NCBI GenBank assembly: GCA_021371875.1
Contig: JAJFVH010000103.1
Coordinates: forward strand, 1-43,943
Length of the DNA stretch: 43,943 nucleotides
Source of the DNA: Bacteroidales bacterium
Lineage (GTDB): Bacteria; Bacteroidota; Bacteroidia; Bacteroidales; Paludibacteraceae
Direction: 5' to 3'
Part shown: one piece after another, positions 1-43,943 of the stretch
Numbering within the stretch: position 1 is the first letter of the stretch
Layout of the letters: every line of letters begins with the position of its first letter
The notes under the pieces: generated by a model
What the model was told of the DNA's origin: nothing
Databases searched by the model: none
What the model saw: only the letters and a program-made list of their open reading frames with translations
Translations under genes and position numbers: made by a program

Positions 1-145
1 TGCAAGCCAGGAAATGTACAACGCTCAAAACGCACAAGGCGGTGGTGAAGCACAAAATGCTGACTTCGGCGGACAACAACAAAGTCAAGGGGACAGCAAC
101 AAAGAAGGTGATGTAACCGATGTGGACTTTGAAGAAGTAAAGTAA
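1..145 (+). CDS. dnaK: Molecular chaperone DnaK (Hsp70), C-terminal end only
   Basis: Partial gene running in from the left edge; the last 47 codons are visible. The translation is a flexible tail rich in Gln, Gly, Asn and Ala ending in VTDVDFEEVK and TAA, the typical C-terminus of bacterial DnaK, where the EEVK-type end is the interaction tail of this ATP-dependent folding chaperone. The nucleotide-binding and substrate-binding domains lie outside the window. The final codons (from 128) are duplicated at 23790, which marks this 3' end as the insertion site of the downstream element. The stop codon and the following terminator are therefore probably supplied by the element. Confidence 0.88.
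   Translation, partial: ASQEMYNAQNAQGGGEAQNADFGGQQQSQGDSNKEGDVTDVDFEEVK
128..145 (+). repeat. attL candidate (dnaK 3' end)
   Basis: The 14 bases TTTGAAGAAGTAAA, followed by gTAA, code for FEEVK-stop of DnaK. They match 23790-23803 exactly; over 18 bases the only difference is g against a in the third position of the Lys codon, which is synonymous. This is the left attachment core of the integrated element. Confidence 0.8.
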
Positions 146-177
146 CCACTCTCAAAAAGCAAATATCAAATATTAGT

Positions 178-212
178 AAAAAGGTGTAATTCAAAAGATT
201 ACACCTTTTTTA
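178..212 (+). terminator. Rho-independent terminator behind dnaK
   Basis: Perfect inverted repeat with arms AAAAGGTGTAAT (179-190) and its complement from 198, a 7-base loop and a run of six T. It lies inside the element boundary, so it appears to be element-borne and would now end dnaK transcription. Confidence 0.85.
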
Positions 213-239
213 TTTATAAATATTTCTTGATAATTATGC

Positions 240-268
240 TTGTATCTCGTTATTTTATTGTATATTTG
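240..268 (+). promoter_or_regulatory. Candidate Bacteroidota promoter for the HTH/integrase genes
   Basis: TTG at 240-242, an 18-base spacer and TATATTTG at 261-268, matching the TAnnTTTG -7 element of Bacteroidota sigma factor promoters. It would start RNA near 275, about 80 bases before the HTH gene. The -7 box overlaps the first two ATATTTGTA copies, so integrase or accessory protein bound there could repress its own transcription (inference). Confidence 0.5.
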
Positions 269-281
269 TACCATATTTGTA
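262..281 (+). repeat. Left-end pair of ATATTTGTA sites (arm-site candidate)
   Basis: ATATTTGTA occurs at 262-270 and 273-281. The 17-base string TTTGTACCATATTTGTA at 265-281 is repeated exactly at 23733-23749 near the other end. Short direct repeats just inside both ends of a tyrosine-recombinase element are typical arm-type integrase sites; that role is inferred here. Confidence 0.55.
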
Positions 282-301
282 TCGGGCGTTATTTAATTAG
301 A

Positions 302-324
302 ATGTGGTTCTTGTGAAACCATAT
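302..324. promoter_or_regulatory. Inverted repeat, operator candidate
   Basis: ATGTGGTT (302-309) and AACCATAT (317-324) form an 8-base inverted repeat (one G-T pair) around a 7-base centre, between the candidate promoter and the HTH gene start. It could be an operator for the HTH protein or a leader hairpin. Confidence 0.35.
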
Positions 325-355
325 TAAACTTATTTGATACTTAAAAAGTACATTT

Positions 356-931
356 ATGGGATATAGTCAGTTGAAAATTCCGAAGATCTGCGAGCATTGC
401 GGCAAGCCCTTTGAAGCAAAAACCGTAACAACTCGTTTTTGTAGCGATACTTGTAATAATGCCTCTTTACGCTTGCGCAAAAAACAGACGTTGGAAGAAG
501 AACGAAAACAGAAGGTTTTGCAGGAGAGCAAGGCGATTATTGCTGAAATTCAAACACGCCCCTACATTTCCATTGCGGAGGCAGTTGTTTTGTTTGGTAT
601 TTCAAAAAACACCATTCATAGATTGATACGAGCAGGTAAAATCCCTGCTGTCAATTTAGGCGAGCGGCTCACACGCATAAGCCGTACTCATATCGAAGCA
701 ATGTTTACCGCCGTTGCATTGCCTGAACAAAAACCACAGGAACAGCAAGCTGTAAAACTTCAATACGAACCAAGCGAATGTTACACAATCGGTGAAGTTT
801 CCGAAAAATACGGAATTTCGCTTTCTACTGTTAGTAATCTTATACGCCGCAACAGCATACCAAAACGTGAAGTTGGTAAATTCGTGTATGTACCAAAAGA
901 AATGATTGATAAACTTTTAGCAAGAAAATAA
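356..931 (+). CDS. Zinc-finger plus double helix-turn-helix (excisionase/AlpA-like) protein
   Basis: 191 residues. Residues 10-33 hold a CxxC...CxxxC arrangement (CEHCGKPF, then CSDTC) that looks like a small zinc finger. Two similar winged-HTH units of the excisionase/MerR-like HTH_17 type follow, around residues 70-115 (ISIAEAVVLFGISKNTIHRLI) and 141-188 (YTIGEVSEKYGISLSTVSNLI). The gene sits one base upstream of the integrase gene, so the two are surely co-transcribed. In related Bacteroidota elements such proteins act as recombination directionality factors or regulators; a DNA-binding role is well supported, the exact function is inferred. There is no clear Shine-Dalgarno sequence, as usual in this phylum. 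Confidence 0.8.
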   Translation: MGYSQLKIPKICEHCGKPFEAKTVTTRFCSDTCNNASLRLRKKQTLEEERKQKVLQESKAIIAEIQTRPYISIAEAVVLFGISKNTIHRLIRAGKIPAVNLGERLTRISRTHIEAMFTAVALPEQKPQEQQAVKLQYEPSECYTIGEVSEKYGISLSTVSNLIRRNSIPKREVGKFVYVPKEMIDKLLARK

Positions 932-932
932 T

Positions 933-2180
933 ATGAAAGGATTGGCAAAAACTAAGTCTACAGTCCGTTTACGCAAGCTCGAAGACCGCAAAGAATGGTA
1001 CTTGTATATAGAAAGTTACCCTGTTTTTGTTCCCGGGAAAAAACAGCCTCAACGAGTACGGGAATATCTTAACCGCACTGTTTCAACTGTGGAATGGGAT
1101 AAAAAACGCACCGCCCGCACCGAAGCGGACGGTTCAAAGACTTATAAACCTAAACGCGATGATAATGGTTTGATACTTTGCCGAAGTGAAAAAGACCGAG
1201 AAACGATTCTTTACGCCGATGGCGTTCGCAAACTTCGCCAACGCGAATATGATAATGCTGATTTGTACAGTGAAACCGAAACGGCACAAGCTCAACAAAA
1301 AGAGCGTTCCCAACAAAATTTCATTGAATATTTTGATACTGCCTCCAAAAAACGCCACACCCGCAGTTCTGAATCAATCCGTATAAACTGGAACCGCACG
1401 CTTGAATTATTGAAATTGTTTATAGGCGAATATTTGCCATTCTCAAAAATTGACAATCGTTTTGCAGAAGATTTCAGAATGTTTCTGATGACAGCCCCTT
1501 GCGGTGGTAATAAGAGTGGGACAATTTCTCATAATACTGCGGCTACCTATTTCTCAATTTTCAAAGCCGGATTGAAACAAGCATTTGTTGATGGATATTT
1601 AACGGTTGATTTGTCAGCAAAAATCAAAGGCATACAAGAGCAGGAAACCCGCCGCGAATTTCTTACAGTCGAAGAACTGAATACTCTTGCTGCCACGAGT
1701 TGTGAACACGATACAATGAAACGAGCCGCTCTGTTTTCTGCACTTACAGGTTTACGGCATTGCGATATTCAAAAAATGCGTTGGAAAGAAGTACAGATTG
1801 AGGGAGAACAAGCTCGCCTTAATTTCACACAGCAAAAAACGAAAGGTGTTGAATATATGCCTATTTCACAACAAGCATTAGAATTATGTGGCGAACCTCG
1901 CAAGCCGGAGCAACTCGTTTTTGAAGATTTACCAGACCCCTCTTGGATATCCCGACCACTCAAAAAGTGGCTCGATAAAGCTGGAATAACAAAGAAAATC
2001 ACATTTCATTGCTTCCGGCATACATTTGCAACCCTTCAATTAAGCAATGGTACAGACATTTATACCGTAAGCAAAATGTTAGGGCATACCAATGTAAAAA
2101 CCACTCAGATTTATGCAAAAGTGGTCGATGAGAAGAAAGAAAAGGCAGCAAATACGATAAAATTGAATATTAGCAAATAG
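933..2180 (+). CDS. Tyrosine recombinase / site-specific integrase
   Basis: 415 residues, full length for the family. An Arm-DNA-binding-like N-terminus (about 10-120) is followed by a SAM-like core-binding domain (about 130-235) and the catalytic domain (about 240-400). The catalytic residues are visible: Arg275 in TGLRHCDI, His359 and Arg362 in HCFRHTFA, His385 in MLGHTNVKTT and the nucleophile Tyr394 in QIYAKV. It should catalyse integration and excision through the dnaK-end repeats at 128 and 23790. The gene begins one base after the HTH gene stops. Its position immediately inside the attachment repeat is the classic layout for a self-coded integrase. Confidence 0.95.
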   Translation: MKGLAKTKSTVRLRKLEDRKEWYLYIESYPVFVPGKKQPQRVREYLNRTVSTVEWDKKRTARTEADGSKTYKPKRDDNGLILCRSEKDRETILYADGVRKLRQREYDNADLYSETETAQAQQKERSQQNFIEYFDTASKKRHTRSSESIRINWNRTLELLKLFIGEYLPFSKIDNRFAEDFRMFLMTAPCGGNKSGTISHNTAATYFSIFKAGLKQAFVDGYLTVDLSAKIKGIQEQETRREFLTVEELNTLAATSCEHDTMKRAALFSALTGLRHCDIQKMRWKEVQIEGEQARLNFTQQKTKGVEYMPISQQALELCGEPRKPEQLVFEDLPDPSWISRPLKKWLDKAGITKKITFHCFRHTFATLQLSNGTDIYTVSKMLGHTNVKTTQIYAKVVDEKKEKAANTIKLNISK

Positions 2181-2358
2181 TAGATTTAAAGACACCTTTC
2201 TCTCACGATAAAATCAATATTGCAATACATTAATAATTAAACAATTAATATCTATTTGCGCTTATTTGAATATCATATTGTTATCTTGATTTATTTAATC
2301 GGAATGGATAGCCCATAAAAAATATCGACAAATATTTATAAGAAACGATAAAAAGTTG
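2181..2358. other. Intergenic stretch between integrase and B12 locus
   Basis: Very AT-rich DNA with no ORF of coding character. I see no strong terminator behind the integrase. Its 3' part leads into the promoter of the B12 riboswitch transcript. Confidence 0.6.
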
Positions 2359-2366
2359 TAACTTTG
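2359..2366 (+). promoter_or_regulatory. Candidate -7 box of the cobalamin-riboswitch transcript
   Basis: TAACTTTG fits the TAnnTTTG consensus exactly. It would start RNA near 2373, right where the riboswitch begins. No convincing -33 TTTG is seen. Confidence 0.5.
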
Positions 2367-2370
2367 TCGT

Positions 2371-2550
2371 TGAATTTTGGTGATACTATTTCCTTATCGG
2401 GAATAGCATTGAAAAGGGAATCAGGTGTAAATCCTGAACAGACCCGCTGCTGTAAGCTCTTTATAACGTATTGAACAACACTTTTGCCACTGTCAAACAG
2501 AGACGGGAAGGCGTTCAAATACGGGAGTAAGTCAGAAGACCTGCCAAGAT
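2371..2550 (+). promoter_or_regulatory. Cobalamin (AdoCbl-type) riboswitch
   Basis: Recognised by the conserved family blocks: a GGTGATA-like start (2379), CCGCTGCTGTAA around 2444-2455, GCCACTG at 2486-2492, GGGAAGGCG at 2505-2513, and the B12 box AGTCAGAAGACCTGCC at 2530-2545. The aptamer binds adenosylcobalamin or a related corrinoid and lowers downstream expression when B12 is plentiful. It lies before btuB, as in other Bacteroidota B12 loci. Two small hairpins follow (GGCTT/AAGCC near 2562-2581 and GCAG/CTGC near 2598-2612), then the expression platform candidate at 2643. Confidence 0.93.
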
Positions 2551-2642
2551 AAATAGTTTAAGGCTTTCGGGGAATGAAGCCGGCGACGAACTGAATGGCA
2601 GCAATTTCCTGCACGAAGTTTATCACCGTTTTTTATTGTTTG

Positions 2643-2674
2643 AAAGCTGTTTAATAACCATTAAACGGCTTTTT
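2643..2674 (+). terminator. Expression-platform hairpin with T run before btuB
   Basis: Arms AAAGCTGTTTAA (2643-2654) and TTAAACGGCTTT (2661-2672) pair over 12 bases with one G-T, with a 6-base loop and a T run ending at 2674, directly against the ATG at 2675. This may work as an intrinsic terminator or may block ribosome access when B12 is bound. The alternative TTG start at 2636 would lie 5' of this hairpin. Confidence 0.6.
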
Positions 2675-4711
2675 ATGTTTCTGCACAGGGCATTTTACAC
2701 AACTATTCTATTTTCGTTTTCTGTCTTTTGTTTTGCTCAAAACAAATTAGACAGTACACTAATGCTGAAAGAGGTATTGGTTGTTGCTACCCATTACCGA
2801 GAAGTAATCCCCTCCCAAAAACTTTCCGGCGAAACGTTGAAAAGCCTCAATAGTTTTTCAGTAGCCGATGCAATTCGCTATTTTTCAGGTGTACAAATAA
2901 AGGATTATGGTGGGATAGGTGGACTGAAAACAGTGGATATGCGTAGTATGGGCACCAACCACATGGGTATTTTCTACGACGGTATTCAGCTTGGTAATGC
3001 ACAGAACGGACAAATCGACCTTGGTAAATTCTCACTCGACAATATCGAAGAAATATCGCTTTACAACGGACAGAAAAGCGAGATATTTCAATCGGCCAAA
3101 GACTTTAGTGCTTCTGGCACGGTATATCTGCGCTCCCGAAAGCCACGTTTTACGGATACACAACAAGACCATTTAAAAACCTCACTCAAAGGGGGTTCAT
3201 TTGATTTACTCAATCCCTCTGTGCTTTGGGAACATAAGATATCCAACAAACTCTCCACTTCATTCAATGCCGAATACATTTACTCTTCCGGTAGATATAA
3301 GTTCAGATACAAAAGAGTGTTGCAGGATGGGAAAACTGCCTACGACACAACTGCCATTCGCCAAAATGGAGATATCCATGCTCTAAGAGCCGAAGCGGGT
3401 ATTTACGGTATAATCGACAAAGGATTCTGGAATACAAAACTCTATTTCTATGATTCGGAAAGAGGTATTCCCGGAGCTATTGTAAACAATGTGTGGAAAC
3501 GTTCGCAACGCCAGTGGGATCGCAATATTTTTCTACAAAGTTCGTGGCAAAAATCCATTACCAAGAACTACGATTTGATGGTAAATGTAAAGTATGCCAA
3601 TGACTTTATGCGCTATTTGAATCCCGATACTACTTTATTACACATTGACAACTCTTTTTGGCAACAGGAGGTTTACGCTTCTGTGGCTAACAAATATAGC
3701 ATTCTAAAAAACTGGGATATTGATCTTTCCGGTGATTTTCAGTGGAATACGCTCAATTCTGATATGGCTGGATTTATACGTCCCACACGTCTCACTACAT
3801 TGATAGCAGCCGCTTCTGCCATAAGTTGGACTCACTTTAAAATACAGGGCAGTCTTCTTGCCACATTAGTCAATGAAAGAGTTGACAGAGGAAATACGAC
3901 CGCAACTGATACGGTGAGTTCCGCACCGAATAAGCGGGAACTTTCGCCGGCTGTTTTCCTTTCATACAAACCATTTATCAATATTCCCCTAAGCTTTCGG
4001 GCATTTTACAAGCATATTTTTCGTATGCCCACCTTCAACGATTTGTATTACACCGACATTGGCAATATTTCCCTAAAACCGGAATACACCCACCAATACA
4101 ATCTGGGATTCTATTATTCAAAAGAATACAAAGGTTGGATAAAAAGCTGGCAGGCACAAGCAGACGCCTATTATAATCAGGTTACCGATAAAATTGTTGC
4201 GGTACCTAAAGGAAATGGCATGTACAGATGGATGATGATGAATCTGGGAACGGTTGAAATAAAAGGAATTGACGTTTCAACAAGTTCATTGATAGCACTT
4301 TCAAAAAATCTGTTTGCGAATGTAAAACTGTCGTACACCTACCAGAAAGCACAAGATTTTACCAAACGAAAAAGCGAAGAATTACAAAAAATCACCTATG
4401 GCGGACAGATTCCGTACATTCCCTGGCACAATGGTTCGGCTATCATTGGTTTAATGTACAAAGATTGGCGACTGAATTACAGCTTTATCTATGTGGGGGA
4501 ACGCTATCATAATTCGGCCAATATTCCGGAAAATTACGAACAGCCTTGGTACACCCACGATATGTCGGTAGCAAAAACATTTTCTTATAAAAAATGGAAT
4601 GGTAAAATCTCATTGGAAATCAACAATCTGCTAAGTCAGGATTATGAAGTGGTACTTAATTATCCAATGCCAAAGCGTAATTACAAACTTGCAGTATCAT
4701 TTGAAATATAA
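2675..4711 (+). CDS. btuB: TonB-dependent outer-membrane cobalamin receptor
   Basis: 678 residues from the ATG at 2675. An in-frame TTG 13 codons upstream is disfavoured because it lies before the regulatory hairpin and adds residues before the signal peptide. Signal peptide about 1-22 ending FCFAQ; TonB-box-like segment KEVLVVATH shortly after it; plug domain about 40-155 (SVADAIRYFSGVQIKDYGG, VDMRSMGTNHMGIFYDGI); then a beta barrel ending in EINNLLSQDYEVVLNYPMP and the C-terminal aromatic-rich strand. It lacks the carboxypeptidase-like N-terminal extension common in SusC proteins, as is normal for BtuB. The B12 riboswitch upstream and btuG downstream (17 bases away) make corrinoid import across the outer membrane the best call. 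Confidence 0.92.
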   Translation: MFLHRAFYTTILFSFSVFCFAQNKLDSTLMLKEVLVVATHYREVIPSQKLSGETLKSLNSFSVADAIRYFSGVQIKDYGGIGGLKTVDMRSMGTNHMGIFYDGIQLGNAQNGQIDLGKFSLDNIEEISLYNGQKSEIFQSAKDFSASGTVYLRSRKPRFTDTQQDHLKTSLKGGSFDLLNPSVLWEHKISNKLSTSFNAEYIYSSGRYKFRYKRVLQDGKTAYDTTAIRQNGDIHALRAEAGIYGIIDKGFWNTKLYFYDSERGIPGAIVNNVWKRSQRQWDRNIFLQSSWQKSITKNYDLMVNVKYANDFMRYLNPDTTLLHIDNSFWQQEVYASVANKYSILKNWDIDLSGDFQWNTLNSDMAGFIRPTRLTTLIAAASAISWTHFKIQGSLLATLVNERVDRGNTTATDTVSSAPNKRELSPAVFLSYKPFINIPLSFRAFYKHIFRMPTFNDLYYTDIGNISLKPEYTHQYNLGFYYSKEYKGWIKSWQAQADAYYNQVTDKIVAVPKGNGMYRWMMMNLGTVEIKGIDVSTSSLIALSKNLFANVKLSYTYQKAQDFTKRKSEELQKITYGGQIPYIPWHNGSAIIGLMYKDWRLNYSFIYVGERYHNSANIPENYEQPWYTHDMSVAKTFSYKKWNGKISLEINNLLSQDYEVVLNYPMPKRNYKLAVSFEI

Positions 4712-4728
4712 ATTCATACAAAATAATA

Positions 4729-5904
4729 ATGAAACGGATAAACAAACACACATATATTGGTACTGGACTATCTCTACTATTTATTCTCTTAATGAATTCG
4801 TGCAGGGAAGATATTGTGATAGATACCCCAGTTTCAACGCAGGTTGATTCCACTCAGACAAAGACCGACTATTCCGGATTTTATCTGCTCAATGAAGGAA
4901 ATATGGGTAGTAACAAATCCACGTTGGACTATTATAATTATAGTACGGGAATTTACACAAAGAATATTTATGCTTCGGTCAATCCGACGGTTACAAAAGA
5001 ACTGGGCGATGTAGGAAATGACTTGCAAATATATGGTAGCAAGCTATACGCCGTTATAAATTGCTCAAATAAGGTGGAAGTAATGGATGCTAAAACGGCA
5101 AAGCGTATCGGCCAAATCGATATTCCCAATTGTCGATACATACGTTTTTCCGGAGGATATGCCTATATAACTTCGTATGCAGGACCAGTGGAAATCAATC
5201 CGAACTATACACAAAAAGGCTATGTAGCCAAGGTAGATACTGCCACATTGCAAATTGTGAATACTTGCATTGTCGGCTACCAACCTGATGAACTGGAAAT
5301 TATAGGAGGTAAAATCTATGTCGCCAATTCTGGAGGATACATGGGAGCAAGCACCACCAGCGGCTATGAACGCACCGTTTCGGTCATTGACCTGAATACA
5401 TTCACAGAAGAAAAACGGATTGATGTGGACTACAACCTGCACCGTATCAGGGCTGACAAACGGGGCGATTTATGGGTTACTTCGCGTGGCGATTACAAAA
5501 CGCTTCCTTCTCGGCTCTATTTTCTCGACCGTGCCAAGCAACAAGTAACCGACACGGTAAAAATCCCCGTCAGCGAGTTCTGTATTGTGGGCGATTCGCT
5601 CTACGCATATAGCGTTTCGTGGAGTTACATTACCTACACCAATGAAATTTCGTATGCCATTGTCAACACCAAAACACACAAAGTAGTAAGCAACAATTTC
5701 ATTACCGACGGGACAGATAAACAGATTGAAATACCTTATGGCATTATGGTTAATCCGAATACAAAAGACATTTATGTAGCTGATGCCGGCGATTATGTCA
5801 GTCCAGGATTGCTTTACTGCTTCGACAAGAACGGCAAAAAAAAATGGAGTGTACAAACGGGCGATATCCCGGCACATTTTGCGTTGCTACCAAAGAAAGA
5901 ATAA
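4729..5904 (+). CDS. btuG: Surface cobalamin-binding lipoprotein BtuG (beta propeller)
   Basis: 391 residues. Lipoprotein signal with lipobox Cys25 (LLMNSC), so the mature protein is membrane-anchored. From about residue 50 it shows the YncE/DUF5074-like seven-bladed propeller pattern: GFYLLNEGNMGSNKSTLDYY at the start, then repeats such as KLYAVINCSNKVEVMDAKT, GYAYITSYAGPV, KIYVANSGGY and DIYVADAGDYVSPG. In Bacteroides, BtuG sits on the cell surface, binds B12 with extremely high affinity and passes it to BtuB. The location directly after a riboswitch-controlled btuB supports the same job here. Spacing to btuB is 17 bases and to the next gene 43 bases, with no terminator between, so these are one operon. 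Confidence 0.87.
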   Translation: MKRINKHTYIGTGLSLLFILLMNSCREDIVIDTPVSTQVDSTQTKTDYSGFYLLNEGNMGSNKSTLDYYNYSTGIYTKNIYASVNPTVTKELGDVGNDLQIYGSKLYAVINCSNKVEVMDAKTAKRIGQIDIPNCRYIRFSGGYAYITSYAGPVEINPNYTQKGYVAKVDTATLQIVNTCIVGYQPDELEIIGGKIYVANSGGYMGASTTSGYERTVSVIDLNTFTEEKRIDVDYNLHRIRADKRGDLWVTSRGDYKTLPSRLYFLDRAKQQVTDTVKIPVSEFCIVGDSLYAYSVSWSYITYTNEISYAIVNTKTHKVVSNNFITDGTDKQIEIPYGIMVNPNTKDIYVADAGDYVSPGLLYCFDKNGKKKWSVQTGDIPAHFALLPKKE

Positions 5905-5947
5905 ATCGCAGTTTTTTTAAATATGTCTAACAAAAAAACAATTAGTC

Positions 5948-7111
5948 ATGAAACAGAAAATTTTCATTTTCGGAATGGCTTTAGCCTGTTTAGCAGGTGG
6001 AGTCTTGACTGGATGCACGAAGAAAAGTAATGCGTCCAATGCGCATGCCGTTGGCGATACGCTAACGTTGAATCTACAGGACACCGGTTACACGAACTGG
6101 ACAGACACGATTGCTTCCACTGGAACAGCCAGCGGTGGTTATTGGGCTTACACTTACAATGAAGATTCTACCCGTATCCGTTTCGGGCAGTTTGTCCTTT
6201 CTCGCGAAGCTGGGTTTGGCGGAACTTTCTGGGCAGGATTTACCACCGGATCAAACGGCGATGCAGCCCGTTACAGCATTCCTTGTCCAACTCCACCTTG
6301 CGACAGTACTTACAGCTTGCCGTGGGTTACTCACCAATGGGGTGTGATGTCGGGGGGTGCACTCAATTATCCGGTAACGGCAAATCCTCCTGCAGTTACG
6401 AAAGGATTGCCCTATTTGGTAAGCTATTGGAACTATTATTCCGACGAAACGCTGGGTAAACCTTCATTGAGAGTTACATTGGCTGATTCTGCCGTATTTG
6501 CTCCACAGGAAATTTATATTTGCAACCACCCTTGGCCCTATTGGGGAAATATCTATGGCGATGGTTTCGCTCGTCCGCTCAATCAACCGGGTGATTATTT
6601 CGTGTTGGAAATTCACGGGTTCAATACTGATGGAGATGAGGTAGGTTCAAAAGTGGATACATTAGCCGTGTATGATGCTTCTGCTCCCAACAGCGTAAGG
6701 CAATCAAATATTTGGCATAAAGTGATTTTGTCTGAAGACTTGGGTGCAGGGATAAAGATACTTACATTCACGATGAAGACTACCGATTCAGGCGAATATG
6801 GACCCAACACAGCCGTATATTTCAATATGGATAGGCTTAAGGTAGTGTTGAGCAATGATACACGAAAATCTGCCGCTCGTAAACCCAAAGTGGCGGCAAA
6901 AGCTCCTGCCAAGCCCAAAGCCATAGTAGTAACCGACTATTTTCCACTGAAATCCTATACCGGAGGCGCTGTTACGGTGTACAACGAACAGGGAAAAACC
7001 GCTTTGAAAACTTCTGTAAAAGCAGGAGAAAAACCGAATCTGTCGAAACTGCCTGCCGGTAAGTATCATTTGCTGCACGGACACAGATTAATTCCGTTTA
7101 CTAAAAAATAA
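5948..7111 (+). CDS. DUF4465 (BtuH-like) lipoprotein with sorting-domain-like C-terminus
   Basis: 387 residues. Lipoprotein signal with Cys23 (LTGC). Residues about 40-300 are a DUF4465 domain; shared motifs with the gene at 9811 include PWPYWGNIYGDGFARPLNQPGD, HQWGVMSGG and YGPNTAVYFNMDRL. DUF4465-type proteins occur in Bacteroidota B12 loci, and some B12-locus surface proteins have been described as cobalamin-binding BtuH; I assign that role by domain and context, with moderate certainty. Odd: after an Ala/Lys/Pro-rich linker (about 305-325) the last 60 residues resemble a T9SS sorting domain (VTVYNEQGKTALKT, LPAGKYHLLHG). A lipobox and a sorting-like tail in one protein is unusual. A strong hairpin follows at 7124. 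Confidence 0.75.
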   Translation: MKQKIFIFGMALACLAGGVLTGCTKKSNASNAHAVGDTLTLNLQDTGYTNWTDTIASTGTASGGYWAYTYNEDSTRIRFGQFVLSREAGFGGTFWAGFTTGSNGDAARYSIPCPTPPCDSTYSLPWVTHQWGVMSGGALNYPVTANPPAVTKGLPYLVSYWNYYSDETLGKPSLRVTLADSAVFAPQEIYICNHPWPYWGNIYGDGFARPLNQPGDYFVLEIHGFNTDGDEVGSKVDTLAVYDASAPNSVRQSNIWHKVILSEDLGAGIKILTFTMKTTDSGEYGPNTAVYFNMDRLKVVLSNDTRKSAARKPKVAAKAPAKPKAIVVTDYFPLKSYTGGAVTVYNEQGKTALKTSVKAGEKPNLSKLPAGKYHLLHGHRLIPFTKK

Positions 7112-7123
7112 TTATTAACTCAC

Positions 7124-7160
7124 CACCTAACAGGTTTTCGAAACCTGTTAGGTGTATTTT
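7124..7160 (+). terminator. Perfect 14-bp hairpin after the DUF4465 lipoprotein gene
   Basis: CACCTAACAGGTTT (7124-7137), loop TCG, and the exact complement at 7141-7154, followed by TATTTT. It may be a partial terminator or an RNA-stabilising structure separating btuB-btuG-btuH-like from the downstream secreted-protein genes. The sequence also looks like a dispersed palindromic repeat. Confidence 0.7.
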
Positions 7161-7175
7161 CAAACAACTAACAAT

Positions 7176-8558
7176 ATGATTTTATTTACCAATAAAAAAT
7201 TTTATTTCCAGCAGCTTGTGTCAATGATAATTCTGACTTTGTTTGCTGGAAAAGTAGCAGCCCAATGCGATTATTCGGATGATTTTATAACATTGCCTGC
7301 ACCAACCACAACTGCTTTTGGTATTTCTTATTTACTAACAGGTACTTCAACGGCAGGATGGGTTTACACCAGCGTAGAAACCGTTAAAGGACCTGATGTC
7401 GGGGTGACGGGTTCTTCTTCACGAAATAAATACAAAGCAATGAATACCGGAGAACAAGGACTTAGTTTTCCTGGATATGCCACGGCAGGATACAAAGGCT
7501 CCGTTCTTTCTCCTTTGTTGAGCAATGGTTGTGATTCAATCCATTTTCATTATTCCACAAGAGGGGCTGGTGCAAAAAGAGTATTTGAATTCAGCATAGA
7601 AAAAGATGGTGTGGCTGTATGGAAGGATACCCTCACTGAAACATATGCTACTGTTGGTATCAGATATGAATATGGCATAGGAAAGATTGGAGTAACAGGA
7701 AGTTGTAAATTGAGAATTACAAACATAACAGGAACTTCAGGTACTGGTTACGGTGTTGATGGTATTATCTGGGGACTTTGCATACAGAAAGTTTCAAAAA
7801 TAACAACCCCGGCTTTCACCGTAACAGGAAAAACAAACTCCGAAAACGTGTATTCTGGATCGGCAAAAGTAGCCATAGCGTGTAAAACGCAAGGGGTCAG
7901 TATCTACTACACTACCGATGGAACTGCCCCGACAACTGCCTCTACACTCTACACCGACTCTATTAATTTGACGACAACCACCCGTGTGAAAGCCATTGCC
8001 GCTTATGGTGATTTGATTAGTGATATGGCGGATACACTCGTAACATTTGCTGACGAAACTCCCCCCACCGTCCCGACTGACTTAACGGGAACTCCGTCAC
8101 AAACAAGCATAGACCTTTCGTGGACAGCTTCTACCGATAATATAGGTGTTACAGGTTACAATATTTATGCAAACGGCGAACTGCAAGGAACCGTTATAGG
8201 AACCGGTTATACGCTCAGCGGATTAACCCCTGCTACCGAATATATTGTTGATGTGGAAGCCCTTGATGCCGCAGGCAACAAATCGGTTAAAGCTTCGACA
8301 ACTATTTCAACGCTTTCTGTTACAACAAATATTAAGGAAATAGGAGATAATAAAATAACCATTTATCCCAACCCAATCACTGACTATGTAAATGTAAACA
8401 CTACTGGTGATACTCGGGCTGTCATAACCGACCTTTCGGGCAAAACGATGATAAGCATAATGCTCAGCGAGGGAAGCAACCGTATTAATACTTCGGCATT
8501 GCCCACAGGTGTATATCTGCTGAGAGCGGGCAGCAATGTCGTCAAATTAGTAAAGTAA
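7176..8558 (+). CDS. Secreted multidomain protein with Fn3 and T9SS sorting domain
   Basis: 460 residues from the ATG at 7176; a GTG eight codons upstream falls inside the preceding hairpin, so it is disfavoured. N-terminal signal peptide (about 1-30, ending KVAAQ). Residues about 30-205 form an unassigned beta-rich adhesive-type domain (SVLSPLLSNGCDSIHFHYSTR). Then a chitobiase-C-terminal-like module (about 215-285, YYTTDGTAPTTASTLYT), a fibronectin type III domain (about 293-378, PTDLTGTPSQTSIDLSWTAS) and a C-terminal T9SS type A sorting domain (about 387-460: ITIYPNPITDYVNV, LPTGVYLLRAGSNVVKLVK). It should be exported by type IX secretion to the surface or medium. Its place in the B12 operon suggests corrinoid capture or docking, but no B12-binding motif is recognisable. 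Confidence 0.75.
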   Translation: MILFTNKKFYFQQLVSMIILTLFAGKVAAQCDYSDDFITLPAPTTTAFGISYLLTGTSTAGWVYTSVETVKGPDVGVTGSSSRNKYKAMNTGEQGLSFPGYATAGYKGSVLSPLLSNGCDSIHFHYSTRGAGAKRVFEFSIEKDGVAVWKDTLTETYATVGIRYEYGIGKIGVTGSCKLRITNITGTSGTGYGVDGIIWGLCIQKVSKITTPAFTVTGKTNSENVYSGSAKVAIACKTQGVSIYYTTDGTAPTTASTLYTDSINLTTTTRVKAIAAYGDLISDMADTLVTFADETPPTVPTDLTGTPSQTSIDLSWTASTDNIGVTGYNIYANGELQGTVIGTGYTLSGLTPATEYIVDVEALDAAGNKSVKASTTISTLSVTTNIKEIGDNKITIYPNPITDYVNVNTTGDTRAVITDLSGKTMISIMLSEGSNRINTSALPTGVYLLRAGSNVVKLVK

Positions 8559-8560
8559 AA

Positions 8561-8593
8561 AGTCAGGGGGTGGCTTCGAGTCACCTCCTGACT
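8561..8593 (+). terminator. Hairpin between two T9SS cargo genes
   Basis: AGTCAGGGGGTG (8561-8572) pairs with CACCTCCTGACT (8582-8593), 12 bases with one G-T pair. There is no T run, so it is more likely an mRNA-stabilising or attenuating hairpin than a full terminator. Confidence 0.55.
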
Positions 8594-8616
8594 AATACAA
8601 ACAAAAATACAATGAT

Positions 8617-9792
8617 ATGAAAAAAATATTTACTCTTTGTTCTTTGCTCCTTGCTCTGAATGCTTTTTCTAATTCTCCCTATATTACCCGTGTGTTTGAA
8701 TACAGTCCGGCACCTGGGCAGTTCATTAATACGCTCCCCAAATGGGATGCCGACGACACGCCCGATTCATTGGCAATGAAAGCCCAAAAATCAATCGCCA
8801 ACAACAACCAGACAATGATTTCGTTGGGTGGATACGGTGGGTATGTAGTGCTCGGTTTTGACCATACCATTGTCAATATGCCTGATAGTTGCGATTTCAA
8901 GGTGTTGGGTAATGCTTTCTGGGCTGCTTCCAACCCAAATTCTTCAGCCTCCAAGCGAGGAGGTAGTTGTGAACCGGGTATAATAATGGTGTCGGTGGAT
9001 GCTAACAAAAATGGGGTGCCTGATGATGAATGGTACGAATTAGCAGGAAGCGAATACAATAGTCAATCCACCATTAAAAACTACAAAATCACCTACTACA
9101 AGCCAGACCCAAACAAAGTCGCCACACCCAATACAAGCTATGCTTATCTGACGGATACTACCTATATCCGTTGGAAAACAAACGGATATGGCGATGGCTA
9201 TCTGTACAAAAACTCTTTCCACACCCAAAGCTATTGGCCTCAATGGCTGGGCGATTCGATTGTATTTGAAGGAACCAAACTTGCAAATAATTATGTGGAC
9301 GAAAGCGGAGCAGGTACCTACTACGTGCAATATTCCTATCCCTGGGGTTATGCAGATAATGCCCCAAATACCGATCCGATGTCAAATATGGATATTGCAT
9401 GGGCGGTAGATAAGGACGGGAATAAAGTAAATCTTTCCGGCATTGATTTTATAAAAATATACACCGGTGTAAATCAATATTGTGGTTGGCTGGGCGAAAC
9501 CTCTACCGAAGTAATGGGTGTTACCGACCTTCACCCCAATGCTCAAATAACCAGCGGAATCGATCAGCCACAAGAGGATAAATCATTGACTTTGATTGGC
9601 AATCCCGTCAGAAATAACCTGATTATTGGCAGTGCCACCAATCAAGATATTCATATTTATAACATTAGTGGACAAATTCTTTTTAATGTGCAAATTACCG
9701 AAGGGACAAACTACGTGAATTGTTCGGCTTTACCGTGCGGCGTTTATCTCCTGAAATCAACAACAGACATTATCAAATTCATAAAACAATAA
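8617..9792 (+). CDS. Secreted cell-surface protein of the B12 locus, T9SS sorting domain
   Basis: 391 residues. Signal peptide about 1-18 (LLLALNAFSNS). The main domain (about 20-300) is of a family I know mainly as 'cell surface protein' in Bacteroidota B12 loci; visible conserved stretches are ISLGGYGGYVVLGFDHTI, FKVLGNAFWAASNP, EPGIIMVSVDANKNGVPDDEWYE (possible calcium loop) and FIKIYTGVNQYCGWLGETSTEV. The last 75 residues are a T9SS-type sorting domain (LIGNPVRNNLIIGS, IHIYNISGQILFN, LPCGVYLLKS). Start supported by the signal peptide. The next gene starts 18 bases downstream. Function is unproven; genomic context points to corrinoid acquisition. Confidence 0.75.
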   Translation: MKKIFTLCSLLLALNAFSNSPYITRVFEYSPAPGQFINTLPKWDADDTPDSLAMKAQKSIANNNQTMISLGGYGGYVVLGFDHTIVNMPDSCDFKVLGNAFWAASNPNSSASKRGGSCEPGIIMVSVDANKNGVPDDEWYELAGSEYNSQSTIKNYKITYYKPDPNKVATPNTSYAYLTDTTYIRWKTNGYGDGYLYKNSFHTQSYWPQWLGDSIVFEGTKLANNYVDESGAGTYYVQYSYPWGYADNAPNTDPMSNMDIAWAVDKDGNKVNLSGIDFIKIYTGVNQYCGWLGETSTEVMGVTDLHPNAQITSGIDQPQEDKSLTLIGNPVRNNLIIGSATNQDIHIYNISGQILFNVQITEGTNYVNCSALPCGVYLLKSTTDIIKFIKQ

Positions 9793-9810
9793 TTTTACAA
9801 ACAACAGAAA

Positions 9811-12800
9811 ATGAAAAAAACAATTACACTCACATGGTTATTCGTTTTGATGGCTTTCACGCACTTGTTTGCGGCGACTCCTCAAAACCAGATAACACTG
9901 GATTTGACCAAGCCGGTCAACCCCACTTCTTTTAATTTTGTTTCCGGAAAAGGAAACTGGACGGAAACTTACAACGATGCCGATTACAGTTATATCAAGT
10001 TCGACAAAATGTCTTTCTCTCACCTGATTGCCGGTGCAGGAGCTTCTTATGGTGGATATTACTGGGACGGATTTACAGTATGTTCAAGTGGAGATACTAC
10101 AAATTACGGCTCTGCCGGAAGTTCCGAAAGTTGGATTGCCAACCAATGGGGCTGCATGGCGGGCGGTGGTATCAAAACCGATGCCAACGGCGTCGTACTC
10201 AAAGATGCTAACGGTAAAGTCGTTGTTGAAAAAGGCTTACCCTACCTTTTGGGATACTGGGGCTTCTATATGGAAACTTCGGGTAACCATAGCCTGCAAA
10301 CTGTTTTCAATGGTGGTAAAACCTATAAAGCCGTTGGTATGTATGTCAATAATGCTCCGTGGCCTTATTATGGTAATTTGTACGGCGATGGTTTTGCCCG
10401 TAAATTCAATCAGGAAGGAGATGTTTTCAAACTGATAATTCACGGATTGGATAAAAATCTGGCAGACAATGGAAAAACAGTTGAATACATTCTCGCTCAG
10501 TTCAAAGACGGAAAACTTACACAAAGCCCAGATTGGGAGTGGGTCGATTTATCTTCGTTGGGTGAAATTGGTGGCATGTATTACACTATGTCCACCACTG
10601 ATTCCGACCCTACATATGGGCCGAACACAGCCGTTTATTTCTGTATGGATAAAGTACAGCTACAACGTTCAAGTAACGTAACCGTTACCATGAATGCTAC
10701 CAGTCAAAAAATATTCATGGTAAAAAAAGGAACTACCGACACCCTGAATGTGGGTTCAATGTCCACTTCCGGCTATAAATATTCGTTCTCGGCTTATCCG
10801 GGCACTTATACACTGTCAGCCTATCAGTCGGACGGAACAACCTCAAACGGCACTATTGATTTAACAATAACCAACGATACCGTACAATCATTCCAGTTCT
10901 ATACCATTACTACAGGCGCAACTAATTCTGGATGGACAATGGGTACAGATTACACAGTATCTCAAAAAGTTTCGGGACGAGATGGCACAGTTCGCACTAC
11001 CACTTTAGGCAGCTCAACAACAGCCAACAGAGCCACATTCTTAGTATATAGCGGTGACACCTATTTCGTACAATTAATTCCGAATACCACACATGCCGCC
11101 GAAGGCTATCTGCCTTACGAGGCAAGTGCTACTATAACCGGAAATGTATCTGCTACCGGAGCTATTCCAATGGGTTACAATTATGTAATCACAGCACCTT
11201 ATGATGCAAAACTGTTTGTAGGCAAGAAATATGCCCATTATCAACGTTTCCCGGAAATAACCGCAAGCTTTATAGATTCAACCACCACTACAGGGAAGAA
11301 AATATATACGTTTAAGTTAGCCAATGGTCAGGTTTACAATTATAGAGTTTCGCAAACTGGAAAACTGACCTATGCCGGCAAGTTTACCATGAGTTCTTCG
11401 TTAGCTGCATTGGAAATTACAACAGCAATGCTGGATGGTAATCCCAAACAAATAGACAGAACACTCACGAATAATAGCAAATACAATGTCGCAGACATAT
11501 TCCTGAATATCAATGAAAAGAATTATCTAAAACTGACAAACGGAGCAACTTACCAATTAGTTAACCTCCGAACATGGCAAACGGTAAACACAATTACAGA
11601 CAACTATTTTATTGAGCCTGATTTTCATTATACAGTCGTAAATGAAAACGGACAGGCAGATCATTCGGTAGTTACGGTCGATAAGAATGGCATTGTTTCA
11701 GCTGTAGGAAATGGTACTGCCATAGTACTTGTTACTTACGATGCTATCAACGTTAGTTCCGCTACAGGTGGTCCGTTCTTTGGTGCCATTTGGCCTGAAA
11801 ACACAGGCGTATTTGTAGTAAAAGTCGGCGATACTGGTGATTCTGGAATTACTACTAATATGAAAATAAACGAAAGTTTAAACACCGCTACCACTACCAA
11901 TAAAGTAGCTGGAATAAATGTGGATGCCGAACTTGATGTGTTTTATTATCCTTCGGATAAAGACGGGTACGATTACACGTTCACACCGACAGGAGTAACG
12001 AATGTCGATATGGCTCAGTCTACCGTTGGCGACACACTTTCTTTTAACGGATTTAGTACCAACAACGTAACTGCCAATGCGGATGGAAGTTATACGCTTC
12101 ACCTCACCTATGGTAAGAGTATTGTAAGATTGACTTCCGCCACCGGTGGTGTGGAATATCAGATACTTCGCGCCAAACCGGTAAGCTACACCATTACCAA
12201 CTCAACCAAAGGAGGTACTGACTTTTATCCGGGCGACAAAGTAACCATTGTGTTCAATACGCTTTATCACCCTTGTAACAAGCTGTCAGGAGTATATAAT
12301 ATGGCAGCCAAAATTGTTTACACTGCAAATAGCGGAACTGTTAATAGTACGGCAAATCAATATTCATTCGCACAAACAGCTACCGCCCAAACCATTTCCA
12401 CAACTATTCCTGCAAGCTGGGATATAACTAAAACATTCGACTTCACAGGCGGCGTAATCAATGTAAACGGCTTTGGCGACCCTTATGGTGGGCACCGGGA
12501 TATTACCTTGGAAAGTGGTAAGAACCCGAACTTTACGGCTGTAATCCGCAATGCCTATTTTGGGGCACTACCTACTATTTCTATTCCGGTAAAACAATCG
12601 GTAACAACAGGGCTGATAGATTTAAAACAAACAGCAATTCAGGTATATCCGAATCCGTTTATTGATTACTTGATTGTAAAATCGGACAAAACCCAATCAT
12701 TGAAATTATTTAGTCTTTCCGGTCAATGTTTAATAAATACAACAGTGTCTGAAGGCGATAACCGCATAAATGCTCAGACATTGCCTAAGGGAAGCTACAT

Positions 12801-12840
12801 TTTACAATGTGGCAACGAGGTAGTAAAATTAATAAAGTAA
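9811..12840 (+). CDS. Large T9SS-exported DUF4465 (BtuH-like) protein
   Basis: 1009 residues. Signal peptide about 1-21 (LFVLMAFTHLFAA). Residues about 28-290 are a DUF4465 domain closely similar to that of the lipoprotein gene at 5948 (APWPYYGNLYGDGFARKFNQ; QWGCMAGG; YGPNTAVYFCMDKV). Long beta-rich regions follow; one stretch near residues 608-635 (VVTVDKNGIVSAVGNGTAIV) looks like a bacterial Ig-like (Big2) module. The C-terminus is a T9SS sorting domain (IQVYPNPFIDYLIV, LKLFSLSGQCLIN, LPKGSYILQCGNEVVKLIK). There is no lipobox, so the protein is predicted to leave the cell through type IX secretion. A corrinoid-binding role rests on the DUF4465 domain and operon position. A strong terminator follows at 12858. 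Confidence 0.78.
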   Translation: MKKTITLTWLFVLMAFTHLFAATPQNQITLDLTKPVNPTSFNFVSGKGNWTETYNDADYSYIKFDKMSFSHLIAGAGASYGGYYWDGFTVCSSGDTTNYGSAGSSESWIANQWGCMAGGGIKTDANGVVLKDANGKVVVEKGLPYLLGYWGFYMETSGNHSLQTVFNGGKTYKAVGMYVNNAPWPYYGNLYGDGFARKFNQEGDVFKLIIHGLDKNLADNGKTVEYILAQFKDGKLTQSPDWEWVDLSSLGEIGGMYYTMSTTDSDPTYGPNTAVYFCMDKVQLQRSSNVTVTMNATSQKIFMVKKGTTDTLNVGSMSTSGYKYSFSAYPGTYTLSAYQSDGTTSNGTIDLTITNDTVQSFQFYTITTGATNSGWTMGTDYTVSQKVSGRDGTVRTTTLGSSTTANRATFLVYSGDTYFVQLIPNTTHAAEGYLPYEASATITGNVSATGAIPMGYNYVITAPYDAKLFVGKKYAHYQRFPEITASFIDSTTTTGKKIYTFKLANGQVYNYRVSQTGKLTYAGKFTMSSSLAALEITTAMLDGNPKQIDRTLTNNSKYNVADIFLNINEKNYLKLTNGATYQLVNLRTWQTVNTITDNYFIEPDFHYTVVNENGQADHSVVTVDKNGIVSAVGNGTAIVLVTYDAINVSSATGGPFFGAIWPENTGVFVVKVGDTGDSGITTNMKINESLNTATTTNKVAGINVDAELDVFYYPSDKDGYDYTFTPTGVTNVDMAQSTVGDTLSFNGFSTNNVTANADGSYTLHLTYGKSIVRLTSATGGVEYQILRAKPVSYTITNSTKGGTDFYPGDKVTIVFNTLYHPCNKLSGVYNMAAKIVYTANSGTVNSTANQYSFAQTATAQTISTTIPASWDITKTFDFTGGVINVNGFGDPYGGHRDITLESGKNPNFTAVIRNAYFGALPTISIPVKQSVTTGLIDLKQTAIQVYPNPFIDYLIVKSDKTQSLKLFSLSGQCLINTTVSEGDNRINAQTLPKGSYILQCGNEVVKLIK

Positions 12841-12857
12841 TACTTTTTGCTTGTAAT

Positions 12858-12891
12858 AATAAGGGCGAGCCAGCTTGTTCGCCCTTATTTT
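12858..12891 (+). terminator. Terminator at the end of the B12-uptake operon
   Basis: AATAAGGGCGA (12858-12868) pairs exactly with 12879-12889, followed by TTTTAAA. It closes the btuB to DUF4465 operon, 15 bases before the DUF6580 gene. Confidence 0.82.
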
Positions 12892-12905
12892 AAACAAATT
12901 CATTT

Positions 12906-13490
12906 ATGGAAAAGAAACAAATATATTTACGCTTTAGCGTGATAAGCAGCATTATTTTATTTGCTGCAGTCAGCAGGTTAATTCCTCACCCGACTAATTT
13001 TGCACCGATAGGGGGAATGGCTCTTTTTGGAGCCGCTTATTATAATAAAAAATACTGGGCTTTAATTATTCCGGTACTGTCCATGTGGTTGAGTGATTTG
13101 ATTGTGAATAATGTCGTTTACGGGCAATATTTCAATCACTTCGTGTGGTTTTATCAAGGATGTTACTGGACATACAGTGCCTTTGTTTTGATTACTTTGG
13201 CAGGATTCTTTATTCTTAAGCAAATCAAGGTGAAAAATCTTATTGTTGCCGCTCTTTCTGCTTCTCTGATTTTTTATTTAGTATCAAATTTCGGTGTGTG
13301 GTTCTCAACTGAAATGTATCCTAAGAATATGGCAGGATTGATGGCCTGCTATGTGGCGGGATTAGCTTTCTTTAAAAATACATTGATGGGAGATATGGTT
13401 TACACTACTATCCTTTTTGCAGCATTTGAATATGCCCAACGAAGTATACCGGCATTACAACTGCAAAATATTAAAAGTCAATTAAACTAA
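12906..13490 (+). CDS. DUF6580-type integral membrane protein, putative transport protein
   Basis: 194 residues with about five to six hydrophobic helices (around 10-25, 32-46, 50-70, 86-105, 111-131, 155-180). The conserved segment RLIPHPTNFAPIGGMALFGAAYY near the first helices is characteristic of the DUF6580 family, predicted as a transporter and resembling ECF transporter S components in size and topology. Position between a B12-uptake operon and nrdD suggests corrinoid or precursor uptake, but this is inference. Cys86 sits in FYQGCYWTYS between helices. It follows the terminator at 12858 and is 15 bases from nrdD. I see no separate promoter, so expression may depend on read-through. Confidence 0.65.
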   Translation: MEKKQIYLRFSVISSIILFAAVSRLIPHPTNFAPIGGMALFGAAYYNKKYWALIIPVLSMWLSDLIVNNVVYGQYFNHFVWFYQGCYWTYSAFVLITLAGFFILKQIKVKNLIVAALSASLIFYLVSNFGVWFSTEMYPKNMAGLMACYVAGLAFFKNTLMGDMVYTTILFAAFEYAQRSIPALQLQNIKSQLN

Positions 13491-13505
13491 AAATCAAATA
13501 TATGT

Positions 13506-15596
13506 ATGGAATTATTCATAATTAAACGGGATGGCAAGAAAGAGGCTTTTTCGTTGGAAAAAATCAAAAGCGCAATCCGCAAAGCATTCTTATCCGTAGG
13601 CAGTTTTGCTACCAACGAAGTGATAACAAATATACTTTGCAGAGTAAATATTACCAACGGCTCTACTGTCGAAGACATTCAAAATCAGGTGGAAATTGCA
13701 TTAATGTCCGAACAGTATTATTCCGTGGCAAAATCCTACATGCTGTATCGCCAAAAACACCTTGAAGATAGAGAAGTACGCGACAAATTGCAATTTCTGA
13801 TGGATTATTGCAATGCCCAAAACGCGGCTACCGGAAGTAAATTTGATGCCAACGCCAATGTAGAAAACAAGAATATGGCTACGCTGATTGGCGAATTGCC
13901 TAAGTCGAATTTTATTCGTCTAAACCGCCGTATGCTTACCGACCAATTAAAAAAGATGTACGGCAAAGAAATTTCCGACCGGTATATCGAATTGCTGAAC
14001 ACGCATTTTATCTATAAAAACGATGAAACCAGCCTCTCCAACTATTGTGCAAGTATTACCATGTATCCATGGCTGATAAGCGGAACAGCTTCCATTGGCG
14101 GTAATTCCAAAGCACCTACCAATCTGAAGTCTTTTTGTGGCGGTTTTATCAACATGGTTTTTATGGTATCCAGTATGTTGAGCGGTGCGTGTGCCACACC
14201 CGAATTCCTGATGTATATGAACTATTTTATTGGATTGGAGTTTGGCGATGATTATTTCCTGAATACCGATAAAGTTGTTGATTTATCAAAAAAACAACGC
14301 ACTCTCGACAAAGTGATCTGCGACTATTTTGAACAAATTGTTTATTCAATCAATCAGCCCACTGGTGCCCGAAACTATCAGGCCGTATTTTGGAATATAT
14401 CCTATTACGACCGCTATTACTTCGAGAGCCTTTTTGGAGAATTTTATTTTCCCAATGGAAGTAAACCTCATTGGGAATCGCTCAACTGGTTGCAAAAACG
14501 TTTTATGAAATGGTTCAATCAGGAACGCACCAAAACAGTTCTTACTTTTCCGGTCGAAACAATGGCACTCCTGAGCGATAATGGGGAAGTTAAAGACAAA
14601 GAATACGGCGATTTTACAGCTGAAATGTATGCCGAGGGGCATTCATTTTTTACGTACATGAGCGACAACGCCGATTCGTTAAGTAGTTGCTGTCGTTTAC
14701 GCAACGAAATTACCGATAACGGTTTTAGCTACACACTCGGTGCAGGCGGAGTCTCAACAGGTTCTAAAAGTGTACTGACAATCAACCTGAACCGCTGCAT
14801 ACAATATGCTGCTAAGAGGGAAGTACACTACCTCTTCTTTTTGGAGGAGGTGGTTGATTTGGTTCACAAAGTACAAATGGCGTACAATGAAAATTTAAAA
14901 TACATGCTCGACAAAGGGATGCTCCCTTTGTTCGATGCCGGATATATCAACATGAGTCGTCAATACCTAACAATTGGTGTAAATGGGCTGGTAGAAGCCG
15001 CTGAATCATTAGGTATTGAAATAACGGACAATCCACGTTATCTGGAGTTTGTTCAGCAAGTACTTGGGCTCATTGAATCCTACAACAAGAAATACCGCAC
15101 ACCCGAAGTGATGTTCAACTGTGAAATGATTCCGGCTGAAAACGTAGGTGTAAAACACGCCAAGTGGGACAAACAAGATGGTTTTGCCACAAAGCGTGAT
15201 TGCTACAACAGTTATTTCTATATTGTGGAAGACGAGTCAATCAATATTATAGATAAGTTCCGTTTGCACGGTCGTAAATACATTGAGCACCTCACCGGTG
15301 GTTCTGCTTTGCACATGAATCTCGATGAACATTTAAGCAAACAGCAATACAACCAATTATTGCGGGTAGCCATTCAAGAAGGATGCAATTATTTTACGTT
15401 CAACATTCCCAATACTGTGTGTAACGACTGTGGACATATAGATAAAAATAATCTGCAGGAATGTCCGGTATGCAAAAGCCACAACCTGGATTATCTTACC
15501 CGCGTTATCGGCTACATGAAACGTGTTAGTAACTTTTCCGAAAAACGTCAAATAGAAGCTTCCAAACGCCATTATGCTACAGTATCACAGTTATAA
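13506..15596 (+). CDS. nrdD: Anaerobic (class III) ribonucleoside-triphosphate reductase
   Basis: 696 residues, normal length. An ATP-cone regulatory domain (about 2-92, IIKRDGKKEAFSLEKIKSAI) precedes the catalytic domain (NATGSKFDANANVENKNMA, SLSSCCRLRNEI, GAGGVSTGSKSVLTINLNR). The C-terminal zinc ribbon has Cys639, Cys642, Cys653 and Cys656, and the glycyl radical residue is Gly669 in RVIGYMKRVSNFSE. The enzyme makes deoxyribonucleotides without oxygen using a radical installed by NrdG. The nrdG start overlaps the nrdD end by 23 bases, so the pair is translationally coupled. Phages and mobile elements often carry such pairs. It needs no B12, which is notable next to a B12-uptake island. Confidence 0.93.
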   Translation: MELFIIKRDGKKEAFSLEKIKSAIRKAFLSVGSFATNEVITNILCRVNITNGSTVEDIQNQVEIALMSEQYYSVAKSYMLYRQKHLEDREVRDKLQFLMDYCNAQNAATGSKFDANANVENKNMATLIGELPKSNFIRLNRRMLTDQLKKMYGKEISDRYIELLNTHFIYKNDETSLSNYCASITMYPWLISGTASIGGNSKAPTNLKSFCGGFINMVFMVSSMLSGACATPEFLMYMNYFIGLEFGDDYFLNTDKVVDLSKKQRTLDKVICDYFEQIVYSINQPTGARNYQAVFWNISYYDRYYFESLFGEFYFPNGSKPHWESLNWLQKRFMKWFNQERTKTVLTFPVETMALLSDNGEVKDKEYGDFTAEMYAEGHSFFTYMSDNADSLSSCCRLRNEITDNGFSYTLGAGGVSTGSKSVLTINLNRCIQYAAKREVHYLFFLEEVVDLVHKVQMAYNENLKYMLDKGMLPLFDAGYINMSRQYLTIGVNGLVEAAESLGIEITDNPRYLEFVQQVLGLIESYNKKYRTPEVMFNCEMIPAENVGVKHAKWDKQDGFATKRDCYNSYFYIVEDESINIIDKFRLHGRKYIEHLTGGSALHMNLDEHLSKQQYNQLLRVAIQEGCNYFTFNIPNTVCNDCGHIDKNNLQECPVCKSHNLDYLTRVIGYMKRVSNFSEKRQIEASKRHYATVSQL

Positions 15597-16056
15597 TATC
15601 GTCTTTCAGGAAGTACCCGGCGAGGTAACATTGGCAATCAACCTAAGCAACTGCCCAAACGGTTGCAAGGGTTGCCATAGCCCATACCTACAAGATAATA
15701 AGGGCGATGTATTGGATACAGGTGTAATAGACAATCTTCTTATAAAATACGGAAAGGCAATCACCTGCATTTGCTTTATGGGCGGTGATGCCAATCCGCA
15801 AGAAGTAGAAAAACTATCACATTACATTCGTCGTAACACAAACTTTCGGCTAAAAACTGCTTGGTATTCGGGGAAAGTGAAACTACCGGAATATTTATCT
15901 ATATCCAATTTTAATTATATCAAATTGGGTCCGTATATTGAAAATCTGGGTGGGTTAGACTCGCCAAAAAGCAATCAGCGCTTTTATAAAATTGAAAATA
16001 ATGAGATGATTGATTTGACATGTCGTTTTATCACCCGCAAACAAAAACATGATTAA
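15574..16056 (+). CDS. nrdG: Anaerobic ribonucleotide reductase activating protein (radical SAM)
   Basis: 160 residues, usual for NrdG. The radical SAM cluster motif CxxxCxxC is Cys27, Cys31 and Cys34 (SNCPNGCKGCH); a GG-type motif follows in CFMGGDANPQEV. It binds a [4Fe-4S] cluster and S-adenosylmethionine and generates the glycyl radical on NrdD. The gene overlaps nrdD by 23 bases in another frame, a common arrangement for this pair. No terminator is evident directly after it. Confidence 0.92.
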   Translation: MLQYHSYNIVFQEVPGEVTLAINLSNCPNGCKGCHSPYLQDNKGDVLDTGVIDNLLIKYGKAITCICFMGGDANPQEVEKLSHYIRRNTNFRLKTAWYSGKVKLPEYLSISNFNYIKLGPYIENLGGLDSPKSNQRFYKIENNEMIDLTCRFITRKQKHD

Positions 16057-16148
16057 CCATAGTAATAATCACTTAAAGAATAATAACATGGAAAATAAAA
16101 ACACACAAAAAAAATACCTCAACTATAGAGGTAAAAGACATTTTAGAA

Positions 16149-16574
16149 GTGTTGGAACAACACAATTTCTCAAATCAAAAGCAAGTAGAGTTGCTTCAAA
16201 TTTTTAATTATGCTTTGTTTATAAAGAATTATCCACAAGATATTTGCGGTAGATTGGAAAAGAAAATCCAAATTCTTCAACAGCCAACAGAACCACCCGA
16301 AAAAGAAAGTCCGGATGTTGCACCGGTCAAAGTTCGTTCCATTGTTATTCTGGAGCTGCTGAAAAAATTGCAATTAGGCACAGCTCAAAACGACCTTACA
16401 AAAATTTGTAAGTTGATTGCATTTCTAACAGGAAATAGTTACAATAACATTTACAACGAATTGCAAAAAGGCATTTATTTTTCAAAAATTCATAGCCGAT
16501 ACATTGATGAGGCGAACAAAATACTTTCAGAATTAAAAGCCTCAATATCAATTAACAAAGATAAGCAATACTAA
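16149..16574 (+). CDS. Small mobile-element protein, 5' end probably frameshifted
   Basis: Read from the GTG at 16149 this gives 141 residues, largely helical, with a C-terminal part (LTKICKLIAFLTGNSYNNIYNELQ) reminiscent of RteC-like proteins of Bacteroidota mobile elements; the similarity is weak and from memory. Odd: an ATG at 16088 (MENKNTQK) leads into an eight-A run (16107-16114) in the wrong frame. Removing one A would join it smoothly to NTSTIEVKDILEVLEQHNFS. The true gene is therefore probably 16088-16574 with a one-base slip, a sequencing error, or slippage during transcription or translation. Function unknown. Confidence 0.6.
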   Translation: MLEQHNFSNQKQVELLQIFNYALFIKNYPQDICGRLEKKIQILQQPTEPPEKESPDVAPVKVRSIVILELLKKLQLGTAQNDLTKICKLIAFLTGNSYNNIYNELQKGIYFSKIHSRYIDEANKILSELKASISINKDKQY

Positions 16575-16628
16575 ATTTGCAACTCCTTGTACAACCCCTT
16601 GTAAGGACTTTTTACTTATTCTTTTGTA

Positions 16629-16665
16629 CCACGATTTCAATTGAAGTCGTGGTTTTCTTTTTATT
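16629..16665 (+). terminator. Terminator before the HTH pair
   Basis: CCACGATTTC (16629-16638), loop AATT and GAAGTCGTGG (16643-16652), followed by TTTTCTTTTTATT. It ends transcription from the small gene upstream. Confidence 0.75.
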
Positions 16666-16707
16666 GGCACAAAAGAAAATCCAATCTGCCAATAAATAAA
16701 CAATGAA

Positions 16708-17106
16708 ATGGATTTCAAAAATCAAAGTAATCAAAAGAATCAAGAAGATCACGGTTCAGACGAACTTTCTTTTAATGATGTGCCGAAAGCAGTAGCACAT
16801 TTGATTAACAAGGTCGAGCACATAGAAACCTTGTTAAACGCCAAACAACCACAAACGCAGGAGAGCGACTGTTGGCTAAATCTTGACGACCTCTGCAAGT
16901 ACCACCCCGACCACCCTGCAAAACCTACGGTTTATGCGTGGATTGGACAGAGACTAATTCCCTATCACAAAAAGGGTAAAAAGTTGATGTTCCTGAAAAG
17001 CGAAATCGACAGTTGGCTCAAAGAAGGCAGACGGAAAACCGCCACCGAAATCCAAGCCGAAGCCGAACAGTTTGTACTCTCAAATAAGAGAGGAGGTTTA
17101 AGATGA
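16708..17106 (+). CDS. Helix-turn-helix (HTH_17 type) DNA-binding protein
   Basis: 132 residues. After a short coiled N-terminus (about 25-45, VAHLINKVEHIETLLNA), residues about 55-110 form an excisionase-family winged HTH: WLNLDDLCKYHPDHPAKPTVYAWI then a wing LIPYHKKGKKLMFLKSEIDSWL. Such proteins regulate or assist excision in Bacteroidota elements. The stop overlaps the start of the next HTH gene (ATGA, 17103-17106), so they are coupled. Confidence 0.75.
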   Translation: MDFKNQSNQKNQEDHGSDELSFNDVPKAVAHLINKVEHIETLLNAKQPQTQESDCWLNLDDLCKYHPDHPAKPTVYAWIGQRLIPYHKKGKKLMFLKSEIDSWLKEGRRKTATEIQAEAEQFVLSNKRGGLR

Positions 17107-17450
17107 GCAAGCCCAAACATATTAGCGAGATTTTGCGCGAAATGGCGGAGAATCCACAAAATGGATTTGAAAAAGTATTAGCCCAACTACCTTGTATGCA
17201 AACGCTTTTACAGAACTCCAGGAGAGGGATAGAGGCTGGAGAAACTTCCCTGTCTGATTGGATCGACAATCAGGATGTGATGCAAATTTTGCATATCAGC
17301 CCCCGCACGTTGCAAACTTTGCGTTCTAATGGCATATTGCCATTTTCACGCATTGGCAATAAGTTATTTTATCGTCGTCAGGACATTATAAAAATCCTAT
17401 CCGACAATTATACAATGCGTAAAATTCATGATTATGGGAGCGATAAATAA
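17103..17450 (+). CDS. Second helix-turn-helix (HTH_17 type) protein
   Basis: 115 residues. HTH in residues about 58-103: WIDNQDVMQILHISPRTLQTLRSNG then the wing ILPFSRIGNKLFYRRQDIIKIL. This is the typical second protein of the paired HTH genes placed before primase genes on Bacteroidota mobile elements. It overlaps the upstream HTH gene by 4 bases and the downstream BT4734-like gene by 23 bases. The segment GIEAGETS is coded by a GGGATAGAGG-type stretch that may be a relic of the palindromic repeats seen downstream (speculative). Confidence 0.75.
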   Translation: MSKPKHISEILREMAENPQNGFEKVLAQLPCMQTLLQNSRRGIEAGETSLSDWIDNQDVMQILHISPRTLQTLRSNGILPFSRIGNKLFYRRQDIIKILSDNYTMRKIHDYGSDK

Positions 17451-18552
17451 TTGCGTAGAGCTGTCCAATTGGTCGGCTCAAATTCTTGGCAAAACTCATT
17501 ATGGCATAAAAATATATGCACATATCTTGAGGTTGTATTATCCAAACGAAACAGTCCTCTCCCTTTCGGGGAGGACTTGTTTACCTGCTAAGAATCCATT
17601 CAATGCCGATAAATCGACATTGAATATTTTCATTGAAAAGGAAAATGTTTTGGGTAATGCTTCGGATAAAGAGTTTGTACGACATTTGGATAGCGAAATT
17701 TCGTGCCAACGAGTGCAGAGTTTAAGCTCGCTTGTAACTATGCCGAGTGCAGCCGAAATTGCGTGTCATTACGATACGCAAAACGCTATCCCTGCTGGTG
17801 ATGCGTTCGACTTTGCCGAACTACATTACAAACAGTCTGGCGATGAGTTGCTGCAAACGCTGAATAAAGAAATGAACCTGCATATTGGCGAGAAATTCAA
17901 TTTTTACGCCAATAGCAAAAAATCAAATAATATTTCTGATAGCTCAACCCAAAGTCCCCCTGTGGGGGATTTAGGGGGCTGTTTCTCTTTTTTCAAAGCC
18001 CCCATTCAGAATACCATTCCTCATAAATCAATTTTCTTGCTCGATGCCTACAATTACATTATCGGCGATTATGCAAAACAACGAACTAAAAAATTGCGAT
18101 CAATTCTTTCTCCCCTCCCTTGTGGGGAGGGGTCGGGGGAGAGGCTTAAACGAGCAAGGCGGTTTAAAGCCTCAACATTTGACTACTGTACTTTTTCAGG
18201 GATATTCCAAACTCGCAACGACAAAGCACTCATAAGTCATTCCGGCTTACTGTGTGTTGATTTTGACCATTTGCAAAGCGTTGATCTGCTTCGCAAGCAA
18301 CTTTTGCAGGATGAATACTTTGAAACGCAATTGCTTTTCGTCAGTCCTTCTGGCGATGGGCTAAAATGGATAATCTCTATTGACTCCAAACAAATAACAC
18401 ATAGCAACTATTTTGCTGCGGTTGCAAATTACATTCAACAAACCTACGGTGTTGAAGTCGATAAATCAGGACGGGACATATCCCGCGCCTGTTTTTTATC
18501 ACACGATCCACAGGCATACATTAATCCACTTTACAAACCCTCAACTAAATAA
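17428..18552 (+). CDS. BT4734/VirE-N-like replication protein carrying palindromic insertions
   Basis: 374 residues. The C-terminal third (about 255-370: FSGIFQTRNDKALISHSGLL, CVDFDHLQSVDLLRKQLLQD, FVSPSGDGLKWIISID, VDKSGRDISRACFLSHDP) matches the BT4734-like N-terminal (VirE-N) domain, a primase-polymerase-like fold found beside DUF3987 proteins. The first 250 residues are more variable. Three GC-rich palindromes lie inside the frame and are translated: 17553-17577 (VLSLSGRTC), 17951-18003 (SPPVGDLGG, KAPIQ) and 18109-18144 (SPLPCGEGSGE). The frame stays open across all three. The ATG at 17428 overlaps the upstream HTH gene, and the next gene starts 2 bases after the stop. A likely role is replication of the element together with the DUF3987 protein. 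Confidence 0.72.
   Translation: MIMGAINNCVELSNWSAQILGKTHYGIKIYAHILRLYYPNETVLSLSGRTCLPAKNPFNADKSTLNIFIEKENVLGNASDKEFVRHLDSEISCQRVQSLSSLVTMPSAAEIACHYDTQNAIPAGDAFDFAELHYKQSGDELLQTLNKEMNLHIGEKFNFYANSKKSNNISDSSTQSPPVGDLGGCFSFFKAPIQNTIPHKSIFLLDAYNYIIGDYAKQRTKKLRSILSPLPCGEGSGERLKRARRFKASTFDYCTFSGIFQTRNDKALISHSGLLCVDFDHLQSVDLLRKQLLQDEYFETQLLFVSPSGDGLKWIISIDSKQITHSNYFAAVANYIQQTYGVEVDKSGRDISRACFLSHDPQAYINPLYKPSTK
17553..17577. repeat. Palindrome inside the BT4734-like gene (1)
   Basis: AGTCCTCTCC (17553-17562) and GGGGAGGACT (17568-17577) pair with one G-T around a 5-base loop. Translated in frame. Confidence 0.7.
17951..18003. repeat. Palindromic repeat inside the BT4734-like gene (2)
   Basis: AAAGTCCCCC then TGT then GGGGGATTTAGGGGGCT, with a further AGCCCCC at 17997-18003 able to pair with AGGGGGCT. 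The pattern (CCCCC, short loop, GGGGG, TTAG, GGGG) recurs at 37341-37369 in the chromosome. Confidence 0.7.
18109..18144. repeat. Palindromic repeat inside the BT4734-like gene (3)
   Basis: TCTCCCCTCCC, short loop TTGT, GGGGAGGGG, then TCGGGGGAGAGG. This is a GC-rich palindromic element of a type common between genes in many bacteria, here inside a reading frame. Confidence 0.75.
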
Positions 18553-18554
18553 TT

Positions 18555-20387
18555 ATGAGCAAGAAGACATTCAACCCTTCAGATTGGGTTCCAGATAAAC
18601 CAATACAGAATTCTCAGTACCAAGAGTCCTTGCAGTCTTTAGGTACAAATAACGACATTGAAGAAATTACAAGGAGAATTGAATCTTCCGCTCTCGATAT
18701 TGCCCCCAACTATGCCGACTGGCGAGATTTGGGCTTTGCCCTCGCTGACGCTTTGGGGGAAAGCGGTCGTAATTATTACCACCGCCTAAGTCGTTTTTAT
18801 CCGTCTTATTCGCAAAACGAAACCGACAAACAATACTCCGCCTGCCTTGCTTCGCACGGCCACGGCGTAACAATCAAAACACTTTACCATTTGGCAAAGT
18901 CCGCAGGCATAGATGTTTCTGTAAAAAATCACACAAATTATACTCCGGACGATATTGCTAAATTGCCAAAATTATCAAATTGCCAAAATGGCAAAATGGA
19001 TATTTCGGCAAAATCAAATCAAATAGAGAATCTTGATTTTCTCCCTTCGGAGGGATTAGAGGAAGTTTTACCCACCTTTCCCGAAGATATATATTCTCTG
19101 TTGCCCGGCTATCTCCGACAGATTACACAATATGCAAATTCTCGTGAAGATGCAGACCTGCTTTTATTAGGTTCCTTGGTAGTCATTTCTGCAAGTCTTC
19201 CAAATGTTTATGGCTATTACGGTGGCGTTACAGTTTTCCCAAATTTGTTTTTGTTTGTCTCCGCACAAGCTTCTGCAGGCAAAGGACGGTTGTCTTTATG
19301 TCGTCGATTAGTAGAGCCAATTCACCGACAGTTACGGGAGTTGAACAGATCAGAACTTGAAGAATATAAGCGACAGCAAGCAGAATATTCAGCCAATAAA
19401 AAAAATCTCGATACAGAGCAACCGAAAGAACCGCCATTGCGTGTGCTTTTCATTCCGGCAAACAGCAGCGCGACTGCCGTTTTTCAAATACTAAATGACA
19501 ATCAAGGCGTTGGATTAATGTTTGAAACAGAAGGGGATACGCTTGCACAAACGTTTAAATCCGAACACGGCAATTACTCGGACGCTTTCCGAAAAGCTTT
19601 CCACCACGAGAAAATCTCGTATTTACGACGTAAAGACAGGGAATATGTTACGCTTGATATACCCAAACTCTCGGTCTTGCTGTCTGGAACACCCCGGCAG
19701 ATACAAAGTTTAATTCCCGATGCTGAAAACGGCTTGTTCAGCCGTTTCATATTCTATTATATGAATATCCGCTTGCAATGGATTAATGTATTCGCCTGTA
19801 ATGAGAGTGAATCTTTAGACCAGCGTTTCAATCGTTTCGGTGATGTATTTTTTGGTTTTTACAAAACACTCAAACAATTTGACAATCTCCGTTTTTCATT
19901 CTCCACAAGTCAGCAAACAGCATTCAATCAATATTTTGAACAAGTACAACAGCAGTATTGGGAATTACTGGGAAATGATTATATTGGTACAATTCGGCGT
20001 TTAGGGTTAATTGCATTCCGCATTTCAATGATCCTAACCGTTTTGCGAATTATGGATGATGGCAATATCAGCAACACTATCGTATCCAACGATACCGATT
20101 TTTACATTGCAATGGAAATGGTCAAAGTACTTATACAACATTCCGCTTTTGTATTTCGTCAGTTACCACAAGCCGGCACAACACCGAATCAAAATCTCAA
20201 CCCTAAAATGGCATTATTCCAAGCCTTGCCACCCCAATTTGACAGAACTAAATACATTGAAGTAGCCAAAACACTACAAATTCCAGAAAGCACCGCTGAT
20301 AAGCAAGTTGCCCGCTTTTGTAATGCGGGATTATTGCTAAGGCAGGCACACGGTAGTTATTTGAAAAAAGAAACTAACTGTTTTTAA
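18555..20387 (+). CDS. PriCT-2 / DUF3987 primase-helicase-like replication protein
   Basis: 610 residues. Residues about 35-118 match the primase C-terminal PriCT-2 domain (NYADWRDLGFALADALGESG, HGVTIKTLYHLAKSAGI). Residues about 175-560 are a DUF3987 domain with a P-loop-like motif ASAGKGR (239-245), an acidic segment FETEGDTLAQTF, and VLLSGTPRQIQSLIPDAENGLFSRF. These proteins are thought to act as ATPases/helicases in replication of Bacteroidota mobile elements and are usually paired with the BT4734-like protein, as here (2-base spacing). A small palindrome CTCCCTTCGGAGGG (19041-19054) followed by ATTAGAGG lies in the linker between domains. The gene ends just before the GC-rich non-coding region. 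Confidence 0.82.
   Translation: MSKKTFNPSDWVPDKPIQNSQYQESLQSLGTNNDIEEITRRIESSALDIAPNYADWRDLGFALADALGESGRNYYHRLSRFYPSYSQNETDKQYSACLASHGHGVTIKTLYHLAKSAGIDVSVKNHTNYTPDDIAKLPKLSNCQNGKMDISAKSNQIENLDFLPSEGLEEVLPTFPEDIYSLLPGYLRQITQYANSREDADLLLLGSLVVISASLPNVYGYYGGVTVFPNLFLFVSAQASAGKGRLSLCRRLVEPIHRQLRELNRSELEEYKRQQAEYSANKKNLDTEQPKEPPLRVLFIPANSSATAVFQILNDNQGVGLMFETEGDTLAQTFKSEHGNYSDAFRKAFHHEKISYLRRKDREYVTLDIPKLSVLLSGTPRQIQSLIPDAENGLFSRFIFYYMNIRLQWINVFACNESESLDQRFNRFGDVFFGFYKTLKQFDNLRFSFSTSQQTAFNQYFEQVQQQYWELLGNDYIGTIRRLGLIAFRISMILTVLRIMDDGNISNTIVSNDTDFYIAMEMVKVLIQHSAFVFRQLPQAGTTPNQNLNPKMALFQALPPQFDRTKYIEVAKTLQIPESTADKQVARFCNAGLLLRQAHGSYLKKETNCF
19041..19062. repeat. Palindrome relic inside the DUF3987 gene
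   Basis: CTCCC TTCG GAGGG followed by ATTAGAGG resembles a shortened copy of the repeats in the neighbouring gene. It codes for LPSEGLEE in the linker between the PriCT-2 and DUF3987 domains. Confidence 0.45.
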
Positions 20388-20396
20388 ATATATAAC

Positions 20397-20430
20397 CTGC
20401 CCACGCAGGATTTTAAACCGAACAGGTAAA
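20397..20430 (+). repeat. Left arm of long inverted repeat
   Basis: Imperfectly complementary to 21131-21165. It begins with a small hairpin CCTGC-CCAC-GCAGG that may also help terminate the DUF3987 transcript. Confidence 0.6.
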
Positions 20431-20500
20431 AAGGTATTCGTCAATCACTCACTTTGTTCGCAAAAACATAGCTGCAAGGGTAAAACATGCAGCCTGAAAA

Positions 20501-20566
20501 AACCTCCACACCTCCGTTTCACTTCGGGTAGTGTTTTTCTGTCTGCCCTTGACAGCTAACGCTTCC
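20501..20566 (+). repeat. Direct repeat copy 1 in the GC-rich region
   Basis: Shares CTCCACACCTCCG, CTTCGGGTAGT and CCTTGACAGC in the same order and spacing with 21333-21398. Confidence 0.65.
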
Positions 20567-21130
20567 ACACTCACTCCTGCGCTCCGGTAGGTGCTCCTCG
20601 TGGCGTGTCAGCTTGTTTTGCTACACACGCTCGTTCAATCCTCATTCGTGGCTGCACCTGCCCCCAAAACCCCAATAAGGATTAGTTTGATTTATAATTG
20701 GGGGCAGCCGCCACTTATTGTTGTGCTCGCCTGCGGGTCGCTCGGGCTAATCGGGCTGTCACAGTTTTTGTAGTCGCTTTCAATGTGGCTTTTGCCGTGT
20801 TCATTTTGTCATTCCGTTACTCTCCATTCCTTCATTCACACCGCACAGCCACCCCACACAAGAGCTGTCCTCCATTCGTCCGTTCCGTTACACTTTACTT
20901 CCTCATTTAGTCCAGCCCTTGCCTTTTCCAACGCACGCTCCAAACAAAAACTCCGCCAGCCCTGCGGCAAAGCCGTAGGCAGTCGAAGCCCTCACTGCGT
21001 TCCGGGCTACCCTCGTCTGCCACCCTCGCTCCACTCGCAGACGGCTCGCGCCTCTCCACTACGCAGGCAAAAAAACTACTCCGCTATCGCTCCGCCTGTT
21101 TTTTACCGCTCCGTTCCGGCTCAAGGCTGC

Positions 21131-21165
21131 TTTACCTGTTTTCGGTTTAATCCTGCTTCGCCCAC
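21131..21165 (-). repeat. Right arm of long inverted repeat
   Basis: Complement of 20397-20430 with two short gaps. The blocks TTTACCTGTT, CGGTTTAA and TCCTGC are conserved in order. Confidence 0.6.
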
Positions 21166-21332
21166 ACACAGCCCCCGACCACCCACCCCTGAAGAAATAC
21201 AGTTGATGGAATTATTGTATTTGCGTTCCACGCAGGGTTTTACTGTAATCAAAGAGCGACAAAAAAATGTTCACAAAGATAACAGCAAGAAAATAAGTCT
21301 GTAAAGGTCAAGCCCTACGGGTTTTCGCCAAA

Positions 21333-21398
21333 ATCTCCACACCTCCGCTACGCTTCGGGTAGTATTTCGCCGAAAAACCTTGACAGCCTCAACGCTCC
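21333..21398 (+). repeat. Direct repeat copy 2 in the GC-rich region
   Basis: Second copy of the repeat at 20501-20566. It is flanked by complementary GGTTTTCGCC and CGCCGAAAAACC-like segments that could fold into a stem. Confidence 0.65.
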
Positions 21399-21524
21399 GT
21401 TTCTCTTCGCTTTTTCTTGCAGTAAGAGGGTGTTTACATTTTCTTTTCCCTTTTCGTGTTTTTTCGCGAGGAAAAAGGCAGATTAAAGCAACCTAAAGCA
21501 TAAGAAACCAATATGATATTCAGA

Positions 21525-21546
21525 TAATTACCTGTAATTACATTTG
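21525..21546 (+). promoter_or_regulatory. Promoter and palindromic operator candidate of the lysis-like cassette
   Basis: TACATTTG at 21539-21546 fits TAnnTTTG exactly and would start RNA near 21553. A perfect palindrome, TAATTAC-CT-GTAATTA, covers 21525-21540 and overlaps the first two bases of the -7 box. This arrangement would let a repressor switch the downstream cassette off (inference). Confidence 0.5.
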
Positions 21547-21631
21547 CATTCGGATAAGGTTTGAGCCGTATTTGCTTATTACCAAGTCCAAGTTAAAATC
21601 GAATTATTAACCCCTAAAAAAAAGTAGTAAA

Positions 21632-22270
21632 ATGGGAACAATTAAACAAGGTATCTTAGGTGGCTTTTCCGGCAAGGTCGGGACGGTCATAGGTGGGAGT
21701 TGGAAAGGCATTTCGTATATGCGTAGCCAAGCCCAGAGTGTAAAGAACCCCCGCACGGACGGACAGTTGAGCCAACGAAGCAAATTTGCGCTTGCGTTGG
21801 ACTTTCTCAAACCGTTGACCGACATTGTGCGTACCGGTTTCAAACTCTACACCAACAAACAGACGGCTTTCAATGCCGCAATGTCTTACACGCTGGCAAA
21901 CGCCATTTCGGGCGATTATCCTGATTATGAACTGAATTTCGCTTCCGCCCTCATTTCGCGAGGTTCGTTAACTTCGGCAACTAATGGAGTGGCAACTTCC
22001 GCAAACGGAAGTGTAACTGTTACTTGGGGAGACAACACCGGCGTAGGCACTGCCAAAGCAACCGACAAAGCCCTGATTGCCGTGCTGAATGCCGACAAAG
22101 GCGAAGCGGTAACCGTATCCGCAGGGGAAGCCCGCTCCACCGTAACTCAAACGGTTTCCGTCCCTGCCGACTGGGTGGGTGAAGAAGTGCAGGTGTATCT
22201 CGGTTTCATTTCTGCAGATGCCAAAGAAGTGGCAAACAGTGTGTATCTGGGTGCTGTGACTGTTGCCTAA
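21632..22270 (+). CDS. DUF6266 family protein, first gene of the lysis-like cassette
   Basis: 212 residues. The N-terminus MGTIKQGILGGFSGKVGTVIGG and the following SWKGISYMRSQAQSVKNPRT are diagnostic of the DUF6266 family, found in Bacteroidota and, as I recall, often near holin and peptidoglycan-hydrolase genes. Residues 1-115 are the conserved part; 120-212 look like an Ig-like beta domain (VTVTWGDNTGVGTAKATDKALIAVLN). There is no signal peptide, only a Gly-rich start. Function is unknown; a phage-structure-like or released effector protein is possible. The gene has its own upstream promoter candidate and is followed by a terminator hairpin at 22301. Confidence 0.8.
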   Translation: MGTIKQGILGGFSGKVGTVIGGSWKGISYMRSQAQSVKNPRTDGQLSQRSKFALALDFLKPLTDIVRTGFKLYTNKQTAFNAAMSYTLANAISGDYPDYELNFASALISRGSLTSATNGVATSANGSVTVTWGDNTGVGTAKATDKALIAVLNADKGEAVTVSAGEARSTVTQTVSVPADWVGEEVQVYLGFISADAKEVANSVYLGAVTVA

Positions 22271-22300
22271 GCGTAGGCAATAATATTCGTTTTCTTGCTC

Positions 22301-22331
22301 AAATCCCGCCCGAAAGAGCGGGATTTTTTTA
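22301..22331 (+). terminator. Terminator after DUF6266 gene
   Basis: AAATCCCGC (22301-22309) pairs with GCGGGATTT (22318-22326), followed by a T run. It would make DUF6266 mRNA more abundant than the downstream lysis genes if termination is partial. Confidence 0.85.
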
Positions 22332-22367
22332 ATAATCAAATCAAAACTAATTAAAATTCAAACACAT

Positions 22368-22805
22368 ATGATACGATTAATAATGAATAAAGATTGGGGC
22401 AATCTGAACGCCCTGCTTACCGTTTTGGCTGTCCTTTACACCTGTGTTTTTCTGTCCGTACTCATTGACCTGTATTTCGGTGTAAGACGTGCAAAACGCC
22501 TGAAAATCGTCCGTACCAGCTTCGGCTACCGCCGTACCATTACCAAATTGACAAGCTATTTCGGCTTAATGATTATGCTTTCCATTGCCGATATTGTGGC
22601 AAGCGTGGTTTTCGATATGCCCTACTTTACCGTAATTGGAGCTATCGGGATTGTCCTGGTCGAAGCGAAATCCGTTTTTGAAAACCTCAGGCAGGAAACC
22701 AAAAACGTGGACGAAATTCAAAAGGTCCTGCTCAAACTCTTTGAAAACAAAGAGGAGATACAAACCCTCATATCATTTCTAAACTCAAAAAAGCAGGAGG
22801 ATTAA
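22368..22805 (+). CDS. Phage-holin-like membrane protein
   Basis: 145 residues, possibly starting at the in-frame ATG five codons later (MNKDW). Three hydrophobic helices are predicted (about 13-39, 61-82 and 84-104), with a charged loop YFGVRRAKRLKIVRTSFGYRRT between the first two and a cytoplasmic charged tail. Size, topology and position directly before a lysozyme-like gene match Bacteroidota phage holin family proteins, which form inner-membrane lesions. The stop codon is 2 bases before the next start, so the genes are coupled. Confidence 0.75.
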   Translation: MIRLIMNKDWGNLNALLTVLAVLYTCVFLSVLIDLYFGVRRAKRLKIVRTSFGYRRTITKLTSYFGLMIMLSIADIVASVVFDMPYFTVIGAIGIVLVEAKSVFENLRQETKNVDEIQKVLLKLFENKEEIQTLISFLNSKKQED

Positions 22806-22807
22806 AT

Positions 22808-23218
22808 ATGAAATCGAGAGGACTTAGGAACAACAATCCGTTGAATATCCGGAAAAATACCGAACAGTTCCAGGGAGAAATTAAAGGCCGGGACAAAAGT
22901 TTCAAAACATTCTCGTCACTGCCTTACGGCTATCGTGCGGGCTTTGTAATCCTTGGGACGTACCTTTCCCAAGGATTAAACACCATTGAAAAGATCATTG
23001 CCCACTGGGCACCGTCAACCGAGAACGATACGGAAAGTTATATCGCCCATGTTGAAAGGTGGTCGGGTGTCCCTCGAAACAAGGAACTAACTGTCCGGAA
23101 TGGCTCTGATTACATTCTAATTGTGGCGGCCATGAGTTTTGTCGAAAATGGGCAAAATGCCGATATTTCAGCAGTACAGGCAGGTTTTAAACTACAAACT
23201 AAAATCAAAATCCAATGA
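22808..23218 (+). CDS. Lysozyme-like protein related to phage structural protein P5
   Basis: 136 residues. The N-terminus RGLRNNNPLNIRKN is the hallmark of the 'structural protein P5'/muramidase-like family seen in phages, followed by FKTFSSLPYGYRAGFVILGTYLSQG and a conserved WAPSTENDTESYIAHV segment. It probably cuts peptidoglycan. There is no signal peptide, so export would depend on the holin-like protein encoded just upstream. The last bases overlap the start of the spanin-like gene (ATGA). Exact bond specificity cannot be read from sequence. Confidence 0.78.
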   Translation: MKSRGLRNNNPLNIRKNTEQFQGEIKGRDKSFKTFSSLPYGYRAGFVILGTYLSQGLNTIEKIIAHWAPSTENDTESYIAHVERWSGVPRNKELTVRNGSDYILIVAAMSFVENGQNADISAVQAGFKLQTKIKIQ

Positions 23219-23607
23219 AAAAGATACTTTTCCTCGCAGCAATAGCAACTTTGTTGTATTCCTGCAAATCGGTCAAATACATTCCGGTAGAAACTACCAA
23301 AATAGAGTACCGGGATAATTTCGTCAGAGACTCAATTTTCCGTTATGATTCTGTTTTTGTCAAGGAGAAAGGCGATACCTTGATTCTGGAAAAATTCAGG
23401 TACCTGTACAAAAATCGCATTGTCAAAGATTCAATTTTTATCAATGACACAATCCGGGTTCCCTATCCGGTAGAAGTGGTTAAACAAGTAAAAGCCCTAT
23501 TGACCGGTTGGCAAAATTTCCAAGTATGGTGCGGTCGGATTTGGCTTGCAGTTGTTTTACTTGTCGGACTATATTTCGTACTTAAATTGAAGAAGATACT
23601 ACCTTAA
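23215..23607 (+). CDS. Unimolecular spanin-like lipoprotein
   Basis: 130 residues. Lipoprotein signal at the N-terminus with lipobox Cys17 (TLLYSC) and a hydrophobic helix at the C-terminus (about 109-124, IWLAVVLLVGLYFVLK) ending in LKKILP. Between them is a beta-rich, charged periplasmic segment with repeated KDSIF-type units. A protein tethered to the outer membrane by lipid and to the inner membrane by a C-terminal helix is the defining architecture of a u-spanin, which fuses the membranes in the last step of phage lysis of Gram-negative cells. Position after holin-like and lysozyme-like genes supports this. Homology to known spanins is not asserted. Confidence 0.65.
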   Translation: MKKILFLAAIATLLYSCKSVKYIPVETTKIEYRDNFVRDSIFRYDSVFVKEKGDTLILEKFRYLYKNRIVKDSIFINDTIRVPYPVEVVKQVKALLTGWQNFQVWCGRIWLAVVLLVGLYFVLKLKKILP

Positions 23608-23631
23608 AAGCCCCCGAAAGCGGTTTTTTTG
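23604..23631 (+). terminator. Terminator candidate after the lysis-like cassette
   Basis: AAAAGCC and GGTTTTT can pair (one G-T) around CCCGAAAGC, followed by a T run. The stem is short. Confidence 0.5.
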
Positions 23632-23686
23632 TATCTGATTGTTAGTTTCCAATCAAACTTATATTTGCTTATAAAAAACATTTTAT

Positions 23687-23749
23687 ATATTTGTAAATCA
23701 GATTTATATGTTTTATACTTACTTCTATTTATTTTGTACCATATTTGTA
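23687..23749 (+). repeat. Right-end pair of ATATTTGTA sites (arm-site candidate)
   Basis: ATATTTGTA at 23687-23695 and 23741-23749. The second copy is part of the 17-base string TTTGTACCATATTTGTA (23733-23749) that also lies at 265-281. The sites are 40-100 bases inside the right attachment repeat. Confidence 0.55.
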
Positions 23750-23789
23750 CATAAATTCCATAAATTACTGAATATCAATAGTGAAGAAT

Positions 23790-23807
23790 TTTGAAGAAGT
23801 AAAATAA
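23790..23807 (+). repeat. attR candidate (displaced dnaK 3' end)
   Basis: TTTGAAGAAGTAAA followed by aTAA; in frame it reads FEEVK-stop. Exact 14-base match to 128-141. Beyond it the chromosome resumes with what should be the original dnaK downstream sequence. Confidence 0.8.
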
Positions 23808-23855
23808 ATATATAGTTAATTAATTAATTGGTTAAATACGTAAATAGAAAAACTG

Positions 23856-23890
23856 ACCAACTTGATGTATTTTAAGTTGGTTTGTTTTTA
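23856..23890 (+). terminator. Probable original dnaK terminator, now orphaned
   Basis: ACCAACTT (23856-23863) and AAGTTGGT (23874-23881) form a stem with a 10-base loop, followed by TTGTTTTTATTTAT. There is no gene directly upstream except the displaced dnaK end about 50 bases away, which fits insertion between dnaK and its terminator. Confidence 0.6.
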
Positions 23891-24005
23891 TTTATATTTC
23901 TTATTGAGTTAAACACTTATCCGAATGACTTGAAATTATCGGATGAGTTAGAAACTTGTCTCGGCAACCAGTTTTCCTCTTGAAAAGAATGTTGGGTACA
24001 AGGAT

Positions 24006-24863
24006 TCACTCTTTTGTACCCAATTTTTTGATAACGGCAATAATATCTTCTTCTCCAAATTCTGCTTCGGCCACCTGAAAAGTTTGATATGCCATTTCAC
24101 CCAGAGGAGATTTTAAGCCACTTTGTTTTGCCAGACGTAAATCTTTGGCAATGTGTTTTAAGGCGAAGGCAGCATCAAAATTATTTTGCAAAATGGCATC
24201 GCCTTTGATTTTCATGTACACATTCCCCATGGCGCTGTTATGGATCACATCAAGCAAATCGTTGGTTTTTATACCGTTGTCATTGGCAAAAAGAACCACT
24301 TCCGAAAGTCCCTGGCTCATAATTCCCAACAGGGTATTTACGGCCAACTTTGCACTGTTTCCAGCGCCTGAACTGCCCATCCGGATGGTTAATTTGCTTA
24401 ACTGATCCAGAACGGGTTTCACTTGCAGGAAAACATCTTCATCACCGCCAACCATTACCACCAGTTCGCCACTTTCGGCTTGTTTCACACTTCCCGAAAC
24501 GGGTGCATCCAGGTACCGGTTGCCTTGCCTGCGGCAACATTCCGCCATCTCTTTGCTTATTCCCGGCGAAACCGTACTCATATTGATAATTATTTTAGCG
24601 GTAGCGTTGGAACTTAACAATCCCGCTGCGCCGTTGAAAATTTCACGTGTGGCATTATCATCGGAAACCATGATAATCAGCACATCCGTTTTATCCAACA
24701 GTTCCGCCGGTGACGAAGCTATTGTTGCACCCAATGCTGACAGGTTATTCCCTTTGCCTTTTGTGCGATTATATACATCCAGGGGATATCCGCCGGCTTG
24801 CAGCCGTGCCGACATGAGAATTCCCATTCTGCCAAGTCCTATCCAACCTATTTTTGTTTTCAA
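24006..24863 (-). CDS. NAD(P)-dependent beta-hydroxyacid dehydrogenase (HIBADH/GARR family)
   Basis: 285 residues. N-terminal Rossmann nucleotide-binding motif GWIGLGRMG (6-14); the family substrate-binding signature DAPVSGSVKQAESGELVVMVGG; and GNSAKLAVN, which carries the conserved catalytic Lys. The C-terminal helical domain follows. The family includes 3-hydroxyisobutyrate dehydrogenase, tartronate semialdehyde reductase and succinic/glyoxylate reductases; substrate cannot be fixed from sequence. It is the first chromosomal gene right of the element, facing it, and precedes an aldo/keto reductase gene on the same strand (124 bases apart). Confidence 0.85.
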   Translation of the reverse strand: MKTKIGWIGLGRMGILMSARLQAGGYPLDVYNRTKGKGNNLSALGATIASSPAELLDKTDVLIIMVSDDNATREIFNGAAGLLSSNATAKIIINMSTVSPGISKEMAECCRRQGNRYLDAPVSGSVKQAESGELVVMVGGDEDVFLQVKPVLDQLSKLTIRMGSSGAGNSAKLAVNTLLGIMSQGLSEVVLFANDNGIKTNDLLDVIHNSAMGNVYMKIKGDAILQNNFDAAFALKHIAKDLRLAKQSGLKSPLGEMAYQTFQVAEAEFGEEDIIAVIKKLGTKE

Positions 24864-24987
24864 TTTTTACTGTTTGTATTACACTTCAGAAAAAAAAATA
24901 TGTTGGAATTGAAATCTCCATTGCATAATTCGATGAAATATGCAAACCAGAAAAAATCAACGCCAACATACTGATATTGAAGTTTTG

Positions 24988-25983
24988 TTAACTAACCAAA
25001 ACCAATTTATTCAATTCGCTTGTAATAAAATTAAGTTCATTTTCGCTCAGGCTGATGTCCGATGCTTTTGCATTTTCAATAGCTTGCACTGCATTTCGCG
25101 CGCCTACCAATGTAATCGTGATGCCGGGCTGTTCAAGCGTCCAGCGGATGACCAACTGACCGAGAGTCGCATTTTTTTCATCGGCCAAAGGTTTTATTTT
25201 ATCTAAGAAGGCGGAAGTTCTTATCAGGTTTTCATCCTTAAAGAAATGAGCCGTGGCCCTGTGGTCGCCTTCGCCGAATTTGTATCCCGGTTTCATTTTA
25301 CCGGTTAGCAAGCCTCTTTCCAAAGGACTGTAAGCCAATATGGATTTTTGATTGTCGAGGCAATAAGGTACCACATCCGATTCAATGCCACGATTTACCA
25401 TGCTATAAGGCACCTGATTCGAAGCTAATTTCACGAATTTTTCCGCTTCTTTCATTTGTTCGACGTTATAGTTACAAACGCCGGCGTAACGTACTTTCCC
25501 TTGCTCAATAAGTTTTGTCACGGCTTCCATGGTTTCGCCTATCGGAGTGGTGGAGTCGGGCCAATGAATCTGGTACAAATCGATGTAATCGGTACGAAGT
25601 CTGCGCAAGCTGTCCTCGCATTCTTTTATAATATCTTCTTTACCGGAGTATTTGTAAATGTCAATATCCTTCCCCTGGTTGTCCTTGCTTTTGAAGAACA
25701 TATCGCCTTTGGCTACATCCCAACGCATGCCGTATTTGGTCAGGATTTGCACTTTGTCGCGTGGAATTCCTTTAAGTGCTTCGCCGATAATTTCCTCGCT
25801 GGTACCTTGCCCGTAAATGGGAGCGGTATCGATAGACGTAACACCAAAGTCGTAAGCCGCTTTTACTGCGTCCACTGAATCTTTCCGCTCCGTTCCGCCC
25901 CACATCCATCCACCGGCTGCCCAAGCGCCGAATGTTACTTCCGAAATCTTCAGGTCTGTTGTTCCTAATGTTCTGTAGTTCAT
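24988..25983 (-). CDS. Aldo/keto reductase
   Basis: 331 residues, a TIM-barrel NAD(P)H-dependent oxidoreductase. The catalytic tetrad is complete: Asp52 and Tyr57 in SIDTAPIYGQG, Lys83 in LTKYG and His140 in IDLYQIHWPD. The C-terminal cofactor-binding segment TITLVGARNAVQAIENAKA is also present. It likely reduces a sugar-type aldehyde or ketone. The gene lies downstream of a divergent-type palindrome region and is followed by the hydroxyacid dehydrogenase gene; a joint carbohydrate role is plausible. The AraC regulator gene upstream is on the same strand. Confidence 0.9.
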   Translation of the reverse strand: MNYRTLGTTDLKISEVTFGAWAAGGWMWGGTERKDSVDAVKAAYDFGVTSIDTAPIYGQGTSEEIIGEALKGIPRDKVQILTKYGMRWDVAKGDMFFKSKDNQGKDIDIYKYSGKEDIIKECEDSLRRLRTDYIDLYQIHWPDSTTPIGETMEAVTKLIEQGKVRYAGVCNYNVEQMKEAEKFVKLASNQVPYSMVNRGIESDVVPYCLDNQKSILAYSPLERGLLTGKMKPGYKFGEGDHRATAHFFKDENLIRTSAFLDKIKPLADEKNATLGQLVIRWTLEQPGITITLVGARNAVQAIENAKASDISLSENELNFITSELNKLVLVS

Positions 25984-26046
25984 TTCTTTTTAATTGATTG
26001 AGTTAAATAATTGTTTTTTATACGGGATTTTTTTATTCTAATATCC

Positions 26047-26076
26047 AAACGGTTTTGGTATAAATAATCACCGTTT
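26047..26076. promoter_or_regulatory. Inverted repeat upstream of the aldo/keto reductase gene
   Basis: AAACGGT (26047-26053) and ACCGTTT (26070-26076) form a perfect 7-base inverted repeat 16 bases apart; CCAAA-CGGT-TTTGG also forms a compact palindrome at the left half. It could be a regulator site, perhaps for the adjacent AraC protein. Confidence 0.3.
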
Positions 26077-26156
26077 TGATTCATGTTGCAAATTTCTCTA
26101 AAAAAAACCAACCTGACTATTCTTTCCGATTCAAAATAGTTGACTTTACGGGTTAT

Positions 26157-27041
26157 TTATGCGATTTTTTGGCTCTTTATCCTGTCGTCGCTCGGAGACA
26201 TGTTGTAAACGGATTTATATAACCGTGAAAAATGGGATACATTCTCGAAACCTGTCTGGTAACAAATATCAGCAATGGGAATGGACGTGGACAAAATCAA
26301 TTCGCGGGCTTTTGTCATCCGTTTAGCGCGTATCCACTCGGCAGGTGTGATTTGATAAATAGCCTGAAAATCCCTGCGAAAACCCGAAAGGCTTCTTCCC
26401 GATAAATAAGCCAAATCCGATAATGAAACCGGATTCATGTAATTTTCTTCCATCACGCGAATAATGTCGGTCCGTACCTGTTGTTTTACCTGTATTAATT
26501 GCAGCAACAAATTCTTGTCGGTGTTGGCAAGGTCGTATAGCAGTTCCAGCATTTTAATCCGCACCAAGCCGGCGTCTATTTCGTTGGGATCGCGGAAATA
26601 CGGTTTTATTGATTCAAGGAATCTTAACAGCCTTTCGCCGAAAGGTTTTACCGTGATTTGTACTTTCTCGATGGTGACCAGTGACTTAATAGAGTTCATG
26701 CGAATAAAATCCAACAGGAACTCTTCTTTTAAGAAAAACATGATACTCTCGTAGGCGAAATCTTTGTCGGCATTCCCTTGTTTGTGCGACTCCACGCAGA
26801 TGGATTTTTTCAACAGGATCATCTCGTTTTTGTTCACCGTGTAATTGGTGTTCCCAACCCGGAAATGGTGTGTGCCTTCCAAAACAAACAACAATAAATG
26901 ATCTTCAAGGAACATGTTGGTTTTCAGGTCATGTGCTTGTGTGCAGGATTCAATAATGGAGACTCCGTTTAGTTGAAGCCTGCTGTGGCAATACGGAATT
27001 TCGCATAATTCGTTGGGGACTTTAATCGCTTTCATTTTCAT
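26157..27041 (-). CDS. AraC family transcriptional regulator
   Basis: 294 residues. An N-terminal cupin-like sensing domain (about 15-165, LFVLEGTHHFRVGNTNYTV) is followed by a C-terminal pair of HTH motifs (about 190-285): MNPVSLSDLAYLSGRSLSGFRRDFQ and IPIADICYQTGFENVSHFSRLYK, with the AraC signature. The start could also be the second Met two codons on. A TACATTTG -7 box reading leftward lies at 27158-27165. It likely controls the flanking aldo/keto reductase genes in response to a small molecule. Confidence 0.88.
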   Translation of the reverse strand: MKMKAIKVPNELCEIPYCHSRLQLNGVSIIESCTQAHDLKTNMFLEDHLLLFVLEGTHHFRVGNTNYTVNKNEMILLKKSICVESHKQGNADKDFAYESIMFFLKEEFLLDFIRMNSIKSLVTIEKVQITVKPFGERLLRFLESIKPYFRDPNEIDAGLVRIKMLELLYDLANTDKNLLLQLIQVKQQVRTDIIRVMEENYMNPVSLSDLAYLSGRSLSGFRRDFQAIYQITPAEWIRAKRMTKARELILSTSIPIADICYQTGFENVSHFSRLYKSVYNMSPSDDRIKSQKIA

Positions 27042-27423
27042 TCACTTATTTTATTTTGCTGTTTTTACAATCCGAATTCCATCTTTCATAAAATGGCTAT
27101 ATTCGGATATAGAAATACCTGATCTTATTTAATCGTATCCGAAGATTATTAACGTTACAAATGTACTTAAAGTTTAAAACAATATGACTTTCCGAGTCAA
27201 TGAATTGTTTTTTTTCTTTCCGGACGATAGATCGACACAACAGGATTTCCGGGAAAACACAATCTTATAAAAAACAGGGTTGTTTATTTTTCCAATCACC
27301 AATCCTGACCGAATGATCTTTACTTTCTCAACAAAACTTTTTTTCCAACAAAAGGAATTACATTTATTATTTTCATATATTTGCAGTCTCTCAAATCGTT
27401 CTGCTTACAAAACACAAATCATC
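27042..27423. other. Divergent promoter region between araC-type and AKR-like genes
   Basis: No coding signal. It contains a leftward -7 box TACATTTG (27158-27165, minus strand) for the AraC gene and a rightward -7 box TATATTTG (27376-27383), placed 41 bases before the ATG at 27424. The open frame from 27280 has no coding character before 27424. Confidence 0.6.
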
Positions 27424-28356
27424 ATGGCTTCAATGAACAAACCCAATCAATCGACACTTCTTACCGACCTGACTCCTTACATTTACGGCACGACGCGTCT
27501 TGGCGACGATAAAATTCCGTTCTCCGAACGAATTAAGATGGCACGCACGGCAATGGAAACAGGTGTGTGGTTTCATGCCAGCAACCAATACAACAATGCG
27601 CATCAAGTTTTGCGCGCGGCTTTTGATGAAGACAGGACAAAAATTCCGAAACTTATCGTTAAACTTGAAGGTAACTCCATCAGCGAGCTGCACAAAGACT
27701 TGCACAACAATCTGGAACCACTTGGATTGGAAAACCTTGAAATAGGACAACTTTGTTTGGGCACAGGCGAACTTGCCCGTGACTTTGCCAATGGAGGAGA
27801 ATGTTATTGGGAATTTGTACGCATCAAGGCGGAAGGCCTTGTAAACAGGTTTGTTCTGGAAGTTTTCCCCTGGACATCGGGAACGGCCCTTCAGGCTTTA
27901 AAAGCTGGTTATCCTGAAGGTGTTGTGGATGGATATATTTATTATCTGAATCCGCTACAACGTTTTGCCAGCAATGAACTGTGGGAATTGCTAAACGAAC
28001 GGAAAGAAGCACAGATTGCCCTGCGAACAGTAGCTGGCGGCCCGGTTCACTGGTTACGCGATGTACCCGGCGTAGCATGGAAAGAATATTTACAAAAGAG
28101 AGCCGTGAAGATTGCTCCGATTTTTGAACGCTCAGGAGTGGAAAACTGGACCGAATTCTGTGTCCGTTTCGCTTTCAGTTTTGAAAATATACGTGCTACT
28201 GTAGGCGCCACCAGTCACGCTGAAAATCTGAACGAGTTTTTGAATGCTTCGAAACATATTCAGCCATTACCGACCGGCATTATTGATGAAATCACACGCT
28301 TACAATATCGCTGGTCCGACGAAACGGACATGCATGCCGAAGCCTGGACAATGTAA
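27424..28356 (+). CDS. Aldo/keto-reductase-like protein with altered catalytic residues
   Basis: 310 residues from the ATG at 27424; the longer open frame (from 27280) runs through the promoter and is rejected. The fold pattern is AKR-like (TIM barrel; YGTTRLGDDK start, GVWFHASNQYNNA, IPKLIVKLEG, LEIGQLCLG, C-terminal FENIRATVGATSHAENLNEFL). Compared with a normal AKR, the catalytic Asp position is His51 and the His position is Cys111, while Tyr56 and Lys80 remain. It may be a non-redox enzyme or a binding protein. It is transcribed away from the AraC regulator, which suggests regulation by it. Confidence 0.7.
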   Translation: MASMNKPNQSTLLTDLTPYIYGTTRLGDDKIPFSERIKMARTAMETGVWFHASNQYNNAHQVLRAAFDEDRTKIPKLIVKLEGNSISELHKDLHNNLEPLGLENLEIGQLCLGTGELARDFANGGECYWEFVRIKAEGLVNRFVLEVFPWTSGTALQALKAGYPEGVVDGYIYYLNPLQRFASNELWELLNERKEAQIALRTVAGGPVHWLRDVPGVAWKEYLQKRAVKIAPIFERSGVENWTEFCVRFAFSFENIRATVGATSHAENLNEFLNASKHIQPLPTGIIDEITRLQYRWSDETDMHAEAWTM

Positions 28357-28775
28357 AATACTGATACAATAATTTGGGAATACAGGGGGATAAAGAAGAG
28401 ATGAAATCGTTCAGTATGGTTTCACCTTTTTCCCCGAGCCCGCTAAAGTACCACTTCCTCCACAACAAGTTAAACTTCTTTGCGTATAAACGAGATTAAT
28501 CATCTCCGGTTTTCATTTAAAACCGCCTGATTTCAGTGGGCAAGGAAATATAAATTTCTACATTCAGGTTTCCTGTTTTTTATCAGAATAAAATTTTTCA
28601 CCCCAAAATAATCACGTTCTGTAATCATTTTTTAGAAAAAAATCATACTTTTGCAATTGAAATACCGGACACTTATCAATCCAACCGATTCTGCTCCTGA
28701 CGGTAAATACCTAAGGATATCCAAAGATAATTCTGTTGGTAGACAACCGGAAATTCTAATCTTAAATAATAAATT
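28357..28775 (+). other. Intergenic region with promoter for the TolB-like gene
   Basis: No convincing gene. TACTTTTG at 28646-28653 is a perfect TAnnTTTG -7 box with a T-rich stretch (28627-28633) about 19 bases upstream; RNA would start near 28660, leaving a leader of about 115 bases. A weak AGGAAA/TTTCCT hairpin with a T run near 28543-28579 could terminate the upstream gene. Confidence 0.5.
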
Positions 28776-30299
28776 ATGACGAAAAAAACGCTACATCATA
28801 TCAGCTTACCACTTATCATCCTCGCTATGTTGTATCCAAATTCTATCTCAGCGCAAACGCTGAACAAACAACTCGGTATTTTTGAAGGTCATTCCGATGT
28901 TGGCAACGTGCAACTCCCTGGTTCTGCAACTTATGACGCAGAAAAACAAGAATACACCATTCAAGGGTCGGGTACAAATATTTGGTTTGGCAGTGATGAA
29001 TTTCATTATTTATGGAAAAAAATCAAAGGTGATTTCATTCTCACCGCTCAGGTTGAATTTGTTGGAAAAGGCGTTGAAGCCCACCGTAAAATCGGATGGA
29101 TGGTTCGCCAGTCGCTCGAGCCGAATGCTCCTCAAATCAGCGCCATGATTCATGGAGATGAACTTACTTCACTTCAGTATCGCCACAAAACAGGTGCCGA
29201 CATGGAAGAAAAACGCATGAATATCCAGGGTCCTGACGTCGTGCAACTCGTACGCAAAGGCAATACCTACATTATGTCTGTAACTCATTGGGGCGAAACT
29301 TTCGTATCGGAACAAGTGACCGATTCAACCATTGCCGATGAGGCTTACATTGGTTTATTTATTTGCGCGCATAATCCCAAAGTTTCTGAAAAAGCTGTTT
29401 TCAAAAACGTAAGAATTGAAATTCCGGCAAGTGCAAGTCTTGTTCCTTATACCGATTATATCGGCAGCAATCTCGAAACGATGGATGTGGCGACAGGCGC
29501 ACGAAAAATCCTGTATCAGGTACCCTATTCCATTCAGGCTCCAAACTGGACTCCGGATGGAAAAACATTGATTTTTAATAGTAAAGGTTTGCTTTATAAT
29601 TTCGATCTGGCTACAGGTAAACCTTCACTACTCAATACCGGTTTTGCCAATAATAACAACAACGACCACGTCCTGTCTTTCGACGGAAAACTGATCGGGA
29701 TCAGCCACCACAGCGCCGACGATAAAGGCCAGTCCGTTGTATATTATCTGCCCGCAACCGGAGGCAAACCTACGCGTGTAACGTCACTAAGTCCTTCATA
29801 TTTCCATGGATGGTCGCCCGACAAAGAATTTCTCATTTATACAGGTGGGCGAAATAATCAGTTTGATATTTATAAAATTTCGGTGGAAGGCGGAAAAGAG
29901 GTACAACTAACCAATACCAAAGGCTTGGACGATGGTTCGGAATTTACACCCGACGGAAAATACATTTATTTCAATTCCACCCGTGCCGGCAACATGCAAA
30001 TATGGCGTATGAAGCCGGATGGAAGCGAACAGGAACAAGTCACTTTCGACACTTTGAACAATTGGTTCCCTCACGTTTCACCCGATGGCAAGTCGATAGT
30101 TTTCATTACGTTTCTCAATGATGTAAAACCGGACGATCATCCTTTTTACAAACATGTTTACCTGCGGATGATGCCGATCAGCGGAGGTGAACCAAAAGTA
30201 ATCGCTTATTTGTACGGAGGACAGGGAACCATCAATGTTCCGTCATGGTCACCAGACAGTAAGAGTATCGCTTTTGTAAGCAATACCGATTTAAAATAA
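28776..30299 (+). CDS. Exported TolB-like beta-propeller protein with N-terminal jelly-roll domain
   Basis: 507 residues. Signal peptide about 1-26 (PNSISAQ). Residues about 30-215 look like a LamG/DUF1349-type beta-sandwich (GSGTNIWFGSDEFHYLWKKIKGDF, GWMVRQSLEPNAPQISAMIHG). Residues about 225-505 hold WD40-like/TolB repeats: APNWTPDGKTLIFNSKG, HGWSPDKEFLIYTGGR, GSEFTPDGKYIYFNSTR, FPHVSPDGKSIVFIT and VPSWSPDSKSIAFVS. Probably periplasmic; many homologues sit in carbohydrate-utilisation regions. The following flavodoxin-fold gene is 43 bases away, so an operon is likely. Confidence 0.8.
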   Translation: MTKKTLHHISLPLIILAMLYPNSISAQTLNKQLGIFEGHSDVGNVQLPGSATYDAEKQEYTIQGSGTNIWFGSDEFHYLWKKIKGDFILTAQVEFVGKGVEAHRKIGWMVRQSLEPNAPQISAMIHGDELTSLQYRHKTGADMEEKRMNIQGPDVVQLVRKGNTYIMSVTHWGETFVSEQVTDSTIADEAYIGLFICAHNPKVSEKAVFKNVRIEIPASASLVPYTDYIGSNLETMDVATGARKILYQVPYSIQAPNWTPDGKTLIFNSKGLLYNFDLATGKPSLLNTGFANNNNNDHVLSFDGKLIGISHHSADDKGQSVVYYLPATGGKPTRVTSLSPSYFHGWSPDKEFLIYTGGRNNQFDIYKISVEGGKEVQLTNTKGLDDGSEFTPDGKYIYFNSTRAGNMQIWRMKPDGSEQEQVTFDTLNNWFPHVSPDGKSIVFITFLNDVKPDDHPFYKHVYLRMMPISGGEPKVIAYLYGGQGTINVPSWSPDSKSIAFVSNTDLK

Positions 30300-30342
30300 G
30301 CAAGTGCTAACCAATAGGTTATCTGAAGATAGAAGTAGAAAA

Positions 30343-30918
30343 ATGAATATACTCGGCATTTCCGGCAGTCCTAATTCAGAGGGGAATACTGCGTATGCAG
30401 TGCAATATGCTTTAAATATTTTAAAGAAAAGCGATTTTGCAACAAAGTACATCTCGTTGGCAGGCAAAGAAATAAAACCTTGCATCGCATGTTGGAATTG
30501 CGCTACAGACCGGGAGTGTGTTTTACAAGATGACATGCAGGAAATTTACGAAGCCCTGCGTTGGTGCGATGCCGTAATCATTGGTTCGCCGGTATATTTC
30601 GGCATGGTATCCGGTCCGCTGAAAACCATGATGGACCGCTGTATCGTGTTTCGCCCGAGTTATGATTTTCCGCTCGAATTATCAGGGAAAACCGGTTGCG
30701 CTATAGCCTGTGGTAATTTCCGTAACGGCGGACAGGAAACCACGATCCAAAACATACATACTTTTTTGTTACAACAAAACATGAAAGTGATTAATGATGG
30801 TTTCGGGTTCAGTCATGCCGGCGGGACTATAGTCGGAACGGCAAAAGAGGATAGCCTTGGATTGGAGACAATTGATAATCTGGCAAATAATCTGAGAATA
30901 TCATTGGAACAAATTTAA
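30343..30918 (+). CDS. NAD(P)H-dependent FMN reductase / iron-sulfur flavoprotein-like
   Basis: 191 residues from the ATG at 30343; the GTG-type frame 13 codons upstream adds only a non-conserved tail. The flavodoxin-like FMN-binding start ILGISGSPNSEGNT (2-15) is followed by the Cys-rich CIACWNC...C segment (about 46-60), SPVYFGMVSGPLKTMMDR (phosphate/isoalloxazine contact region) and a C-terminal helix. The cysteine pattern matches multimeric flavodoxin WrbA-like or iron-sulfur flavoproteins. Electron donor and substrate are unknown. It lies between a TolB-like and a GH3 gene on the same strand. Confidence 0.82.
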   Translation: MNILGISGSPNSEGNTAYAVQYALNILKKSDFATKYISLAGKEIKPCIACWNCATDRECVLQDDMQEIYEALRWCDAVIIGSPVYFGMVSGPLKTMMDRCIVFRPSYDFPLELSGKTGCAIACGNFRNGGQETTIQNIHTFLLQQNMKVINDGFGFSHAGGTIVGTAKEDSLGLETIDNLANNLRISLEQI

Positions 30919-30977
30919 GCTCAAATAACAACTTACTAACATAATTTTATAACAATAATCTTATAGACGATATACGC

Positions 30978-33140
30978 ATGAAACGCTCATTAATTCTTCT
31001 TTGTGGACTTTGTCTGCAAACTTTTTCTTCGTTTTCGCAAACCTGCTCCAAAACAGGGGAATATAATTTCAAACCATTTCGAACTCCAGTTTGCCTGGAA
31101 GTAGCCGACAAAAGAGCCGATTCTATTTTATCGTTGATGACGCTCGACGAAAAAATAGAAATGATTGGCGGTCATAATTCCTTCTTTACAAAGGGATATG
31201 AAAAATACAATATCCCTGCATTTTATTTTTCGGATGCAACCCAGGGAGTTCATATCCGTAAAAACCTGGATAACTCAACTGAAAAATCCACCGCCTTCCC
31301 TTGCCCGCTTGCGCTTACCGCCACATGGAACCCGGCATTGGCTGGCAACTATGCAAAAAGTATCGGGGAAGAATGCCGTGCCAACAATGTAGCTGTTTTG
31401 TTAGGTCCGGGATTGAATATTTACCGCGTATCGCAAAATGGCCGGAATTTTGAATTCTTCGGCGAAGATCCGTTTCTGGTAGCCCGCATGGTTGAAAACT
31501 ACGTGGTGGGGATGCAAAGTACCGGGACGATTACCACTCTGAAACATTTTTTATGCAACAACACCGATTTCCATCGCCGCCGCACCAATTCTGTAGTCGA
31601 CGAAAGAGCCATCCACGAAATCTATCTGCCCGGTTTTAAAGCAGGCGTTGATGCCGGTGCACTATCGGTTATGACTTCGTATAATCAGGTAAACGGCCAA
31701 TGGGCCGGCCAAAGCGATTACGTGATTAACCAGTTGCTTAAAAAGGAACTCGGCTTTAAAGGTTTTGTGATGACCGATTGGTGGTCGGTGTACGATCCTG
31801 AAAAAACAATAAAATCCGGACAAGACCTTGAAATGCCGGGTGGTGGAAATCCCGGCGATCCCCAATTCCAAGAAATGGGCGATACTTACCTATTGACCAA
31901 TGCTGCCAGATTAGTAAAAGAAGGCAAAGTCACCGAAGCCGAAATCAATGCGATGGTTAAAAATATTATGCGTGGTTTTATAGCGATGGGACTTTATGAC
32001 CGTCCGGTGCAGGATAAAAGTTATCTGTCCAAATATCCCGAACATGAAAAAGTGGCCTTACAAACTGCCCGCGAAGGCATCGTGTTGTTGCGCAACGAAA
32101 AAAACATCCTGCCACTTTCCGACAAAGCAAAGAAAAACATACTTGTGGTTGGAAAATATGTAGAAAACATAGCCCGCGGTTTGGGATCGGCTGAAGTATT
32201 GGGATACGACAATATCACCATGATCGATGCTTTACGTGCGGAATTCGGACCGAAGGTTGTGTATGCAAAAACGCCTACCGACGAACAAATTAAGGCGGCA
32301 AGTTTCGTAGTGGTAAGCGTAGGTACCAGCGATAGCGAAGGTTGGGACAGGCCGTTTGAACTTCCCGCCGAAAGCAACGCATTGGTTGAAAATGTAGCTA
32401 AACAGAATAGCAATATGGTGGTAGTGGTAAACACCGGTGGAGGTGTAAAAATGACCGATTGGAACAACAAAGTGCCTGCCATTATTTATGCATGGTATGG
32501 CGGGCAAAACGGATATACCGCTTTAGCCGAAGTTTTATCGGGGAAAACCAATCCTTCGGGGAAATTACCTATCAGCATTGAGAAAAAATTTGAGGATTCA
32601 CCCGGAGCCGACTATATTCCGGCAGGAATGAGCCTTTACACCGGTTGGCAAGGCGATTATATTGCTCCTAAAATTCCCGTTTTCGACATTAACTACAAAG
32701 AAGGCATTTTTGTGGGTTACCGCTGGTACGAATCTAAAAAAATTGAACCGCTTTATCCTTTTGGCTTCGGTTTATCGTACACTACTTTCGAATATAGCAA
32801 CCTGCATGTGTCCAGCCCGGAGATAAACAAAACTGAAGGTGTAACCGTAGAATTCGACTTAAAAAACACGGGGAAAAAAGGTGGAGCGGAAGTAGCCCAA
32901 CTTTACGTTCAGGAACTAAATTCGTCTGTCGAACGCCCTGTAAAAGAGCTGAAATCATTCGCAAAAATAGAGCTGCAACCAGGTGAAACCAAAAAAGTTA
33001 CGTTGCATTTAAAAAGTAATGATTTCTCTTATTGGGATGTAAAATCACATGGCTGGGTGGTAGAAACCGGTAATTACAATCTCTTGCTCGGTTCCGCATC
33101 GAACAATATCAAACAAAGCGGAAAAGTGACGATCAAATAG
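30978..33140 (+). CDS. Glycoside hydrolase family 3 beta-glucosidase
   Basis: 720 residues. Signal peptide about 1-21. The GH3 N-terminal barrel (about 45-330) holds GPGLNIYR, the conserved GRNFEFFGEDP (155-165), the Lys-His pair 189-190 (TLKHFLCN) and the nucleophile Asp267 in GFVMTDWWSVYDP. The C-terminal alpha/beta sandwich (about 375-590) and an Fn3-like domain (about 640-710, VTVEFDLKNTGKKGGAEVAQLYV) complete the usual three-domain plan. It probably hydrolyses beta-linked oligosaccharides in the periplasm or at the surface. It is the last large gene of the carbohydrate group. Confidence 0.93.
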   Translation: MKRSLILLCGLCLQTFSSFSQTCSKTGEYNFKPFRTPVCLEVADKRADSILSLMTLDEKIEMIGGHNSFFTKGYEKYNIPAFYFSDATQGVHIRKNLDNSTEKSTAFPCPLALTATWNPALAGNYAKSIGEECRANNVAVLLGPGLNIYRVSQNGRNFEFFGEDPFLVARMVENYVVGMQSTGTITTLKHFLCNNTDFHRRRTNSVVDERAIHEIYLPGFKAGVDAGALSVMTSYNQVNGQWAGQSDYVINQLLKKELGFKGFVMTDWWSVYDPEKTIKSGQDLEMPGGGNPGDPQFQEMGDTYLLTNAARLVKEGKVTEAEINAMVKNIMRGFIAMGLYDRPVQDKSYLSKYPEHEKVALQTAREGIVLLRNEKNILPLSDKAKKNILVVGKYVENIARGLGSAEVLGYDNITMIDALRAEFGPKVVYAKTPTDEQIKAASFVVVSVGTSDSEGWDRPFELPAESNALVENVAKQNSNMVVVVNTGGGVKMTDWNNKVPAIIYAWYGGQNGYTALAEVLSGKTNPSGKLPISIEKKFEDSPGADYIPAGMSLYTGWQGDYIAPKIPVFDINYKEGIFVGYRWYESKKIEPLYPFGFGLSYTTFEYSNLHVSSPEINKTEGVTVEFDLKNTGKKGGAEVAQLYVQELNSSVERPVKELKSFAKIELQPGETKKVTLHLKSNDFSYWDVKSHGWVVETGNYNLLLGSASNNIKQSGKVTIK

Positions 33141-33283
33141 TTTACCTATACGAATACGAAATAGTAAAGAAAAATCCCGAAGCTTATAAATATAAAAAGA
33201 GTAGCAATCTTAATGATTTATAAGTTGTTGCAAAGGGAAAAATCTCTGAATAGATAAAAACAACCATTTTAAAAACTAAGATC

Positions 33284-33388
33284 ATGTCAAAATCAATGGA
33301 TGCGAAAAAAACCGCAAAAAAAGAACCTCTTAAAACTCCCAAAGAAAAAAAAGAGGAAAAGAGAGAAAAGAAACAGAAAAAAAGCTGA
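33284..33388 (+). CDS. Small lysine-rich protein (34 residues)
   Basis: ATG at 33284, stop TGA at 33386-33388. The sequence starts MSKSMDAKKTAKKEPLKTPK and ends in an extremely Lys/Glu-rich stretch (EKKEEKREKKQKK). Short proteins of this MSKSMD...KKE-type are annotated as hypothetical in several Bacteroidota, as far as I recall, which argues for a real gene. It has its own terminator at 33425. It may bind nucleic acid or ribosomes by charge; no function is claimed. The overlapping 89-residue frame from 33300 lacks coding character. Confidence 0.65.
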   Translation: MSKSMDAKKTAKKEPLKTPKEKKEEKREKKQKKS

Positions 33389-33424
33389 TCCTTTATTCTG
33401 CAATTTCAGATTATATCCTTTAAG

Positions 33425-33468
33425 CTCCGGGGTCTCCCTCTCGAAAGGAGAAACCGGAGTGTCTTTTT
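33425..33468 (+). terminator. Terminator after the small lysine-rich gene
   Basis: CTCCGG (33425-33430) and CCGGAG (33454-33459) enclose an inner CTCC/GGAG stem, followed by TGTCTTTTT. Confidence 0.7.
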
Positions 33469-33694
33469 GCGGGAATTCTAACGTTTACCGGAAACCGAAA
33501 CCTTTTAAATTCAGACCGTGGCAAACAGGAATATCTAATCGGCCAAATGGGCAAGAAAATTTTCGATAATCTGAAAAATATATCTGCTTTTGATCAATCA
33601 AACAGAGGCAATTCATAAATTTATTATTGAAATGAAACGAGTCCTGTTTTTTTTGGGACGAGTTCCATACGACCATTAAAAACAATTATTTACA
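33469..33694. other. Intergenic stretch before the epimerase gene
   Basis: No gene or strong regulatory motif is recognised. Frames here are short and lack coding character. Confidence 0.5.
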
Positions 33695-34696
33695 ATGAAA
33701 GTATTATTTATAGGCGGGACGGGCAATATCAGTTCGGCATGTTCGGAACTGTCCATCGGACGCGGTATGGATTTATATCATATAAACCGGGGCAAAAGTG
33801 CCGGTATTCACAATGTAGAAGGAGCTAAAACTATCATTGCGGATATTCGTAATTTTAATGAAACAAAAAAAGCGATTGAAGGGCAGCATTTCGATGCAGT
33901 AGTCGATTTTATAGCTTTCGAACCGGAACACATACAGAATGACATCAAATTATTCACCGGCAAAACCGATCAGTTTGTATTTATCAGTTCGGCATCGGCA
34001 TACCAGACTCCTCCCGAAAAGCTGCCTGTAACCGAAGAAACACCGTTGGAAAATCCTATTTGGGAATATTCCCAAAATAAGATTGCCTGCGAAAGCCTGT
34101 TAAAAGACGAGCATAAAAGAAACGGATTTCCATACACCATCATTCGCCCTTCGCATACCTACAGCAAAACCCTGATTCCGATGGAAGGCGGCTATACCGT
34201 ATTACATCGCATGCTGAAAGGGTTGCCCGTGGTGGTGCATGGCGATGGAACTTCTATTTGGACACTTACACACCATAAGGATTTTGCAGTTGGATTGGTT
34301 GGATTGCTGGGAAACAAGGATGCCATCAACGAAGCATTCCATATTACCTCGGATGAATGGTTATCGTGGAACAGCATCTTTACCATTATGGCTGCCGAAT
34401 TAGGAGTAACTCCTCATTTGGTGCATGTTCCGTCGGACTTGATAGCCCGGTACGACAAGCGGATTGGCGATAGTTTGCTGGGCGATAAGGCTCATAGTAT
34501 GATTTTCGACAATGCAAAAATCCGCAAATTTGTACCCGATTTCAATCCGCAGATTTCATTCCGTCAAGGTGCGAAAGAAATTGTAAAATGGTACAAGGAA
34601 AACACGATAAACAAAGAACCAGACGAACATATCAATAATTTTATGGATAAAATTATTCAGGATTTACGGGAAGCAAAATTCTTAAAATCACTTTAA
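33695..34696 (+). CDS. NAD-dependent epimerase/reductase, extended SDR family
   Basis: 333 residues. The N-terminal dinucleotide-binding motif is VLFIGGTGNISSA (3-15); the catalytic region has SSASAYQ (Ser) and the YxxxK motif in EYSQNKIACE. The middle part includes TIIRPSHTYS and VVVHGDGTSIWTLTHHKDFAVG, typical of the SDR_a family acting on nucleotide sugars, and related to isoflavone-reductase-like or CSP41-like proteins. Substrate unknown. A strong bidirectional terminator separates it from the convergent gene. Confidence 0.83.
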   Translation: MKVLFIGGTGNISSACSELSIGRGMDLYHINRGKSAGIHNVEGAKTIIADIRNFNETKKAIEGQHFDAVVDFIAFEPEHIQNDIKLFTGKTDQFVFISSASAYQTPPEKLPVTEETPLENPIWEYSQNKIACESLLKDEHKRNGFPYTIIRPSHTYSKTLIPMEGGYTVLHRMLKGLPVVVHGDGTSIWTLTHHKDFAVGLVGLLGNKDAINEAFHITSDEWLSWNSIFTIMAAELGVTPHLVHVPSDLIARYDKRIGDSLLGDKAHSMIFDNAKIRKFVPDFNPQISFRQGAKEIVKWYKENTINKEPDEHINNFMDKIIQDLREAKFLKSL

Positions 34697-34735
34697 TTCC
34701 AAACAAAAATTTTATTCATCAAAAAAACTGAAACG

Positions 34736-34780
34736 AGGTGTAAAGGTCAAAATTCAGCCTATATCTCGACCTTTACACCT
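34736..34780. terminator. Bidirectional hairpin between convergent genes
   Basis: AGGTGTAAAGGTC (34736-34748) pairs exactly with 34768-34780 across a 19-base loop. It overlaps the last codons of the minus-strand gene. Confidence 0.65.
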
Positions 34781-35617
34781 ATAATTCTCAAAAAACGTAT
34801 TTGTCGAAAGCTGATCTCCAAACATTTTGATTAATTGCCTTGAATAGACAGCTTGCACACTTTCGTTTTGCCGCAACAAACTTTTAAATCCCCAAAGATG
34901 AATTACGGTATCATTCGATAAAGAAAACGGATCGGTTATCAAATAGTTTACCGGTAGGCCGTGGTGATTGGCACATATCGAGAGCAGCCTTTGTTCGGCA
35001 AAAACCATTTGGGAAACAAATTCCTCAGGCTTCTCCGTATTATGAAACATAAATTGTTTCGATTCGTTCAGATAGAAAGTTTTAAATGATTCATCCCTGA
35101 TATACAAAAAAGCGGTATTCGAAGCTAATGTTTTCCAATTATAGAATTCGGGAAATTTAAAATTTCCGGGTCGTTTTAATAACGAAGAGTCCAGGTAAAC
35201 ATCTGGGCTCAGGTTCTCTGTATGTAAAGCCGCTATGGGAGACTTTTCCAATAACTCATGGATCGAACGTATAACGATAAGATCAATATCAAGCATTACA
35301 CACGGGGCAGCCTGCGCTTCCAGGGCTATTAACTTTCCTGCCGCCCAGAATATTTCAGGATCAATCGGATAGTCATTATTTTCAAGTATGTCCGTATTTA
35401 TGCCACCATTCCACAGATTGAGCAAATCATGTGCTTTGATAAATTCATATCCCCGGTTATCGGTATAGAGTTTTATCGTCCCGTTATATTTTTGCCACAT
35501 CAAAGCCGAAATAACCATGGTCAGTATTTCGGCATCATTCATATCGAAGCTGTTACCGCTCGCAGCAATGGGTTTCGTCCATAAAACATGGAATGCCGGA
35601 TAGGAAAGTTGACACAT
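34754..35617 (-). CDS. Glycosyltransferase-like (GT-A, DxD) protein
   Basis: 287 residues, no signal peptide. APCVMLDIDLIVIRSIHELL near residues 104-123 has the DxD metal-binding motif expected of nucleotide-sugar-dependent GT-A enzymes; NTAFLYIRDESF and FAEQRLLSICANHHGLPVNYL further along resemble parts of GT8/GT32-like or capsular mannosyltransferase-like proteins. The overall pattern suggests a Bacteroidota-specific transferase family that I cannot name with certainty. The start is 7 bases after the stop of the upstream gene at 35625-36062, so they form a two-gene operon. Confidence 0.6.
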   Translation of the reverse strand: MCQLSYPAFHVLWTKPIAASGNSFDMNDAEILTMVISALMWQKYNGTIKLYTDNRGYEFIKAHDLLNLWNGGINTDILENNDYPIDPEIFWAAGKLIALEAQAAPCVMLDIDLIVIRSIHELLEKSPIAALHTENLSPDVYLDSSLLKRPGNFKFPEFYNWKTLASNTAFLYIRDESFKTFYLNESKQFMFHNTEKPEEFVSQMVFAEQRLLSICANHHGLPVNYLITDPFSLSNDTVIHLWGFKSLLRQNESVQAVYSRQLIKMFGDQLSTNTFFENYRCKGRDIG

Positions 35618-35624
35618 ATTGTTT

Positions 35625-36062
35625 TTATAATAATCCGATTAAATGACCACCAACAATACCAGCATTATGGACAGCCAATTTGAATCCCGTTGTTTTGTTA
35701 GCATAAGCGCCTGAATCCTGATTCTCATCGAAACTATCCATTTCGGGCAGGGCAATTTGTAATAAACCGAACATATCTTCATCGATAAAGCAAAAGCGGG
35801 CTTGTAATTTCAGAAACCGGTACAAAACAAAATTATTCGTTTTTCGGTAATCTTCAAGCAATTCAAAAAACAAGTTCAAATTATACTCCAATAGGCTATA
35901 ACTGAGCTTCTCGTTGTCACAATAGGCTTTCAAATGTTTTTTGCTGCTTTCGAAATCTTTGGAACAGATTATCACATCCTTTACCAATGCAACAATAAAA
36001 TGCTGCATAACAACGGAAACTTTGGGACTGTTGTTTGTTGTGAAACCTGATTTGTTTTGCAT
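35625..36062 (-). CDS. Hypothetical protein paired with the glycosyltransferase-like gene
   Basis: 145 residues from the ATG at 36062 (MQNKSGFTTNN). A TTG start at 36110 is rejected because it falls inside the -7 box at 36108-36115. Mostly alpha-helical (VALVKDVIICSKDFESSKKHL, YSLLEYNLNLFFELLEDYR). The C-terminus is unusual: hydrophobic and Gly-rich, ending VHNAGIVGGHLIGLL. That tail could be a membrane-active or modified peptide, but there is no other sign of a peptide maturation system. I do not recognise the family. It is 7 bases from the glycosyltransferase-like gene. Confidence 0.6.
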   Translation of the reverse strand: MQNKSGFTTNNSPKVSVVMQHFIVALVKDVIICSKDFESSKKHLKAYCDNEKLSYSLLEYNLNLFFELLEDYRKTNNFVLYRFLKLQARFCFIDEDMFGLLQIALPEMDSFDENQDSGAYANKTTGFKLAVHNAGIVGGHLIGLL

Positions 36063-36107
36063 TGCTGATTTTTCTGAGAAAATATTGAATATTTGATTTA
36101 AGTCCTG

Positions 36108-36115
36108 CAAATATA
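36108..36115 (-). promoter_or_regulatory. -7 box for the minus-strand pair 36062-34754
   Basis: On the minus strand this reads TATATTTG, a perfect TAnnTTTG match. RNA would start near 36101, about 40 bases before the ATG at 36062. Confidence 0.55.
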
Positions 36116-36208
36116 CGGGTTTGTTGTTTATTTCCCATTGAAGTTCAGCTAAAATTAATTACAAATGCAATATGCCAGGTTAGAAGGATAAGAATAGAGC
36201 ATTCCCAT

Positions 36209-36238
36209 ACTCACGGGTGACTCAGCCATCCCGTGAGT
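36209..36238. repeat. Palindromic repeat
   Basis: ACTCACGGG (36209-36217) and CCCGTGAGT (36230-36238), a perfect 9-base inverted repeat with a 12-base loop, between the tRNA-Arg gene and the upstream end of the minus-strand pair. It may be a dispersed repeat or a terminator of the tRNA transcript (no T run). Confidence 0.55.
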
Positions 36239-36376
36239 TACTACTAAAATTCAATTTATAGATGGTATAAATTTTTGTTCGTATTCAAACATTGTTACAA
36301 TTAGTACGCTTTCTGGTCAGTTTGAGGAAATGAAAAACGCAATTATCAAATCAATGACAATTGCGTTTAATACTTG

Positions 36377-36450
36377 TGACCCCGTCGGGATTCTAACCCG
36401 AGACCTTCAGAACCGGAATCTGACGTTCTATACAGCTGAACTACGGAGCC
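36377..36450 (-). tRNA. tRNA-Arg (anticodon CCG)
   Basis: On the minus strand it starts GGCTCCG and ends CGGGGTC plus discriminator A, with a complete acceptor stem (two G-T pairs). D arm GTTCAGCTGTATAGAAC; anticodon stem TCAGA/TCTGA with loop TTCCGGT, giving anticodon CCG for codon CGG; T arm CTCGGGTTAGAATCCCGA. CCA is not encoded. A TATCTTTG -7 box on the minus strand lies at 36468-36475. Confidence 0.92.
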
Positions 36451-36467
36451 GTTGCATTTTGCGGTTG

Positions 36468-36475
36468 CAAAGATA
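36468..36475 (-). promoter_or_regulatory. -7 box of the tRNA-Arg gene
   Basis: Minus strand TATCTTTG, a TAnnTTTG match; RNA would start about 10 bases before the mature tRNA 5' end. Confidence 0.5.
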
Positions 36476-36503
36476 ACAATTTTTCCGTTTCAGACAATAA
36501 GCG

Positions 36504-37184
36504 TCAATCTCTGCGGCCTAAAAAAATCATGATATAATATACCAGTGTCGCCAACGAACCCAATGCAGCTACTACATAAGTATAAGCGGCAGTTTTCAGA
36601 GCATCTTTGGCAGGTTCCTGAGTTTCGTAATTAGTGATACCGGCATTGCTCAACCAAGCCAAAGCACGACTGCTGGCGTTAATTTCGACCGGCAAAGTTA
36701 TAAAGCTGAAGAGTGTGGTAATGGCAAATAAAATAATCCCGGCCAACAACAATTGCGGAAACGAGTTGACAAAAATAATCCCGGCCAAAAGCACCCATTG
36801 CATCCAATTTGAAGCAAAGCTAACCACCGGCACTAATTTCGAACGCAGGGTAAGCGGCGCATAAGCGGTAGCATGTTGCACGGCATGCCCACACTCATGA
36901 GCGGCAATGGCAGCGGCAGCTACCGAGTTCGACGAATAAACTCCTTCACTCAGGTTAACTGTTTTGCTAAGCGGATTGTAATGGTCGGTTAATTGACCCG
37001 ATGTGGAAATAACCTGAACATCATAAATCCCGTGATCGTGCAGCATTTTTTCAGCGACCTGTTTTCCAGTCATCCCGTAAGGAATGGGAATTTTAGAATA
37101 CTTTTTAAATTTTGATTGTAAACTGGACGAAATAATCCAGCTTATTAAAGCAAAAATACCAAAAATAATATAACCAATATACAT
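36504..37184 (-). CDS. YugP-type zinc metallopeptidase (membrane)
   Basis: 226 residues. N-terminal membrane helix (about 3-21); the zinc-binding motif HECGH at 96-100 within AAAIAAHECGHAVQHA; then two to three more membrane helices (about 128-165, 200-222). ALTLRSKLVP and LPVEINASSRALAWL are typical of the YugP (DUF2268/PF04298) family of membrane-embedded neutral peptidases. The physiological substrate is unknown. Confidence 0.9.
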   Translation of the reverse strand: MYIGYIIFGIFALISWIISSSLQSKFKKYSKIPIPYGMTGKQVAEKMLHDHGIYDVQVISTSGQLTDHYNPLSKTVNLSEGVYSSNSVAAAAIAAHECGHAVQHATAYAPLTLRSKLVPVVSFASNWMQWVLLAGIIFVNSFPQLLLAGIILFAITTLFSFITLPVEINASSRALAWLSNAGITNYETQEPAKDALKTAAYTYVVAALGSLATLVYYIMIFLGRRD

Positions 37185-37340
37185 AATTTTCTTGTTTAAA
37201 ATTTATGAATTCAATCAGTCAAAATCCCTGCCAAAAGACAATATGTCAGAGTAGCCTACCCAAGCGCATCCAAAGAAGGGGGTGTAAAAGAAACAACTCG
37301 CTATCACAAAATCACTCATCACCTGCACGCCGCACGAATT

Positions 37341-37369
37341 CTCCCCCTTTGAGGGAGTTAGAGGGGACT
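37341..37369. repeat. Palindromic repeat downstream of purA
   Basis: CTCCCCCTTTGAGGGAG followed by TTAGAGGGGACT. Same layout as the repeat inside the BT4734-like gene at 17951. It lies against the 3' end of purA and may act as its terminator. Confidence 0.6.
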
Positions 37370-37371
37370 GC

Positions 37372-38640
37372 CTAATCTACGTATCTCACAATGGTTTGCT
37401 CTCTATCTGGTCCAACCGAAACAATTTTAATGGGAACTTCGAGTTCTTCTTCCAAAAAACTGAGGTAAGCATTGAATTCTTCGGGAAATTCATCTTCCGA
37501 TTGCATTTTTGTCATGTCGGTTTTCCATCCCTGCATCTCCACATACACAGGTTCGGCGCCATCGTTCAGGTCGTAAGGGAATTGTTCGGTTTCTGCGCCG
37601 TCGATTTTATAAGCCACACAAGCTTTAATGGTATCAAAACCATCCATCACATCGCTTTTCATCATAATCAGCTGCGTTACGCCGTTAATCATCACAGCAT
37701 ATTTAAGCGCTACCAAATCGACCCAGCCACAACGACGCGGACGACCTGTCACCGACCCGAATTCATAACCGATTTTACGCATGGTATCGCCCGTTTCGTC
37801 GAACAGTTCGGTCGGGAACGGCCCACTACCCACACGGGTACAATAGGCTTTGAAAATTCCGTACACTTCACCGATATTGCGGGGAGCAACCCCGAGACCG
37901 GTACAAGCTCCGGCACAGATAGTACTGGAGGAAGTTACAAAAGGATAAGATCCGAAATCGATATCGAGCATGGTACCCTGGGCGCCTTCGGCAAGTACTT
38001 TTTTCCCGGCTTTCAATGCATTGTTCACAAAATGCTCACTGTCGATCAATTCGAAACGTTTGATACATTCGATACCTTCGAACCAGGCTTTCTCCAATTC
38101 GGGAAGGTTGTATTCAAAATCGTACTGTTTCAGTATTTCTTTATGACGTTCGACGGCAGCGTTGTATTTTTCTTCAAAATTGTGAAGGATGTCACCCACA
38201 CGCACGCCATTCCGGCTCACTTTATCGGTGTAAGTCGGTCCGATACCTTTACCGGTTGTCCCGATTTTACCAGAACCTTTGGCCGATTCGTAAGCGGCAT
38301 CGAGCAAACGGTGAGTAGGGAGAATCAGATGTGCTTTTTTAGATATTTTAAGCCGTTCGGTAAGTGGGTGTCCCGAAACTTCGAGGGCTTCAATTTCGGC
38401 TTTGAACAAAGCTGGATCGAGCACCACACCGTTGCCGATAATATTTACTTTGCCTCCTTGAAAAATACCGGACGGAATAGAGCGAAGTACAAATTTATTA
38501 CCTTCAAATTCGAGCGTATGACCAGCATTCGGGCCTCCCTGAAAACGGGTAACCAAATCGTAACCGGGAGTCAAAACATCGACCACCTTTCCTTTTCCTT
38601 CATCACCCCACTGGAGGCCTAACAAAACATCTACTTTCAT
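37372..38640 (-). CDS. purA: Adenylosuccinate synthetase
   Basis: 422 residues, normal length. P-loop-like GTP motif GDEGKGK at 12-18 in LQWGDEGKGKVVDVL; IMP/aspartate-site segments FQGGPNAGHTL, TTGKGIGPTYTDK, QGTMLDIDFGSYPFVTSS, GRPRRCGWVDL and the C-terminal SVGPDREQTI. It converts IMP, GTP and aspartate to adenylosuccinate, the first step to AMP. It is downstream of a Fur-family gene on the same strand (40 bases), so they are probably co-transcribed from the promoter at 39157-39164. Confidence 0.97.
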   Translation of the reverse strand: MKVDVLLGLQWGDEGKGKVVDVLTPGYDLVTRFQGGPNAGHTLEFEGNKFVLRSIPSGIFQGGKVNIIGNGVVLDPALFKAEIEALEVSGHPLTERLKISKKAHLILPTHRLLDAAYESAKGSGKIGTTGKGIGPTYTDKVSRNGVRVGDILHNFEEKYNAAVERHKEILKQYDFEYNLPELEKAWFEGIECIKRFELIDSEHFVNNALKAGKKVLAEGAQGTMLDIDFGSYPFVTSSSTICAGACTGLGVAPRNIGEVYGIFKAYCTRVGSGPFPTELFDETGDTMRKIGYEFGSVTGRPRRCGWVDLVALKYAVMINGVTQLIMMKSDVMDGFDTIKACVAYKIDGAETEQFPYDLNDGAEPVYVEMQGWKTDMTKMQSEDEFPEEFNAYLSFLEEELEVPIKIVSVGPDREQTIVRYVD

Positions 38641-38680
38641 CGAGTTTATATATGTTGAATAATTAAATTTTCAAATAATA

Positions 38681-39136
38681 TCATGATTTCTTTCTTACAT
38701 TTTTACATTTATTGCAAAGCCCGTATAAATAAAGCGAATAGTGTGTTATTTCAAAACTCGCGAAATTTTTAGCCTGAATTGTCGTGCGAATCTTCTTGTC
38801 CGAGAATTCTTTCACGGCGCCACATTTTGAGCACACCAAATGGTGATGAATAGAATTACCGAAAGTTTTTTCGAATTGGGCAGTCTGACCTACAAATGGG
38901 TGTTTTACAATTAAACTGCAATCGAGCAAAAGCTCAAGCGTGTTGTAAATCGTTGCCAGGCTCACGCGATAATCTTTTTGCATGGCATTATATAAAAGCT
39001 CGGCATCAAAATGTCCCTCATGCAAATATATATGTTCAAGAATCGCATATCGTTCAGGAGTTTTACGATGTTGCTTTTTTTTAAGATATTCGGTAAAAAC
39101 ATCTCTGATTATTTCGTATGAATTATCTTCTCTCAT
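38681..39136 (-). CDS. Fur family transcriptional regulator
   Basis: 151 residues. N-terminal winged helix (about 10-80; TPERYAILEHIYLHEGHFDAELLYNAM, VSLATIYNTLELL) and C-terminal metal-binding dimer domain with HHHLVC and two CxxC pairs: Cys102/Cys105 and Cys141/Cys144 (structural zinc). Ferric-uptake, zinc or peroxide (PerR) sensing cannot be separated by eye. It is transcribed with purA. Confidence 0.9.
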   Translation of the reverse strand: MREDNSYEIIRDVFTEYLKKKQHRKTPERYAILEHIYLHEGHFDAELLYNAMQKDYRVSLATIYNTLELLLDCSLIVKHPFVGQTAQFEKTFGNSIHHHLVCSKCGAVKEFSDKKIRTTIQAKNFASFEITHYSLYLYGLCNKCKNVRKKS

Positions 39137-39156
39137 TATTTGCTCCTGATGACTTA

Positions 39157-39164
39157 CAAAAGTA
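39157..39164 (-). promoter_or_regulatory. -7 box for the fur-purA transcript
   Basis: Minus strand TACTTTTG, a perfect TAnnTTTG match, about 20 bases upstream of the Fur-family start codon. Confidence 0.55.
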
Positions 39165-39185
39165 CAACTTTTTATGCTATTTTTC

Positions 39186-39872
39186 TTATAAATTATTCAA
39201 AAATAATATTTCTTGTTTAACTGCTCCGGCAATATATTGTTGAGCCATTGAGTCTTTCTGAGAAATCATATCCAATCCTTCTTCAATCAGTTTTACGGTT
39301 TGGGCATTGATCCGGCAAAAGCGACCAAAACACAGGGCTATGGCTTTATACAAATGAAATTCGGTGGTAGTAGTACTCTCAAAGGCTTTTTCAATAATGA
39401 TGTGAATTTCAGTCGAATTCAGTTGATTGTACACCCTCGCCGCAAGAATAAAGCCGGTGATTTGCACCCACATTTTTTCAGAGCGGACACATTCGACGCA
39501 TAAATTGTTTGCGTATGGCAGTTTACACAATAAGTTCATACAAATCTGCTCAACAATTTCAATTTGGTCAAGCTCATCAATTCTTTTAAGCGCTAATTCA
39601 CAAGGGAATTTTTCGACCGGTTGCAGCAAAGTCGAAATTATCATCGTTTCCCTGATTTTGAGCATCCAGAGCCTTTGAGCCAAATCGTGATTGGGAACAT
39701 ATTCCCCGGCAATTTCTTTGATACGAGGTATGGAAACCCCGTAATTATGTTTATACACAATTCCGTTCATTTTCATTTGATCGGACACAACACCATTCAT
39801 CGAAAGTCTGATTTTGCGTCTGATTTCGGATATTTGGGCATCCAGTTCCATGTTTGAAAGATAAAAATCCAT
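39186..39872 (-). CDS. DNA alkylation repair-like HEAT-repeat protein
   Basis: 228 residues from the ATG at 39872 (MDFYLSNMELDAQI); the TTG start 21 codons upstream adds a non-conserved tail, and the ATG at 39851 is another choice. All-helical, with repeats such as LAQRLWMLKIRETMIISTLLQPV and VQITGFILAARVYNQL resembling the AlkD/DNA-alkylation-repair (PF08713) solenoid. YGVSIPRIKEIAGEY near the N-terminus is the family's typical entry motif. Members may flip out or excise alkylated bases; the catalytic residues of AlkD cannot be placed confidently here. Confidence 0.65.
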   Translation of the reverse strand: MDFYLSNMELDAQISEIRRKIRLSMNGVVSDQMKMNGIVYKHNYGVSIPRIKEIAGEYVPNHDLAQRLWMLKIRETMIISTLLQPVEKFPCELALKRIDELDQIEIVEQICMNLLCKLPYANNLCVECVRSEKMWVQITGFILAARVYNQLNSTEIHIIIEKAFESTTTTEFHLYKAIALCFGRFCRINAQTVKLIEEGLDMISQKDSMAQQYIAGAVKQEILFLNNL

Positions 39873-39938
39873 TTTATTGTCGACATTAATCACTGAGAAT
39901 AAGACGTTTGTAAAAAGAGTACGTTTTTTAATCAAAAC

Positions 39939-39971
39939 TATTGCACATAAACAAATGCTGTATTATCTTTG
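39939..39971 (+). promoter_or_regulatory. Promoter of the tRNA-His gene
   Basis: TTG at 39939-39941 and TATCTTTG at 39964-39971 (TAnnTTTG). RNA would begin near 39978, a few bases before the tRNA. Confidence 0.55.
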
Positions 39972-39985
39972 CAACCTCAAAACAC

Positions 39986-40060
39986 GGTGGTTATAGCTCA
40001 GTTGGTTAGAGTGTCGGATTGTGGTTCCGAAGGTCGCGGGTTCGAGCCCCGTTTTCCACC
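39986..40060 (+). tRNA. tRNA-His (anticodon GTG)
   Basis: Starts with the extra G(-1) typical of tRNA-His at 39986, then GTGGTTA-TA-GCTC. Anticodon arm CGGATTGTGGTTCCG with loop TTGTGGT, anticodon GTG. T arm GCGGGTTCGAGCCCCGT. CCA is not encoded. The 3' acceptor strand TTTCCAC plus C73 pairs G1-C72 to G4-C69, but positions 5:68 and 6:67 are T-T mismatches. Confidence 0.9.
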
Positions 40061-40068
40061 CTTGTATT

Positions 40069-40099
40069 AAAGGAAGAACTTTTTGTTCTTCCTTTTTTT
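40069..40099 (+). terminator. Terminator of the tRNA-His transcript
   Basis: AAAGGAAGAAC (40069-40079), loop TTTTT, exact complement 40085-40095, then a T run. Confidence 0.88.
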
Positions 40100-40140
40100 A
40101 TAGTAGCCTAATTGAATAAATAGTGCTTGAAAGAAAATTC

Positions 40141-40265
40141 AGTGTTTGATAAGAAAAGGTCAAGGTCAAGGCGCACGAAACAGCAAAAACACGGAGTTTA
40201 CTCGCGTAAATGAGTAGTTTTTGATGTGAGTGCAACGCAGAGATTGGCGTTTTCTTGCAAACACT
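40141..40265. repeat. MITE-like or structured dispersed repeat (about 125 bp)
   Basis: Ends are inverted repeats: AGTGTTTG..AAGAAAA (40141-40157) against TTTTCTT.CAAACACT (40250-40265). The interior carries a hairpin around GTTTAC-TCGC-GTAAA and segments GGCGCACGAAACAGC and CAACGCAGAGATTGGCG that resemble a repeat I recall between genes in other Bacteroidota. Confidence 0.5.
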
Positions 40266-40432
40266 AAATAAAGCGCCATGAAATCATCCGATGACTATCA
40301 GCTACATAAAAAAACAATTAAGAATCAAACACAAGCCAAAATTATCGTTTTTATCATCTTTTACGTGCTTTCTTTTGCAAATGTAAAGCATTTAATCGAA
40401 TTATCAAATGAAATAAATTGAGAAAAATGTAT

Positions 40433-40440
40433 TACTTTTG
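40433..40440 (+). promoter_or_regulatory. -7 box of lysC
   Basis: TACTTTTG, a perfect TAnnTTTG match; RNA would start near 40447, giving a leader of about 36 bases before the lysC ATG. Confidence 0.55.
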
Positions 40441-40482
40441 TAGTTCAAAATTTATATCCAATTAAAATACAACACGAAAGAA

Positions 40483-41796
40483 ATGAAAGTATTAAAATTC
40501 GGTGGAACATCAGTCGGTTCGGCAGCTCGCATGAAAGATGTTGCCAAACTTATATGCGATGGGGAACAAAAAATTGTTGTTCTTTCGGCCATGTCGGGGA
40601 CAACGAACAGTTTAGTTGAAATCTCGGATTATTTTTACAAAAACAACACCTCGGGAGCGTTAGAAAAAATAAATGCTTTGGAGCAAAAATACGTCGATGT
40701 AATTTCCGAATTGTACGTAGCAGCTGAATATAAGGCAGAAGCAACAAAAATAATAAAATCTCATTTTGAATATCTCCGTTCGTTCTCGAAATCGGTTTTT
40801 ACTTTATTCGAAGAAAAAGCCATTTTGGCACAAGGCGAATTGCTTTCAACAGCGATTTTTCAGTTGTATTTAAAAGAAACAGGCGAAAACAGCGTTCTCC
40901 TGCCTGCTTTGGAATACATGCGCATTGACAAAAATTCGGAACCGGATACTGCTTACATTGCCGAAAACCTTGAAAAGCAATTACTGGCTCAACCCGATAA
41001 GATGATTTATATCACCCAGGGTTATATTTGCCGCAACTTCTATGGCGAGATTGACAATCTGCAACGCGGTGGCAGTGATTACAGCGCATCGCTGGTGGGC
41101 GCCGCCATCAAAGCCGAAGAAATTCAAATATGGACCGACATCGACGGAATGCACAACAACGATCCCCGCTTTGTGGAAGGTACCCAACCGGTTCCTTATC
41201 TTCATTTCGAGGAAGCTGCCGAGTTGGCTTATTTCGGAGCAAAAATTTTGCATCCGACCTGTATTTTACCTGCTAAACTGAACAACATTCCGGTTCGTTT
41301 ACTGAACACCATGGAACCTGAAGCTCACGGCACATTAATTTCGATGCAAAGTAAAAAAGGAACCATTCAGGCAGTGGCCGCCAAAGATGGCATTACGGCT
41401 ATCAAGATCAAATCGGGCCGTATGTTGCTGGCACATGGTTTTTTGCGTAAAGTGTTCGAAATTTTCGAGTCATACCAGACTTCAATTGACATGATTACCA
41501 CTTCGGAAGTGGGCGTTTCGGTAACTATCGACAACACAAAACGGTTGGACGAAATACTGAATAACCTGAAAAAATTAGGCACTGTAACAGTCGACAGTGA
41601 AATGGTAATTATTTGTGTAGTCGGAGACCTGAATTGTGAAAATGTCGGGTTCCAGGCCAGAGCAGTGAGTGCGCTGAAAGACATTCCTGTTCGTATGATT
41701 TCGTATGGTGGAAGCAATTATAATATTTCGTTCCTTATAAAAGCCGAAGATAAAAAACGAGCTTTGAATGCACTAAGTCAGGGACTTTTCAACTAA
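40483..41796 (+). CDS. lysC: Aspartate kinase (monofunctional)
   Basis: 437 residues. The N-terminal kinase motif KFGGTSVGSAARM (5-17) is followed by LSAMSGTTNSLVEI, QGELLSTAIF, the RGGSDYSASLVGAAIKAEEIQIWTDIDGM segment, and two C-terminal ACT domains (about 300-435; FEIFESYQTSIDMITTSEVGVSVTID, VGFQARAVSALKDIPVRMISYGGSNYNISF). It phosphorylates aspartate, the first step toward lysine, diaminopimelate, threonine and methionine. The ACT domains imply feedback control. lysA follows 199 bases downstream on the same strand. Confidence 0.95.
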   Translation: MKVLKFGGTSVGSAARMKDVAKLICDGEQKIVVLSAMSGTTNSLVEISDYFYKNNTSGALEKINALEQKYVDVISELYVAAEYKAEATKIIKSHFEYLRSFSKSVFTLFEEKAILAQGELLSTAIFQLYLKETGENSVLLPALEYMRIDKNSEPDTAYIAENLEKQLLAQPDKMIYITQGYICRNFYGEIDNLQRGGSDYSASLVGAAIKAEEIQIWTDIDGMHNNDPRFVEGTQPVPYLHFEEAAELAYFGAKILHPTCILPAKLNNIPVRLLNTMEPEAHGTLISMQSKKGTIQAVAAKDGITAIKIKSGRMLLAHGFLRKVFEIFESYQTSIDMITTSEVGVSVTIDNTKRLDEILNNLKKLGTVTVDSEMVIICVVGDLNCENVGFQARAVSALKDIPVRMISYGGSNYNISFLIKAEDKKRALNALSQGLFN

Positions 41797-41801
41797 AATT
41801 C

Positions 41802-41843
41802 CCTCTCGCCTCTCGCCTGAAGGCGAGACAGGTGAAGGCGAAA
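41802..41843. repeat. Palindromic repeat after lysC
   Basis: TCTCGCCT-GA-AGGCGAGA (41811-41828) is a perfect palindrome, followed by CAGGTGAAGGCGAAAC. Same general style as the repeats at 17951, 18109 and 37341. Confidence 0.6.
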
Positions 41844-41927
41844 CACAGCAAAAGGAAAATTAATTAAAACCCTGTTTAAACAATAACCCAACTATAAATT
41901 ACACGCTGAATTTAATATTGTTATTCT

Positions 41928-41966
41928 GAAAAAGAATGTATTAGAAACAGATTGGCATTCTTTTTC
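41928..41966 (+). terminator. Hairpin between lysC and lysA
   Basis: GAAAAAGAATG (41928-41938) pairs exactly with CATTCTTTTTC (41956-41966), 17-base loop, T-rich 3' arm. It ends 29 bases before the lysA ATG. It could terminate lysC transcripts or act as an attenuator for lysA. Confidence 0.55.
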
Positions 41967-41995
41967 ACCTTTAGGAAATTCAGTGGAACTACATT

Positions 41996-43156
41996 ATGAT
42001 AAAAGCAAATTACCCCGTTGATAAATTTAAAGGCATTGAAACTCCTTTTTATTACTACGACATGGAAACACTCCGCGCTACGCTTAACGAAATAAACGCA
42101 CAAACGGCTCAGTCAAACTTTCAGGTACATTACGCCATGAAAGCGAATGTAAATCCCAGTGTTTTGCGTGTAATTAAAGATGCCGGATTAGGGGCTGATT
42201 GTGTGAGTGGCGGCGAAGTACAGGCTGCACTCGATGCAGGAATCGCGAATTCAAAAATCGTTTTTGCAGGCGTAGGAAAAGCCGACTGGGAAATCAACCT
42301 TGGGCTCGACAATGATATTTTCTGCTTTAATGTCGAATCAATCCCCGAACTGGAAGTGATGAATGAATTAGCTGTTGCAAAAAACAAAACCGCTCAGGTT
42401 GCAATTCGTATCAACCCGAATGTAAGCGCTCATACACACCATTACATCACTACCGGGTTGAACGAAAACAAATTCGGCATTAATCTGTCCGATTTGGACA
42501 AAGTAACTGATTTGGTTCAAACATTATCCAACATTAAGTTGATTGGCATCCATTTTCATATCGGTTCGCAAATTACCGATATGTCGTCGTTTCAGGATTT
42601 ATGCCTGAAAGTAAATGAAATGCAAGAACACTTCGAAGCCCGTGGCATTACGCTCAATCATATTAACGTGGGCGGAGGCCTGGGCATTAGTTACGAGCAT
42701 CCGAATCATCTTGCCATCCCCGATTTCGAAAGCTATTTCAAGGTTTTCCGCAAACATCTGACGCTTCGTCCTGACCAGACTTTACATTTCGAACTCGGCC
42801 GTGCTGTGGTCGCTCAATGCGGAAGCCTGATTTCAAGAGTACTGTATGTAAAAGAAGGAACTTCTAAGAAATTTGCCATTCTCGATGCCGGATTTACCGA
42901 ATTGATTCGTCCGGCTTTGTATCAGGCTTATCACCGTATCGAAAATCTGAGTTCGGACTTACCCGAAGAAGAATATGATGTGGTGGGACCCATTTGCGAA
43001 TCGTCGGATACTTTTGCCAAGGAATATTTTATGAACCAAACCAAACGCGGCGATATTATTGCCCTGCGTTCGGCGGGCGCTTATGGCGAAATTATGGCTT
43101 CGCAATATAATTTGCGAAAACTGCCGAAAGCTTATACATCGGACGATTTGAAATAA
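41996..43156 (+). CDS. lysA: Diaminopimelate decarboxylase
   Basis: 386 residues. PLP-dependent alanine-racemase-like barrel: the cofactor Lys49 lies in HYAMKANVNPSV; then CVSGGEVQAALDAG, FHIGSQI (His), INVGGGLGI (phosphate-binding Gly loop), the FELGRAVVAQCG region and the C-terminal catalytic Cys in GPICESSDTF. It decarboxylates meso-diaminopimelate to lysine, the last step of the pathway begun by lysC upstream. It is close to the family's usual length. Confidence 0.95.
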   Translation: MIKANYPVDKFKGIETPFYYYDMETLRATLNEINAQTAQSNFQVHYAMKANVNPSVLRVIKDAGLGADCVSGGEVQAALDAGIANSKIVFAGVGKADWEINLGLDNDIFCFNVESIPELEVMNELAVAKNKTAQVAIRINPNVSAHTHHYITTGLNENKFGINLSDLDKVTDLVQTLSNIKLIGIHFHIGSQITDMSSFQDLCLKVNEMQEHFEARGITLNHINVGGGLGISYEHPNHLAIPDFESYFKVFRKHLTLRPDQTLHFELGRAVVAQCGSLISRVLYVKEGTSKKFAILDAGFTELIRPALYQAYHRIENLSSDLPEEEYDVVGPICESSDTFAKEYFMNQTKRGDIIALRSAGAYGEIMASQYNLRKLPKAYTSDDLK

Positions 43157-43176
43157 ACGTCGGCTCGTTAAGACAC

Positions 43177-43213
43177 AAAAGACCGGATTCATTGATTTGA
43201 GTCCGGTCTTTTT
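43177..43213. terminator. Bidirectional terminator between lysA and the lipid-kinase gene
   Basis: AAAAGACCGGATTC (43177-43190) pairs with GAGTCCGGTCTTTT (43199-43212) with one G-T pair, and runs of A and T on each side serve both strands. Confidence 0.85.
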
Positions 43214-43250
43214 ATTTTTTACATGTCACTTTGGTTTTACAAAAAAAACA

Positions 43251-43943
43251 TCAAAACCTTTTCTTCGTCAATACCCGCAACCCATCGGCTACCACCTTGA
43301 TATGAATTTCCGTTCCTTCTTCATAAGGTTCGCCATCGTAGTGGAAAGATCCGGGTTCTTCGCGATACAGGGTTATTTCGTCGGTACGCAGGGTGGTCAT
43401 AAACAGGTCATTGTCTATCGTTTTGGTAAAAAGCTGCAGAGCCAGGGTGGGAATGGCGATAATGGGGAACCGGCTCATAATCGAAATGTCGATTTTGCCA
43501 TCCTGCACACTGGCTTGCGGGGCAATATAAGCATTGTTTCCCCACTGCGAGGCGTTAGCAAAGGTCATCACAAAAGCTTTGGTTTTCAAATCGATTCCTT
43601 CGCCTGCCAAATGATAGTTTTGCGATTTATAGCTGAAGTAACCGGTAATTATTTTTTCGATATAAGCCATAACGCCGCGGGTTTTCCCTTTGGCAAATTC
43701 GGTGCTCACATAGGCATCGAAACCAGTCCCGCAGGTGCAAAAGAAGGGTTGATTATTCACCATACCATAATCCATCAAAATGGTTTCGGAATGGTTTAAC
43801 TGCTGGATGGCTTTGTGAATACTCATTGGTATGCCTAAATGGCGGGCTAATCCGTTACCCGAACCTATGGGAACAATTCCAAGCGAAGCCTGACTGTGAA
43901 TTACTTCACAGGCAATTTCGTTCACCGTTCCGTCACCACCAAC
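43251..43943 (-). CDS. Diacylglycerol kinase-type lipid kinase, C-terminal part
   Basis: Partial: the frame continues off the right edge, and the visible 231 residues begin VGGDGTVNEIA, the conserved catalytic loop of the DAGK/sphingosine-kinase/YegS/BmrU family. Next come VPIGSGNGLARHLG (family signature), CGTGFDAYVS and the C-terminal beta-rich domain with FHYDGEPYEEG. It likely phosphorylates diacylglycerol or a similar lipid at the membrane. The N-terminal third is missing from the window. The start at the internal GTG (43925) is not real because GGDGT precedes it in frame. Confidence 0.88.
   Translation of the reverse strand, partial: VGGDGTVNEIACEVIHSQASLGIVPIGSGNGLARHLGIPMSIHKAIQQLNHSETILMDYGMVNNQPFFCTCGTGFDAYVSTEFAKGKTRGVMAYIEKIITGYFSYKSQNYHLAGEGIDLKTKAFVMTFANASQWGNNAYIAPQASVQDGKIDISIMSRFPIIAIPTLALQLFTKTIDNDLFMTTLRTDEITLYREEPGSFHYDGEPYEEGTEIHIKVVADGLRVLTKKRF

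Follow-up and report, generated by a model that had tools for sequence, protein, structure and literature searches.

The window analysed here, that is, the whole stretch of 43,943 bases, is a complete contig (G000:C129) of a MAG, and it begins within dnaK, with just 127 bases upstream of the left copy of a 14-base core, TTTGAAGAAGTAAA. In agreement with the first-pass annotation, which had claimed that the 3' end of dnaK recurs 23.66 kb away, the core was found at 128-141 and again at 23790-23803, the start-to-start distance being 23,662 bases. No other exact copy exists on either strand of the 43,943 bases, and one further match, at 19935, appeared across the whole window when up to two mismatches were allowed. 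The left copy lies in frame at the end of the DnaK ORF (a congener's DnaK C-terminus matches positions 2-142 with 77% identity over 48 aa by tblastn), whose stop codon is 143-145, and the sequence FEEVK followed by a stop, which had been read at both copies, is indeed encoded at both (TTTGAAGAAGTAAAGTAA and TTTGAAGAAGTAAAATAA). The tyrosine recombinase gene, noticed earlier just inside the left copy, was likewise recovered, at 933-2180. The features of this region are the following:

1-145, + strand: dnaK 3' end, with its last base(s) and stop element-derived (attL); tblastn and sequence
128-141, + strand: left core copy TTTGAAGAAGTAAA (attL); exact sequence search
178-210, + strand: terminator-like hairpin carried by the element, behind dnaK; stem of 14 pairs with a T tail, fold z = -4.7 for 142-215
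265-281, + strand: left arm-type repeat TTTGTACCATATTTGTA, at a distance of 122 bases from the dnaK stop; repeat comparison
356-931, + strand: HTH protein, candidate excisionase/regulator; Pfam HTH_17, phrog_66 excisionase and transcriptional regulator
933-2180, + strand: tyrosine recombinase (integrase); Pfam Phage_integrase, Phage_int_SAM_5 and Arm-DNA-bind_5, phrog_1 integrase
2361-2562, + strand: cobalamin riboswitch; RF00174, 107.1 bits
2636-4711, + strand: TonB-dependent receptor, BtuB-like; Pfam, best NCBIfam TIGR01779 TonB-B12
4729-12840, + strand: five genes for probable exported proteins (DUF5074; DUF4465 twice; Fn3/chitobiase-C type; sorting tails); Pfam
12906-13490, + strand: DUF6580 protein; Pfam
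13506-16056, + strand: NrdD (13506-15596) and NrdG (15574-16056); TIGR02827 and TIGR02826, above cut-off
16149-17450, + strand: 141-aa ORF and two small HTH_17 genes; ORF list, Pfam
17428-20387, + strand: replication module, with a BT4734-like protein (17428-18552) and a PriCT_2/DUF3987 protein (18555-20387); Pfam, PHROGs primase/helicase
20783-22270, + strand: 173-aa ORF (20783-21304) and DUF6266 protein (21632-22270); Pfam
22368-23607, + strand: lysis cassette, with holin (22368-22805), endolysin (22808-23218) and unimolecular spanin-like protein (23215-23607); Pfam Phage_holin_4_1, phrog_873 endolysin
23733-23749, + strand: right arm-type repeat TTTGTACCATATTTGTA, 57 bases ahead of the right core; repeat comparison
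23790-23803, + strand: right core copy (attR), which together with 23804-23807 preserves the displaced former dnaK end, FEEVK-stop; exact sequence search, second dnaK end
23854-23882, + strand: probable displaced dnaK terminator; fold z = -4.6 for 23804-23900

Integrase residues R275, H359, R362 and H385 are invariant among 38 aligned sequences, Y394 is found in 37 and K304 in 32 of them. The cluster of the HTH protein encoded at 356-931 is represented in 14/14 closed elements (see below), and the gene at 16708-17106 clusters with genes of 13 of these 14, the window's own counted. The BT4734-like and PriCT_2/DUF3987 proteins can be read as a primase and a helicase; this module is also present in the closed elements G061 and G092, while G002 and G211 have both genes as well and G127 has the second. 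The receptor encoded at 2636-4711 scores 90 bits against TIGR01779, well under its cut-off of 600, and a role of the 4729-12840 genes in surface B12 capture is possible, considering the riboswitch, the neighbouring genes and what is known of such systems. B12 uptake genes are known as mobile cargo from the Bacteroides mobile B12-transport elements, which the window's element resembles in the kind of its cargo. Cargo varies from member to member: that of the window consists of B12 uptake and anaerobic ribonucleotide reductase genes, and two relatives carry phage-defence genes, the family repertoire including those of the Mza and Ssp/Pbe types. The DUF6266 protein gave no PDB match, and its single-sequence AlphaFold model was poor (mean pLDDT 56). 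The spanin-like protein had no family match, its lipobox and C-terminal hydrophobic segment being read by eye.

Fourteen elements could be closed by a second dnaK end; 13 of them fit the full 18-base pattern TTYGARGARGTNAARTRR, and G092 fits it at 17/18 positions. This pattern was sought past the left core in 36 sequences that carry a related integrase; 35 of them lie at a dnaK end and G365 at a secondary site, and two come from a single genome, G086. It matched 13 times on the expected strand, never more than once per sequence, and not once on the opposite strand of these 961,658 bases. Six sequences with more than 39 kb downstream (G063, G072, G076, G078, G090 and G357) contained no full second core. 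Twelve of the 14 closed elements, G062 and G086 being the exceptions, carry an arm repeat of the TTTGTACC type at both ends, about 120 bases in from the left and 46-59 bases ahead of the right core, and TTTGTACC is also found 120-135 bases past the dnaK stop in 46 of the 53 loci at dnaK. A chance repeat was rejected on the grounds that the cores occur only twice in the window and that the second core of the relatives is confined to one strand. Tandem elements, suggested in G065 and G071 by bases past the right core that resembled another left end, were rejected as well, as neither HTH/integrase similarity nor TTTGTACC was detected beyond the right core; over 100 ungapped bases, the identity between the DNA past the right core and the left end was 63 in G065 and 40 in G071. 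The DNA beyond the right core of G065 agrees with that downstream of dnaK at the unoccupied locus L009 at 27 of 31 positions (counted by eye), and it looks like a native dnaK downstream region. With an integrase gene within and direct repeats at both ends, as in a site-specific integrative element, positions 128-23807 very probably represent an integrated mobile element at the dnaK 3' end, targeted by its own tyrosine recombinase. The proposal of a 23.7-kb element inserted there by its own enzyme was thus supported; the genome being a MAG, misassembly is conceivable.

Integrase relatives at least 55% identical were found at 65 loci, of which 53 are at dnaK, five elsewhere and seven have less than 1 kb of upstream DNA, so that 53 of the 58 informative loci start directly after dnaK. 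None of the 14 informative loci with integrases below 55% identity is at dnaK (15 loci, one too short). In an even draw of Bacteroidales, a close integrase relative was present in 7/295 genomes, the window's own counted, and all seven sit directly behind a dnaK end. Three of the five non-dnaK loci have core-like sequences elsewhere, matching 16, 17 and 18 of the 18 positions, and no core was recognisable at the other two (L074 and L099). That 5/58 loci are not at dnaK, some having a core-like sequence, suggests that the integrase reads the DNA and not dnaK as such. A second integrase copy in G017 (L205) has no good core, and the right end on L202 shows a core with mismatches outside dnaK. The same integrase family occupies the same site across Bacteroidales with differing cargo. 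The observation made in the window is hereby confirmed and generalised: the elements form a family whose dedicated attachment site is the dnaK end, in many gut and environmental bacteria. The region just behind dnaK can serve as a landmark for finding mobile elements in this order. From the dnaK stop to the start of the integrase gene the distance varies very little, being about 770-870 bases at most loci.

This uniform spacing would also be expected if the integrase were a resident gene inherited with dnaK, the second core being a chance or degenerate repeat, and the weak correlation between integrase and DnaK identities (Spearman 0.39) points in the same direction. However, the patchy occurrence in the order described above, together with that in the window's genus (among genomes with at least 1.7 kb downstream, left end of the element at dnaK in 11, absent in 16), speaks against this view, as does the strand distribution of the second core. 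In addition, the histories of the two proteins disagree. Among 37 loci at which both proteins are close to complete (L044 and L053, having internal stops, were excluded), DnaK and integrase nearest neighbours concur at only 4; 11 of 43 pairs with integrases at least 95% identical have DnaK identities below 85%, and 14 of 37 pairs with DnaK at least 90% identical have integrases below 75%, nearly identical integrases being present in distant hosts. A further case is that of B. finegoldii and P. massiliensis from the same human faecal sample (donor sample F60T2), whose dnaK genes differ (bins 76-90% identical across the last 1.75 kb): identity rises to 100% inside the last dnaK codons and, past the last Glu codon, 6,360 bases are identical. 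This documents one stretch common to two genera of a single human donor. On the basis of the patchy occurrence, the discordant histories and the same-donor identity step, vertical inheritance with dnaK was rejected as hardly credible, and integration by the element's own recombinase is the reading retained here.

The first-pass annotation had pointed to relatives without the recombinase that still carry both repeats as evidence against insertion, and none was seen among 47 sequences classed as unoccupied, from 39 genomes (at least 1 kb of DNA downstream of dnaK in 33/39, at least 5 kb in 14/39). Two members of this class require comment: G024 was so classed on 3 downstream bases and is actually occupied, and L013, whose HTH match is weak (36% over 44 aa), may carry a more distant element. 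It had also been anticipated that the genes at 24-26 kb would neighbour dnaK in relatives. For the window's own flank this was not observed: the first right-flank gene (24006-24863) has homologues with 70% identity in 2 of 47 other congeners (G005 and G009) and with 36% in a third, and in G005 and G009 the homologue is on a different contig from dnaK. Little weight can be placed on this negative, since the genus shows no conserved gene order behind dnaK. Flank genes of the window for an aldo-keto reductase and for an AraC-type protein have weak matches in L118 (28-30%), which were judged to be paralogues. No precise empty site for the window's own element was found among congeners, and a nucleotide search of the five genomes of G066's genus returned only the locus itself and dispersed repeats. 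The expectation did hold by synteny for G069 and G061. Indeed, four unoccupied genomes (L015, L014, L022 and L007) have a MORN-repeat gene behind dnaK, in two of them with a subtilase gene directly after it, and past the element's right end MORN and subtilase genes are found in G069 and a MORN gene in G061. Judged from this gene order, unoccupied counterparts of the site do exist for the element family.

How integration would proceed can be outlined as follows. The tyrosine recombinase would join an attP core, built around the final Glu-Glu-Val codons (GARGARGT), to the same codons at the dnaK 3' end. Left and right cores of the 14 closed elements differ at positions 3, 6, 12, 13, 15, 17 and 18 and never at 7-11, and strand exchange is therefore placed between positions 7 and 11. 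The HTH protein encoded at 356-931 would act as the excisionase, and the excised circle would be replicated with the primase/helicase pair. Comparison shows that the last bases of dnaK, its stop and a terminator-like hairpin are supplied by the element, dnaK being thereby rebuilt, and that the original dnaK end has been moved 23.7 kb away, probably along with its terminator. A terminator-like fold (z of -3 or lower) lies downstream of dnaK in 52/53 occupied loci. Insertion apparently leaves dnaK unbroken, and a site that seems to spare an important gene could serve the engineering of gut bacteria. Of 53 occupied dnaK genes, 6 end with His or Arg in place of Lys, the end of a chaperone gene having been rewritten by mobile DNA.

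With regard to transfer, 9 of the 14 closed elements bear relaxase or DUF5712 genes (relaxase PF03432 in five, DUF5712 in four, and NikA/MobC in six, as counted by cluster membership with one member scanned per cluster), and such relatives, where a relaxase and MobC are present, would travel by borrowed conjugation. The 21 main ORFs of the window's element yielded no match to a relaxase or MobC, the mobilization proteins of an IME, nor to the type IV secretion genes of an ICE. This element has neither relaxase nor DUF5712, and its subtype, with a lysis cassette, might rely on mobilization in trans or on packaging by a helper phage. The lysis cassette (holin, endolysin, spanin-like protein) near its right end, combined with the missing relaxase, could indicate a prophage or prophage remnant instead of a mobilizable element. 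This is unlikely, since neither Pfam on the 21 main ORFs nor PHROGs on 10 ORFs recognised any gene for a capsid, portal, terminase or tail, as would define a prophage; with PHROGs, the endolysin gave additional hits to lysozyme-like portions of larger virion proteins. Moreover, neither 50,697 phage records nor a pattern scan of viral contigs yielded a DUF6266 match, the helicase matched no viral contig, and the integrase matched a single one, at 41%. Phage satellites and small prophages are known to combine an integrase with a lysis cassette, as the window's element does. A satellite that brings along its integrase, replication and lysis genes and is packaged in helper-phage particles would fit the strong conservation of the lysis genes with G092 (97, 93 and 83% identical) despite integrases that are 62% identical; yet no packaging or capsid-remodelling gene was recognised (Pfam; PHROGs on 10 ORFs), and relaxase or DUF5712 genes are present in most closed elements of this integrase family, so this reading is rather doubtful. 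Equally speculative is the broader picture of the dnaK 3' end as a dedicated, order-wide docking site of gut-active Bacteroidales elements, in which the window's branch would have swapped conjugal mobilization genes for a complete lysis cassette, yielding a hybrid of mobilizable element and phage satellite.

The remark that dnaK is not commonly described as an integration site agrees with searches of an open-access library, in which no report was found, the passages on dnaK met there dealing with other topics, although one may be in print elsewhere, and the accessible text of one integration-site review makes no mention of it. According to a table in PMC5704250, the sites of NBU1, NBU2 and MTnPi4 are tRNA 3' ends, and yicC in Vibrio is a protein gene whose 3' end is used by elements. 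The dnaK-site elements share the tyrosine integrase with the Bacteroidota IMEs NBU1, NBU2, MTnPi4 and Tn4555 and, in several relatives but not in the window's element, where no relaxase was found, a relaxase and MobC. As with the first three, the 3' end of a conserved gene is targeted, dnaK here and tRNA there. The yicC-type elements, as described in that source, resemble the dnaK-site ones in hitting the 3' end of a protein gene and leaving it unchanged or nearly so; they differ in gene and phylum, and the dnaK-site elements also deliver a terminator-like hairpin.

The window is one complete MAG contig whose first base already lies inside dnaK, and the repeated dnaK end described in the first-pass annotation was borne out: the 14-base repeat is exact, occurs only twice in the window (128-141 and 23790-23803), forms the end of the DnaK reading frame in its left copy, and encodes FEEVK-stop in both copies. 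The element delimited by these repeats contains, from left to right:

178-210: terminator-like hairpin behind dnaK
After the hairpin, before the recombinase: excisionase-like HTH gene
Behind the HTH gene: tyrosine recombinase
Cargo: cobalamin riboswitch, BtuB-like receptor, DUF5074, DUF4465, other probable exported proteins, DUF6580, NrdDG
Behind the cargo, in order: small HTH genes, BT4734-like, DUF3987, DUF6266, holin, endolysin, spanin-like protein

A Pfam scan of the 21 main ORFs found no relaxase, conjugation or virion families in this element. A probable B12-uptake locus under the cobalamin riboswitch and the oxygen-sensitive NrdDG pair make up its mobile cargo (2361-16056), whose proteins cluster with none from the other 13 closed elements, that is, dnaK-site elements with a second dnaK end found downstream. 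Two 58-base repeats, 78% identical (20499-20556 and 21330-21387), occupy the gaps flanking a 173-aa ORF.

The location of the recombinase at the dnaK end proved to extend to a family. Scanning one genome per species yielded 131 integrase relatives, the best 80 of which were analyzed. Among the 65 with at least 55% identity, 53 lie behind dnaK, starting 600-1210 bases after its stop codon (mostly around 770-870), seven have too short an upstream sequence and five are elsewhere; the 15 relatives below 55% include no dnaK-site integrase and one with too short an upstream sequence. In an even draw of 295 genomes from the order, seven, among them the window's own, contained an integrase match at E <=1e-100, and all seven use the dnaK site. 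Within the window's genus, matches at 1e-40 were obtained in 16 of 48 genomes, several being more distant integrases. When an integrase or the left HTH gene adjoining dnaK was taken as the criterion, the site was occupied in 11 genus members (G000, G001, G002, G007, G011, G014, G017, G019, G022, G024 and G025) and unoccupied in 16 other genomes with at least 1.7 kb downstream of dnaK, a count that omits G023 (weak partial HTH match) and genomes with too little DNA or no dnaK end. A weak HTH match directly behind dnaK in genome G053 (locus L013; 36% over 44 aa) may belong to an element that is more distantly related. In the five loci that lie elsewhere, the core, i.e., the repeated dnaK end (18 bases in relatives), was present in L070 (18/18), L088 (17/18) and L037 (16/18) and was not seen in L074 and L099. 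From these core-like sequences, the integrase seems to tolerate secondary sites.

The 18-base pattern was found downstream of the integrase on the same strand in 13 of 36 sequences, and on the opposite strand in none. Together with genome G092 (17/18), these constitute the 14 closed elements, of 14.7 to 36.8 kb. No full second core was found in six integrase sequences that extend beyond 39 kb downstream, and the remaining sequences lacking one reach less than 26 kb. The dnaK-site element of genome G074 (L164/L165) harbors a second, inverted integrase module, too distant for the 1e-100 threshold.

The left and right cores of the 14 elements differ at positions 3, 6, 12, 13, 15, 17 and 18 and never at positions 7-11, and strand exchange was therefore placed around the last Glu and Val codons. 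Past this point, the left copy is the element's own, providing the last bases of dnaK, its stop codon and then a terminator-like fold, whose z-score, computed against 50 single-base shuffles per locus, does not exceed -3 in 52 of 53 loci. In 6 of the 53 occupied loci (L075-L079 and L083), the C-terminal residue of DnaK is His or Arg, not Lys, and is rewritten by the element; in genome G086, the Lys is still encoded by the displaced right copy. Twelve of the 14 closed elements carry a motif containing TTTGTACC at both ends, about 121 bases past the dnaK stop and 46-59 bases short of the right core; core and motif are the parts expected of a tyrosine-recombinase attP, and we regard them as predicted sites. 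A comparison of L009 with L149 (the latter from genome G065) shows that the left end of the element is similar to native sequences behind dnaK in its host group, as though the element had picked up the 3' region of a host dnaK.

Relatives carrying both repeats without the recombinase, which the first-pass annotation had named as evidence against insertion, were not encountered: no second core turned up in the 47 sequences of the unoccupied class, which come from 39 genomes; the available DNA downstream of dnaK reaches 1 kb or more in 33 of these and 5 kb or more in 14. The empty-site comparison it had proposed, run on family members other than the window's, revealed conserved synteny. In unoccupied L014 and L015, dnaK is followed by a MORN-repeat gene and then a subtilase gene (the latter judged from matches to genome G069), and L007 and L022 carry a MORN-type gene within 1.2 kb behind dnaK; MORN and subtilase genes are located 1.5-3.9 kb past the right core of the 22.3-kb G069 element, and a MORN gene 2.35 kb past that of G061. 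The bases past the G065 right core match the sequence that follows dnaK in unoccupied L009 at 27 of 31 positions, by eye.

Across 37 loci, integrase identity is only weakly correlated with DnaK identity (Spearman 0.39). Of 43 pairs whose integrases share 95% identity or more, 11 have DnaK below 85%; of 37 pairs whose DnaK shares 90% or more, 14 have integrases below 75%. The best relative of the window's integrase among the best 80 of 131 (91% over the whole protein) is in a MAG titled Prevotellaceae, and the integrases of congeners G002 and G014 are 64% identical to the window's. The clearest case of mobility is that of B. finegoldii TSDC17.2-1.1 and P. massiliensis TSDC17.2-1.1, both assigned to donor faecal sample F60T2 in the key-resources table of PMC7939548. 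The last 1.75 kb of their dnaK genes are 76-90% identical (250-base bins). The two sequences differ for the last time at the third base of the final Glu codon and then agree over 6,360 bases, up to a point no more than 125 bases short of where the B. finegoldii record stops. The identity step coincides with the core and follows two distinct dnaK genes, which makes simple contamination less likely. No right end of this shared sequence was recognized within the 31 kb inspected. Both records (NZ_OY725932.1 and OY725981.1) are filed as circular plasmids and carry dnaK, and NZ_OY725932.1, which has recA, clpB and eno, is a piece of chromosome.

The kind of element is known. An IME review (PMC5704250), whose main text is silent on dnaK, lists tRNA and other gene ends as sites, and the literature searched for dnaK and integration contained no report of such a site, in keeping with the earlier remark that it does not seem to be commonly described. 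Judged against that literature, dnaK as a site, the breadth of its use and the branch with lysis genes appear to be new.

By clustering, with one member scanned per cluster, a relaxase was assigned to five of the 14 closed elements, DUF5712, which we take to be a mobilization family, to four others, and NikA/MobC to six, including G077, which has neither relaxase nor DUF5712. Defence proteins are of the Mza type in G061 and comprise SspC and PbeA in G092. Among the closed elements, the BT4734/DUF3987 module occurs in the window element, G061 and G092, and all three also carry endolysin and spanin-like genes directly before attR, at their right ends. The window's holin, endolysin and spanin-like genes (22368-23607) are 97, 93 and 83% identical to those of G092 (locus L144) and the integrases 62%, so the right-end lysis module seems, on these identities, to move independently of the integrase. 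DUF6266 genes were found in 21 of 60 relatives at 1e-20 vs. none of 14 control genomes, and lysis genes lie near DUF6266 in one of the 12 DUF6266 loci fetched (L202, contig C178 of genome G082). DUF6266 genes are frequent in G002, G082 and other genus members.
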